From Tilletia caries (taxonomy: Eukaryota; Basidiomycota; Exobasidiomycetes; Tilletiales; Tilletiaceae), in assembly GCA_032718865.1 (NCBI GenBank), contig JALUTQ010000033.1:1234003-1298002 (forward strand): a stretch of DNA of 64,000 nt. The letters are read 5' to 3'. The notes beneath the pieces were generated by a model. That model had not been told where the DNA came from, did not search any database, and saw only the letters and a list, made by a program, of their open reading frames with translations. The position numbers were made by a program, and so were the translations under genes. Positions 1-64,000 of the stretch are shown here, piece after piece. The stretch's first letter is position 1. Each line of letters starts with the position of its first letter.

Positions 1-2
1 TT

Positions 3-239
3 CTGCCCATGTCGATCGACACCTGTGGAACCTCTCGAGATCATTTCCGTGATCTCCTTGCGCTTGTGGACCGGACACTGGTCCTCGATCCGGCACGCCG
101 ACCGTCGGCATCGCGACTGCTGGAGTCGACCGCCTTTCGGGATTCAGATCCACGGGGCGATAGGAAGATGCAGCCTTTTGGATCCGAATTGAGAGCATCG
201 GATGTTGCTGAAATCAGACGTTCCCGGCGGCGGTTGTAG
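3..239 (+). pseudogene. Fragment of a protein-kinase C-terminal lobe
   Basis: The reading frame is open from the window edge and stops at 237-239. It contains a stretch of the form DLL..V.RTLVLDPARRPSA..LLES.AF, which matches the end of the C-lobe in Ser/Thr kinases: the conserved LDP-x-x-RPSA helix and the final hydrophobic 'hPxF'-type position. No catalytic residues are in the window because the gene would continue to the left. The tail after residue 45 is basic and low in complexity. It could be the last exon of a live gene or a remnant in transposon-rich DNA. The kinase assignment is inferred from this one motif. Confidence 0.4.
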
Positions 240-544
240 TTACATAGGCACGACCTTTCTCTGTCAATGCAATAGAGTCTATGTTGGCCTCTCCTGTTCG
301 TCGCTCCCCGGAAAACTTCTGATATATAGCGCTGGATCAATTATCCAGCGATCATCCGCGATTACCCAGTCTCCATCCAAAGGTCATCCGTAGTCATCCA
401 GTGCCCATCCGTTTGTCATCCGTAGGCATCCACTATTCACCCGTGTATCATCCACCTTCACTCTTTGTACATCCAGTCACATCGGGATTTCTAAGTGACA
501 CAATAAAGCAAGTGCAGGATGATGCCATTCTAATTCGAGCAAAG
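240..544. repeat. Decayed CATCC-rich subterminal DNA of a hAT element
   Basis: About 330-480 holds many degenerate CATCC units. The same unit is densely repeated in the subterminal regions of the hAT ends at 660-790 and 4535-4600. The stretch probably represents the weathered right end of the autonomous hAT copy whose coding tail lies at 545-642. No recognisable TIR or gene is seen. Confidence 0.35.
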
Positions 545-642
545 CTACAAGGTCCGCTGAGCCTCCTGCGCCGAGTTAGGAGTCGCCATTGCTGTTGAAG
601 GGTTGCCAACTTCGGATTGTTCAGATGCCACTGACTTGGGCG
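545..642 (-). pseudogene. Detached C-terminal coding tail of the hAT transposase
   Basis: Read on the minus strand from 642, the sequence starts with CGCCCAAG. These are the same eight bases that end the transposase frame at 4485-4492. It then stays open in the same frame for 29 codons to a TAG at 545-547. The codons are ordinary and polar (Ser, Glu, Ala, Thr rich), as expected for a disordered protein tail. I infer that this is the original 3' end of the transposase at 1369-4492, separated from it by the inversion described in the findings. An open frame of this length is not proof by itself; the 8-base match at the break supports it. Confidence 0.5.
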
Positions 643-1081
643 CAGTGGTCGGCATGGGTGTGGATGACCGGTGGATGTGGATGTCATATCATCCGACCAA
701 TCGGATGTGGATGTGGATGAGGCGGCTGATTTTGGTTTCAGCTCGGATGTGGATGAGGCGGATGAGATACATCCGGATGTCTTCCGAATCCGACCCTCAT
801 CCGACCGTGATCAGCTGATGCATGGATGACATCCGGCTGAAGTACGTGAAAGCCAATTTTTCCGCCATTAAACTGATTCTTGATTTTTGAAATTGCAAAT
901 TTTGGTGTCATCGGCTTAGATCCCGGTCAGATCGGATGATTGTCTGCTCTTGGTTAGAATGATCATCGGTCCATCACCTGATCTCATCCATGCGCAGCAC
1001 GCTGAAAAGACTTTTGTCACCGGTCAGCTCCATCACCACCACCACATCCATTCACCATTGCCTTCAGCAAGTTTCCCGACC

Positions 1082-4000
1082 ATGCCATCATACGCGCAGG
1101 AACTCAAACTCTTGGATATCACCGGGCAATGGTTTTGCCATGGCCTTGAGACCGAGGAAATGGGCCAGGCGCTTTCTTCGCTCTCTCTGTTCCCTCAGGC
1201 CACCGCAAGCTGGAAGGCCTTCCTGGAATGCAACGGCGAGTTCATCGACAAGAAGGAGCCCGAGGAATACGACTTCTCTAAACGAGTGAGTAGCTAGATG
1301 ACTCATGCGCTGCGACGGATAGGGTCTCGATGCTGACATCCGCTGTCTCTTCTTGTTCCTGCCTTCAGCCTCGCATCGACAACTCCATCGTGGAGGCAGC
1401 GTTTAAGCAGTTTGAGAGCGATCCCACCCCGGGGAACTTTGACAAGATACTCATGGACATCAAGAAAAAAGGTCAGCCTTCCTCTCGGCAGCCCACCTCT
1501 ACCGCCGGAACGTCATCGTCGCTCGGAGTCGGTTCAAAGCTCCATGTCCCGACTCGAAAAGGATCGGTCTCCCCCGTACGCGCAAGCACACGAGCGCGTA
1601 CGCAGAACCGCAGATACAGCGGCAACTTTGAACTCTCGGGTGACGAAGGATCTCGCGGACGCCAAGGGAAGGCCGCTTCTCCGTCGGACCGATCAGATCC
1701 TGCCGATGACGATGGCGATATCACGGTTGTCGGTCGTAAACACCGCAAGACCATCCTTGACGACAGCGACGACGAAGATGAAGACGCTCTTCCGGCCTCC
1801 CCCGTGAGAAAGAAGCGTAAGAAGGGCACGGATCGATCCAGCGCAGAAACTGCTCCAAAGAAGAAGTTTCGCCCGACGCAACAGGAACAAGAAGTCTACA
1901 CCAATACCAGAGCATCTTCTGCGGTGCAATCCCATCATCGAGGATCTGCACCTCGATTGTCGGGTCAGGCTTTGAATGACGCGCGGATCGAACAGGACGG
2001 CGATGGGCCCGACAATGACCAGGCAGCACAAGACGAATGCGAGCGCCGAGGGTTTGGGGCTGAAGAAACGCGCAAAGCGCGAGCCGAAGCCAAGGATCGA
2101 CAGAAGGACGTCGTTAGGGCAAAGAACGGGCAAATCCAAGACTGGCGATACCCTGCTCTCAACGAAGTCCAGAGCATCACAGTCCTGAAATACTTCGACC
2201 CGGTTTCCAAGCTCGAACCGAGTCCTGGATTCATCAAGTCCATCACTTGGAAATGTCGTTGCTGCCACCGCACGTTTACTGCGGCTCCAGGGATTACCAC
2301 AAACCTCCTCGGACACCTGAACGCGAAACCAGGCAGAGGGCCATGCCCCGACCGGGACAATCCTTTGACAAAAGGTGTCGAACCCTGGATCCCGTCATGG
2401 GCAAAGGACGACGAGTCTGCGCGTGTGCCCGAACCAGCGAAGGGACTTGATCTAGATGCAATGTCGCAGCGGTCCTTCATGTCGAAGTGGACGAAGCAGG
2501 TCCGTCGCTCCGCCCTCGAGACGCAAACCGCCAATCAACGGCGAGCGACCCTCGTTTGGATCGTGATGACCAGTCAGCCTTTCACAGCGGCTCGGAATCA
2601 GCATTTTCGGAGGATGATGGCCAGAGCCAACACAGCTGTTGGGGAGTCAGCACTCAAGTCGGCACGCACGATCGGACGAGATCTCGACAAGATGCATTCT
2701 TCGCTGTTCACCCAGGCTATTGAAGCGATCAAGACGGCAAACACCAAGTTTTCCATCCAACACGATGGCTGGACGACACGTAACAGACGTGCGGCATTTC
2801 TCGCAGTGCACGCTAGCTGGATCGACGGCAACTTCGTTCGACGGGAGGCATGCATCGCGTTCAATCAGCTCGGCGCCGACCATACCGGAGCTACTTTTGC
2901 TGCGCACATCGTCTCCATTCTCAAAGAGAACAAGCTGTGGGACCATTGGTCGGGAGTCATTGTCTCCGACGCTGCCGAGTCCAACATCCGCGCATCGCGC
3001 TTTATTCAACTGGAAGTCGACAGCGAAATCGGCTCCGTCGTCCCAATGCGGCACAAGATCGTCGACTCCCTTGTCCTTTGCTTTGCTCACGGACTCAACC
3101 GCGCGGTTCTGGACGGTACGGCTGCAGCAGGAGCCGAGCTTGCTATGGTCGAGAAGGACAACGACAAAGTTCTTGCCCCTACGATTATGATCGACGAGAC
3201 CGAGGTCGGGGGCGGGCTGCGTCGATACACTGGGCTGGCTGCCGAGCAGGAGCTCAGCGTCGAGGAGAAGGAACTACAACAGGAAGAGGAGCAGATGCGC
3301 GCGGAGATGGCCGAGCTGATGGAAGAGCCTGTTCCGGATGGCGACGGCGAAGAAGGGGACGGAGAAGATGCAGATGCACTTAGTCCCGATGATGCCGAAA
3401 TCGTCCAAGAATACGAGGCCTCGGACGTGGACGAAACTTCCTCAGCACTTACCCGAATTCACCAATGCTTGGTGAAGATTCGATCCTCCCCGAAATCACT
3501 GACGCAGTTCACCGAACTCATCAAGAGCTCATACCCAGGAGAGAAGAAGAAGGTGGTTCCGATGCTTCGCAATGCGACGCGATGGAACTCAGCTCTGGTC
3601 GAGATGCGAGGCTGCGTTAACGTCCAACGGGCTTTTACAGCGCTGGTCAATTCGGACGAAACTGGCAAGTGGGGACCTTTCTCAATTTCGAGACCGGAAT
3701 GGTTGGCGATGGAGAAGCTCGTCGACGTTCTCGAGTGCGCTGAAGTGCTCAGTCTCGATGCCCAGTCGCGGGAAGCTTCGATCGGCGACGTCCTGTTCTT
3801 CCATCACGTCCTTCGAACAAATCTACAGCTTCAGCTCGACTCTCTCAAGGAGATCAGAGAAGGCACAGCTGCATACGGCGTGAAGAAGGCGATCATTGCG
3901 ATGCAAAAAGCACGACAAGTACTTGAAGAGGACCAAGAAGAACGAGTTGATCATCGTAGCCACGCTCATGCATCCCGGATACCGGCTCGAATGGCTCGAA

Positions 4001-4492
4001 GCGCACTTTCCGTCACAGGCTCACGGTGCGCACGATCTGCTACGCGAATACCTCGACACATTCGTTGGCCGGGAATCAAGAGCCGAGGAGAATACCATTC
4101 AGACGAAGTACGACCGCTTCATCGGAAGCCAGCGTTGCGCTCCAACATCTTCCAGCTCGCAGGCCGACGAAGTCGAGAAATACCTGTCGAAGCTATACAG
4201 CTGGGGCGCAAACGACTTGCAGACAACGGACGGAGCAGTCGCGTGGTGGAAAAGACATGCGATGCTGCTTCCGCGACTCTCCATTCTCGCAAGAGTGGTG
4301 TTGTCGACCCCTGCAAGTACAGCGGTAGCGGAACGCGGTTTCAGTCACGCCGGGATCTTTTGCTCTCCTCGTCGAAACTTGGGCCCTTCCAGCATTCAGA
4401 AGCTGACGATGTCAAAGCTCCTGATGCTGAGCGGTTTCGATGGCTACGGTGAACCCGACATCGTCGATGAGCTTCCGCAGCTCACGCCCAAG
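1082..4492 (+). pseudogene. hAT-family transposase (frameshifted, tail displaced)
   Basis: Two exons are seen: 1082-1285, starting at the ATG of MPSYAQEL, and 1369 onward. The 83-base intron starts GTGAGT and ends TTCAG. Domains in order: a low-complexity basic N-region; a BED-type zinc finger near 2250-2340 (WKCRCC...LLGHLN); first catalytic Asp in HDGWTT (about 2763); second in SDAAESN (about 2970); the CxxH-like FAHGLNRAV (about 3085); TRWNSAL (about 3577); and the hAT dimerisation domain with the catalytic Glu in AVAERGFSH (about 4327). An acidic insertion lies between 3240 and 3430. The frame breaks near the A-run at 3903-3908: removing one A restores the downstream hAT C-terminus. The frame is also cut at 4492 by another hAT end. 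The enzyme would cut and paste the element by DDE chemistry, but this copy is probably dead. Confidence 0.85.
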
Positions 4493-5655
4493 CAGTGGTC
4501 GGCATGGATGAGAAATCGGATGAGAGGGGGTCCTCATCCACATCCACATCCACATCCGATCAGAAATTTTCCCCTCATCCACATTCACATCCACCAGATC
4601 CGATGTCACTCGGATGTCATTTGCTTATGTAATCCATTTTTCGGCGCGTGGCTGCCACTCACGTGGCAGCCCTCCGCACCCGACTTTCATCGGACCTCAT
4701 CGGATGTGAACGGGTGATGACCAGATGGCATCCGATGTTACTGCAGCTGACATCCGTTTACCATCGGATACTCCTTCGGCACTTCATTTGTGCCATCCTG
4801 CTCCTTACTTCCGCGTCTTCTCGTCACCAACGTACGGTTCCATACACCCTGTCAGCATCATGACATCCCAGACCGAACAGAAATCGCTCTCAAACTGCTT
4901 AAACGCTGCCTCCACGACGGAGTTGTCGATGCGAGGCTGAAGGCAGGAACAAGAAGAGACAGCGGATGTCAGCATCGAGACCCTATCCGTCGCAGCGCAT
5001 GAGTCATCTAGCTACTCACTCGTTTAGAGAAGTCGTATTCCTCGGGCTCCTTCTTGTCGATGAACTCGCCGTTGCATTCCAGGAAGGCCTTCCAGCTTGC
5101 GGTGGCCTGAGGGAACAGAGAGAGCGAAGAAAGCGCCTCGCCCATGGCCTCGGTCTCAAGGCCATGGCAAAACCATTGCCCGGTGATATCCAAGAGTTTG
5201 AGTTCCTGCGCGTATGATGGCATGGTCGGGAAACTTGCTGAAGGCAATGGATGTGGTGGTGGTGATGGAGCTGACCGGTGACAAAAAGTCCTTTTCAGCG
5301 TGCTGCGCATGGATGAGATCAGGTGATGGACCGATGCATTCTAACCAAAAGCAGACAATCATCCGATCTGACCGGGATCTAAGCCGATGACACCAAAATT
5401 TGCAATTTCAAAAATCAAGAATCAGTTTAATGGCGGAAAAATTGGCTTTCACGTGCCTCAGCCGGATGTCATCCATGCATCAGCTGATGACGGTCGGATG
5501 AGGGTCGGATTCGGAAGACATCCGGATGTATCTCATCCGCCTCATCCACATCCGAGCTGAAACCAAAATCAGCCGCCTCATCCACATCCACATCCGATTG
5601 GTCGGATGATATGACATCCACATCCACCGGTCATCCACACCCATGCCGACCACTG
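4493..5655 (-). mobile_element. Internally deleted hAT derivative arm
   Basis: Bounded by a TIR2-type end at 4493 and a TIR1-type end at 5655. 4883-5655 is the reverse complement of the 5' region of the large element (TIR, subterminal repeats, exon 1, intron, start of exon 2). 4493-4882 is the opposite end, also present inverted at about 11,300-11,680. The join lies at about 4882, inside exon 2. Exon 1 here is still open on the minus strand. It has no matching 8-base direct repeats at its two ends, so it is not a simple insertion in its present form. Confidence 0.7.
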
Positions 5656-5763
5656 TCCTTAGCCATCCCTTGTCCGCGCCATCCTTGTCCTCCCCTGATC
5701 GCTTTGATCCATGAACCTTCGAGTCTGATCCGGACTGCTCGGGCCGGGGCAAAAGTCCAACAC
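5656..5763. repeat. 108-bp direct repeat, copy 1
   Basis: By eye identical to 13,272-13,379 and in the same orientation. It starts immediately at the outer edge of the hAT right end. Its nature is unknown; the two copies bracket about 7.5 kb that holds the decayed minus-strand gene and the second hAT element. Confidence 0.8.
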
Positions 5764-8700
5764 TCCCTCCTGCACCGTACCGAGAGGCGAGAGGCGATGC
5801 TTGGCAGTCGCGGCCCGCAGACGAGATACGAGAAGCCGCAGTGGATGTCGATGCGCCGGCTCGATGGCGTGACGCACGCGTCGACGGGTTGCGGGCGGTC
5901 TTGGAGCTGGGACTCCCAGTGGCAGGTGACTGGTTCGTGGTCGCACAGCCGGGCTGGAAGATGGCCGTGGGGCATCGGAGGCAACGCAAGAATGCGCTGG
6001 TGCGTTGTCCTTGCCTGCGTCAGCGAGCGGTCGTGTGTCGCATGCCAGCCGGGTATCCAGCGACTCGTGGGGGCTTGGTCCGATGAAAAACCTTGGTCGT
6101 ATTCGGGAGCTGTCAATCCGACGCTGTGCTGGCCGTATTCGTCGTTGCCGTGAGAGGCAAAGCACCAAGACTTGAAGCTCTGCAGCAATTGCCCCCCTCT
6201 GAGATCGCAGTAAGGAAAATGAGTGATCTGCTGGTCGTGGAGACAAGGAGCGCGCAATGCTGAGCGAGGTTCCCTCGCAATGGACCGGTGTTCACAGCTG
6301 CTTGCCGCTCTGCCGAGTGCCGAATGCTCGGTGTGAGATGGCGGTGGACCATCGAAGAAACAAGCCGTCGACGTTGTTGCGGCGTGTGTCCGAGACAGCA
6401 GCTGGTGATTTGCTGTTGTGTGCTCGATCGTGAACTGGGTTTGGCCAAAGGTGTGCTTCGTGATAGATGGCATAATTGGACCAATTTCACCCGTACCACG
6501 AACCATCTCCACATCGTTCGCACATGACACCCCATTGTGAACATGCTTCTGCCGATCTGAGTTCACCCAAACATGCCACACTGCGGGCGCGGTTTGACCG
6601 TGCGTGTCTGCGTGTTGCTTGGGATACAACCCAGCGGGCAACTGACCCATGCATCCTTGTGCACATATTTCTCCGAACATCTGCATGCCGTGTGCGCTCG
6701 GCGCGGGGCTGATGCGCGTGTCGTCCGCGAGAACTGCTTCGCCGAAGCCAGCGGAATGGACGCTATGAGCGTAGCCGGTCCTGGTGCTGATTGTAGAAAC
6801 CATGGTCGAGTTGCAGGGGTGCTGCGCCGCATTGCTCTTGGCGTGTGCAGGGATTGCAACATGCCCAAGGTGAGACTCTTGGAAGTCCCGACAAGCAGTG
6901 TCTTTGGCCGATAGAGACGTGATTGCCACTATCGCTGAGACAGACGAGCACGAGAGGGCTGCAGCGGCGGGGTCCTCGTCAACGTTGAGATCGCCATAGA
7001 CGCAAGGGGATGTCGGTATCCGCATCGCTGCTATCGGTCCCGGGATCATGCTGCATCCGGGTGATGAGCTGGCGGACGGTGGTGACGATACTGTCTCGTG
7101 TCGGAACGCAGAGCAGGTGACCGTTGTCCTTGCGCACGCTGTTGATTCCTGCACGCGCGCTATCTGGACCGGCCGCTTGCTGTATGATGTCACACTCCGT
7201 GTGACAGTCCCAATTGCGTGCGCGACTACATCCGCCGTTCCGGCTCCCTCCTGCTGTGCTCCCTCCTGGACCGTTCGCACCTGTTGAGCTCCCTCCTTTT
7301 TCCATCTCTCCATCTGATGAGCTCCCTCCGGTCCCGTTCTCCGCTGCGTCCCATTCCCCTGACTCCCTGCTTCCAGAACTGCATGACCCGGTCGCCACTG
7401 CAGTAGCTGAGCTGTGCTGAAGGAGAACCCGCAGCTCTTGGCATCGCCGTGGCTGTGATAAGCGGCGCCGTGACGGAAGGCTTGTGAGGTGTCCGCTGCT
7501 CCCGCGGGACTGATGATGAGCTCGCAGTCCTCGGTATCGCTGTGGCTGTGACCGATAGCACCGAGGCAGGAAACTGTGGCATGCTGGCGACTCCTTCAGC
7601 AGCTTCTGCAGCAGCTCGAGGTCGCCTTCGCGACTCCGTGGGCTGCACCTCGCGGGAGTCGAGGCCGATGCCGGGACAGAAAACTCGCTGCGCGTCGTTT
7701 GCTGCTGCTGCTGGGGATGCTGAAACGGCGGATCTTGTTGCAGCAGTCGATGCCGCAACTCGCGATGCCGCGCCTCGTGAGTGACACTGGAACGGGGTGG
7801 CACGGTAAGGTACCCGCGTTACGAGTGCTGGTGGTGGAGGAGGTCGAGACCACGTCTCCGATTGCATCGTTGTTCGCACAATCACCCCCGTAAGAGAACC
7901 CAACCGCTTCGCTTCCTTCACCGCCGGCTCCACATGATCACCCCTTCCAGTCACAACTCCCCCCTTCACAACTCTCTCCGTCATCGCTCCCTTCACCATT
8001 GCTCCCTCCGTAATCAATCCCTTCACTATTGCCCTCTCTACCATTGATCCACATTCCACTTCTCTCTCCAGCACAAACTGCCCTCCGAGCGAGCTGCTGT
8101 CCACCCGACCCACAGTGCCCAAGGTAGCGTATACCTCGACATCTTGTGAATCTTGTCCGATCTTGGGCGAGGTGGGCGAAACTCCTGCTTGCTGCTGTTG
8201 CATCGCAGGACCGCCAGTGCACGTCTGCTCAGGAGACGAAAGCTTGAGCACTCCGATGTCGAGAAGGTGGATAATCCTCGACTGCTCGATGTCGGTATGA
8301 TGGAGCTTGGCGACAACACGCCGTCCGAGCTCGTCAACCGAAACTCTCCCCCCTCGAGCTGTCGAGTGATCACCACCATAAGGCCACGCCGAAGGATTGG
8401 GAGAGCCGTCAGGAGGACTCGTTGGGCGATTCCCTTCGAGTGGCGGTGGACCTGAACCTGTTGGGTCGAGCGGCGTGAAGGACATGCTCGGCGAGATGCG
8501 GGCCGAGCTGAGGCTCGTGTTGGTGGACTGGACGAGACCAAGGGAGAGCTTATCGGGGGCCTTCTTGGTGCGAGCTGCTCGTACCACTCGGGAGCTTGTT
8601 CCGCCTGCGTTCGATCCGAGTGGACCCTTGGATGGCGCGTTGCTGTGAGTCCCGCACTTCGATGTTGTTGATTGCGGGTCATAGTCGGGGAACAGACTAC

Positions 8701-9412
8701 CGAAGGCGATGTCCTGGCGCGCCGGACGGAGATGAAATGACCGTATGCTGTCGCGCTTTGCCTTCGCCGAGAGGGATTTCCACTGAAGAGCCTTGGGGCG
8801 CGGCTTGACCGGCGCCATGTGAGGCTGCACCGCGGGAGCGAGACTTGCGTGCTGCTCACAGCTGGCCGCGAGTGAGCGGGCGCTGACGCCAGTGGAGTCC
8901 GTTCGGGCGATGGTGGCTGGTGCTCGCCGAGTGACCGAGGCAGCAACGTGACCAATTCCGAAGGCGACGGAGGACGACAGAAGGAGGCTGGGGCTTCCGT
9001 GCGCCGTTGCTTGCACGGCGACCGGGACATCAAGCCTGATGGAGGCAGGCGATGGTTTCGACCGGTCCACTATGCGGCTCTGCTCTTTGCCCATGGCGAA
9101 CGTGGTGGTCGTCCTCGTCGACAGAAGGCAGAGAATGTCGTGGTGAGGGATCGAACCGAAAAGAAGATCGGGGAAATTCGGAACACCACTTGGAGGAGAA
9201 GGAGGTGCATATATGTCGGGAGGGATATCCACTTCGACAGGAAGCACATTCTCGACGCATCTTGAGTGCCTGAGGGCACGTCGCAATCGATGCTGCTCAA
9301 ATGACCATTCTCCGCTCGATCCAAAGTGGAGTGAAAGAACAGCTGCAGCAGTGAGGTTTCATGCTGTACGCCCTGCTTCTCCGTGCCCATGGTTGGATCC
9401 GAGACGGAGACC
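5764..9412 (-). pseudogene. Downstream part of a large decayed gene of unknown function
   Basis: Three overlapping long minus-strand frames cover this stretch: about 9070-9404, 7226-9286 (686 codons) and 5631-7313 (560 codons). None shows a domain I recognise. The 686-codon part is Ser, Pro, Arg and Thr rich with short repeats (VKGAMTERVVKGG type, and RREHSRREPERR at its end). The frames change near 9290 and near 7260, by frameshift or unrecognised introns. Read backwards across the second hAT element, the frame at 9404 continues without a stop from the coding frame ending at 11,689, so both belong to one gene that predates the transposon. Coding status is inferred from length and continuity only. 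Confidence 0.4.
9405..9412. repeat. 8-bp target-site duplication, left copy
   Basis: CGGAGACC directly abuts the hAT end at 9413, and the same eight bases follow the other end at 11,681-11,688. Eight bases is the hallmark hAT duplication length. Confidence 0.9.
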
Positions 9413-10274
9413 CAGTGGTCGGCATGGGTGTGGATGACCGGTGGATGTGGATGTCATATCATCCGACCAATCGGATGTGGATGTGGATGAGGCGGCTGAT
9501 TTTGGTTTCAGCTCGGATGTGGATGAGGCGGATGAGATACATCCGGATGTCTTCCGAATCCGACCCTCATCCGACCGTCATCAGCTGATGCATGGATGAC
9601 ATCCGGCTGAAGTACGTGAAAGCCAATTTTTCCGCCATTAAACTGATTCTTGATTTTTGAAATTGCATATTTTGGTGTCATCGGCTTAGATCCCGGTCAG
9701 ATCGGATGATTGTCTGCTCTTGGTTAGAATGATCATCGGTCCATCACCTGATCTCATCCATGCGCAGCACGCTGAAAAGACTTTTGTCACCGGTCAGCTC
9801 CATCACCACCACCACATCCATTGCCTTCAGCAAGTTTCCCGACCATGCCATCATACGCGCAGGAACTCAAACTCTTGGATATCACCGGGCAATGGTTTTG
9901 CCATGGCCTTGAGACCGAGGAAATGGGCCAGGCGCTTTCTTCGCTCTCTCTGTTCCCTCAGGCCACCGCAAGCTGGAAGGCCTTCCTGGAATGCAACGGC
10001 GAGTTCATCGACAAGAAGGAGCCCGAGGAATACGACTTTTCTAAACGAGTGAGTAGCTAGACGACTCATGCGCTGCGATGGATAGGGTATCGATGCTGAC
10101 ATCCGCTGTCTCTTCTTGTTCCTACCTTCAGCCTCGCATCGACAAGGGCCCATTGGAAAACATCCGGCCATATTCGTTCGCCTGAGGATCCTGAAGCAGC
10201 GCCTCGCTCTGCTCCAAGGCTGCGCCGGTCAGATGAGTGAGGACATGAGAGGCCAAACAGGCAAGGCTCGGCAA

Positions 10275-10920
10275 CTTACCAACTTACCTAACTGCAACTG
10301 CGGGTAAGTTAACTTAATCTAGTTAAACTGTGACTAAACTGCGGGCGGCGGAGCCTCCGGAAAAATTAAGTCAACTTAAACTGTATGGGTTCGGACATGG
10401 TAACTTATAGTCACTAGCAGTTGCCGTTCGGAAGCCGAAGATTTGACCCAACTTACAGTTACTCACAGCTACTTACAGTGCGAACTTATAGCTACTTATA
10501 GTTACTTACAGCTACTTAAAGTTACTCACAGTGCGCACAGTAACTAATCACAACTGTAGTAGTCAACTATTAATAACTGTATCCAGTAACTAACAATAAC
10601 TGGAACAGTTAACTATTAACAACTGTGCCCCCAGTAACTAATAATGACTGTAACAAGTAACTAAAAATAACCAAAAAAAAGCATGAGTCTTTGGAGGTAG
10701 TCAAGAGAGGAAACATGTAGGAGCGAGCTCGGAGGCGGCAAAGTACGTGCCTAAAGGCAAAATGGAATAGTACCAGACATCTTGAGGCAGATACTGCGTG
10801 AATTGGGTGACTGAGACGCGCTTAAGTTACTATAAATAACTGTAAGTAACGTATAGTGAAAGGCTCAAAATTAAGTTAACTGTAATGATAGTAAGTAGCT
10901 AAACTGTGACTAAACTAAAC
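10275..10920. repeat. AT-rich degenerate short tandem motif (TTACAG/AGTTACT type)
   Basis: Dense runs of variants of AACTTACAGTTACT and CAGTAACTAA fill the middle of the second hAT copy. Units are about 11-13 bases and degenerate. No open frame is convincing. It is absent from the first hAT copy, so it was acquired or expanded here. Confidence 0.6.
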
Positions 10921-11313
10921 TGCGGGCGCCGGCGCCGGGTTCCAACTTAAACTAAACTTAACTGCGGACCAAATGAAACAGGGCACCAGTTGCTGCGCGA
11001 CATGTGGGATGTCAAGATTCGGTGCTTGTCCTTCGAGCTGCTGGAAAGAGAGAAGGAGCAGCCGTAACTCCATCGCAGGACCGAGAGGGCCGGCTCCGCG
11101 GGTGTCCGTCCATGTGATCGTGTCGCCACTGACGAAGAGCTTCTCAGGCTTTGGTCCATATTTCGCCAAGAGCGGCACGAGGGTCGAGCCGGGAGCGTCT
11201 GGTCGACCAAAGAGAAGCTTGTGAAGGTCGACTTGCTGCACGACACCAGGAGAAGGCCAATATTCTGTGAGGCCTCTGTTGAGAATGGCCTTCTGTTCGG
11301 ACTGGGATGTCAT
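10915..11313 (-). CDS. Small second hAT reading frame, unknown function
   Basis: The frame starts at ATG 11,313 (MTSQSEQK) and runs 132 codons to TAG at 10,915-10,917. It lies at the TIR2 end, reading inward and opposite to the transposase. The same start (MTSQTEQK) occurs at 4860 in the other hAT derivative but is broken after about nine codons. The presence of the start in two copies suggests a second gene or an exon of the parent element. No domain is recognised; it contains a Leu/Gln-rich stretch. It could also be non-coding. Confidence 0.3.
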   Translation of the reverse strand: MTSQSEQKAILNRGLTEYWPSPGVVQQVDLHKLLFGRPDAPGSTLVPLLAKYGPKPEKLFVSGDTITWTDTRGAGPLGPAMELRLLLLSFQQLEGQAPNLDIPHVAQQLVPCFIWSAVKFSLSWNPAPAPAV

Positions 11314-11680
11314 GATGCTGACAGGGTGTATGGAACCGTACGTTGGTGATGAGAAGAAGCGGAAGTAAGGAGCAGGATGGCACAAATGAAGTGCCGAAAG
11401 AGTATCCGATGGTAAACGGATGTCAGCTGCAGTAACATCGGATGCCATCTGATCATCACCCGTTCACATCCGATGAGGTCCGATGAAAGTCGGGTGCGGA
11501 GGGCTGCCACGTGAGTGGCAGCCACGCGCCGAAAAATTGATTACATAAGCGGATGACATCCGAGTGACATCGGATCTGGTGGATGTGGATGTGGATGAGG
11601 GCAAATTTTCTGGTCGGATGTGGGTGTGGATGTGGATGAGGACCCCCTCTCATCCGATTTCTCATCCATGCCGACCACTG

Positions 11681-11688
11681 CGGAGACC
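11681..11688. repeat. 8-bp target-site duplication, right copy
   Basis: CGGAGACC, identical to 9405-9412. Confidence 0.9.
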
Positions 11689-12962
11689 AGTGCTGGGAAG
11701 CTGCCGACCGCTGAAGTGGAAACGAGGCGGGCGGAGTCTAGATCCTCGGCCGAGGGATGGCTTCCATGGGCGGAGCCGGTAGAGGACTGGACTGGTTCGG
11801 TCCTCGCTGTCTCTTGCCCGTCTCTTGCCGCAGTGTTCGGGATACTGGGCGAACAGGCCGCATCCTCGTTGCCGCCGGACTTATCGAGAGCCGGTTTGGC
11901 CTCGCCTTCTTGTCTGTGGACCGACGGTGGCGGGCTGGGACTGTCGCTGCCGTGATCCGATGCTGAGCAGGCGCGGGGCTCTGTGGCGATCTCTGCTGCC
12001 AGCTCGGCTGTCCTGCGCTCGTAGAGACGGCGGATCGTCGGAAACCTGTCCCGCTTCGCCCTGAAGCAGGCGAGACATCCATGCTTGCGCGTCGAGGCTG
12101 CGAGTTGGGCATCCAGGGCGGATTCCGAGGCCTGCGCGAGTAGGATGGCTGCGTTCGTGACAGCTGCCTGGCCGTTCGCGCTGTGCCCCTGCTTGTCCCA
12201 GAGATTCCGAATTAGGGAGCCGTACGTGCGGGCTGGGGGAGCCGCTCGTTCGCCTTCTCCCTCCTGGTCGAGACCCGAATCCGGAGGGCTCGGACAGGTT
12301 GAGCAAGGGTACTGCTCGTCGGCCTCCGTCTTGAGCTGGAGCTCTCGATCCGTGAGACGCTTGGCCAGCTCTAGCTCGGATCTGCGGTCGCCGGAGGAGA
12401 TGGCTTCCGCAAGGGCGCATATGGAGTCGAGTTCGACGTCCACAAGCGCCAATGGTACCGCAAGCGAGCCGTAGAGCTGCGGCCGCTTCCTGGCATGGCG
12501 GAGCCGATGCCAGTATCCCTCGAGGGCGTAAAGGTAGCCGTCCTCGTGGGATTCCATGCCTTGCCATTCGGCTTCGTTCCAGTCGGAGTCGAGGAAGATG
12601 GCGAGGGAGACCCAGTGCTGGGCCCAGTCCTGACCGTCCGGCGAGGCCGTGGGTCGCCGATCACTGAGCCAGTAGATCAAGAGGGCGAGCTCGGCTCAAA
12701 CTTGGGCTTGCGCTGGACTGCTTCGCCCGGGACCTTGGCCGTCTCCGGGCGTAGGTGTCGACGAGGGGAGATTCCCTTTGTCGACGGAGGTGGTCAACCC
12801 CAAGGGGATGCCGACCTCGACCTTGTTGTGCGGCGGCGCTGGGGCGTCCGACCGCGGGGCGGGGAGCGTGCCGCTGGCCACGCTATCCGTTCGCTGCTCT
12901 TGGGGCAGCGACTTGTAGCACTCGCCAGTGCGATCAGCGCTGAGACGATGCGGAGCTACCAT
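11689..12962 (-). pseudogene. Upstream part of the large decayed gene
   Basis: The frame starts at ATG 12,962, hits an in-frame TGA at 12,696-12,698, then stays open for over 300 codons to the edge of the hAT insertion. The protein is hydrophilic with one more ordered segment rich in Trp, Leu and Tyr (about 12,560-12,660). A CLACFRAKRDRFPTIRRLYERR segment lies near 12,030, where two Cys sit close to basic residues. No family is recognised. The in-frame stop, the transposon insertion and later frame changes all point to a dead gene, unless the stop lies in an unrecognised intron. The frame continues beyond the transposon at 9404. Confidence 0.4.
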
Positions 12963-13271
12963 GTTAGATTTCGACCCGGCGTCGGCTCCCGCTGACCCGG
13001 TCTGGCTCTAAGCTTGCCAAAGGAACTTGCGCTTGACCGCACTCGGTGCTCTCGTTCGAGATCAGACCTGCTTGATGGCTAGGGATGATATGTAGAACGA
13101 CTTGACTGAATGAATTACTAGAAAGGAAGTCAGGAAGAAGGAAGTACATCGCGAATGCCTCTTTAAGGGGTGAGTATGGTCCATCACCGCCTGATCGGAT
13201 TCGCGCCTCTGTCCGACTTCGATCTCAGCCCTAGCGTGCTGATATCCTAAGGTTTCCCCTCGCATCGAGAG
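12963..13271. other. Intergenic, no gene seen
   Basis: No supported gene or element boundary is seen. Short frames here are random in character. Confidence 0.5.
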
Positions 13272-13379
13272 TCCTTAGCCATCCCTTGTCCGCGCCATCC
13301 TTGTCCTCCCCTGATCGCTTTGATCCATGAACCTTCGAGTCTGATCCGGACTGCTCGGGCCGGGGCAAAAGTCCAACAC
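13272..13379. repeat. 108-bp direct repeat, copy 2
   Basis: Same sequence and orientation as 5656-5763. Here it is preceded by unrelated sequence, which shows that the left boundary of copy 1 is set by the hAT insertion. Confidence 0.8.
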
Positions 13380-14694
13380 ATGCGACCATGCGACAAACAC
13401 GGCTCCGCAGTCCGCAGTAAATTGGATCCTTGATTGCTGCCTGTCACAAAATCCGCCTTGCCAACCACCTCGGCATCTTCTCGGCGGTCGGCCGGGTCCA
13501 TTTTTACATCCTCTGATCCTCCTTGGCCCTTGACGCGCTTGACGCGTCCGCTGACAGTAGTGCCCAGGAAACGCGACCGCGCGTCTTTTGTTCTCAGGCG
13601 GGACAAAACCGGAACGTACGGGCAGGCAAGGTCCGTGTAGGAACGGGACACGCAGAGAGGGCGGAAGTAACCACCCACTATAATTGAACTTGGAAGCGGC
13701 TTCAGGCGGCTTGCTTGTGTTCAATTCGAGGAACTTACCCTCCTGCAATCAAAAGCATTCAAGGGCTGGCCTGACGACGAACCTCGTATGTAAATCCGCG
13801 CTTCGGGGCCTCACGGTTCGCAGGGGGGGGGGGGGTTCCGTTCGTTGTATGTACAAGCTCGAAACTTGGGACCGAAGGGTTTGGCCTTCCCTGTTCCATG
13901 AATTCAGGGAAAGGGGAAATAACACGCGCACGAGCGCCAGTCGAACGCGCCAGGTTTGGTCTTGGGGGGAAGATTACAGCAGCTCACCATGTTGTAGACG
14001 ATTGGAAGGAGGAAGAAGAAGGCGACGGGCTCGTTGACAGGTGCAGCACTCGGCATCATCGTCGTTCAGCTCAGCTCAGCGCCGCCTGCTGCCGCAGTAC
14101 CAGCTTCCTCCATGACGTCCTGGGCAGCCAAGGTCGGATCGTGCGTTGGGCTGCATAACCTTCGGCGGCTGTTGATGCCTTTGCACTTGGGGGCGGCGCG
14201 GCGGGGCGAGGGACCCGCGGGTGGATGGCGGGCTGGGGTACTGCGGATTGAGCGGAAGGTCGGAAGGATAGAAGGAGAAATGACGAGCAGGACGGTGAAA
14301 AAAGAAGGTGACGGAAGTCTTCAGCAAAAACGCGATCGAGAGAGAGAGAGAGCCGCGCTTGGCAGTGGCGTCGTGGATGGCACCCTGAGGGTCGGAAGAA
14401 GAGAAGAAGTAGGAAGGAGAAATGGTGAGAACGAAAAAAAAATTGGGCAGAAGAAGGAAGGAGGGTCAGCAACGAGAACGACCTGGTTGAAGAGGGGGTT
14501 GGATCATGAAAAGTCAGCCAGCCTCTCGGCCAGGGCGCGCCCGCCGCCGTCGTCCTCCCATCGACGCGCGTATGAAAATACATTTCATGATCTATTCTTG
14601 AGCCGCGTTGAAACCCGTTGAACCCCATGGCAGAAAACGTCAAAACCAGAAAGCAGAAATCAGAAACCCCTTACACCCATGATACTCCCATTAC
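13380..14694. other. Intergenic, 3' side of the arrestin gene
   Basis: No supported gene. A run of 13 G lies at 13,823-13,835. 14,230-14,520 is purine-rich on the plus strand (GAAGAA and GAGAGA tracts), probably 3' flank of the minus-strand arrestin gene. Confidence 0.5.
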
Positions 14695-17600
14695 TCAAAC
14701 CCCACCCCCCTCCCGCTCCTCATAAGCAGGCGGCGCGTCCCCTCCCGCCCCTCCTCCCTCCCCTACCCCCACCCCCACCCCCACAGCACCCCTCACAACA
14801 CTCCCACTCCTCACAACACTCCGACTCCGACTCCCACTCCGTCCCGTACCAACACTAAAACCCCGGCCCCTGAGCCCACTCCGCACGCTCTGCCCGAGCA
14901 CGGAGGCAGAGGAGGAGGACGTCGTCGAGGTCGAGGTGGAACTTGCGCTCAGACGGCGAAGGGGCCGGCCGGTGCCGGTGCCGGAACCGTTCGTAGGGTG
15001 GCCCAGCTCGACTGGACCTTGCCCCTGCCCCTGCCCCTGCTGTGAGCCGGATCGAGAGCGCGGGGTCGAGCCCGAGCGCGGCGCACCCGTCACACCAGTA
15101 CCCATCATGACCGACCTCCCCAAACTGCCCCTCCTCCCCTGCCCCTGCCCCTCCCCCACAGCACCCTCACCCTCAGGCAAAACAGCCCTCCACTCCCCAA
15201 TCTTCCCATGCCCCCTAACCCCCTCCCCCTCCCCTCCCCAACCAGCCCTGACAACCCCACGCCGCTCCACACTCCAAACCTCCTCCAACGCACGCTCCGC
15301 CTCCCGCAGATCCTCAAGCGACTGCCCACACACGCAATGCTCATGCGTAGGGCCGAACTGCGCCCGGCGGTGCGACGCCGAGATGTCCTCCCAGCTCGTG
15401 GTCGAGGAGGTGGGACGCGGCGGCGCGCCCGGCTCGCCGAGGTGCGAGGACCCGTAGTCGAGCGGTAAGTCCACCGGCCGAGCACGAGCACTCTCCTCCT
15501 CCCCCGCACCACCGCCGTTCGTGCGGGACGTGTACGCAGGCAACTGCACGCTGTCGAACGCGACGCAGCACGAAGGGAGCGTGATCGGCTGCCGGAGCGT
15601 GAACACTTTGATCTTCCTCTCCGGCGGGGCGGGTTTCTTCTTCGCCGCTGCCGCTGCTTCGGCGGCTGCTTTCTCGCGCTCTTTGGACTTGCCCTTCTGG
15701 TTCGTCTTCGAGCTCGAGCGTCCTGCGCCGGTCCCATTCCCATTGGCATGGGAAGGACCGCCCTCGACAACCACAAAGCCAGCACCGGCCTCCCCAGCGG
15801 CCTCCCCCTGCTCCTCCTCCGGCGCCCTCGAATGCACAATCTCCACAATCAACAAATGCCGAAAGCGCACATCCGCCCGCGTGCCAGCAACCGTACTGGG
15901 CCGAATCGCATTATCATCCGGCATCCGTGCCACCGCATTGATCTCCCACCGCTCGCCGTCCCCCGGCGAGCGGATGACACCCTCGGTTTTCGAGCCGTCG
16001 CCCAGGGAGCCGTGTGGGTCTCCGGTGCGCGGGGGTACGTAGCCGCGTTCGAAGAGCTTGCGGCGTTGGGGTGGTACGATTTGGCGTTCGCGTTTGCTGG
16101 TGGAGGAGGTGGAGGTGGATTTGGAGTGCAGGTAGAGCTCGATGTGGGTCTCGAGGGAGATGCGGACTAGGTAGACTGTTAGGTCGGGAGGGGGTAAGGG
16201 GGATGCGATGTCGACGTTGAAGATCCCGCCGACGGAGATCGAGTTGGAGGTGCACTGTTATCCAATATCATTGATGGGTGAATGAGTAAACAGCAGATAG
16301 AATGAGGACAGGGAGGCGACTCACACTGATCGAGAGGAGCCCAACGGTGGGATGGAGATCATTATAAAGCACCTGCAACGCCGTCGGCCCGCCATCCACA
16401 CTGGGATTAACAACCGGAAAGACATCCCTCCACGCACTCACGTCCGAGCGCGCCCTTCCCGCGCCGACGGCAGTGGCCTTGATGATGTACCGCACCCGGC
16501 CGTACGGCGAGCGTTCGTAGGGGGGCGAGTCGGAGGGGAGGATGAAGGCGAATTCGAAGCCGTGCACGCCGCGGATGAGCTCGAGGCCTTCGTTCGAGCC
16601 TGCTGAGGAAGGAGGGGTGGGACCGAGGGAGCTGGCGCGATGAGATGAGGCGGAGACGGAGGTGCGTACGCCGCGTCCACCACCGCGTGCGCTCGGGGCT
16701 GCTACGAGGGCCTGACCTGCTGAGGCCGCTGATAGACGACTGCGAGAAGAGGAGGAGGAGGATGAGGAAGGCAGGGCGCGTGCTCCGCCTCGAGCCTGTC
16801 TGGACCGTCCCTCGCGATAGTCCGGCTGGTGGCCCGCCTGTCCGCGCTCCTCCTCTTCATCCGGCACGTCCTCGACCTCATCGAGCTCGTCCCCGCCGCC
16901 AGCCGTGGCTGGTGCGCCTCCTCCCGAATGGTCCTGCGAATCAGAAGAGAACAGGCCGCTGGTGGACCGTCGGGAGGACGGTGGTGGTGCGCGTGAACGC
17001 GAACGGGAGACTTGGCGGAGATTGCCGAAGAAGCCTACGGAGGCGGAGCGTTTTGAGCCTGTTCCGTTCGCGTTCGCGTTCGCGTTTCCGTTCGGAGCTG
17101 AGGAAGGGGGATGGGGTGGGCGGGAGTGGGAGTGGGAGGGCGAGGGCGGGATGCCGAAGTCGGGGCGTTCGGGGTGATGTGGGTGGCTGTTGTTCGTTGA
17201 TGAGGATGTAGACGGCGGTGGGGGCGATATGGGATGATCCTGGGACTGAGACTGGGGCTGGGGATGTGGGGACACGGTGCGACTGGAAGCGGCCGATGCT
17301 GGGTTTGATTCGGTGTTGTCCGCCGCACTGGGTGTTGAGGAGGCGAGGAGGTCGGAGGTGCGTGTGGCCTGGCGTCCGCGTGGCTCTGGCTGTGTGGTGG
17401 TGGTCTCTGGCAGCAGACGCGGGCGGGAGGTGGTGCGTGCTGGGTTTCTGGAGAGGGAGCGGTTGCGGAGACTGCCGAGGAGGGTGAGAGAGGTGCTTGC
17501 GGCACTGGAAGCGTGTTCTTGCTGGTGCTGGTGCTGGTGCTGGTGCTGGCGCGAGGGCGACGAGGGGCGGGAGGGCGGGAGGAGGGTGTTGTCCGGGATG

Positions 17601-17920
17601 ACGAGTCTCTTCTCGAGCAGGACGGTCTCCTCCCAGTTGACGGGCTGTGTGCCGGTGACCGGGTCGAGGACGGCGACGGTCTGTACGGCGCGCAGCTTGA
17701 GCTTGATGGCGGTGATCCTGCGGTCCGAGGGCACGTACAGCTCGATGAGCCCCCGGATCAGGACGTCGTTCGTCGCCGGTGGGGTCGACAGCGAGCGCGA
17801 GCGCGAGCCGGGCGACGGCGGACGGGAGCCGGGCGGGAGCTGGGGCGGGGTCAGGTAGATCGCACTCTGCAGCAGATGCAGCTTCACCTCGCACCCACTG
17901 GAGAGCAGCGACGACAGCAT
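14695..17920 (-). CDS. Alpha-arrestin (arrestin-like ubiquitin-ligase adaptor)
   Basis: Two exons, 17,920-16,325 and 16,254-14,695, with a 70-base GTGAGT...ACAG intron. Joined they give 1,051 residues. The start at 17,920 (MLSSLLSSGCEV) begins just before an arrestin-N fold (VLIRGLIELYVPSDRRITAIKLKLRA). After a long Ser/Arg/His-rich insertion the second half begins (FEFAFILPSDSPP, then YGRVRYIIKATA). It continues in exon 2 with an arrestin-C strand pattern (NSISVGGIFNVDI, later RHLLIVEIVHS). A PPAY motif near the C-terminus is the classic ligand for WW domains of Rsp5/Nedd4 ubiquitin ligases. Such proteins recruit the ligase to plasma-membrane transporters for endocytosis. The size and disordered insertions are typical of fungal Rod1/Aly-type members; the exact subfamily is not resolved. 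Confidence 0.85.
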
Positions 17921-18054
17921 CTTCGTGTGATTCTCGGTGGTGGCACAAGGAACAAGGTACGCACGCCGCACGGCTGTTATCCAGCACAACCATACACTCA
18001 CTCACTCACTCGGCCGAGAGAGCACCTTCACTCCCTCCCTCTCTCACTGCGAAG
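17921..18054. promoter_or_regulatory. Short divergent intergenic region
   Basis: Only 134 bases separate the arrestin start (minus) from the upstream poly(A) polymerase ATG (plus). A CT-rich tract (CACTCACTCACTC, CTCCCTCCCTCTCTC) precedes the plus-strand start, as is common in fungal promoters. The two genes probably share a bidirectional promoter. Confidence 0.5.
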
Positions 18055-20417
18055 ATGAGGACGAGGGCGAGCACGCTCACGACGACAGCGACACAGCCAG
18101 CCATGCCACTGCCACCGACCAAGCACCTCGGCGTCACCCCCATCGTGTCCGACGCCCTCCCCACACCGCACGAGATCGCCCTCGAGCAGCAGCTCCTCAC
18201 CGAACTCACCACACAGAACTGCTTCGAGTCCACACACGACGCCCGCCTCCGCGAGCTCGTCCTCGGAAAAGCCGACAAGCTCGTCAAGGAGTTCGTATAC
18301 CGCGCCGCCATCGCACGCGGCCTCCCCGAGTCCGCCGCGCGTGAACTCGGCGGCAAGATCTTCACCTTCGGCAGCTATCGCCTCGGCGTGCACGGGCCCG
18401 GGTCCGACATCGACACCCTGTGCGTCGTCCCCAAGCATGTCCAGCGCGAGGACTTCTTCACCATCTTCGAGCACATGCTCCGTCAGCGCGAGGACGTCAC
18501 CGACGTAGCACCCGTGCCCGACGCATACGTTCCCCTCATCGCGGTCAACTTCATGGGCATCCCCATCGACTTCCTCTTCGCCAGGCTCGCCCTCTCCCGC
18601 ATCGGGGACGACCTCGACCTGGCCGACAATGCCATCCTCAAGAATATGGACGACCAGGACATCCGCTCCGTCGGCGGCAGTCGCGTCACCGACGAGATCC
18701 TCCGTCTCGTCCCCAGCGTAGAAACCTTCCACACCGCCTTACGCGCCATCAAGCTCTGGGCCCAACGACGCGCCATCTACAAGAACATGGTCGGCTTCCC
18801 CGGCGGTGTCGCCTGGGCCATGCTCGTCGCCCGCATCTGCCAGCTCTACCCAAACGGAAACGCAGCCGTGATCATCGAACGCTTCTTCATCATCATGTTC
18901 CAGTGGAACTGGCCCCAGCCCGTCATGCTCAAGCACCACATCTACGAGGCCGACCCCATCCTCAAGGTATGGAACCCGAGACTGTACGCTGCCGATCGAT
19001 CCCATCGCATGCCCATCATCACTCCCGCCTACCCGGGCATGTGCGCAACCCACAACATCACCGCATCCACCCAAGCCGTGCTCACCCTCGAATTCAAACG
19101 CGGCATCGAAATCATGAGCGCAATGTCCGCCTCCGTCTCCTCCAATCCTTCCTCCTCAACCTCAACCTCCACAACCCCGAAAACGACATGGGCCACCTTA
19201 TTCGAGTCCCGCCGCTTCTTCGAGGAGTACAAGTACTACCTCCAGATCATCGCCTCCTCCGGCTCTGCGGACCTCCAGCTCAAATGGGCCGGAACCGTCG
19301 AGTCCAAACTCCGCCACCTCGTCCTCTCCACAGAAGCACAGCAGGGCGTCAAGATTGCCCATCCATACACACGCGAGATCGACCTCGTCTCCGAGTGTCG
19401 GACCGATGAGGAGGTACGGCGCGTCGCGACGGGGGATGTGCCGCCGGAGGTGGCTGCCAGGGCGCGCACCCTCGAGGGCGAGGGGTTCTTGCCGGAGTCC
19501 AAAGAGGTTGATAAGCTCAGGCAGATCGAGGATAAGGAGCAGGAGGCCCGGAAGAACGGTCGACGCACCATCTGGACTACGACCTTCTACATCGGCCTGG
19601 CCCTGCATGACGGTACCGACGGTGCGCTTTCTTCCAACTACTCACTCTCTGAATGAAATGAGTGCATGCTGATTCACCGCCCTCTTCCTTTCGTATTCGC
19701 ACAGAGAGAACAGAGCAGACTGCACCGAAGCGGCTCGACCTCGTTGGCCCTATCCAAGACTTCAAGTCACGCTGCACGGAGTGGAGCACCTACGACGAGT
19801 CCACCATGGGCGTCGTCGTCAGGCACGTCAAGCGGTCAGTCCCCTTTCCATACACACACACAAAGCATCACTGGTGGCCCACCTGTATCGAGCTGACTTC
19901 ATTCTCCCTGCGTTGTTTTTTTCAGGTCACAACTGCCCGACTCGGTCTTCCCGGACGGCAAGCGGCCTGCACCGCCGCCCAAGAAGGGTACTACCAAGCG
20001 CAAGCGGAAGGGGGACGCGTCGAAGGAAGCTGGGGACGAGTCCGTCGGTGGCGAGGGTGCGGAGGAGAAGGACGGGAAACGAGCCAGGTAAAGTTTTCTC
20101 CTTTTTTACCCCCCTTAAATCCCATGCGCGCGTCGCGTCTCCATTCACACACTCGGGTCTCCCCGATGGGATGCTCTCACCTCTGCATTTCATCATCATG
20201 CGGGAGAAGGGGCTGGGCAGACCTGAACTAACACCCATCCTTTCCCACCACTTCCCCCTTCCACAGAATAGAGGGGACCGCAACCGCACAAACATCGCTC
20301 ACGGCCCTCCTGCCCACGCACGCCCCACCCGGCTCGGCACAGGCGCAGCAGGAGGCGAACGCGGCGGCGCTGGCGACGGGGAATGTGCAGGTTGGCGGGA
20401 CGAGGGCTGTGGTTTGA
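18055..20417 (+). CDS. PAP1: Nuclear poly(A) polymerase
   Basis: Four exons (18,055-19,621; 19,705-19,834; 19,926-20,087; 20,267-20,417) with GT...AG introns give 669 residues. The enzyme adds the poly(A) tail to cleaved pre-mRNA in the nucleus. The nucleotidyltransferase signature FGSYRLGVHGPGSDID lies at residues 105-120, with metal-binding Asp118 and Asp120 and the third Asp at 172 (IPIDFLF). The central domain has RAIKLWAQRR and GFPGGVAWAMLVARICQLYP, both highly typical. The RNA-binding C-domain includes KRLDLVGPIQDF in exon 2, and the tail has a Lys/Arg-rich likely nuclear signal (KKGTTKRKRKG) in exon 3. An alternative start at 18,102 (MPLPPTKHLGVTP) matches the usual N-terminus of the family better. 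No defects are seen, so it is likely an essential housekeeping gene. Confidence 0.92.
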
Positions 20418-21243
20418 ATTGAACCTCCACTCAAGGAGGTCAGGGAGGAGCGCGACTCGGGGGGGGAGGCGTCCCAGCGCTGGCGCGCATTGTACAACAG
20501 CACACACATCACATCACAACCAAACACAAAACCACACATACTCTCTCATCTCTTGTCAAAAACTCTGTTTCCTTCGTTCGCAATGCAATTTCTCTTCCTT
20601 TCTTTCTTCGTCCCCTCGTTCTCATCCAGGTTAGAGAGCTGGGAAGACGGGGAAGTGGGATGGCGCGGTCCAGGTTGTTTGGGCGGTCGGCGACCTCATC
20701 TGCGTTTGGGCCACAGGCGCGCGTGCCAGGGACGCGTCCAACGCCAATGAATGAGCCAGCACCGAGCACTCCATCGAGTTCTCGTCCCACAGCACGCGGT
20801 TCAGACAAGCTGTGCACCACCCCCAATCAGGACGTCAGGCAGGCAGGCAGGAAGCAAGATGGAGGAGAAAAGCTAGGAGTACATGCTGCATTTGCGCGCG
20901 CGGAAGGGGGGGCAGTACAACGGGGGTTTTGGGATGGGAGGGGAAATGAAGTGCTTGAGAAGACAGGGAAAGAAGAAGGGAGAAAGAAAAACCAAGTTTG
21001 TCGAAACGGAGATGGGTGTTTGGGTTTGGTGGGGCTGGCCCTCGTGTGTGCGTGTGTGTGTTGGCTCGCGTTGGGTGGGTTCGCGGCGTAGACGTGGGCG
21101 TGGACGTGGACGTGGTGCATGTGCTTGGAGGCGTGCGAGGGACAACAAAGTCGAAGGGCTGTCGAACCCGACCCCCTCTGCCGCAGAGTATTACGTGTGT
21201 GTGGATGGTGCGTGGTCGAAGGAAAGGGAGCAGCGGCCCCACT
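20418..21243. other. Convergent 3' region, no gene seen
   Basis: Lies between convergent gene ends. Contains T-rich and GT-rich tracts and a GGACGTGGACGTGG-type microrepeat near 21,095, but no supported reading frame. Confidence 0.5.
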
Positions 21244-21635
21244 TCAGACGCGCTTCGGGTTCGCAGGGTCATTCTTCCAGTTCTCAGCAGCAAGCTTGAA
21301 CCGGGCCTTGTGCTCCATGTCCGGCTTCTCGACCTTGAGCTTCGCCAGGGCTGTCTTCTGCAGGGACGCGCAAGCAGAGGAGAGAGGTGGGGAGGTGGTT
21401 GTCAGTTGGGTTTGCGTGCGTGTGAGGTGGTATGTATGGGTGATGAGCGCGTCGCGTCGGAGGTCGGATTTTTTTTTTTTTAGCGCGGCGGACGCGCACG
21501 AGCCAACGCGCAGCGCGGGCGTGGGGAAGGTGGTGTGTGTGTGTGGGATGAACTCACCATGTAGACGTTGTATGGCGAGGGCTTCTTGCCGGTGGTCGAC
21601 TTGGCGGTGGTGGACTTTGTCTTCTTGGGAGGCAT
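21244..21635 (-). CDS. Small HMG-box/YABBY-like protein, 63 aa
   Basis: Two exons, 21,635-21,558 and 21,357-21,244, are separated by a 200-base GTGAGT...CAG intron. The N-terminus is Lys/Thr/Ser rich (MPPKKTKSTTAKS), then comes a compact domain: PSPYNVYMKTALAKLK, then HKARFKLAAENWK and a terminal NPKRV. The spacing PSxYNxFxK...LK...P...HKxxFxxAAxNW is that of YABBY/HMG-like DNA-binding modules, and short fungal proteins of this kind are conserved. A role as a small nuclear DNA-binding protein is inferred. An A13 run (T13 on +) lies inside the intron at 21,469-21,481. The gene is missed by simple ORF searches because both exons are short. Confidence 0.7.
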
Positions 21636-23003
21636 TGTTGGAAGGGTCCTGTCAAGCAGAGGGTGAGTGGATGGGATGGGATGGGATGGTGAGTTACGAC
21701 GCGCTTGGGGAGAGAGAGAGAGTGGGAGAGGGAGAGAGTGGGAGAGGGAGAGAGGTGGATGGACTACTCACTGTGTTGGGGGGTTGAGGTGAACAGATGA
21801 AGGGTGAAGGTGATGTGATGAGTGAATGGATGTGGGTGAGGAGAGAAGAGGAGAAGGGGGGATTTCACCAAGTGCCATTAGGGAACGCTCTTATACCGCC
21901 CACCCGGATGAGGAGGAGGGGTCGCGTCCCATATGCGCGTTCATAATGAACAATCGAGAACCACCAAAGTCAGACTGGAAAAATGCACACTTCCCAATTG
22001 AACCCCACTCAAGTTACAACCTATCAATGAATTAAACCATTATGGAATAGGGAACTGCGCAAGCAATTCGACAACAGAGACAGGGACGCAGTGCTTAAGC
22101 ACACCATTGGAATGGAACTTCCTATTATTGTTAATCTTAACAACTCGTATCCTTACTACTACTACTTACGCATGGACTCCCTTATTGTTGATTCACTGAC
22201 TGACTGACTGACCGACTGCCCTGTTTCCAGAACCCAGACTTTCCACTTTAGTTAGTACATACTCTGAAGGCGCTTAGGAACAGGGTCAGCAGACTGGGCC
22301 ATAGCACAAGGAAAGTCATTTTCCAAGCCAATTTTGCCCGTTCGGCTCTGCAGATCAAGCGATGGAAGGTGATTCAAAAGTGACGCACTTTCATCTCATA
22401 AATCGGCACCCTGCCCAATTTTGCAGTGCTCGACGCGTCGTTATCCACCGAGTCACCTCTTTCAGTCCGCGGTCGAGTGTCATGCACTGGTGAAATCCAC
22501 CACATCTTCACTTCTTTCACCCATACTAGTGCTTTAACAGTAAATAATCGTACAGAGATGCGCCATGCTACAAGATCGAGCCGTACGACGCGTGTTGCGT
22601 GTGCTGATGGTCAATACCACGCGCGCCGACGCGTCTGATGTCCAAAACCGTGACGTGTCGATCTGACTGCCTACACGTGACCGCGTCACTCTTTTGGAGC
22701 GAATCCACGTCACCCATCGCCCTCTCCTTCCGGCAAAACGCGCGTCAACAACCAGTCTCTCTCCAACCCCAAGCAAAGAACTGCATAGCAAAACAAGATC
22801 GACCTTGCCAATCATAAGCATTGCTCAGCGAAGGAAATCAAGGTGTGTGTGCGTTAGAGTACAGTGGTTGCATCAGAAGGGAAACAGAAGAAAGCAAGGG
22901 AGAAGTCACTGCTGCAAAATAGGGGAGAAGGGGGAAAGACAGAGAGAGAGAGAGAGCAGAAGCAAGTCCACCCACCCAGGAAAATCAACCTTTCTCCCCC
23001 CCT
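21636..23003. other. Intergenic, no gene seen
   Basis: Contains GGGAGAGGGAGAGAGT repeats (21,705-21,760), a short GACT microsatellite (22,196-22,218) and AT-rich DNA. The left part is presumably the promoter and 5' UTR of the small HMG-like gene, the right part the 3' flank of the kinase gene. Confidence 0.5.
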
Positions 23004-26000
23004 TCAAAACTTAGCCACAGCCCCACGCCGATCCACCTCCGTCGTAGGACTCCCCGTCGAAGCTCCAGGCCCCGTCGCAGACGACGACCTTGACAACGCC
23101 GGTCTCGCCCCAACCCGAACCCGACTCCGACTCCGACTGCGACTCCGGTCCGAGTCACTCGGCACGTTCGAGCTCGGAAGGGGTATATCCATCGGCATCG
23201 CTGACCGTCGCCGTACCTCCCTTCGCGGCGAGATCGCCAACTGCTGCTGCTGCTGCCCCTGTGCCGCCGCCGCCGAGAAGGAGGAGGAGCCCAAGTCGTC
23301 CTCCCGCAGATCCGCAAGCTCGACAAAGCCACGCGACGACCGCGTAGCCGAGACGGACCGGAGAGGGACGATCTCCAAAGCCGAGTCCCGCGGCTGCGCC
23401 CCCGCCCCAGTCGACAGCCGAGACGAGCTCGTGCTCCGTCCGACCCGCCGCTGATGCGTAGCAGGCGAGTGCATCCGCCTCCCGCGCCCGCGCAACGCAA
23501 GCTCCGTGTTGCTGCTATCGACACCCTCACCACGCTCGTGCGTACCGTCGTCAAGGGGCTCCAACAACCGACTCGTCGAGCGCGATCGCACCCCAGCACC
23601 ACCACCACCGCCGGCCATGAAGAACCGGTCCAGCCTCGGCGTGCGTCCATCCCGACCCAGTCGTCCGACTCTCTCATTCTCCTCCCCCGCTTCGCCTTCG
23701 TGCTCTTCCTCCACCGAGTCTCGAGGCCGAGGGAGGCGCTCCCTAGATGACGAGCTCGAGATGGTGAGGTCGTCAGGAGGCCGCGTCCGCGTCAACGACG
23801 ACGCGCGTCGATTCCCGCGCTCAACAGAGACCGGCCGACGCTCGAAGAGAAGCGGGGGTGCCTCCTGCGTCGTCTCTTTCTCCTTGGGAGGCAGCGGCGA
23901 CGGACTCGGCTCCGGGAACCGTCTCCACGGCCGGTTCTTCTCCCCCTCTGCGACACCACCGCGACGCGTGTTTGAAGTAGTGTCGCCACCCCCCGCCGCG
24001 CGCAGATCCTCCACAATGGCCAATAAACTCGCCGGCACGCCCTCCCGCTCGTCCTCCGACATCCTCCTAAATAACAGACTCCGGCGGAACGGATCGGCAG
24101 CAGAAGCCGAAGCCGTAGAAGCTGCACCATCGTCCGGCGCGAACTCCGCACCGAGCCAACGACACCGCACAAGTCGCTCGACCGTCCAGCGCCGATTCGG
24201 GTCGGGTTGGAGTAGACCGCCCAACACCTCCCGCGCCGCCGCGCGCTCCACACTCCGACCGTCCCACTCGACATCATGCCCTTCCTCCTCCTCCGCATCC
24301 GAGTCCACCTGATCGGTCTCCAGCAGCGGACCAGCCGCGCCGAGCTCGACAGACGGCTGCAGTGCATCCACAGCAGCAGCAGCAGCAGCACGATCTGCCA
24401 TCCTCCCCAACCCCAACGCCGGCGAAAGAGCAGGCATCGACGCGGACAGATCGTGCAAGTCCAGCAGGACACTCTCCCTCAACGGCGAGCTGCCGCGGAA
24501 CATCGAGGAGGAGATGCTGCTGCCGTTCCCGAAGGAATCGCCCTCGCGCCCGACGCGCGTCAGACTGGACATCCGGCCTAGACCGGTCGGCGACATGATC
24601 CGTCGCATCGTACCCGGCTGACTCCCGCTCCGACTCGAGGGGAACCAGGAATGCGCCCCACCCCCACCCCCACCCCCGCCCCCGTTATTACTTGTGGGAC
24701 TGGGCCGGGAGAACCGCGAGAACGCAGCGCTCGGCCCCCCGTCTTCGAGCACTGCGGAGCTCTGGTCCGCACTGGCTGTTCGAGCGCGGAGGGACCAGGC
24801 GGACATGGGCGAATCGGAGGACGAGTCGCGTCGTTGTGCGAACGCCGCACCACCACCACCACCACCGCCAGACGTCGAGTCGCGTCGTTGCGAGAAACCC
24901 AGACCACCACCGCCACCACCCGCTGATGTTACAGCCGCCGCCGCCCTGCGCTCGCGCGCCCGCCGAAGCCGGCCCGGCATCTCCCACTCGCCCTTGACGA
25001 TCTTCGCCTGCAGGCGCGGCTCGAAACTGTCGACGAAGGGGAGCCGGCCGGAGAGGAGGGCGTAGAGGATACAGCCGAGACTCCACATGTCGGACGCGTA
25101 TGGCGATCCGGCGGTGTTGGAGTTGGAGTCGGAGTCGGAGTCTGGGGAGGGATACGCGGGCGAGTCGGTCTTGTTCGTCGCTATCGATGCTGCTGCTGTG
25201 GGGGACGTGTTCGATTCCTGCACGCGTTCGCGGAGCAGCTCGGGCGCGGCATAGGGGAGTGTCCCACCCCGATCGACGGCAAGTTTGAGAGCTTCAGGCG
25301 CTGTGTGCGCATCCTCGCCTACGCGCCGGGAGAGTCCGAAGTCTGCGATGCGCCAGCAGATCTCCTCATCCTCCTCTGTCACCGACTGGGCATCAAGGCC
25401 ACAACCGCGCAAGACCTCCATCGCGTCTTCTGAGTCCGTACTGCCGTCTCCTGCTCCCTCCTTCCCATGCCCCAATGCGCCGCGTAAGGTAGGCCCAGCG
25501 GCCTGTCCCAATACATTTTCGAGCTTGAGGTCCCCGTGGACAAGATGGGACTGACAATGCAGGACAGAGAGAGCGTCGGCGAGTTGTCGGAGGATCTCCC
25601 TGGCTGCGCGGAGGGGGACGCCGCGACTGGGCCACTCTGTTGGTGCTGCTGATACTCCGGCCTGACGCGAACGAGTCGAGCCGATCGATCGAATAGAGCC
25701 ATGGCGTGAGATGAAAGACGTGGACGGGCTGGCTGCTGTGGTGGGTGATCGTGCGCCTCCGCTCATGTAGGGCAGCCTGCTCTCGCTGTCGCGCGAGGTG
25801 GTGCCGCCGTTCGGCGAGATCTCCGTGGACGCAGGTGGGGGTACGATCGACAGTCGAGCGAGGGAGTCGGGAGTGTCGCGTGGTAGGGAACCTGCTTTGG
25901 AGGGGGTGACGATGCGCATGTTGCTGTATGGCTGCGGCTGCTGCTGGGAGGGTTCGAAGGGCGGTCCTGTTGTTGATGGATGTCGGGGGCGAAAGGCTTG

Positions 26001-26780
26001 ATCGGGACCGTTCAGGGAGAGGCTGCGCGTGACGCCGAGGGGATGAGACTCTGCTGACTCTGTATCCGGAAGCGCGCCACCGCGCTGAATGGTCGAGGGA
26101 GACTGTGTGACGCCGGCGAACATGCTGGTAAGGGTGCCTGCTCGTGACAACCTGGGGGTGCGGGTGGGCAAGGACCGTCGGCCGGCCTCCGTGCGGACGT
26201 GCTTGAGGAGGTTGCCACGATTGCAGAAGGGCATGACGAAGAGCTCGACGTGAGTAGTGCTGCTGCTGCTGCTGCTGTGTTCATCCCCTCCGATGCGCTG
26301 GTGGTAGAGGAGGGGCAGGATGTGCGGGTGGTTCGGGAGCGTCTTCCACAGGGCAGGCTCGTCGGTGGGCTGTTGCTGGGAGGATGGCTCGGTGCTGGTA
26401 GGTGGTGGAGAGACGACCTTGATGGCGACTCGTCTGCGCTGGGTGGGATCGCCGCCGCCGCCGCCGCTGCTGCCGCTGTTGTCGAGGTCCCATCCCTCGC
26501 GCACGGTGGAGGAGCCGCCGTGTCCGATGACTTTCCCGAGGGCATATCGCAGGCCGGGCCCGAAGCGGGAGCCTTCCTGGTCGCTGTTGAAGTGGGAAGT
26601 CGAGTCTTGAGGTGGTACGATCGCTGACGGAGGCTCAAACGCAGATGAGGAGAACGGCAGACCGGCGATCGAGGACGAGGACGCAGACGCGGACGCGGAC
26701 GCGGATGAGCTCGGCTGCTGGAACGAACTCAGGAACAGCGCGGCGGGGCTCGATGCTGCTGTCGCTGTCGCCGATGCCAT
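23004..26780 (-). CDS. Large Ser/Thr protein kinase with HGD catalytic loop, 1258 aa
   Basis: Single-exon frame from ATG 26,780. The glycine loop is IGHGGSS (residues 85-91), the VAIK lysine is K121, the catalytic loop is HGDLKLEN (415-422), then IADFGLS with the DFG Asp at 480, AAPE (511-514) and SDMWSLGCILYALLSGRLPF (563-582). The C-lobe closes with PDPNRRWTVERLV after a 250-residue glycine-rich insertion. An insertion of about 190 Ser/Pro-rich residues splits the N-lobe from helix E. The last 350 residues are disordered and Arg/Ser rich. The catalytic loop has Gly in place of Arg before Asp, so it is a non-RD kinase, probably not controlled by activation-loop phosphorylation in the usual way. 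The LKLEN form resembles fungal nutrient and ion-homeostasis kinases, but the substrate is unknown. Confidence 0.85.
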   Translation of the reverse strand: MASATATAASSPAALFLSSFQQPSSSASASASASSSSIAGLPFSSSAFEPPSAIVPPQDSTSHFNSDQEGSRFGPGLRYALGKVIGHGGSSTVREGWDLDNSGSSGGGGGDPTQRRRVAIKVVSPPPTSTEPSSQQQPTDEPALWKTLPNHPHILPLLYHQRIGGDEHSSSSSSTTHVELFVMPFCNRGNLLKHVRTEAGRRSLPTRTPRLSRAGTLTSMFAGVTQSPSTIQRGGALPDTESAESHPLGVTRSLSLNGPDQAFRPRHPSTTGPPFEPSQQQPQPYSNMRIVTPSKAGSLPRDTPDSLARLSIVPPPASTEISPNGGTTSRDSESRLPYMSGGARSPTTAASPSTSFISRHGSIRSIGSTRSRQAGVSAAPTEWPSRGVPLRAAREILRQLADALSVLHCQSHLVHGDLKLENVLGQAAGPTLRGALGHGKEGAGDGSTDSEDAMEVLRGCGLDAQSVTEEDEEICWRIADFGLSRRVGEDAHTAPEALKLAVDRGGTLPYAAPELLRERVQESNTSPTAAASIATNKTDSPAYPSPDSDSDSNSNTAGSPYASDMWSLGCILYALLSGRLPFVDSFEPRLQAKIVKGEWEMPGRLRRARERRAAAAVTSAGGGGGGLGFSQRRDSTSGGGGGGGAAFAQRRDSSSDSPMSAWSLRARTASADQSSAVLEDGGPSAAFSRFSRPSPTSNNGGGGGGGGGAHSWFPSSRSGSQPGTMRRIMSPTGLGRMSSLTRVGREGDSFGNGSSISSSMFRGSSPLRESVLLDLHDLSASMPALSPALGLGRMADRAAAAAAVDALQPSVELGAAGPLLETDQVDSDAEEEEGHDVEWDGRSVERAAAREVLGGLLQPDPNRRWTVERLVRCRWLGAEFAPDDGAASTASASAADPFRRSLLFRRMSEDEREGVPASLLAIVEDLRAAGGGDTTSNTRRGGVAEGEKNRPWRRFPEPSPSPLPPKEKETTQEAPPLLFERRPVSVERGNRRASSLTRTRPPDDLTISSSSSRERLPRPRDSVEEEHEGEAGEENERVGRLGRDGRTPRLDRFFMAGGGGGAGVRSRSTSRLLEPLDDGTHERGEGVDSSNTELALRGRGRRMHSPATHQRRVGRSTSSSRLSTGAGAQPRDSALEIVPLRSVSATRSSRGFVELADLREDDLGSSSFSAAAAQGQQQQQLAISPRREVRRRSAMPMDIPLPSSNVPSDSDRSRSRSRSRVRVGARPALSRSSSATGPGASTGSPTTEVDRRGAVAKF

Positions 26781-27112
26781 CCTTGCCGTTCACAAAGACA
26801 GAATGCATCCATCGCCTGAACGTCGTTGACGGTAGTCAAGATCACGATGAGATGAGATGAGACGAGACGAGCTCGCACTGAGGACAGCCATTAATAGCCG
26901 GGCACATAAAAACCTCGCACAGAGCACAACATGATTGCCAGCTGGTACATATCTCTCTTCAAGTATGCACGTTGAAATGGGGTACGCAGGAATGAATCCA
27001 TATATAATCGGTTGCGAAGTCGAGAGAGAGAAGAAAATGATTGTGCTGTTCAAGATACAACTCGGGGAGGGGGGACGGTCCATGAGGCGCGGGTGGTAAG
27101 CCGATGATGCGC
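26781..27112. promoter_or_regulatory. Upstream region of the kinase gene
   Basis: 332 bases between the kinase start and the stop of the hydrophobin-like gene. GAGATGAGATGAGACGAGACGAG repeats lie at 26,849-26,871 and AT-rich segments at 26,890-27,010. No clear TATA box is placed. Confidence 0.4.
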
Positions 27113-27523
27113 TCAGAAGAAGCCGGGCCTGCAGACGGCGCCGCTCGTACCGAAGGGGGCCACTGCAATTGCGAAACGTAGACGGTACATCAGCGATTGG
27201 ACTATACAGGCGCAAACTCTAGGGCCACCCATAAGAGACTCACCGTATTTGCAGCACACAGTCCGCCTAGGGCAGATGAGGCCGGCCGGGCCGGGAAGGA
27301 CGGGCAAGCACTCGCGTCCGATCAACCCAGACCTGCTGTTGTAGACCCCGGCGCAGCAGAGGTTGACACAGAAAGGGTCGACAAAGGTGGCCGAGGCGGT
27401 GACGGCCATGAACAGGGAGGAGAGGATGATGTTGCGGATCTGTGTGGAAGGGGTATGCAAAGGTGAGCACATAACTTTGGCTGCTTGGAGAGGCTGGCTC
27501 TTGAGCCTTGTACTCACGTTCAT
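27113..27523 (-). CDS. Hydrophobin-like small secreted cysteine-rich protein, 83 aa
   Basis: Three exons (27,523-27,518; 27,439-27,244; 27,162-27,113) with GTGAGT introns; exon 1 encodes only Met-Asn. The product opens with a signal-peptide-like stretch (NIILSSLFMAVTASA) and contains exactly eight Cys in the hydrophobin order C-CC-C-C-CC-C. Spacings are 3, 14, 11, 5 and 12. The first spacing (CVNLCC) is shorter than the usual 5-10, so it is an atypical member or a convergent effector-like protein. Hydrophobins coat aerial hyphae and spores and form amphipathic films at interfaces. A TATATAAA element lies about 125 bases upstream. The tiny first exon makes the gene easy to miss. Confidence 0.65.
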   Translation of the reverse strand: MNVSTRLKSQPLQAAKVMCSPLHTPSTQIRNIILSSLFMAVTASATFVDPFCVNLCCAGVYNSRSGLIGRECLPVLPGPAGLICPRRTVCCKYGESLMGGPRVCACIVQSLMYRLRFAIAVAPFGTSGAVCRPGFF

Positions 27524-27647
27524 CGTGTATTGATCTAAGGAGGGTTCAGAGGGTAGGCGGAAGGGTATCTGGGGGAGGAGGTGAGAGGGCGAGGGAGGGC
27601 TGATAGGGTGTAGAAAACGAGAGGAAAATGGTCAACTTCGTCCACTC

Positions 27648-27657
27648 TTTATATATA
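27648..27657 (-). promoter_or_regulatory. TATA box of the hydrophobin-like gene
   Basis: Minus strand TATATATAAA about 125 bases before the ATG at 27,523, in an otherwise GC-balanced region. Strong TATA boxes are common in highly expressed secreted-protein genes. Confidence 0.5.
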
Positions 27658-28653
27658 CGTTCAAGCCATCTGGAGACGAGCTCTTAGGGAGATGGAACGA
27701 TCAGCAAGGTCAAATCACAGATCGGCGGGATCCACAGATGCAAGTGCCAGAAGTCAGAAAGAAAGAAATCAGCATGTGAACGTGTGCCCAGACGTGGGGT
27801 GTCCTGACTCCTGACGATTCTGACGATCGGACTACACCGCCAACCTTTTTAAATGGTCTAGGGAGGGTGGCGAGCCTGAGAGGGTCTGAAGACTGTCAGT
27901 GAGCGGTGTCTGAAGTCTTCTAGTTCCCTTTTTCAAAAGAGTTTCTATAGTATTTTGCCAAAATCATCTTCAGACCCTCCCTGAGAGGGTCATGAGAGTG
28001 TCCTGCACATGGGAAGGTCCTCAAACCTTCCAAGGCGGAGGATCGTGGGACTCTCCCAAGCAAATGAGGATCCTAATATGGTCCAGATGAAGACCCACAG
28101 GGACCACTCAACTCTAAGAAGCCCCAGAACGGCGCGATTCACCTGCTGCCGCGTCGTGGAGATGTTGAGTGTGTTGTGGGTGCAGTATATATTGTCACAG
28201 TGGGAGTTACAGCATTGTGAGAAGGTCACGATAGCGCAGTGGTTAGAGGGTCTGATGCGAGAATGGAAGGTCTCGTGTTCGATCCCCGATCCAGTCAAAA
28301 AATATTTTTAAAACAATTTTGTCTCGTATGACCACCTCCCAGGATATTTCGGGTCAGAGGGTCTCAGTCGCGGGCAGGAGTGGCTACATGGAGGGTCCAT
28401 CTGTGAGACCCTCTCACGACATTTATGTGAAGGGTCCCCAGGCCCTTACGATAGGTCGGCGGTGTACTGGGCCAACCGGCCACTGGGCCACGGGTGACGG
28501 GACTGGGTATCCGCTGTGATGGAGGCGTTCTGGGAAGTGGGATGCTAAGATCTGAAATGGACAGCAAGAAGAGGAAATAATGATAAGGAGCTGCGGTGCT
28601 GCGGCTCGTGGGGACTGGGGGGAACCAATGTAGAGTCATCAGTCAGTCGGTTA
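27658..28653. repeat. Intergenic with GAGGGTCT-rich repeat and tRNA-related SINE-like DNA
   Basis: GAGAGGGTCT and its variants recur at about 27,877, 27,985, 28,246 and 28,355, and in inverted form at about 28,409. A tRNA-like module sits in the middle. No gene is supported. The pattern suggests an old short interspersed element. Confidence 0.4.
28226..28300 (+). ncRNA. tRNA-related sequence (SINE-like head)
   Basis: The plus strand has an A-box-like TAGCGCAGTGGTTAGAG followed by a B-box GTGTTCGATCCCC. The T stem around the B box has four of five pairs (TCGTG with CCCGA). The D and anticodon stems do not fold properly, and an A-run then T-run follow at 28,297-28,320. It looks like a tRNA-derived SINE head, not a working tRNA. 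Confidence 0.45.
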
Positions 28654-28790
28654 CAGCAAGATGCAAAATGTTTGGAACGCGACCCGAAATTCATGTGGAG
28701 AAAATTTTCATCCATGCGGGAAAATCAATTTTGGTTTGAAAATTTGGCCAGTCAGCCAGCACCGCACTCCCTCACTCACTCACTCACTCT
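28654..28790 (+). repeat. Left terminal inverted repeat
   Basis: Matches the complement of 30,650-30,787. Starts after a TA at 28,652-28,653. Confidence 0.9.
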
Positions 28791-28837
28791 CACGCACTCA
28801 CTCATTCCATCCTCTCTCATTGATTACCTCACATAAC

Positions 28838-29089
28838 ATGGCTCGTGTTCGACGAAAACGAATCCCCACGCAGCTCAAAAAGTTCTATGTTTTGCAGAAG
28901 CGGGCTGGAAACTTAACAGCCGCTCAAGCTGCCAGCTCCGGCCTGATGTGCAAGTCGTCAGCATCGCGATTCGAGGCCGAATACGAGGAGAACGGCTCGA
29001 ACGTCGGCGCTTCGACCAGCGCTGCCATATCGGCAGACAACAGCTCCATCTCGAACGTCGGCGCTTCGACCAGCGCCGCCACCCTTTAA
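28838..29089 (+). CDS. 83-aa basic protein inside the TIR element
   Basis: Begins MARVRRKRIPTQLKKF and continues with GNLTAAQAASSGL, which could be a helix-turn-helix of the type found at the N-terminus of Tc1/pogo transposases. The second half carries a roughly 48-bp direct duplication (SNVGASTSAA twice). It may be the remnant DNA-binding domain of the parent transposase, able to bind the ends without cutting. The family assignment is weak. Confidence 0.4.
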   Translation: MARVRRKRIPTQLKKFYVLQKRAGNLTAAQAASSGLMCKSSASRFEAEYEENGSNVGASTSAAISADNSSISNVGASTSAATL

Positions 29090-29329
29090 ATCACGACGAA
29101 CTTTTATTGTGATTGCCACTACTACATTTGACCAACTACACGCATAGAATCAGTCGCCTCTCCACGCTGTCGCCCCTGCAATCCCTTTCTTTGCTTCCCA
29201 ATTAACCTCGCCTCCGAGCAGGCCAACAATTGTCGCTTCTCCAGACGTGTGATGGCATTGGGGTGGATGCGACGTGTTGACGATGGGTGGCGAGGGTGCG
29301 CGCTACTGGGACGACGATGCTGCTACTGA

Positions 29330-29880
29330 CTTCGTCTCTGCCAACAGGATGTGTCGCGCCGCAACGGCGACGGCGACGGGAGCTGTGGTGGCATGATGCC
29401 CATACCGGACGACTCGCGCACGGAGACCTCGAAGTAGGACTGTTCAAGAACGGGGGTAAGTGTCAGCACAAGCATCCAAGGACAGGAGGAGGGAAAAGAT
29501 GTACACTCACGTAGATGATGGTGACAGCAAGTAGGATACCGGTCCCGCTGCCGAGGGCGCCCAGGAAGTCGGCACAGACGGAGAGAGCACCAATAGGAAT
29601 GACCCGCTTGAGTTCCTTGTGCATGCTCTGTTCCCGATGACCGGCCATGACCATCCCGCTCTCCTCGAGGTGCTTGGCGACCCCCCTAGGCCCGGATCCG
29701 GAGACTTCGATCCAGGTCTTGGAGAAGAGGGCACATGCGGTGAGGGTGAAGGCGATGTAGATTGCGGTGTGGACGGGGTTTCCAATGACTTCGCGCCAGT
29801 TGAGCGGGGCGGACATGTAGTACGAGATCCCGGCGAGGGCGTGCTTCTGCGCGGACCCGTCCATGGCCTCCCATGACGAG
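29330..29880 (-). pseudogene. Captured Sec61 alpha C-terminal exons
   Basis: An exon from about 29,880 to 29,511 encodes [20 protein letters not shown], then [20 protein letters not shown] and [20 protein letters not shown]. This is the last third of the Sec61 alpha translocon channel, ending at the conserved TIIY before an intron with GTGAGT. The next exon starts at 29,439 with SYFEVSVRESSG. About nine conserved residues (the TAAAFGG segment) are missing between KRVIP and GALSV, so the piece is internally deleted. The real Sec61 gene must lie elsewhere in the genome. Confidence 0.85.
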
Positions 29881-30397
29881 GGAGAAGACACCAGCGCGCT
29901 CACCGTAGAGACTCATGTTCTGTTTGAGAAAGTTCACATTTAGTGACTGAAATGCACTTGAACAAGACGCGTCGGAAGGGAAAGACTCACCTTGGCGAAC
30001 GACTGGCTGAGGGCGACCTGGTGACCCTCAGCGATGAAGTGTCGCAGGGCGAACGCGTCACGGTCGACGTCACCAGAGGCGAAGTCTTGGTATGCCATGT
30101 CAAAGAAGGGGAAGTGGCCCTTCTCCTGTGAGTCCGAAAAGAGAGATTAAGCGCAAGCCATTCCACACGAGCAAACTAGAGCCGATGAGAGGAGGGACAC
30201 GCACCTTGACGACTTTGCTGATCTCCTTCCACTGCTCCTGGGTAGGGTTGGGCAGGTAGATCGACTTGCTTCCTGGGAAGTGACGCGCGAGGAATTCACC
30301 GCCAATTCGGAGGGCGCCGATGCCGGAGATGGACTGCGTGATCGCGACGCGGTTCTCCTTGATGGGAGCCGATTCGCGGCCGTAGGCGAGGACAATA
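29881..30397 (-). pseudogene. Captured aspartate aminotransferase exons
   Basis: Three exon pieces: 30,397-30,205 (AITQSISGIGALRIGGEFLA, then KSIYLPNPT joined to EQWKEISKVVK), 30,125-29,991 ([31 protein letters not shown]) and 29,919 to about 29,881 ([15 protein letters not shown]). These are unmistakable for the PLP enzyme that interconverts aspartate and glutamate; the SQSFAK lysine is the cofactor-binding residue. A deletion joins two NPT motifs and removes the segment with the conserved Trp and Asn. The final piece is fused out of frame to Sec61 sequence at about 29,880. Confidence 0.85.
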
Positions 30398-30476
30398 CTG
30401 TGGGAAAGGGGTGCAAGTGTGAGTGTGCTGTGTGTGTATGTGTGGAAGATAAGGGGAGAGGGAAGAGACTGACACT

Positions 30477-30600
30477 TCTGTGCAGCGCCAAAGAGAGCGC
30501 GGTCCTCCCTAACGCTGAAGTCAACCTCGACGAGCTGTGCACCGGCAAGGAGCTGCATGATCGTCCAGGCGAGATGCCCAATTCCAGCTGGCGTGCGGCT
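30477..30600 (-). pseudogene. Captured Sec61 alpha N-terminal exon piece
   Basis: Encodes TIMQLLAGAQLVEVDFSVRE and DRALFGAAQK, matching the second transmembrane region and following loop of Sec61 alpha. It ends at a splice-donor-like GTGTCAGT and is followed, after an intron-like 80-base stretch, by the aminotransferase exon. Sec61 pieces therefore lie on both sides of the aminotransferase piece, in the same orientation and in N-to-C order. Confidence 0.75.
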
Positions 30601-30649
30601 GCTACCTATCTTCGCTGTATGCTGTACTTGGCGAGCTGCGAATGAGTGA

Positions 30650-30787
30650 GTGAGTGAGTGAGTGAGTGAGTGAGTGCGGTGCTGGCTGACTGGCCAAATT
30701 TTCAAACCAAAATTGATTTCCCCGCATAGATGAAAATTTTCTCCACATGAATTTCGGGTCGCGTTCCAAACATTTTGCATCTTGCTG
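30650..30787 (-). repeat. Right terminal inverted repeat
   Basis: Complement of the left repeat; ends before TA at 30,788-30,789. Contains about eight GAGT units at its inner side. Confidence 0.9.
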
Positions 30788-30789
30788 TA

Positions 30790-33452
30790 TACAATGCGGG
30801 CCATAAGTTGAGCATTTGAGCATGTTGCAAGGGACTAAGGGAGCATGTCCTGCAGTCTGCAGATCGGACGTCGTTCTGGCAATGAGGCGCTCAGCGCTCA
30901 GATCCGCCTCACCTGTAAATAAAGAATGTGGTAGTAAGAAAGTGAGATTCATCTTGGCAGTTGGTGGTCAAGAATAAGAAGTGCGCACGAATGGAAGACA
31001 ATTATGGAGGATGAAAAGGCTCGATCAAATGCATTATGGAATACATACCAGATAAACATGCAGCTGGTTAAGTAGATTCACGGAATCCCAGCGCCGCACA
31101 CGGAAACTGCACTCCGGTCACCCACCTGACGCTGGGGACAGACGAGCGTGAAAAGAGAAGGGTCCCTTTGTGAGGGGATGTTCGAGTACATATGCCTCCG
31201 TCTGGGATGCGGGATGAGCGATGAGTGAGTGGGCAGCATTAGGAAGGCAGAAGTGTCATGACTGACGATCCTCGAGTTTGTGCGGGGCTCCCAATTTCCT
31301 GCCGCAACGGAAAATTAATACATAGTGACCTGTAGTCTCATTCCCCGAACTCTTTAGAGTTTTCGTGTTACGGACACAGCGGCCACTTGTGTCCGGCCAC
31401 AACTGGCCACAACGTTTGAGGAAACTTTTCCCTTCAACCACCAGCAGAACTGACCATGACCTTTGTTTTCGGGGAACTCTTTCCCTTCCTAGAACTCCGC
31501 TTCGACCTACCACGTGTTCCCTGATGAGGCAGCTCCCTCACAACCCAATGCCTCTTTACACCGACTTGAAGAGGACAACCGACCTTTCTCTCCTTCGCTC
31601 TCTGACTGGTAAGACAACTCTCCCGTTTCTTTCGGTCTCACAGGCTATGGCACTGCTGCTGACACCTCCGTTTCCGTTCCACCCTCACCATCTTCTGCTC
31701 TGATCCATTCTGCCACCCTCACATCTCTGATTTCCCTTCTCTTCTCCCTGATCTCTCTGCCCTTCATCTTTCTCCGTCCATCTTCCCCCTTTCTCTACCC
31801 TTTCACTTGTTCTACACAGATCACTGAAGCGCGCATCGGCGCATTACCCCAGGATCGCTGTGGCAATCGTCTCAACGCTGTGAGTATTCGTGGCCATCAT
31901 CGCCCAGTTATTCTGTCTCCTCAGCGCACTGAAAACTGATGACTATTTTTTCTCTTCCCCCTTCTTTCTAGCACACTGCGCCACCGTCACAGGAGGATTT
32001 CCCTTTCTTCCGGCTCTCTGGCTTTCTTCAGGGAGTACACCAGTTGCGCAGTGTGCTCCCTGCAAAGAAAGCCGAAATAGGGGAGAATTCATGCCATTTT
32101 TCGGGTTGGGATTTGGGACGGATTACTGAGTACGACGGGAGGGTGCAACTTGATACAATATTTCTACATGTGATGACAGGAAGGTCACGATGACTGATAC
32201 CTGTGTTGTGAGATGCTGCTGTAGCCCGTGAGAGACCTACTGACTATTGCTTTAATCATCTTTCACACATTACTCATCCCCAACAGGTCGCAGAAAGTCC
32301 CTCACTTCTTTTTTCTCGCGCTTTCCAGTCCTTCTTTCTCCTCTCTCATAGCAACCCTCCTCGGCGATGTCTGATCGCGCCGTACGCTCTCGCTGGTAGC
32401 TGACCCTCCTTATCTCCTAGTTTGCATGGCGTCTTTGCTTTATACATAATACAGGTTTACTCTACTCTCACACCTTCTCTTTCGATTCTTTCCAGCTCCC
32501 TTCTTTTATTTTCCCTCCAGCCCTGTCTCTTAAGCATCTCGCAGTTCCTTTCCGCCGACATGAGCCGACGTACTCACCGCTTGCTCTGCGCTCCTTGTTC
32601 TGACGCGTGCTGATCCTGAACAATCTCACCCGTAGCTCATCAACTGTGCGCTGACAATCGATAAACTTCCTCTCGTTCTGCATCACAGAGACATCTCCTC
32701 CCTTCATGAATGACTTAAGCAGCTTCTTCCTTCCTAACCACGGCTTTTTAACCACTGACGACTCCCCAATTAGCTTCTCAATTCCTGCTTCCCCGTTCAT
32801 ACCCTACCGCGGACTCGAATCTCGATGTGCTATCATATCACATATACAGCTTGATTTCACACATATACAGCTTGATTTCAGGAGCTGACTTCTCGCTCCA
32901 CAGCCCACGCTCACACATCCTTCCGCCATCCTTCCGCAGCACAGGACCGAGGCCTTAACTCAGGCGGACGCATATCTACTCGGCGAGCTAGCTACGCGGT
33001 CTCTCACCGCACCGATCCTCTTTTTTCTTCCCTCTTGCCGTCTTTCTCTCCTCTCTTCCTTCCCGCTCTCCACAGCCTACTCTACTGACTTCCACACATT
33101 CCTTCTCATACTCGCAACGGACGGCGAGTAGACTGCCTCGATTATGACAGACGAGGATATACCGGTGAACGACGAGCTTACGTCGATTCTCTCTCGCTCG
33201 CTCCACAGTGGCTGGGACGACGTTACGTTACAGGCGTTACAGGCGGCAGAGCCGGATTGAAGACTCGGCTGTTGGTGCGAGGGGGACAGGGACGGGATAG
33301 GATAGGAGGGACAGAAGCAGGAGGCTAGCTTTTTACTCGGCGATGCAGTCAGTGGTAGGCAGGTAGGTAGACAGTTCCAAAAATACAAATTCCTAGTTGG
33401 TGATGATAGATACACAGATACACACACTTCATCGTCATGATACAGATTTCCA
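30790..33452. other. Gene-poor pyrimidine-rich DNA
   Basis: Extended CT-rich tracts on the plus strand (31,560-33,080) with scattered intron-like acceptors but no convincing protein. A 21-base direct repeat (CACATATACAGCTTGATTTCA) is present twice at about 32,838-32,880. May be old transposon debris or UTRs of unrecognised genes. Confidence 0.45.
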
Positions 33453-36400
33453 TCATACAGATTCCGATCCAGGTGCCAGCTGTCCCTTTGCCGCCGCGAT
33501 CCATTGCGTTCTTGTGGCCGGCTTGGTGAAGATTTCCGATAGGGTTCTGAGTCCGATGTCTTTCTCATGCTCGCTCCGCTTGCGCATCGTGTCGAGAATC
33601 CGAGCTGCATGTCGTCCTTTGCTGTGGTCGCCTCCGCTCACGTCGATCACGCCCTGTACAATCTTCCTGATCCTCTTCATCATCGTGCGAGCAGAATTGC
33701 CCTTGGTGCAAACGTCGTCGTGCCGCTCCGCCAGCACCTTCAGAGGCTCTTGCCCGCCGGACCCGTACAACCATTCCACCCACAAGTCCTCCACCGTAGA
33801 TGGCCATGATAGTGTGCGCATAGCCGCTGCTGAGGGCAGACCAGGTGGACCAGCAGCAGATTCCGAAGATGCGCCGGACGCGACGGAGGGGAGACTTGAG
33901 GTTGTCGGCGGCAGAAAAAGCGAAGGAGGAACAGGGGCAGGAAGCAGCCTGTGAACAGAGGCTGGACGCAGTGCTGCTGCTGCTGCTGCTGCTGCTGAGG
34001 AGTGGTTGTTGTTGCTGCTGCTGCTTCGAAGTGCTTGTACCTAGACCAGAAACGCAAGGCAAGACAGATATCAGCAGCTGCTACTTCAACGAGTGGTGAC
34101 AGAGGGAGGAACGACTTAGTCGAGATAGGACTACGGTGCAGCTGCTCTCCAGCTCCTCCAGCTCTACCTCGGCTCCACTATGCTGGCTCATAAGCTGACC
34201 GAGCTTGCCCATCATCTCTCCCAGAGCAGCACGAGTCTCCTGTGCTTCGCGTCGTACCTCGCCCCCAAGTGCCGTGATGTCGACGCGCATTGAGGCCAAG
34301 GCATTGCTGATTGTTGGAGTGATAGTGTGCAGGCTGAGCTCGAAGGGGTCGGGGGGGGGTCGAAGCGGTCTTCTGGCGCAGCGAAGCCGACCACGAGGCA
34401 AATTCGGCGGAGGAGAAGGGAACGCTGGACCAAACAGCGAGGGTGGGGTAGAGCGGCTGAAGGAAGGCGGCGTCTTGAAGAAGGACGGTTCGGAGGTGGA
34501 CGATGAGATCCAAAAAGAGGCCAGCAGTCTTGTCCTCGTGGGCAGGCGCTCGACCAGCCAGAGACGGGCGCCAAGTGTCCGCCCAGGGAAAGAGGAGAGA
34601 AGCAAGGTTACTGGGCGGCTCCAGAAGGGTGCGTGGGAGCCAATAGTCGCCGCCGTCCTTATGAAACCCGGCGAGAACACGAACTGGAGGAAGGCTTGCA
34701 TCAGTCATGTATCTTTCAGTGCACACGTCGGTTGCCCATCGTCCGTGCTGTTTGATCGTGTGATCAGAGCATCCTGCAGCTGCTGCAAACCGAGCTCCTC
34801 CATGGCGCATTGCGTGCGTGAAGTTACTGCTGATGATGCCGACATCGTCGAAGGCTTGACGAAGGAGCACGCATTGCTTCTCGGCTGTGAGACCAGTAGT
34901 CCTCGTTGCCGGGATGCTGGGGTCGATGAGTAGACGGTCGTCGTACCATTCGCTTCTGCTGGAAAAATCTGGAGGGCTCTCTTCCCGTACGTGGTATCGC
35001 TCAAACAAGTAGAACACTAGGGCACTGACTGGGCAGCGCACCACCTCCTTTGCCCGCGCAACGACTCCTCGCTCTGGTCTGCCGTTCTTGTTTGTCTTCC
35101 CTTCGAAGGTAGACTGGACAACGGCGACGCACCTCTGAGGCTCCGACTGCGGAAGCTGCGGGATGAGAGATAGAGGGAAGGAAGGAAGGTATGGGGCGTT
35201 CAGCGTTCAGCTCCATGAATGCAACACTGCAACAGTCAACACCAAGCCATAGGATCCGATGCCGAAGACGATCGGCAGCTATCTGCTCTCTACCTTCAAC
35301 CAGGATACGCGCACGCCACGCGCACAACGCATCTGCTCGCTGCTGCTGCTCTCTTCCTGCTGCGCGCTTCTTTATGCTGCTACCCCCTTTCTCCTTCTGC
35401 CGCTTGCTGATCTCGAGTCCTCTGCTGCATGGTGGTTGGGTGGTGGGTGGGTGGGCATGCTGCGATGGTGGTTGGTGTTTGTGGTTGTTTTGAACCAGCA
35501 ATGGCCGATGGGACAAGGAAGAGTCGAGAACAAGAAGTTTCCACATCACACTCACTTCAGAAATATAGAAGTGCCTCAACTTGGCGTTCCGCATGTCTCC
35601 CGCGCGTCCCATGATCGCATGCTGCCATAGGAACTCGAGACGGGCGCGGTATGCGTTGGGACGCTGCTTGACTGCTTGCGAGAGGAACCACTTGGACACA
35701 GAATGGAACTCATCCTCGCCGTATCCGTTCCGAAGTGTGAGCGCGTAGTCGTCGTCGTACTTGAGCTCGCGCAGAGCCACGCGACTTCGAGCGATAGCGT
35801 CCAGGTAGGCGCGCACAAGTAGGCCCTCGCGAGGAGAGGGATGGTGGTTCTTTCCGGCTAGCTTCTGACATTGCCAGAGGTTGGTGATGGCCTTGATGTT
35901 GGTGTCAACACCCTCGTGACCGAGCCACGGATTCTTGCGAAGAACATAGCAGCTGCACACACACACAAGGAGTAATGAAAGACATCAGACAACAGGTGCA
36001 TGCGAACATCACCACACCAAGCTTACTTCAAGAAGGTAACGAGCTTCTGCTCCGTCACCAGCGGCTCCTCATCTGCAACGGTCGCATCTTCGCTGGAGTT
36101 CAGTCGGTTCAGCACTTTCCAGAAAGCCTGTGACACTCGAAGTAGCGTAGAAGAAGCTCTAATCAGCATGACTGCATAACCACGCTTGCAATCCATGGCA
36201 GACCCATTAGACACTCACCAGGAAGCGTTGCTGTGGAGGAGTCCAGAGCGCAACAGTGCCCGGCTCGAGGCTGGTGAGCTTGGTCTGCACCGCAAGTCGG
36301 ACACTCTCGCTGACGAAAGGCTCCGCCGCCTTGCTGACATCGTCATCGACTCGTACCGCCAACGTGTCCTTCTCCGCCTCGGTCAGTCCGATCTTCTCGT

Positions 36401-36790
36401 CAATCTTCCGTAGCTGTTCAACGAGATCAGGAGAGATAAAGCCGGGATGTATTGCGGTTGCGTTGCTGACCGCTTCAGCGCCAGGACCGAGGCCGTCGGG
36501 TCTGATCGAGACTGTGGATGGTGCCGCGTACCCCGGGGTGCGGAACAGAGCGAGATTATCCGCATCGGCACGCTCACGGATTGTGCCAATCGCCTTCGTC
36601 AGCACAGCTCCAGCTGGGAGTGCCTGTGATTGACTGAGCAGAAACAAAGGATAAATGAACCATCAGCTACTGAAGTGCAAACCGGTATCAGGAACTTTAA
36701 GTGGACCGTGGCCCGTGGGATAGATTCATTCCACTGCTCAACTGCCCACAGCTTCAACTCCTTTATGAAGCGATCTGGAGCAGAGATAGA
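33453..36790 (-). pseudogene. Crypton tyrosine recombinase gene, 5' end lost to telomere addition
   Basis: Spliced gene with exons at about 36,790-36,690 (open at its 5' edge), 36,635-36,219, 36,127-36,027, 35,952-35,556, 35,155 to about 34,080, and a last part to the stop at 33,453. Introns are GT...AG and join in frame. Tyrosine-recombinase signature: first Arg in MGRAGDMR (about 35,605), HAMRHGG (about 34,815), HGRW (about 34,755) and nucleophile Tyr in ERYMT (about 34,715). The last part (TVEDLWVEWLYG) is a GCR1_C-type DNA-binding domain, as in fungal Cryptons. Cryptons move through a circular intermediate by single-strand exchange. The catalytic part looks intact, but the N-terminal exon runs directly into TTAGGG repeat at 36,791 with no start codon. 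Confidence 0.8.
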
Positions 36791-36861
36791 AGGGTTAGGG
36801 TTAGGGTTAGGGTTAGGGTTAGGGTTAGGGTTAGGGTTAGGGTTAGGGTTAGGGTTAGGGT
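36791..36861 (+). repeat. Interstitial telomere repeat 1
   Basis: About twelve perfect TTAGGG units. It follows the broken Crypton gene and precedes the 3' end of retroelement copy 1. G-rich on the plus strand, the same orientation as the terminal telomere, so it marks a former chromosome end. Confidence 0.97.
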
Positions 36862-36922
36862 GAAAGTAAGAAGTGAAGTGACAACTTGAGGGAGACTTGA
36901 AGAGGAGTCGAGGATGGCGAGT

Positions 36923-36985
36923 AAGACGTGGCTACAGGTGCGCTTACTGTTTCGTCCTCAAACTGGACTCTTCAGGCGTCGTCTT
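36923..36985 (-). ncRNA. Hammerhead ribozyme, copy 1
   Basis: Minus strand core CUGAAGA at 36,975-36,969, stem II GUCC/GGAC with a 7-nt loop, then GAAA at 36,953-36,950. Stem III is ACAG/CUGU with a 9-nt loop. The cleavage-site residue is A at 36,933, and stem I closes with AAGACG/CGUCUU around an AC/CA internal loop. All invariant core bases are present. Self-cleavage would fall between 36,933 and 36,932. Confidence 0.9.
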
Positions 36986-37138
36986 TATACCTTTTTGGAT
37001 CCCCTACGGGGACTTCTCTGATTTCTGTTGGGCATCCCTGTCAAGGTGCGCTTTCTACGGGGTTCTACGATGTTCCGAAGACGCATCGCGCCCCAGAAAA
37101 CTAAGTGAACTTGTCCCAACAGAAGAAAGAAGGGTAAC

Positions 37139-37202
37139 TAATTTGGGGGAGTCCCTCAAATTTCGATGTGGCGTTGTGGCTTTGGGGTGGTGCCCCAAAT
37201 TA
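37139..37202. other. Perfect 10-bp inverted repeat in the element 3' region
   Basis: TAATTTGGGG at 37,139-37,148 pairs with CCCCAAATTA at 37,193-37,202, forming a hairpin with a 44-nt loop. Repeated in each copy. Possible protein or RT recognition structure; function inferred only. Confidence 0.5.
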
Positions 37203-37882
37203 AGTGCCCTCGGCCTTTGGATCGAAGTACCCTTTTTCTCAGAATGATCCGTATGACCTTTCATCTCAGTGTCAGCCGATGGGTCCTAGCTCCCTTTTCA
37301 GGGGGTTCTCATTCGAGTACTGACGTGGCAGTGCTGGGTCTTAATCAGGAGACCGACGGATAGCCGATTACCACAGCCAAATTTGGGGGTGTGGGGACCT
37401 CAACCAAATTGGGGGTCCTTCGGAGCTAAGTCGGTGATCTGTCATAAGTCTCAGGTAGCCGAGATGTGGGGATATAGGTCTCAGAGAGGTTTGTTTCTTC
37501 TTTTTTGTCTTTCTGTCTATGTCGATGGTCCCATATAGGATGGCGTCATCGTTCATTCTCCATTTGTAACTCTAAGTCATAAATGGATTCACAGAAAGTA
37601 CAAATCAGATTGTGTATGGCTTTCTAGTTACTAACCGGTGATCGCTCTTAGAACTGTCTTTGTACTAGACTAGTTAATCGAGACGATACTTCTCTATGTA
37701 TAAGGTGCTGGAACCTTATACTAGCCATCGGTGTTCTACTTTTTGAAAAATGTCAATTTTTTTGGCATTACTAGGCCTAAGCCGTTCCCTAAATAGGATA
37801 TACCCGTCTGACCGACCCACTAAGGGGACTGCGGGAAAATAATGCCAAAAAAATCGTCGAAAAAAATCGGCGAAAAATTGAC

Positions 37883-37954
37883 GACCATACGTGGATTCGA
37901 ACAAGGGACTTGGAGTGATACAGGAATCAAACTTCCTACCACTGGTCCATAGTC
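37883..37954 (-). ncRNA. tRNA-like segment, copy 1
   Basis: 72 nt with a 7-bp acceptor-like stem (GACUAUG with UAUGGUC, two G-U pairs), an A-box-like TGGACCAGTGG, an AGGAA/TTCCT arm with a 6-nt loop, and a B-box TTGTTCGAATCC. The T stem pairs poorly, so it is a degenerate or non-canonical tRNA. It lies 90 nt downstream of the RT stop in sense direction. Could act as an internal Pol III promoter or an RNase P/Z processing site. Confidence 0.5.
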
Positions 37955-38043
37955 CCCGCCGAATTTGTTAAACTACTTACCCTCAAGCACTCATATACTA
38001 CATTCCTACTAAGTTTATAGTATCCATATGGTACTTTCTTAAG

Positions 38044-41000
38044 TTAAGAGTTAACAATGTTATCCTTAAACCTTTCTATGGTCTCTTTGTTCTTACGGTT
38101 GAATAAGTCTCCTAGAGCGGGAGGTTTACTTTGGCTATGTATGACTCTAGTGTTAGTTGGAAGAAATTCTAGACTTTCCCAAGTCGTTAGAATAGCATCC
38201 CATACTGTCTTCATGTTAGTACCTTCCCATAAGGGATTATATGTACTCTTAAAGATGAGAGTTTCAACCTTGTCTTTCTCAGTTGGAGTACACTCTGTCT
38301 TCCCTGTTAAGGTGAATGCACGAGTGTTCTGATAATCGACCGTTAGGAAGACTTTGTTGAGGAACCCGTGAGGGTAACCTCGTGCACGCAGTCTAAGATA
38401 GAACTTTTTTTCCGTATCTCTAAGAAGCTGTTCAATTCTGAGCAGTTCCTTACATGTCGTAGCAGTTCAGCTTTTATCCATGCTTTCTTAACATGTAGTG
38501 GATGATACGAGGACCATGGTATATACTGGTATGCATTCATGGGCTTTTTGATATGTCTTTGTTAGGAGTTGAATGTTGTCTTTAACTTTAGCAGTTACGA
38601 CTTCAACATCTAAGAAGGTCATTGAGCTTTTTTTGAAACATTCCAGGTGAACTTAAAGTTACTATGCTCGCTTTCAAAGTTATCGATGAAGTTTTTGTGG
38701 AGAGTCTTTGTTGCCTCTGACTACCACAAAGATGTCATCAAGATACCTGCCATAGTACTTTATGTTCTGTCCCTGTCCCGAGTTAGTCTGAGATGTCCCA
38801 GTATACTCGGCTTCTGCCATAACCAAGTTGGCATACATGGGAGCACACGAGGTGCCCATGGCTGTGCCTTTAACTTGTAGGTAGTACTTTCCCATAAAGG
38901 TAAAGTAGTTATTACGAAGAATCTTTTTCTAGTAATTTTTAGTACTAGAGTTATGGTCTCTATAGGCAGAGAGGAGCGTTTAAGTATATTTGCCATGCAT
39001 TCTAGACCCCAGTCTGTAGGGATGCTAGGGTACATTGCTTCAACGTCTCCTGAAATCAGCCAGATGTCCTCTTCAGGGTCTGGAGATCCAATGGAAGTAT
39101 ATCTCATTGGCAGGGTTTGTAAGAAGGTAGTCGTGTCCTTAAGGATCCAAGGGTAGTCCTTGACTATGACCTTAAGTTTTTTTCTGCAACCCAGATTGAT
39201 GCATTCGTATAGAATGTATTAAAGCTAGGCACTATAGGTCTTCCTAGGACAGGACTCTTATGTACTTTAGGAAGTAACTTAAAGTAAGGAAGGGATGATT
39301 CTACATCGGATCTCACAAGTAGCCACTTACGTTCCTGAAGGGTCAAGGACCCTCCAAGTTTGTAAATGGTTTCCTTGATCCATCTTCTGTCATCTAACCA
39401 ATCTGGTTCTTCCACTTCCTTGTAAACTGCCTTGTCGGTCAGTTGTCTTAAGGCTTCTTTATAGTACCACTCGACCGGTACGATTGCCATACCCATATTC
39501 TTATCTGTAGGTAGAATTAGTAAGGACTCTTCTCTTAAGAAGATGTCCAGGGTCTTTATGGCATGGATCGGTGGGTTAGGCCGAGTGAGTTTCTTACTCA
39601 TTAAAGATTCTAAGATGGCATAGCCTTTGCTAATTCCTTTTTTTCAAATTTAGCATTGCCCTTAGGTGCTTCCGTGTTAGATACAATATGGAATTTAGGG
39701 TTAAATTCTTTCTTGTATTGATTCTTACGGTAAGCCCATTTCCATCTTAGTCTTCGAACGAAGTCCCCATATGAATTCTTCCAAAGTTCTTCCTTTGGGT
39801 TAGGAGTGGGAATGAATTTCATATTGTAAGAGATAATTCTCTGTACAGGGTGTGGGACCGGTGTCTTCGAAAGGTTATGGACTTGATCGTTGAAGGATCT
39901 TGAGTCGATATATTCCAGTGAGGAATGTCTTGCGAGGAACAGCGTTCGTTCTGAAAGGGAGGCAGTAAAGAATTCTACTGGGTAAGTACTTATCTTTGCT
40001 ATATCAAAGTTAGAAGGTACTGACCAGTTGCCCTTAGGGACTTTGGACTTGTTCTTTTTTTTGCCGGGGGGGCCTTAGACTTAGCCTTGGTCTTTTTGAA
40101 CCTTTAGCTTTTTTTGTTGTCTGGCTTCTTCCCTTTGTGGACACTCGATTTTTGCTTTACCTTTTTCCCTTGCCTTTGAATGGCTGGGCCGGTGCTTTGC
40201 TTTTTCGAAGTGCCTTTAGCGAGCGACTCCTTGACCAGTTCACCAACTGCTTGTTGCAGCGATTTACCTTTTTTTCTTGGAGTGCAAGCTGAGCTTCATA
40301 GGCTTTCTGTTGCTTAGATTCTTTAAATTCTTTTTTTCCTTAAGTGACTTGTTAGCCGCTTGAAGGTAAAGTTTATCGAGATCTTTAGCAAAGGTTGTCA
40401 TGAGGACCTCCACTTTACCTCTGACGAGGGGAATGTCTGATCCAACATGATCCTTCAGAGCCTCAGCTTTGGCTTCCAGTGCACTACGAAGGTTTAGGAG
40501 GAGGGCCTGAGTATTGCCCTCAATGACCAGCTGGTCGACTTCCGTCTTCCTAGCATCGATCAGAATGTTGAGGTAGAACCTCAAGCATTCTTCCTTCTTC
40601 TCAGCCATCCTTTCCTGAAGAGCTCGGAAAGCATCTGGGTTTGACTCCAAAGCTTCCTTACTAATCTGGAGAGGAGGAGAGTGCACTGTGCCTTTAATGG
40701 CAGGAGGGAAGTGGTCTGGGCCTAGGGCCTTTGCACGTTCCAACGCAGCCAAGTTTTTCCCTGGCCTTGAAGTATTTTGAATACACGGAGGACGCTCTTG
40801 CGAGGTGCTCTCTCGTGATATTCTCAAGGTCGGGCAGGCTCAGCTTAGCTGAAGCAGGTCCCGAGGGATACTGCTTGTCAGATACCTTGATGGTAGTCTG
40901 ACCGCCTGAGCCACCATGGAGTCCTTCGACGTCCATGGCCGTGCCAGATTGGTCACGTAGAGCTTGCGCTCCAGGCGTGGGGGGAGGGATGTGGGGGGGG

Positions 41001-41052
41001 GAAGGGAGAGGAGAGAGGAGTAGGAGAAGGGGGGGGGAACTACAGTACTCAT
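38044..41052 (-). CDS. Penelope-type reverse transcriptase, copy 1 (frame broken at homopolymers)
   Basis: Starts at ATG 41,052 (MSTVV) and ends at TAA 38,044-38,046 after IVNS, about 1,000 codons. An N-terminal domain of about 330 residues is charged and helical, with no known family, followed by a Lys-rich linker. RT motifs in order: LPTDKNMGMAIV, LPKVHKS with GRPIV, DVEAMYPSIP (motif A Asp), GTAMGTSCAPMYANLV (motif B), YYGRYLDDIFVV (motif C), FLDVEV, thumb YHPLHVKKAW, RGYPHGFLNK and PPALGDLF. No GIY-YIG domain follows. Breaks lie at T-runs (plus strand) 40,269, 40,109, 39,638, 39,177, 38,934, 38,628 and 38,405, each needing one extra base, and one near 38,700 that does not fit that rule. 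This copy also has an extra base in the run at about 40,754, which breaks the N-terminal domain. Confidence 0.85.
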
Positions 41053-41144
41053 CGTAAAAGGTGTTGTCGAGGTGGAGTAGGGTGAAAGTAAGAAGTGAAG
41101 TGACAACTTGAGGGAGACTTGAAGAGGAGTCGAGGATGGCGAGT

Positions 41145-41207
41145 AAGACGTGGCTACAGGTGCGCTTACTGTTTCGTCCTCAAACTGGACTCTTCAGGCG
41201 TCGTCTT
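41145..41207 (-). ncRNA. Hammerhead ribozyme, copy 2
   Basis: All core and stem bases as in copy 1. Its predicted cleavage site at 41,155 lies 103 nt before the RT start of copy 1, so it would set the 5' end of copy-1 RNA in a read-through transcript. Confidence 0.9.
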
Positions 41208-42109
41208 TATACCTTTTTGGATCCCCTACGGGGACTTCTCTGATTTCTGTTGGGCATCCCTGTCAAGGTGCGCTTTCTACGGGGTTCTACGATGTTCCGA
41301 AGACGCATCGCGCCCCAGAAAACTAAGTGAACTTGTCCCAACAGAAGAAAGAAGGGTAACTAATTTGGGGGAGTCCCTCAAATTTCGATGTGGCGTTGTG
41401 GCTTTGGGGTGGTGCCCCAAATTAAGTGCCCTCGGCCTTTGGATCGAAGTACCCTTTTTCTCAGAATGATCCGTATGACCTTTCATCTCAGTGTCAGCCG
41501 ATGGGTCCTAGCTCCCTTTTTCAGGGGGGGGGTTCTCATTCGAGTACTGACGTGGCAGTGCTGGGTCTTAATCAGGAGACCGACGGATAGCCGATTACCA
41601 CAGCCAAATTTGGGGGGGTGTGGGGACCTCAACCAAATTGGGGGGGTCCTTCGGAGCTAAGTCGGTGATCTGTCATAAGTCTCAGGTAGCCGAGATGTGG
41701 GGATATAGGTCTCAGAGAGGTTTGTTTCTTCTTTTTGTCTTTCTGTCTATGTCGATGGTCCCATATAGGATGGCGTCATCGTTCATTCTCCATTTGTAAC
41801 TCTAAGTCATAAATGGATTCACAGAAAGTACAAATCAGATTGTGTATGGCTTTCTAGTTACTAACCGGTGATCGCTCTTAGAACTGTCTTTGTACTAGAC
41901 TAGTTAATCGAGACGATACTTCTCTATGTATAAGGTGCTGGAACCTTATACTAGCCATCGGTGTTCTACTTTTTGAAAATGTCAATTTTTTTGGCATTAC
42001 TAGGCCTAAGCCGTTCCCTAAATAGGATATACCCGTCTGACCGACCCACTAAGGGGACTGCGGGAAAATAATGCCAAAAAAATCGTCGAAAAATCGGCGA
42101 AAAATTGAC

Positions 42110-42181
42110 GACCATACGTGGATTCGAACAAGGGACTTGGAGTGATACAGGAATCAAACTTCCTACCACTGGTCCATAGTC
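42110..42181 (-). ncRNA. tRNA-like segment, copy 2
   Basis: Identical to copy 1 over 72 nt. Confidence 0.5.
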
Positions 42182-42270
42182 CCCGCCGAATTTGTTAAAC
42201 TACTTACCCTCAAGCACTCATATACTACATTCCTACTAAGTTTATAGTATCCATATGGTACTTTCTTAAG

Positions 42271-45200
42271 TTAAGAGTTAACAATGTTATCCTTAAACCT
42301 TTCTATGGTCTCTTTGTTCTTACGGTTGAATAAGTCTCCTAGAGCGGGAGGTTTACTTTGGCTATGTATGACTCTAGTGTTAGTTGGAAGAAATTCTAGA
42401 CTTTCCCAAGTCGTTAGAATAGCATCCCATACTGTCTTCATGTTAGTACCTTCCCATAAGGGATTATATGTACTCTTAAAGATGAGAGTTTCAACCTTGT
42501 CTTTCTCAGTTGGAGTACACTCTGTCTTCCCTGTTAAGGTGAATGCACGAGTGTTCTGATAATCGACCGTTAGGAAGACTTTGTTGAGGAACCCGTGAGG
42601 GTAACCTCGTGCACGCAGTCTAAGATAGAACTTTTTTTCCGTATCTCTAAGAAGCTGTTCAATTCTGAGCAGTTCCTTACATGTCGTAGCAGTTCAGCTT
42701 TTATCCATGCTTTCTTAACATGTAGTGGATGATACGAGGACCATGGTATATACTGGTATGCATTCATGGGCTTTTTGATATGTCTTTGTTAGGAGTTGAA
42801 TGTTGTCTTTAACTTTAGCAGTTACGACTTCAACATCTAAGAAGGTCATTGAGCTTTTTTTGAAACATTCCAGGTGAACTTAAAGTTACTATGCTCGCTT
42901 TCAAAGTTATCGATGAAGTTTTTGTGGAGAGTCTTTGTTGCCTCTGACTACCACAAAGATGTCATCAAGATACCTGCCATAGTACTTTATGTTCTGTCCC
43001 TGTCCCGAGTTAGTCTGAGATGTCCCAGTATACTCGGCTTCTGCCATAACCAAGTTGGCATACATGGGAGCACACGAGGTGCCCATGGCTGTGCCTTTAA
43101 CTTGTAGGTAGTACTTTCCCATAAAGGTAAAGTAGTTATTACGAAGAATCTTTTTCTAGTAATTTTTAGTACTAGAGTTATGGTCTCTATAGGCAGAGAG
43201 GAGCGTTTAAGTATATTTGCCATGCATTCTAGACCCCAGTCTGTAGGGATGCTAGGGTACATTGCTTCAACGTCTCCTGAAATCAGCCAGATGTCCTCTT
43301 CAGGGTCTGGAGATCCAATGGAAGTATATCTCATTGGCAGGGTTTGTAAGAAGGTAGTCGTGTCCTTAAGGATCCAAGGGTAGTCCTTGACTATGACCTT
43401 AAGTTTTTTTCTGCAACCCAGATTGATGCATTCGTATAGAATGTATTAAAGCTAGGCACTATAGGTCTTCCTAGGACAGGACTCTTATGTACTTTAGGAA
43501 GTAACTTAAAGTAAGGAAGGGATGATTCTACATCGGATCTCACAAGTAGCCACTTACGTTCCTGAAGGGTCAAGGACCCTCCAAGTTTGTAAATGGTTTC
43601 CTTGATCCATCTTCTGTCATCTAACCAATCTGGTTCTTCCACTTCCTTGTAAACTGCCTTGTCGGTCAGTTGTCTTAAGGCTTCTTTATAGTACCACTCG
43701 ACCGGTACGATTGCCATACCCATATTCTTATCTGTAGGTAGAATTAGTAAGGACTCTTCTCTTAAGAAGATGTCCAGGGTCTTTATGGCATGGATCGGTG
43801 GGTTAGGCCGAGTGAGTTTCTTACTCATTAAAGATTCTAAGATGGCATAGCCTTTGCTAATTCCTTTTTTTCAAATTTAGCATTGCCCTTAGGTGCTTCC
43901 GTGTTAGATACAATATGGAATTTAGGGTTAAATTCTTTCTTGTATTGATTCTTACGGTAAGCCCATTTCCATCTTAGTCTTCGAACGAAGTCCCCATATG
44001 AATTCTTCCAAAGTTCTTCCTTTGGGTTAGGAGTGGGAATGAATTTCATATTGTAAGAGATAATTCTCTGTACAGGGTGTGGGACCGGTGTCTTCGAAAG
44101 GTTATGGACTTGATCGTTGAAGGATCTTGAGTCGATATATTCCAGTGAGGAATGTCTTGCGAGGAACAGCGTTCGTTCTGAAAGGGAGGCAGTAAAGAAT
44201 TCTACTGGGTAAGTACTTATCTTTGCTATATCAAAGTTAGAAGGTACTGACCAGTTGCCCTTAGGGACTTTGGACTTGTTCTTTTTTTGCCGGGGGGGCC
44301 TTAGACTTAGCCTTGGTCTTTTGAACCTTTAGCTTTTTTTGTTGTCTGGCTTCTTCCCTTTGTGGACACTCGATTTTGCTTTACCTTTTTCCCTTGCCTT
44401 TGAATGGCTGGGCCGGTGCTTTGCTTTTCGAAGTGCCTTTAGCGAGCGACTCCTTGACCAGTTCACCAACTGCTTGTTGCAGCGATTTACCTTTTTTTCT
44501 TGGAGTGCAAGCTGAGCTTCATAGGCTTTCTGTTGCTTAGATTCTTTAAATTCTTTTTTTCCTTAAGTGACTTGTTAGCCGCTTGAAGGTAAAGTTTATC
44601 GAGATCTTTAGCAAAGGTTGTCATGAGGACCTCCACTTTACCTCTGACGAGGGGAATGTCTGATCCAACATGATCCTTCAGAGCCTCAGCTTTGGCTTCC
44701 AGTGCACTACGAAGGTTTAGGAGGAGGGCCTGAGTATTGCCCTCAATGACCAGCTGGTCGACTTCCGTCTTCCTAGCATCGATCAGAATGTTGAGGTAGA
44801 ACCTCAAGCATTCTTCCTTCTTCTCAGCCATCCTTTCCTGAAGAGCTCGGAAAGCATCTGGGTTTGACTCCAAAGCTTCCTTACTAATCTGGAGAGGAGG
44901 AGAGTGCACTGTGCCTTTAATGGCAGGAGGGAAGTGGTCTGGGCCTAGGGCCTTTGCACGTTCCAACGCAGCCAAGTTTTCCCTGGCCTTGAAGTATTTT
45001 TGAATACACGGAGGACGCTCTTGCGAGGTGCTCTCTCGTGATATTCTCAAGGTCGGGCAGGCTCAGCTTAGCTGAAGCAGGTCCCGAGGGATACTGCTTG
45101 TCAGATACCTTGATGGTAGTCTGACCGCCTGAGCCACCATGGAGTCCTTCGACGTCCATGGCCGTGCCAGATTGGTCACGTAGAGCTTGCGCTCCAGGCG

Positions 45201-45274
45201 TGGGGGGGAGGGATGTGGGGGGGGGAAGGGAGAGGAGAGAGGAGTAGGAGAAGGGGGGGAACTACAGTACTCAT
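42271..45274 (-). CDS. Penelope-type reverse transcriptase, copy 2 (frame broken)
   Basis: Same architecture as copy 1. The run at about 44,977 has one T fewer than copy 1, so the N-terminal domain stays open as far as AREN, but the next run (about 44,997) has one more and breaks the frame just upstream. RT motifs are unchanged. Confidence 0.85.
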
Positions 45275-45366
45275 CGTAAAAGGTGTTGTCGAGGTGGAGT
45301 AGGGTGAAAGTAAGAAGTGAAGTGACAACTTGAGGGAGACTTGAAGAGGAGTCGAGGATGGCGAGT

Positions 45367-45429
45367 AAGACGTGGCTACAGGTGCGCTTACTGTTTCGTC
45401 CTCAAACTGGACTCTTCAGGCGTCGTCTT
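45367..45429 (-). ncRNA. Hammerhead ribozyme, copy 3
   Basis: Complete. Lies in a truncated element, so it could still cut transcripts entering copy 2. Confidence 0.9.
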
Positions 45430-46330
45430 TATACCTTTTTGGATCCCCTACGGGGACTTCTCTGATTTCTGTTGGGCATCCCTGTCAAGGTGCGCTTTCT
45501 ACGGGGTTCTACGATGTTCCGAAGACGCATCGCGCCCCAGAAAACTAAGTGAACTTGTCCCAACAGAAGAAAGAAGGGTAACTAATTTGGGGGAGTCCCT
45601 CAAATTTCGATGTGGCGTTGTGGCTTTGGGGTGGTGCCCCAAATTAAGTGCCCTCGGCCTTTGGATCGAAGTACCCTTTTTCTCAGAATGATCCGTATGA
45701 CCTTTCATCTCAGTGTCAGCCGATGGGTCCTAGCTCCCTTTTTCAGGGGGGGTTCTCATTCGAGTACTGACGTGGCAGTGCTGGGTCTTAATCAGGAGAC
45801 CGACGGATAGCCGATTACCACAGCCAAATTTGGGGGGGTGTGGGGACCTCAACCAAATTGGGGGGGTCCTTCGGAGCTAAGTCGGTGATCTGTCATAAGT
45901 CTCAGGTAGCCGAGATGTGGGGATATAGGTCTCAGAGAGGTTTGTTTCTTCTTTTTTGTCTTTCTGTCTATGTCGATGGTCCCATATAGGATGGCGTCAT
46001 CGTTCATTCTCCATTTGTAACTCTAAGTCATAAATGGATTCACAGAAAGTACAAATCAGATTGTGTATGGCTTTCTAGTTACTAACCGGTGATCGCTCTT
46101 AGAACTGTCTTTGTACTAGACTAGTTAATCGAGACGATACTTCTCTATGTATAAGGTGCTGGAACCTTATACTAGCCATCGGTGTTCTACTTTTTGAAAA
46201 TGTCAATTTTTTTGGCATTACTAGGCCTAAGCCGTTCCCTAAATAGGATATACCCGTCTGACCGACCCACTAAGGGGACTGCGGGAAAATAATGCCAAAA
46301 AATCGTCGAAAAAATCGGCGAAAAATTGAC

Positions 46331-46402
46331 GACCATACGTGGATTCGAACAAGGGACTTGGAGTGATACAGGAATCAAACTTCCTACCACTGGTCCATAG
46401 TC
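46331..46402 (-). ncRNA. tRNA-like segment, copy 3
   Basis: Same 72 nt as copies 1 and 2. Confidence 0.5.
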
Positions 46403-46491
46403 CCCGCCGAATTTGTTAAACTACTTACCCTCAAGCACTCATATACTACATTCCTACTAAGTTTATAGTATCCATATGGTACTTTCTTAAG

Positions 46492-46599
46492 TTAAGAGTT
46501 AACAATGTTATCCTTAAAACCTTTCTATGGTCTCTTTGTTCTTACGGTTGAATAAGTCTCCTAGAGCGGGAGGTTTACTTTGGCTATGTATGACTCTAG
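46492..46599 (-). pseudogene. C-terminal remnant of the reverse transcriptase, copy 3
   Basis: Only the last 35 codons or so (ending IVNS) remain; one extra base in the A-run near 46,517 shifts the frame. Confidence 0.8.
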
Positions 46600-46696
46600 G
46601 GGGGGGGTTAGGGGGGTTAGGGTTAGGGTTTAGGGTTAGGGGGTTAGGGTTAGGGGTTAGGGGGTTAGGGTTAGGGTTAGGGTTAGGGTTAGGGTT
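46600..46696 (+). repeat. Interstitial telomere repeat 2 (irregular)
   Basis: 97 bases of TTAGGG with many variants (G runs of 4-9, one TTTAGGG), in contrast to the regular tract at 36,791. It caps truncated copy 3 and is the attachment point of copy 4. Confidence 0.95.
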
Positions 46697-46756
46697 AAAG
46701 TAAGAAGTGAAGTGACAACTTGAGGGAGACTTGAAGAGGAGTCGAGGATGGCGAGT

Positions 46757-46819
46757 AAGACGTGGCTACAGGTGCGCTTACTGTTTCGTCCTCAAACTGG
46801 ACTCTTCAGGCGTCGTCTT
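46757..46819 (-). ncRNA. Hammerhead ribozyme, copy 4
   Basis: Complete core and stems. It faces a telomere tract, so cleavage here would define the 3' end of copy-4 RNA, not the start of another unit. Confidence 0.9.
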
Positions 46820-47722
46820 TATACCTTTTTGGATCCCCTACGGGGACTTCTCTGATTTCTGTTGGGCATCCCTGTCAAGGTGCGCTTTCTACGGGGTTCT
46901 ACGATGTTCCGAAGACGCATCGCGCCCCAGAAAACTAAGTGAACTTGTCCCAACAGAAGAAAGAAGGGTAACTAATTTGGGGGAGTCCCTCAAATTTCGA
47001 TGTGGCGTTGTGGCTTTGGGGTGGTGCCCCAAATTAAGTGCCCTCGGCCTTTGGATCGAAGTACCCTTTTTCTCAGAATGATCCGTATGACCTTTCATCT
47101 CAGTGTCAGCCGATGGGTCCTAGCTCCCTTTTTCAGGGGGTTCTCATTCGAGTACTGACGTGGCAGTGCTGGGTCTTAATCAGGAGACCGACGGATAGCC
47201 GATTACCACAGCCAAATTTGGGGGGGTGTGGGGACCTCAACCAAATTGGGGGGGTCTTTCGGGGCTAAGTCGGTGATCTGTCATAAGTCTCAGGTAGCCG
47301 AGATGTGGGGATATAGGTCTCAGAGAGGTTTGTTTCTTCTTTTTTTGTCTTTCTGTCTATGTCGATGGTCCCATATAGGATGGCGTCATCGTTCATTCTC
47401 CATTTGTAACTCTAAGTCATAAATGGATTCACAGAAAGTACAAATCAGATTGTGTATGGCTTTCTAGTTACTAACCGGTGATCGCTCTTAGAACTGTCTT
47501 TGTACTAGACTAGTTAATCGAGACGATACTTCTCTATGTATAAGGTGCTGGAACCTTATACTAGCCATCGGTGTTCTACTTTTTGAAAATGTCAATTTTT
47601 TTGGCATTACTAGGCCTAAGCCGTTCCCTAAATAGGATATACCCGTCTGACCGACCCACTAAGGGGACTGCGGGAAAATAATGCCAAAAATCGTCGAAAA
47701 AAATCGGCGAAAAAAAATTGAC

Positions 47723-47794
47723 GACCATACGCGGATTCGAACAAGGGACTTGGAGTGATACAGGAATCAAACTTCCTACCACTGGTCCATAGTC
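47723..47794 (-). ncRNA. tRNA-like segment, copy 4
   Basis: One change from copy 1 (ACGTGG to ACGCGG on +), which turns an A into a G in the 3' strand of the T stem and permits a G-U pair. Confidence 0.5.
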
Positions 47795-47883
47795 CCCGCC
47801 GAATTTGTTAAACTACTTACCCTCAAGCACTCATATACTACATTCCTACTAAGTTTATAGTATCCATATGGTACTTTCTTAAG

Positions 47884-50800
47884 TTAAGAGTTAACAATGT
47901 TATCCTTAAACCTTTCTATGGTCTCTTTGTTCTTACGGTTGAATAAGTCTCCTAGAGCGGGAGGTTTACTTTGGCTATGTATGACTCTAGTGTTAGTTGG
48001 AAGAAATTCTAGACTTTCCCAAGTCGTTAGAATAGCATCCCATACTGTCTTCATGTTAGTACCTTCCCATAAGGGATTATATGTACTCTTAAAGATGAGA
48101 GTTTCAACCTTGTCTTTCTCAGTTGGAGTACACTCTGTCTTCCCTGTTAAGGTGAATGCACGAGTGTTCTGATAATCGACCGTTAGGAAGACTTTGTTGA
48201 GGAACCCGTGAGGGTAACCTCGTGCACGCAGTCTAAGATAGAACTTTTTTTCCGTATCTCTAAGAAGCTGTTCAATTCTGAGCAGTTCCTTACATGTCGT
48301 AGCAGTTCAGCTTTTTATCCATGCTTTCTTAACATGTAGTGGATGATACGAGGACCATGGTATATACTGGTATGCATTCATGGGCTTTTTGATATGTCTT
48401 TTGTTAGGAGTTGAATGTTGTCTTTAACTTTAGCAGTTACGACTTCAACATCTAAGAAGGTCATTGAGCTTTTTTTGAAACATTCCAGGTGAACTTAAAG
48501 TTACTATGCTCGCTTTCAAAGTTATCGATGAAGTTTTTGTGGAGAGTCTTTGTTGCCTCTGACTACCACAAAGATGTCATCAAGATACCTGCCATAGTAC
48601 TTTATGTTCTGTCCCTGTCCCGAGTTAGTCTGAGATGTCCCAGTATACTCGGCTTCTGCCATAACCAAGTTGGCATACATGGGAGCACACGAGGTGCCCA
48701 TGGCTGTGCCTTTAACTTGTAGGTAGTACTTTCCCATAAAGGTAAAGTAGTTATTACGAAGAATCTTTTTCTAGTAATTTTTAGTACTAGAGTTATGGTC
48801 TCTATAGGCAGAGAGGAGCGTTTAAGTATATTTGCCATGCATTCTAGACCCCAGTCTGTAGGGATGCTAGGGTACATTGCTTCAACGTCTCCTGAAATCA
48901 GCCAGATGTCCTCTTCAGGGTCTGGAGATCCAATGGAAGTATATCTCATTGGCAGGGTTTGTAAGAAGGTAGTCGTGTCCTTAAGGATCCAAGGGTAGTC
49001 CTTGACTATGACCTTAAGTTTTTTTCTGCAACCCAGATTGATGCATTCGTATAGAATGTATTAAAGCTAGGCACTATAGGTCTTCCTAGGACAGGACTCT
49101 TATGTACTTTAGGAAGTAACTTAAAGTAAGGAAGGGATGATTCTACATCGGATCTCACAAGTAGCCACTTACGTTCCTGAAGGGTCAAGGACCCTCCAAG
49201 TTTGTAAATGGTTTCCTTGATCCATCTTCTGTCATCTAACCAATCTGGTTCTTCCACTTCCTTGTAAACTGCCTTGTCGGTCAGTTGTCTTAAGGCTTCT
49301 TTATAGTACCACTCGACCGGTACGATTGCCATACCCATATTCTTATCTGTAGGTAGAATTAGTAAGGACTCTTCTCTTAAGAAGATGTCCAGGGTCTTTA
49401 TGGCATGTATCGGTGGGTTAGGCCGAGTGAGTTTCTTACTCATTAAAGATTCTAAGATGGCATAGCCTTTGCTAATTCCTTTTTTTCAAATTTAGCATTG
49501 CCCTTAGGTGCTTCCGTGTTAGATACAATATGGAATTTAGGGTTAAATTCTTTCTTGTATTGATTCTTACGGTAAGCCCATTTCCATCTTAGTCTTCGAA
49601 CGAAGTCCCCATATGAATTCTTCCAAAGTTCTTCCTTTGGGTTAGGAGTGGGAATGAATTTCATATTGTAAGAGATAATTCTCTGTACAGGGTGTGGGAC
49701 CGGTGTCTTCGAAAGGTTATGGACTTGATCGTTGAAGGATCTTGAGTCGATATATTCCAGTGAGGAATGTCTTGCGAGGAACAGCGTTCGTTCTGAAAGG
49801 GAGGCAGTAAAGAATTCCACTGGGTAAGTACTTATCTTTGCTATATCAAAGTTAGAAGGTACTGACCAGTTGCCCTTAGGGACTTTGGACTTGTTCTTTT
49901 TTTGCCGGGGGGGGGCCTTAGACTTAGCCTTGGTCTTTTTGAACCTTTAGCTTTTTTTGTTGTCTGGCTTCTTCCCTTTGTGGACACTCGATTTTTGCTT
50001 TACCTTTTTCCCTTGCCTTTGAATGGCTGGGCCGGTGCTTTGCTTTTTCGAAGTGCCTTTAGCGAGCGACTCCTTGACCAGTTCACCAACTGCTTGTTGC
50101 AGCGATTTACCTTTTTTTCTTGGAGTGCAAGCTGAGCTTCATAGGCTTTCTGTTGCTTAGATTCTTTAAATTCTTTTTTTCCTTAAGTGACTTGTTAGCC
50201 GCTTGAAGGTAAAGTTTATCGAGATCTTTAGCAAAGGTTGTCATGAGGACCTCCACTTTACCTCTGACGAGGGGAATGTCTGATCCAACATGATCCTTCA
50301 GAGCCTCAGCTTTGGCTTCCAGTGCACTACGAAGGTTTAGGAGGAGGGCCTGAGTATTGCCCTCAATGACCAGCTGGTCGACTTCCGTCTTCCTAGCATC
50401 GATCAGAATGTTGAGGTAGAACCTCAAGCATTCTTCCTTCTTCTCAGCCATCCTTTCCTGAAGAGTTTGGAAAGCATCTGGGTTTGACTCCAAAGCTTCC
50501 TTACTAATCTGGAGAGGAGGAGAGTGCACTGTGCCTTTAATGGCAGGAGGGAAGTGGTCTGGGCCTAGGGCCTTTGCACGTTCCAACGCAGCCAAGTTTT
50601 CCCTGGCCTTGAAGTATTTTGAATACACGGAGGACGCTCTTGCGAGGTGCTCTCTCGTGATATTCTCAAGGTCGGGCAGGCTCAGCTTAGCTGAAGCAGG
50701 TCCCGAGGGATACTGCTTGTCAGATACCTTGATGGTAGTCTGACCGCCTGAGCCACCATGGAGTCCTTCGACGTCCATGGCCGTGCCAGATTGGTCACGT

Positions 50801-50889
50801 AGAGCTTGCGCTCCAGGCGTGGGGGAGGGATGTGGGGGGGAAGGGAGAGGAGAGAGGAGTAGGAGAAGGGGGGGAACTACAGTACTCAT
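47884..50889 (-). CDS. Penelope-type reverse transcriptase, copy 4 (longest intact N-terminus)
   Basis: The N-terminal part is open from ATG 50,889 through 50,107, about 260 residues without a break. It shows the native frame of the region that is split in several other copies: Pro/Ser-rich start, then a helical charged domain (EALESNPDAF, RKTEVDQLVIEG, KVEVLMTTFAKDLDKLYLQ). Downstream breaks at the 7-base runs are as in copy 1. Confidence 0.85.
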
Positions 50890-50981
50890 CGTAAAAGGTG
50901 TTGTCGAGGTGGAGTAGGGTGAAAGTAAGAAGTGAAGTGACAACTTGAGGGAGACTTGAAGAGGAGTCGAGGATGGCGAGT

Positions 50982-51044
50982 AAGACGTGGCTACAGGTGC
51001 GCTTACTGTTTCGTCCTCAAACTGGACTCTTCAGGCGTCGTCTT
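50982..51044 (-). ncRNA. Hammerhead ribozyme, copy 5
   Basis: Complete; 103 nt upstream (sense) of the copy-4 RT start. Confidence 0.9.
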
Positions 51045-51952
51045 TATACCTTTTTGGATCCCCTACGGGGACTTCTCTGATTTCTGTTGGGCATCCCTGT
51101 CAAGGTGCGCTTTCTACGGGGTTCTACGATGTTCCGAAGACGCATCGCGCCCCAGAAAACTAAGTGAACTTGTCCCAACAGAAGAAAAGAAGGGTAACTA
51201 ATTTGGGGGAGTCCCTCAAATTTCGATGTGGCGTTGTGGCTTTGGGGTGGTGCCCCAAATTAAGTGCCCTCGGCCTTTGGATCGAAGTACCCTTTTTCTC
51301 AGAATGATCCGTATGACCTTTCATCTCGGTGTCAGCCGATGGGTCCTAGCTCCCTTTTTCAGGGGGGGTTCTCATTCGAGTACTGACGTGGCAGTGCTGG
51401 GTCTTAATCAGGAGACCGACGGATAGCCGATTACCACAGCCAAATTTGGGGGGGTGTGGGGACCTCAACCAAATTGGGGGGGGGTCTTTCGGGGCTAAGT
51501 CGGTGATCTGTCATAAGTCTCAGGTAGCCGAGATGTGGGGATATAGGTCTCAGAGAGGTTTGTTTCTTCTTTTTTTGTCTTTCTGTCTATGTCGATGGTC
51601 CCATATAGGATGGCGTCATCGTTCATTCTCCATTTGTAACTCTAAGTCATAAATGGATTCACAGAAAGTACAAATCAGATTGTGTATGGCTTTCTAGTTA
51701 CTAACCGGTGATCGCTCTTAGAGCTGTCTTTGTACTAGACTAGTTAATCGAGACGATACTTCTCTATGTATAAGGTGCTGGAACCTTATACTAGCCATCG
51801 GTGTTCTACTTTTTGAAAATGTCAATTTTTTTGGCATTACTAGGCCTAAGCCGTTCCCTAAATAGGATATACCCGTCTGACCGACCCACTAAGGGGACTG
51901 CGGGAAAATAATGCCAAAAATCGTCGAAAAAAATCGGCGAAAAAAAATTGAC

Positions 51953-52024
51953 GACCATACGCGGATTCGAACAAGGGACTTGGAGTGATACAGGAATCAA
52001 ACTTCCTACCACTGGTCCATAGTC
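51953..52024 (-). ncRNA. tRNA-like segment, copy 5
   Basis: Same as copy 4. Confidence 0.5.
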
Positions 52025-52113
52025 CCCGCCGAATTTGTTAAACTACTTACCCTCAAGCACTCATATACTACATTCCTACTAAGTTTATAGTATCCATATG
52101 GTACTTTCTTAAG

Positions 52114-55100
52114 TTAAGAGTTAACAATGTTATCCTTAAACCTTTCTATGGTCTCTTTGTTCTTACGGTTGAATAAGTCTCCTAGAGCGGGAGGTTTACT
52201 TTGGCTATGTATGACTCTAGTGTTAGTTGGAAGAAATTCTAGACTTTCCCAAGTCGTTAGAATAGCATCCCATACTGTCTTCATGTTAGTACCTTCCCAT
52301 AAGGGATTATATGTACTCTTAAAGATGAGAGTTTCAACCTTGTCTTTCTCAGTTGGAGTACACTCTGTCTTCCCTGTTAAGGTGAATGCACGAGTGTTCT
52401 GATAATCGACCGTTAGGAAGACTTTGTTGAGGAACCCGTGAGGGTAACCTCGTGCACGCAGTCTAAGATAGAACTTTTTTTCCGTATCTCTAAGAAGCTG
52501 TTCAATTCTGAGCAGTTCCTTACATGTCGTAGCAGTTCAGCTTTTTATCCATGCTTTCTTAACATGTAGTGGATGATACGAGGACCATGGTATATACTGG
52601 TATGCATTCATGGGCTTTTTGATATGTTTTTTTGTTAGGAGTTGAATGTTGTCTTTAACTTTAGCAGTTACGACTTCAACATCTAAGAAGGTCATTGAGC
52701 TTTTTTTGAAACATTCCAGGTGAACTTAAAGTTACTATGCTCGCTTTCAAAGTTATCGATGAAGTTTTTGTGGAGAGTCTTTGTTGCCTCTGACTACCAC
52801 AAAGATGTCATCAAGATACCTGCCATAGTACTTTATGTTCTGTCCCTGTCCCGAGTTAGTCTGAGATGTCCCAGTATACTCGGCTTCTGCCATAACCAAG
52901 TTGGCATACATGGGAGCACACGAGGTGCCCATGGCTGTGCCTTTAACTTGTAGGTAGTACTTTCCCATAAAGGTAAAGTAGTTATTACGAAGAATCTTTT
53001 TCTAGTAATTTTTAGTACTAGAGTTATGGTCTCTATAGGCAGAGAGGAGCGTTTAAGTATATTTGCCATGCATTCTAGACCCCAGTCTGTAGGGATGCTA
53101 GGGTACATTGCTTCAACGTCTCCTGAAATCAGCCAGATGTCCTCTTCAGGGTCTGGAGATCCAATGGAAGTATATCTCATTGGCAGGGTTTGTAAGAAGG
53201 TAGTCGTGTCCTTAAGGATCCAAGGGTAGTCCTTGACTATGACCTTAAGTTTTTTTCTGCAACCCAGATTGATGCATTCGTATAGAATGTATTAAAGCTA
53301 GGCACTATAGGTCTTCCTAGGACAGGACTCTTATGTACTTTAGGAAGTAACTTAAAGTAAGGAAGGGATGATTCTACATCGGATCTCACAAGTAGCCACT
53401 TACGTTCCTGAAGGGTCAAGGACCCTCCAAGTTTGTAAATGGTTTCCTTGATCCATCTTCTGTCATCTAACCAATCTGGTTCTTCCACTTCCTTGTAAAC
53501 TGCCTTGTCGGTCAGTTGTCTTAAGGCTTCTTTATAGTACCACTCGACCGGTACGATTGCCATACCCATATTCTTATCTGTAGGTAGAATTAGTAAGGAC
53601 TCTTCTCTTAAGAAGATGTCCAGGGTCTTTATGGCATGTATCGGTGGGTTAGGCCGAGTGAGTTTCTTACTCATTAAAGATTCTAAGATGGCATAGCCTT
53701 TGCTAATTCCTTTTTTTCAAATTTAGCATTGCCCTTAGGTGCTTCCGTGTTAGATACAATATGGAATTTAGGGTTAAATTCTTTCTTGTATTGATTCTTA
53801 CGGTAAGCCCATTTCCATCTTAGTCTTCGAACGAAGTCCCCATATGAATTCTTCCAAAGTTCTTCCTTTGGGTTAGGAGTGGGAATGAATTTCATATTGT
53901 AAGAGATAATTCTCTGTACAGGGTGTGGGACCGGTGTCTTCGAAAGGTTATGGACTTGATCGTTGAAGGATCTTGAGTCGATATATTCCAGTGAGGAATG
54001 TCTTGCGAGGAACAGCGTTCGTTCTGAAAGGGAGGCAGTAAAGAATTCCACTGGGTAAGTACTTATCTTTGCTATATCAAAGTTAGAAGGTACTGACCAG
54101 TTGCCCTTAGGGACTTTGGACTTGTTCTTTTTTTGCCGGGGGGGCCTTAGACTTAGCCTTGGTCTTTTGAACCTTTAGCTTTTTTGTTGTCTGGCTTCTT
54201 CCCTTTGTGGACACTCGATTTTTGCTTTACCTTTTTCCCTTGCCTTTGAATGGCTGGGCCGGTGCTTTGCTTTTTCGAAGTGCCTTTAGCGAGCGACTCC
54301 TTGACCAGTTCACCAACTGCTTGTTGCAGCGATTTACCTTTTTTTCTTGGAGTGCAAGCTGAGCTTCATAGGCTTTCTGTTGCTTAGATTCTTTAAATTC
54401 TTTTTTTCCTTAAGTGACTTGTTAGCCGCTTGAAGGTAAAGTTTATCGAGATCTTTAGCAAAGGTTGTCATGAGGACCTCCACTTTACCTCTGACGAGGG
54501 GAATGTCTGATCCAACATGATCCTTCAGAGCCTCAGCTTTGGCTTCCAGTGCACTACGAAGGTTTAGGAGGAGGGCCTGAGTATTGCCCTCAATGACCAG
54601 CTGGTCGACTTCCGTCTTCCTAGCATCGATCAGAATGTTGAGGTAGAACCTCAAGCATTCTTCCTTCTTCTCAGCCATCCTTTCCTGAAGAGTTTGGAAA
54701 GCATCTGGGTTTGACTCCAAAGCTTCCTTACTAATCTGGAGAGGAGGAGAGTGCACTGTGCCTTTAATGGCAGGAGGGAAGTGGTCTGGGCCTAGGGCCT
54801 TTGCACGTTCCAACGCAGCCAAGTTTTTCCCTGGCCTTGAAGTATTTTTGAATACACGGAGGACGCTCTTGCGAGGTGCTCTCTCGTGATATTCTCAAGG
54901 TCGGGCAGGCTCAGCTTAGCTGAAGCAGGTCCCGAGGGATACTGCTTGTCAGATACCTTGATGGTAGTCTGACCGCCTGAGCCACCATGGAGTCCTTCGA
55001 CGTCCATGGCCGTGCCAGATTGGTCACGTAGAGCTTGCGCTCCAGGCGTGGGGGGGAGGGATGTGGGGGGGGGAAGGGAGAGGAGAGAGGAGTAGGAGAA

Positions 55101-55122
55101 GGGGGGGAACTACAGTACTCAT
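52114..55122 (-). CDS. Penelope-type reverse transcriptase, copy 5 (frame broken)
   Basis: Frame breaks as in the other copies. The run near 54,179 is 6 T instead of 7, and the two runs near 54,825 and 54,843 are both long, so the N-terminal domain is split twice. The insertion TTTTTTT near 52,626 replaces TCTTTG of the inner copies. Confidence 0.85.
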
Positions 55123-55214
55123 CGTAAAAGGTGTTGTCGAGGTGGAGTAGGGTGAAAGTAAGAAGTGAAGTGACAACTTGAGGGAGACTTGAAGAGGAGT
55201 CGAGGATGGCGAGT

Positions 55215-55277
55215 AAGACGTGGCTACAGGTGCGCTTACTGTTTCGTCCTCAAACTGGACTCTTCAGGCGTCGTCTT
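55215..55277 (-). ncRNA. Hammerhead ribozyme, copy 6
   Basis: Complete; upstream (sense) of the copy-5 RT start. Confidence 0.9.
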
Positions 55278-56188
55278 TATACCTTTTTGGATCCCCTACG
55301 GGGACTTCTCTGATTTCTGTTGGGCATCCCTGTCAAGGTGCGCTTTCTACGGGGTTCTACGATGTTCCGAAGACGCATCGCGCCCCAGAAAACTAAGTGA
55401 ACTTGTCCCAACAGAAGAAAGAAGGGTAACTAATTTGGGGGGGAGTCCCTCAAATTTCGATGTGGCGTTGTGGCTTTGGGGTGGTGCCCCAAATTAAGTG
55501 CCCTCGGCCTTTGGATCGAAGTACCCTTTTTTTCTCAGAATGATCCGTATGACCTTTCATCTCGGTGTCAGCCGATGGGTCCTAGCTCCCTTTTTCAGGG
55601 GGGGTTCTCATTCGAGTACTGACGTGGCAGTGCTGGGTCTTAATCAGGAGACCGACGGATAGCCGATTACCACAGCCAAATTTGGGGGGGTGTGGGGACC
55701 TCAACCAAATTGGGGGGGTCTTTCGGGGCTAAGTCGGTGATCTGTCATAAGTCTCAGGTAGCCGAGATGTGGGGATATAGGTCTCAGAGAGGTTTGTTTC
55801 TTCTTTTTTTGTCTTTCTGTCTATGTCGATGGTCCCATATAGGATGGCGTCATCGTTCATTCTCCATTTGTAACTCTAAGTCATAAATGGATTCACAGAA
55901 AGTACAAATCAGATTGTGTATGGCTTTCTAGTTACTAACCGGTGATCGCTCTTAGAGCTGTCTTTGTACTAGACTAGTTAATCGAGACGATACTTCTCTA
56001 TGTATAAGGTGCTGGAACCTTATACTAGCCATCGGTGTTCTACTTTTTGAAAATGTCAATTTTTTTGGCATTACTAGGCCTAAGCCGTTCCCTAAATAGG
56101 ATATACCCGTCTGACCGACCCACTAAGGGGACTGCGGGAAAATAATGCCAAAAAAATCGTCGAAAAAAATCGGCGAAAAAAAATTGAC

Positions 56189-56260
56189 GACCATACGCGG
56201 ATTCGAACAAGGGACTTGGAGTGATACAGGAATCAAACTTCCTACCACTGGTCCATAGTC
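56189..56260 (-). ncRNA. tRNA-like segment, copy 6
   Basis: Same as copy 4. Confidence 0.5.
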
Positions 56261-56349
56261 CCCGCCGAATTTGTTAAACTACTTACCCTCAAGCACTCAT
56301 ATACTACATTCCTACTAAGTTTATAGTATCCATATGGTACTTTCTTAAG

Positions 56350-59300
56350 TTAAGAGTTAACAATGTTATCCTTAAACCTTTCTATGGTCTCTTTGTTCTT
56401 ACGGTTGAATAAGTCTCCTAGAGCGGGAGGTTTACTTTGGCTATGTATGACTCTAGTGTTAGTTGGAAGAAATTCTAGACTTTCCCAAGTCGTTAGAATA
56501 GCATCCCATACTGTCTTCATGTTAGTACCTTCCCATAAGGGATTATATGTACTCTTAAAGATGAGAGTTTCAACCTTGTCTTTCTCAGTTGGAGTACACT
56601 CTGTCTTCCCTGTTAAGGTGAATGCACGAGTGTTCTGATAATCGACCGTTAGGAAGACTTTGTTGAGGAACCCGTGAGGGTAACCTCGTGCACGCAGTCT
56701 AAGATAGAACTTTTTTTCCGTATCTCTAAGAAGCTGTTCAATTCTGAGCAGTTCCTTACATGTCGTAGCAGTTCAGCTTTTATCCATGCTTTCTTAACAT
56801 GTAGTGGATGATACGAGGACCATGGTATATACTGGTATGCATTCATGGGCTTTTTGATATGTTTTTTTGTTAGGAGTTGAATGTTGTCTTTAACTTTAGC
56901 AGTTACGACTTCAACATCTAAGAAGGTCATTGAGCTTTTTTTGAAACATTCCAGGTGAACTTAAAGTTACTATGCTCGCTTTCAAAGTTATCGATGAAGT
57001 TTTTGTGGAGAGTCTTTGTTGCCTCTGACTACCACAAAGATGTCATCAAGATACCTGCCATAGTACTTTATGTTCTGTCCCTGTCCCGAGTTAGTCTGAG
57101 ATGTCCCAGTATACTCGGCTTCTGCCATAACCAAGTTGGCATACATGGGAGCACACGAGGTGCCCATGGCTGTGCCTTTAACTTGTAGGTAGTACTTTCC
57201 CATAAAGGTAAAGTAGTTATTACGAAGAATCTTTTTCTAGTAATTTTTAGTACTAGAGTTATGGTCTCTATAGGCAGAGAGGAGCGTTTAAGTATATTTG
57301 CCATGCATTCTAGACCCCAGTCTGTAGGGATGCTAGGGTACATTGCTTCAACGTCTCCTGAAATCAGCCAGATGTCCTCTTCAGGGTCTGGAGATCCAAT
57401 GGAAGTATATCTCATTGGCAGGGTTTGTAAGAAGGTAGTCGTGTCCTTAAGGATCCAAGGGTAGTCCTTGACTATGACCTTAAGTTTTTTTCTGCAACCC
57501 AGATTGATGCATTCGTATAGAATGTATTAAAGCTAGGCACTATAGGTCTTCCTAGGACAGGACTCTTATGTACTTTAGGAAGTAACTTAAAGTAAGGAAG
57601 GGATGATTCTACATCGGATCTCACAAGTAGCCACTTACGTTCCTGAAGGGTCAAGGACCCTCCAAGTTTGTAAATGGTTTCCTTGATCCATCTTCTGTCA
57701 TCTAACCAATCTGGTTCTTCCACTTCCTTGTAAACTGCCTTGTCGGTCAGTTGTCTTAAGGCTTCTTTATAGTACCACTCGACCGGTACGATTGCCATAC
57801 CCATATTCTTATCTGTAGGTAGAATTAGTAAGGACTCTTCTCTTAAGAAGATGTCCAGGGTCTTTATGGCATGTATCGGTGGGTTAGGCCGAGTGAGTTT
57901 CTTACTCATTAAAGATTCTAAGATGGCATAGCCTTTGCTAATTCCTTTTTTTCAAATTTAGCATTGCCCTTAGGTGCTTCCGTGTTAGATACAATATGGA
58001 ATTTAGGGTTAAATTCTTTCTTGTATTGATTCTTACGGTAAGCCCATTTCCATCTTAGTCTTCGAACGAAGTCCCCATATGAATTCTTCCAAAGTTCTTC
58101 CTTTGGGTTAGGAGTGGGAATGAATTTCATATTGTAAGAGATAATTCTCTGTACAGGGTGTGGGACCGGTGTCTTCGAAAGGTTATGGACTTGATCGTTG
58201 AAGGATCTTGAGTCGATATATTCCAGTGAGGAATGTCTTGCGAGGAACAGCGTTCGTTCTGAAAGGGAGGCAGTAAAGAATTCCACTGGGTAAGTACTTA
58301 TCTTTGCTATATCAAAGTTAGAAGGTACTGACCAGTTGCCCTTAGGGACTTTGGACTTGTTCTTTTTTTGCCGGGGGGGCCTTAGACTTAGCCTTGGTCT
58401 TTTTGAACCTTTAGCTTTTTTTGTTGTCTGGCTTCTTCCCTTTGTGGACACTCGATTTTTGCTTTACCTTTTCCCTTGCCTTTGAATGGCTGGGCCGGTG
58501 CTTTGCTTTTTCGAAGTGCCTTTAGCGAGCGACTCCTTGACCAGTTCACCAACTGCTTGTTGCAGCGATTTACCTTTTTTTCTTGGAGTGCAAGCTGAGC
58601 TTCATAGGCTTTCTGTTGCTTAGATTCTTTAAATTCTTTTTTTCCTTAAGTGACTTGTTAGCCGCTTGAAGGTAAAGTTTATCGAGATCTTTAGCAAAGG
58701 TTGTCATGAGGACCTCCACTTTACCTCTGACGAGGGGAATGTCTGATCCAACATGATCCTTCAGAGCCTCAGCTTTGGCTTCCAGTGCACTACGAAGGTT
58801 TAGGAGGAGGGCCTGAGTATTGCCCTCAATGACCAGCTGGTCGACTTCCGTCTTCCTAGCATCGATCAGAATGTTGAGGTAGAACCTCAAGCATTCTTCC
58901 TTCTTCTCAGCCATCCTTTCCTGAAGAGTTTGGAAAGCATCTGGGTTTGACTCCAAAGCTTCCTTACTAATCTGGAGAGGAGGAGAGTGCACTGTGCCTT
59001 TAATGGCAGGAGGGAAGTGGTCTGGGCCTAGGGCCTTTGCACGTTCCAACGCAGCCAAGTTTTTCCCTGGCCTTGAAGTATTTTGAATACACGGAGGACG
59101 CTCTTGCGAGGTGCTCTCTCGTGATATTCTCAAGGTCGGGCAGGCTCAGCTTAGCTGAAGCAGGTCCCGAGGGATACTGCTTGTCAGATACCTTGATGGT
59201 AGTCTGACCGCCTGAGCCACCATGGAGTCCTTCGACGTCCATGGCCGTGCCAGATTGGTCACGTAGAGCTTGCGCTCCAGGCGTGGGGGGGAGGGATGTG

Positions 59301-59355
59301 GGGGGGAAGGGAGAGGAGAGAGGAGTAGGAGAAGGGGGGGAACTACAGTACTCAT
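56350..59355 (-). CDS. Penelope-type reverse transcriptase, copy 6 (frame broken)
   Basis: This copy keeps the Lys-rich linker in frame with the conserved block before the RT (58,451-57,918). It also keeps FLDVEV in frame with the thumb YIPWSSYHPLHVKK (56,930-56,649), so it shows two joins that are broken in copy 1. Remaining breaks are at the shared 7-base runs. Confidence 0.85.
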
Positions 59356-59447
59356 CGTAAAAGGTGTTGTCGAGGTGGAGTAGGGTGAAAGTAAGAAGTG
59401 AAGTGACAACTTGAGGGAGACTTGAAGAGGAGTCGAGGATGGCGAGT

Positions 59448-59510
59448 AAGACGTGGCTACAGGTGCGCTTACTGTTTCGTCCTCAAACTGGACTCTTCAG
59501 GCGTCGTCTT
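59448..59510 (-). ncRNA. Hammerhead ribozyme, copy 7
   Basis: Complete; upstream (sense) of the copy-6 RT start. Confidence 0.9.
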
Positions 59511-60415
59511 TATACCTTTTTGGATCCCCTACGGGGACTTCTCTGATTTCTGTTGGGCATCCCTGTCAAGGTGCGCTTTCTACGGGGTTCTACGATGTTC
59601 CGAAGACGCATCGCGCCCCAGAAAACTAAGTGAACTTGTCCCAACAGAAGAAAGAAGGGTAACTAATTTGGGGGAGTCCCTCAAATTTCGATGTGGCGTT
59701 GTGGCTTTGGGGTGGTGCCCCAAATTAAGTGCCCTCGGCCTTTGGATCGAAGTACCCTTTTTCTCAGAATGATCCGTATGACCTTTCATCTCGGTGTCAG
59801 CCGATGGGTCCTAGCTCCCTTTTTCAGGGGGGGTTCTCATTCGAGTACTGACGTGGCAGTGCTGGGTCTTAATCAGGAGACCGACGGATAGCCGATTACC
59901 ACAGCCAAATTTGGGGGGGTGTGGGGACCTCAACCAAATTGGGGGGGTCTTTCGGGGCTAAGTCGGTGATCTGTCATAAGTCTCAGGTAGCCGAGATGTG
60001 GGGATATAGGTCTCAGAGAGGTTTGTTTCTTCTTTTTTTGTCTTTCTGTCTATGTCGATGGTCCCATATAGGATGGCGTCATCGTTCATTCTCCATTTGT
60101 AACTCTAAGTCATAAATGGATTCACAGAAAGTACAAATCAGATTGTGTATGGCTTTCTAGTTACTAACCGGTGATCGCTCTTAGAGCTGTCTTTGTACTA
60201 GACTAGTTAATCGAGACGATACTTCTCTATGTATAAGGTGCTGGAACCTTATACTAGCCATCGGTGTTCTACTTTTTGAAAATGTCAATTTTTTTGGCAT
60301 TACTAGGCCTAAGCCGTTCCCTAAATAGGATATACCCGTCTGACCGACCCACTAAGGGGACTGCGGGAAAATAATGCCAAAAATCGTCGAAAAAAATCGG
60401 CGAAAAAAAATTGAC

Positions 60416-60487
60416 GACCATACGCGGATTCGAACAAGGGACTTGGAGTGATACAGGAATCAAACTTCCTACCACTGGTCCATAGTC
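60416..60487 (-). ncRNA. tRNA-like segment, copy 7
   Basis: Same as copy 4. Confidence 0.5.
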
Positions 60488-60576
60488 CCCGCCGAATTTG
60501 TTAAACTACTTACCCTCAAGCACTCATATACTACATTCCTACTAAGTTTATAGTATCCATATGGTACTTTCTTAAG

Positions 60577-63500
60577 TTAAGAGTTAACAATGTTATCCTT
60601 AAACCTTTCTATGGTCTCTTTGTTCTTACGGTTGAATAAGTCTCCTAGAGCGGGAGGTTTACTTTGGCTATGTATGACTCTAGTGTTAGTTGGAAGAAAT
60701 TCTAGACTTTCCCAAGTCGTTAGAATAGCATCCCATACTGTCTTCATGTTAGTACCTTCCCATAAGGGATTATATGTACTCTTAAAGATGAGAGTTTCAA
60801 CCTTGTCTTTCTCAGTTGGAGTACACTCTGTCTTCCCTGTTAAGGTGAATGCACGAGTGTTCTGATAATCGACCGTTAGGAAGACTTTGTTGAGGAACCC
60901 GTGAGGGTAACCTCGTGCACGCAGTCTAAGATAGAACTTTTTTTCCGTATCTCTAAGAAGCTGTTCAATTCTGAGCAGTTCCTTACATGTCGTAGCAGTT
61001 CAGCTTTTTATCCATGCTTTCTTAACATGTAGTGGATGATACGAGGACCATGGTATATACTGGTATGCATTCATGGGCTTTTTGATATGTTTTTTTGTTA
61101 GGAGTTGAATGTTGTCTTTAACTTTAGCAGTTACGACTTCAACATCTAAGAAGGTCATTGAGCTTTTTTTGAAACATTCCAGGTGAACTTAAAGTTACTA
61201 TGCTCGCTTTCAAAGTTATCGATGAAGTTTTTGTGGAGAGTCTTTGTTGCCTCTGACTACCACAAAGATGTCATCAAGATACCTGCCATAGTACTTTATG
61301 TTCTGTCCCTGTCCCGAGTTAGTCTGAGATGTCCCAGTATACTCGGCTTCTGCCATAACCAAGTTGGCATACATGGGAGCACACGAGGTGCCCATGGCTG
61401 TGCCTTTAACTTGTAGGTAGTACTTTCCCATAAAGGTAAAGTAGTTATTACGAAGAATCTTTTTCTAGTAATTTTTAGTACTAGAGTTATGGTCTCTATA
61501 GGCAGAGAGGAGCGTTTAAGTATATTTGCCATGCATTCTAGACCCCAGTCTGTAGGGATGCTAGGGTACATTGCTTCAACGTCTCCTGAAATCAGCCAGA
61601 TGTCCTCTTCAGGGTCTGGAGATCCAATGGAAGTATATCTCATTGGCAGGGTTTGTAAGAAGGTAGTCGTGTCCTTAAGGATCCAAGGGTAGTCCTTGAC
61701 TATGACCTTAAGTTTTTTTCTGCAACCCAGATTGATGCATTCGTATAGAATGTATTAAAGCTAGGCACTATAGGTCTTCCTAGGACAGGACTCTTATGTA
61801 CTTTAGGAAGTAACTTAAAGTAAGGAAGGGATGATTCTACATCGGATCTCACAAGTAGCCACTTACGTTCCTGAAGGGTCAAGGACCCTCCAAGTTTGTA
61901 AATGGTTTCCTTGATCCATCTTCTGTCATCTAACCAATCTGGTTCTTCCACTTCCTTGTAAACTGCCTTGTCGGTCAGTTGTCTTAAGGCTTCTTTATAG
62001 TACCACTCGACCGGTACGATTGCCATACCCATATTCTTATCTGTAGGTAGAATTAGTAAGGACTCTTCTCTTAAGAAGATGTCCAGGGTCTTTATGGCAT
62101 GTATCGGTGGGTTAGGCCGAGTGAGTTTCTTACTCATTAAAGATTCTAAGATGGCATAGCCTTTGCTAATTCCTTTTTTTCAAATTTAGCATTGCCCTTA
62201 GGTGCTTCCGTGTTAGATACAATATGGAATTTAGGGTTAAATTCTTTCTTGTATTGATTCTTACGGTAAGCCCATTTCCATCTTAGTCTTCGAACGAAGT
62301 CCCCATATGAATTCTTCCAAAGTTCTTCCTTTGGGTTAGGAGTGGGAATGAATTTCATATTGTAAGAGATAATTCTCTGTACAGGGTGTGGGACCGGTGT
62401 CTTCGAAAGGTTATGGACTTGATCGTTGAAGGATCTTGAGTCGATATATTCCAGTGAGGAATGTCTTGCGAGGAACAGCGTTCGTTCTGAAAGGGAGGCA
62501 GTAAAGAATTCCACTGGGTAAGTACTTATCTTTGCTATATCAAAGTTAGAAGGTACTGACCAGTTGCCCTTAGGGACTTTGGACTTGTTCTTTTTTTGCC
62601 GGGGGGGCCTTAGACTTAGCCTTGGTCTTTTGAACCTTTAGCTTTTTTTGTTGTCTGGCTTCTTCCCTTTGTGGACACTCGATTTTTGCTTTACCTTTTC
62701 CCTTGCCTTTGAATGGCTGGGCCGGTGCTTTGCTTTTCGAAGTGCCTTTAGCGAGCGACTCCTTGACCAGTTCACCAACTGCTTGTTGCAGCGATTTACC
62801 TTTTTTTCTTGGAGTGCAAGCTGAGCTTCATAGGCTTTCTGTTGCTTAGATTCTTTAAATTCTTTTTTTCCTTAAGTGACTTGTTAGCCGCTTGAAGGTA
62901 AAGTTTATCGAGATCTTTAGCAAAGGTTGTCATGAGGACCTCCACTTTACCTCTGACGAGGGGAATGTCTGATCCAACATGATCCTTCAGAGCCTCAGCT
63001 TTGGCTTCCAGTGCACTACGAAGGTTTAGGAGGAGGGCCTGAGTATTGCCCTCAATGACCAGCTGGTCGACTTCCGTCTTCCTAGCATCGATCAGAATGT
63101 TGAGGTAGAACCTCAAGCATTCTTCCTTCTTCTCAGCCATCCTTTCCTGAAGAGTTTGGAAAGCATCTGGGTTTGACTCCAAAGCTTCCTTACTAATCTG
63201 GAGAGGAGGAGAGTGCACTGTGCCTTTAATGGCAGGAGGGAAGTGGTCTGGGCCTAGGGCCTTTGCACGTTCCAACGCAGCCAAGTTTTCCCTGGCCTTG
63301 AAGTATTTTTGAATACACGGAGGACGCTCTTGCGAGGTGCTCTCTCGTGATATTCTCAAGGTCGGGCAGGCTCAGCTTAGCTGAAGCAGGTCCCGAGGGA
63401 TACTGCTTGTCAGATACCTTGATGGTAGTCTGACCGCCTGAGCCACCATGGAGTCCTTCGACGTCCATGGCCGTGCCAGATTGGTCACGTAGAGCTTGCG

Positions 63501-63585
63501 CTCCAGGCGTGGGGGGGAGGGATGTGGGGGGGGGAAGGGAGAGGAGAGAGGAGTAGGAGAAGGGGGGGGGAACTACAGTACTCAT
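60577..63585 (-). CDS. Penelope-type reverse transcriptase, copy 7 (frame broken)
   Basis: As copy 5, with the AREN segment in the intact form but an extra T in the run near 63,303. All RT motifs present. Confidence 0.85.
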
Positions 63586-63616
63586 CGTAAAAGGTGTTGT
63601 CGAGGTGGAGTAGGGT

Positions 63617-63884
63617 GAAAGTAAGAAGTGAAGTGACAACTTGAGGGAGACTTGAAGAGGAGTCGAGGATGGCGAGTAAGACGTGGCTACAGGTGCGCTT
63701 ACTGTTTCGTCCTCAAACTGGACTCTTCAGGCGTCGTCTTTATACCTTTTGGATCCCCTACGGGGACTTCTCTGATTTCTGTTGGGCATCCCTGTCAAGG
63801 TGCGCTTTCTACGGGGTTCTACGATGTTCCGAAGACGCATCGCGCCCCAGAAAACTAAGTGAACTTGTCCCAACAGAAGAAAGA
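63617..63884 (-). mobile_element. Telomeric Penelope-like element, copy 8 (severely 5'-truncated)
   Basis: Only the last 268 bases of the 3' end, which still include the whole ribozyme. Matching stops at AGAAAGA, where the parent continues AGGGTAAC. The telomere begins GGGTTAGGG, so the cap started at a GGGT in the parent. Confidence 0.93.
63678..63740 (-). ncRNA. Hammerhead ribozyme, copy 8
   Basis: Complete. It is 145 bases from the terminal telomere, upstream (sense) of the copy-7 RT start. Any transcript entering from the telomere would meet it first. Confidence 0.9.
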
Positions 63885-64000
63885 GGGTTAGGGTTAGGGT
63901 TAGGGGTTAGGGTTAGGGTTAGGTTAGGGTTAGGGTTAGGGTTAGGGTTAGGGTTAGGGTTAGGGTTAGGGTTAGGGTTAGGGTTAGGGTTAGGGTTAGG
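63885..64000 (+). repeat. Terminal telomere (TTAGGG)n
   Basis: 116 bases of TTAGGG to the window edge with two variants near the start (TTAGGGG, GGTTAGG). G-rich strand is plus, so this is the right end of the chromosome. Confidence 0.98.

Follow-up and report, generated by a model that had tools for sequence, protein, structure and literature searches.

Head-to-tail arrays of an endonuclease-deficient Penelope-like element at chromosome ends of Tilletia caries

We analyzed a 64,000-nucleotide stretch of the Tilletia caries genome (the window), whose right edge falls exactly at the terminus of a contig of 1,298,002 bases (C28). Our results support the identification of the repeat that fills its distal part as a chromosome-end Penelope-like element (PLE) that is endonuclease-deficient and encodes a telomerase-related reverse transcriptase (RT). 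Telomerase and the reverse transcriptases of PLEs are closely related. To our knowledge, the way in which nuclease-free PLEs begin and finish their copies has been little tested. New here are the presence, in all eight window copies, of a hammerhead motif followed 70 nt downstream by CACCCUA, a near-constant register of the junctions with telomere repeats, and a single type of joint between copies. Taken together, the 79 exact 3' ends, the near-constant register, the one joint type and the fixed distance of the ribozyme motif lead to simple predictions on the RT start site and the template RNA, and the junctions preserved in stacked copies probably record how copying works.

Layout of the array at the contig end

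The array occupies positions 36,791 to 64,000 of the window and had initially been annotated as eight copies of a 4.2-kb element in one orientation, with telomere caps inside. Unit size and the single orientation (minus strand) hold, and the eight copies of one PLE are now resolved into six of full length (4.22 kb) and two that are 5'-truncated. They form two blocks with TTAGGG repeats between them and as a cap; telomeric sequence thus lies inside the array, in the window as exactly one internal tract. At the inner edge, a seed of about 12 TTAGGG repeats (36791..36861, plus strand) rests on a Crypton/Ndc10-like gene (34178..36790, minus strand), which we presume to be linked to Crypton, with a Pfam NDC10_II match (2e-32) in 34178-35206. 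This gene has seven near-identical copies elsewhere in the assembly, and the one on contig C3 runs on into other sequence at the point where the window copy is cut by telomere at 36790, which bears out its description as a broken gene.

The first block comprises unit 1 (36860..41077, full length; telomere junction at the 3' end TTAGGGTG/AAAG), unit 2 (41082..45299, full length) and unit 3 (45304..46599, 5'-truncated at unit position 1291), all on the minus strand. The internal TTAGGG tract (about 46605..46697, plus strand) is both its cap and the seed of the second block, which has four full-length units and a stub, also on the minus strand: unit 4 (46697..50914; 3' junction TTAGGGTT/AAAG), unit 5 (50919..55147), unit 6 (55152..59380), unit 7 (59385..63610) and unit 8 (63615..63888), of which only the 3'-terminal 276 nt are present (5'-truncated about position 271-276). 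A terminal TTAGGG cap (63884..64000, plus strand) closes the contig. The first head-to-tail joint reads GTGGAG/TAGG/GTGAAAG (41078..41081, plus strand), and further joints lie on the same strand at 45300-45303, 50915-50918, 55148-55151, 59381-59384 and 63611-63614. The second to sixth full-length copies are 99.1-99.5% identical to unit 1, and three consecutive units at this contig end have no substitutions between them. A single misassembly does not account for the array, because a search of the other chromosome ends, as the initial annotation had proposed, found arrays of the same type and of differing structure on many contig ends. No conflicts were seen between sequence stretches, all of which stem from one assembly, so that this confirms the coordinates only.

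Reverse transcriptase and hammerhead motif

The coding region of unit 1 (38044..41052, minus strand; ATG at 41052, stop at 38044) has broken frames, and because the fixed places at which right-end copies break are spanned by longer frames at left contig ends, we read the frameshifts as most likely homopolymer errors. The RT motifs noted initially are present on the minus strand, with DVEAMYPSIP of unit 1 within 38760-39218, and the RT matches Pfam RVT_1 (1.5e-9). The frames scanned (N-terminal, RT and C-terminal) gave no Pfam match to GIY-YIG at E<=1, and no accessory domains were found in the scanned frames of the 4.22-kb unit. In addition, the stop following ...NIVNS recurs in all seven window copies that reach that point, in agreement with the claim that no GIY-YIG domain follows the RT.

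The search for RT homologs yielded 149 proteins, and GIY-YIG, as in canonical PLEs, is found on 5 of the 120 listed. In a tree of 116 proteins plus the query, from which listed homologs shorter than 400 aa were left out, the query falls into a supported fungal clade of 33 rows; the 32 others have no annotated PF01541, and, among the homologs listed, the five with PF01541 fall outside this clade. Named fungal kin among the homologs listed include Puccinia, Microbotryum, Rhodotorula, Pyricularia and Pochonia; no homolog listed bore the name Coprina or Athena. Moreover, the predicted fold of the closest long relative (64%), obtained with an alignment of 47 sequences, has TERT as its nearest match, and a PDB sequence search gave a weak RT match only (E 0.25). 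Placement in a Penelope-like phylogeny, in a fungal clade without GIY-YIG, together with the fold, the empty GIY-YIG scan, the position and the orientation, upholds the initial view of an endonuclease-less PLE at chromosome ends.

A type I hammerhead ribozyme motif is predicted in all window copies by descriptor match (8/8), in unit 1 at 36923..36985 and in the other units at 41145-41207, 45367-45429, 46757-46819, 50982-51044, 55215-55277, 59448-59510 and 63678-63740 (minus strand), and its exact core occurs at 73 places. From the predicted cut, the C of CACCC, which is part of the telomere-complementary CACCCUA, lies 70 nt downstream. The minimum-energy fold contains stems I and II but is no more stable than shuffled sequences (z -0.62), and a search of the array with Rfam did not recognise the motif. 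RNA ending at the ribozyme cut was set aside as the main template because one of the inspected truncation points (about 73-75, at the left end of contig C5) coincides with the predicted cut and other short copies end at 62, 80, 87 and 89.

By eye, a tRNA-like or hairpin segment can also be discerned in the 3' UTR of unit 1 (37890..37958, minus strand). ARAGORN and Rfam searches of the array did not call it or give a convincing match; exact copies lie at 42117-42185 and 46338-46406, and the fold has a z of -1.9.

Junctions and truncations across the assembly

An unconstrained 25-mer located 79 exact PLE 3' ends in the whole assembly, on 26 contig ends and none internal. This probe was chosen for the total because the junction pattern presupposes a register; four ends missed by the register-bound pattern were inspected individually. 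Internal copies, which the initial annotation had regarded as counter-evidence, are absent among these 79. The copies are restricted to chromosome ends, with junctions to telomere repeats, 5' truncations and new caps. Among telomere-joined exact 3' ends, 52 of 53 share one register of the telomere repeat, the exception being C27:1287309; two diverged copies outside the 79 are also off register (C30L about 23273 and C21R 1144710).

All 26 exact full-length 5' ends continue through a TAGGG joint into another copy (23 exact, 3 variants), and none leads directly into telomere. A unit comprising positions 1-1131 at the left end of C5 is attached through a joint, not telomere. No TT joint was present among 24 exact joints, with a search pattern that would have listed [AGT]TAGGGTT. 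Most inspected blocks have individual truncation points and haplotypes. Three ends (C27R, C36R and C7L) share a truncation point, 3610, and C40R carries an 859-nt copy twice in succession, which suggests hot spots or a measure of copying at the DNA level. For the 32 junctions that the script could place, mean overlap was slightly above simulation (1.03 vs 0.74), with six negative values. Neighbouring units differ in 11 of 17 pairs, and adjacent units are more alike than units from different blocks; this test used manually entered haplotype strings of 28 selected units, and three of the 17 pairs share only 1-3 sites.

The initial annotation had also suggested a possible contribution of the array to the maintenance of chromosome ends. 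Such a role is not supported, because a telomerase gene is present in the assembly, the blocks carry new TTAGGG caps, and no copy was seen at four of the 14 telomere-capped contig ends (C1R, C7R, C21L and C36L), where neither an exact 3' end nor, in the last 150 bases, the element was present; at C1R these bases are entirely telomere. At C22L, the copy at a cap is supported by about 20 bases.

Possible mode of copying and related elements

We consider it fairly probable that the arrays stem from an active or recently active endonuclease-deficient telomeric PLE that is primed by the overhang, templated by an array transcript, read through the joints and recapped by telomerase. The exposed 3' G-overhang of the chromosome end (..TAGGG) would prime the RT by pairing with the C-rich stretch ..CUUUCACCCUA, 70 nt downstream of the hammerhead motif, or, for a donor copy located on telomere repeats, with CUUUAACCCUAA. 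The template would most likely be an array transcript (unit-joint-unit-..), and therefore the pairing site may be internal to the RNA. The RT would copy successive units through TAGGG joints and halt at a variable point, where telomerase, the putative healer, would add a fresh TTAGGG cap that could seed the next round. At the sequence level, the model draws on position, orientation, junctions, truncations, the joint, the ribozyme motif, the lack of a GIY-YIG match and the telomerase gene. Counting against it are the hammerhead's lack of an Rfam match and of a fold more stable than shuffles, the off-register copies, the recurrent truncations and the small excess in junction overlap. Since a telomere-pairing site would lie beside the ribozyme motif at every joint, any array transcript might be primable at any joint. 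We therefore tentatively raise the possibility, about which we are doubtful, that the propagating unit is the array and not the element, with ends set by the primer and whole arrays swapped between chromosome ends via RNA. If so, the system would resemble a telomerase with its template region inside a 4-kb gene, copied processively into the next unit, and element 'ends' would be fixed by the primer, not by RNA ends.

Alternatively, single copies might be laid down by target-primed reverse transcription and the tandem arrays built through DNA-level recombination among chromosome ends, either break-induced replication or unequal exchange, as in other subtelomeric repeats. The greater similarity of adjacent units, the three successive window-end units without substitutions, the shared 3610 truncation and the duplicated 859-nt copy would all fit. 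However, one original joint would have to have spread to every full-length end, most inspected blocks differ in truncation point and haplotype, and recombination by itself does not explain the absence of telomere-capped full-length 5' ends; we consider this route unlikely. The TAGGGTG joint is also predicted if the RT jumps from the 5' end of one single-unit RNA to the 3' end (..CACCCUA) of another and copies that end, which would let neighbours differ as they commonly do. Jumping would then have to be near-certain (26/26), and telomere-tailed RNAs, if they are the source of TT telomere junctions, should yield the TT joints that are missing among the exact joints, so that this seems a rather improbable course. 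As for a hammerhead-cut, ligated circular RNA copied repeatedly round, as in retrozymes, the motif in all eight window units and the block with four complete units and a stub are compatible with it, and unit boundaries would not need to equal RNA ends. A monomer circle gives identical units, yet most neighbouring pairs differ, and according to published work on anole the main substrate was unprocessed RNA (PMC11167929); a circular template is thus highly improbable, and the monomer circle was set aside because neighbouring units differ.

Like PLEs generally, the element has a PLE-type RT, tandem or partial-tandem units (pseudo-LTR organisation) and a hammerhead motif. With Athena of bdelloid rotifers, Coprina and other fungal, protist and plant members it shares the PLE RT, the lack of GIY-YIG and the location at chromosome ends; the comparison with Coprina follows the initial annotation, the likeness being drawn by description and not by named sequences. 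Unlike this type, the present element has a single-hexamer joint through which full-length 5' ends lead into the following copy. Papers on endonuclease-deficient telomeric PLEs describe telomere repeats adjoining truncated 5' ends (PMC3846280) and a short run of telomere sequence at the 3' end (PMC5537684), as here. Because hammerheads are known in PLEs, with motifs in all available sequences according to a review (PMC6155905), and because Terminons share the hammerhead, the complementary 3' end and the arrays, we regard the element as a well-resolved further member of a known group. In these giant rotifer telomeric PLEs (PMC6431247), the hammerhead lies just before the telomere-complementary 3' stretch, and head-to-tail or interspersed arrays have telomere-capped 5' truncations; however, Terminons can attain 40 kb, carry accessory genes and pair through (ACACCC)n/(TCACCC)n, whereas the Tilletia element has 4.2 kb, one coding region and CACCCUA against TTAGGG. 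Poseidon/Penelope elements (anole PAc) share tandem units, the hammerhead and an RT start inside the RNA, in PAc at an AC-rich stretch 85-92 nt past the ribozyme cut (by subtraction from PMC11167929), compared with 70 nt here. They carry a GIY-YIG nuclease and their start sites are non-homologous to the target, in contrast to the nuclease-free element with its putative, telomere-complementary start site. PLEs of a mushroom, Agaricus bisporus, are likewise associated with chromosome ends (PMC7473861).

Element array and its distribution over contig ends

The window runs up to the right end of contig C28, in an assembly of 38.1 Mb and 40 contigs. From 36,791, the first block of the array contains a TTAGGG seed, two full 4.22-kb units of the Penelope-like element (PLE) and a third unit cut at position 1291; after a TTAGGG spacer of about 90 bp, the second block consists of four full units and a 0.27-kb stub, followed by the terminal TTAGGG cap. 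The array described in the initial annotation as eight 4.2-kb copies is real, but only six copies (2 + 4) are full length, the third unit and the stub being truncated. On the left, the array is flanked by a Crypton/Ndc10-like gene (Pfam NDC10_II, 2e-32), of which there are seven other near-identical copies. Because the C3 copy runs on into different sequence where the window copy meets the telomere, the sequence records chromosome breakage in this gene, then TTAGGG healing and later addition of the elements. Four near-identical copies of the gene, spaced about 6 kb, lie at C25 1074-21568.

Across the whole assembly, 79 matches to the exact 3'-terminal 25-mer of the element are spread over 26 contig ends, with none at an internal site (0/79), which bears out the initial proposal of a telomeric element. 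By script, the 75 of 79 3' ends matching the junction pattern share one orientation and are no further than 27.1 kb from the nearest contig end; positions of the four outside this pattern were read from the 25-mer list. A protein search gave 81 matching stretches, every one near contig ends by eye. Among the 14 contig ends reaching a TTAGGG cap, nine have an element directly abutting it (for C22L, judged on about 20 bases only; L and R denote left and right ends), C28L carries a short copy nearby, and C1R, C7R, C21L and C36L show no element (4/14). C3L and C19L, which end in N bases, were left out of this judgement.

Two arrays include, in their outer part, diverged copies that contain stops and have 45-72% protein identity (C21R 1146605-1151316 and C35R about 1547025). 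By eye, the C27R array adjoins a helicase-like frame (L046), perhaps a subtelomeric RecQ-type helicase gene. In addition, C12R, C27R, C30R, C39L and C40R terminate in versions of a single sequence, at most about 60 nt long and shortened on C27R, that resembles leftover Oxford Nanopore barcode adapter, and C9L, C23L and C28L carry about 20 non-telomeric bases beyond the terminal TTAGGG tract, possibly read artefacts.

Reverse transcriptase and hammerhead motif

The longest intact open frame of the element (531 aa, on C30) matches RVT_1 (Pfam) and 149 homologues, the best long homologue among the matches listed having 64% identity over 99% and 816 aa. Since left-end copies open up to 531 aa and right-end copies break at fixed places, the window frameshifts are most likely homopolymer errors. 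A quick tree placed the element in a supported 33-row clade (SH-aLRT 97) together with proteins from Puccinia, Microbotryum, Rhodotorula, Pyricularia and Pochonia; among the homologues listed, none of the five GIY-YIG rows falls in it, in agreement with its first description as endonuclease-less. For the 64% relative, structure prediction (mean pLDDT 82) gave a model whose best match is TERT. The genome also contains a telomerase RNA-binding domain gene, whose best named kin are from mushrooms, e.g. Trametes and Tulasnella; on this evidence the host is a basidiomycete and probably belongs to the agaricomycetes.

A type I hammerhead motif, complete in all eight window copies, lies on the RNA strand 70 nt before CACCC; it consists of a CUGAAGA core, stem II GUCC/GGAC, GAAA, stem III ACAG/CUGU and stem I AAGACG/CGUCUU, with a predicted cut after GUA. 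A structural descriptor matched 8/8 window copies, with no match in the other 36.8 kb of the window or in 3000 resampled units. Matches to an exact 34-nt core number 73 in the genome, all at contig ends by eye. A diverged C35 copy keeps stem III via a G-U pair and has lost one stem I pair, and a decayed C21 copy has an altered core. Two results count against the predicted ribozyme motif: Rfam did not recognise it even at E 10, and its free-energy z-score is -0.62. The 3' UTR also contains a tRNA-like segment at 37890-37958 (minus strand), repeated exactly at 42117-42185 and 46338-46406. It has words resembling A and B boxes, and its fold is a long hairpin (z -1.9); ARAGORN and Rfam made no call on it.

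Junctions, truncations and the probable source of the arrays

The 79 exact 3' ends comprise 26 head-to-tail joints, short TAGGG links from the full-length 5' end of one copy to the 3' end of the next, and 53 telomere-joined ends. Exact GTAGGGTG meeting AAAG was found at 24/26 joints, the two variants being at C34 and C35. At telomere junctions, AAAG is preceded by TTAGGGTT in 39/53 and by TTAGGGTG in 12/53; because these and C30:11681 (common register, short G run) agree and C27:1287309 alone is off register, 52 of the 53 fall in one of six possible registers. The common register is also missed by two diverged copies that are not among the 79 (C30L near 23273 and C21R 1144710).

Assembly-wide, 23 of the 26 exact full-length 5' ends are followed by the exact joint, the other three (C34, C35, C21) by small joint variants, and none directly by telomere (0/26). 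Truncated 5' ends lie at varied positions with TTAGGG immediately after. Truncation and repeat overlap by at least 3 nt at 8 of 32 truncated ends versus 6% in simulation, with only a slight rise in mean overlap (1.03 versus 0.74 simulated). Truncation point 3610 recurs at three contig ends with differing haplotypes, and C40R has two consecutive 859-nt copies; both were counted as evidence for hot spots or for some copying at the DNA level.

Outside homopolymers, 13 sites vary in at least two compared units, in mosaic combinations. Site agreement is 84% for neighbours across a joint versus 64% for units of different blocks, and identical pairs number 6/17 among neighbours versus 30/354; neighbouring units thus have more in common than units drawn at random from a pool. 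A single-unit circle as the general block template is very unlikely, since neighbours mostly differ. The arrays are best explained by transcripts of pre-existing arrays as the source, or by copying of DNA between ends.

Precedents and proposed mechanism

A review describes hammerhead motifs as a general feature of PLEs (PMC6155905). According to another, rotifer telomeric PLEs form head-to-tail arrays with 5' truncation by telomere repeats and have a hammerhead with a telomere-complementary stretch after it (PMC6431247). PLEs have also been reported at mushroom telomeres (PMC7473861), and a 2024 study demonstrated that reverse transcription starts internally near a hammerhead in one tandem PLE RNA (PMC11167929). 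Listings of open-licence papers gave no description of a fungal telomeric PLE with this TAGGG joint and register. The element is therefore new and unusually well recorded, in an already known class, and its chief value is for testing how PLE enzymes start.

Given the observed position, orientation, register, joint and truncations, we propose that arrays would be transcribed and that the chromosome G-overhang would pair with CACCCUA or with a telomere tail in the transcript; copying would then continue through joints and stop at a variable point, and telomerase would cap the new end. Either two RNA tails or the state of the overhang end may account for the TT and TG forms of the telomere junction.
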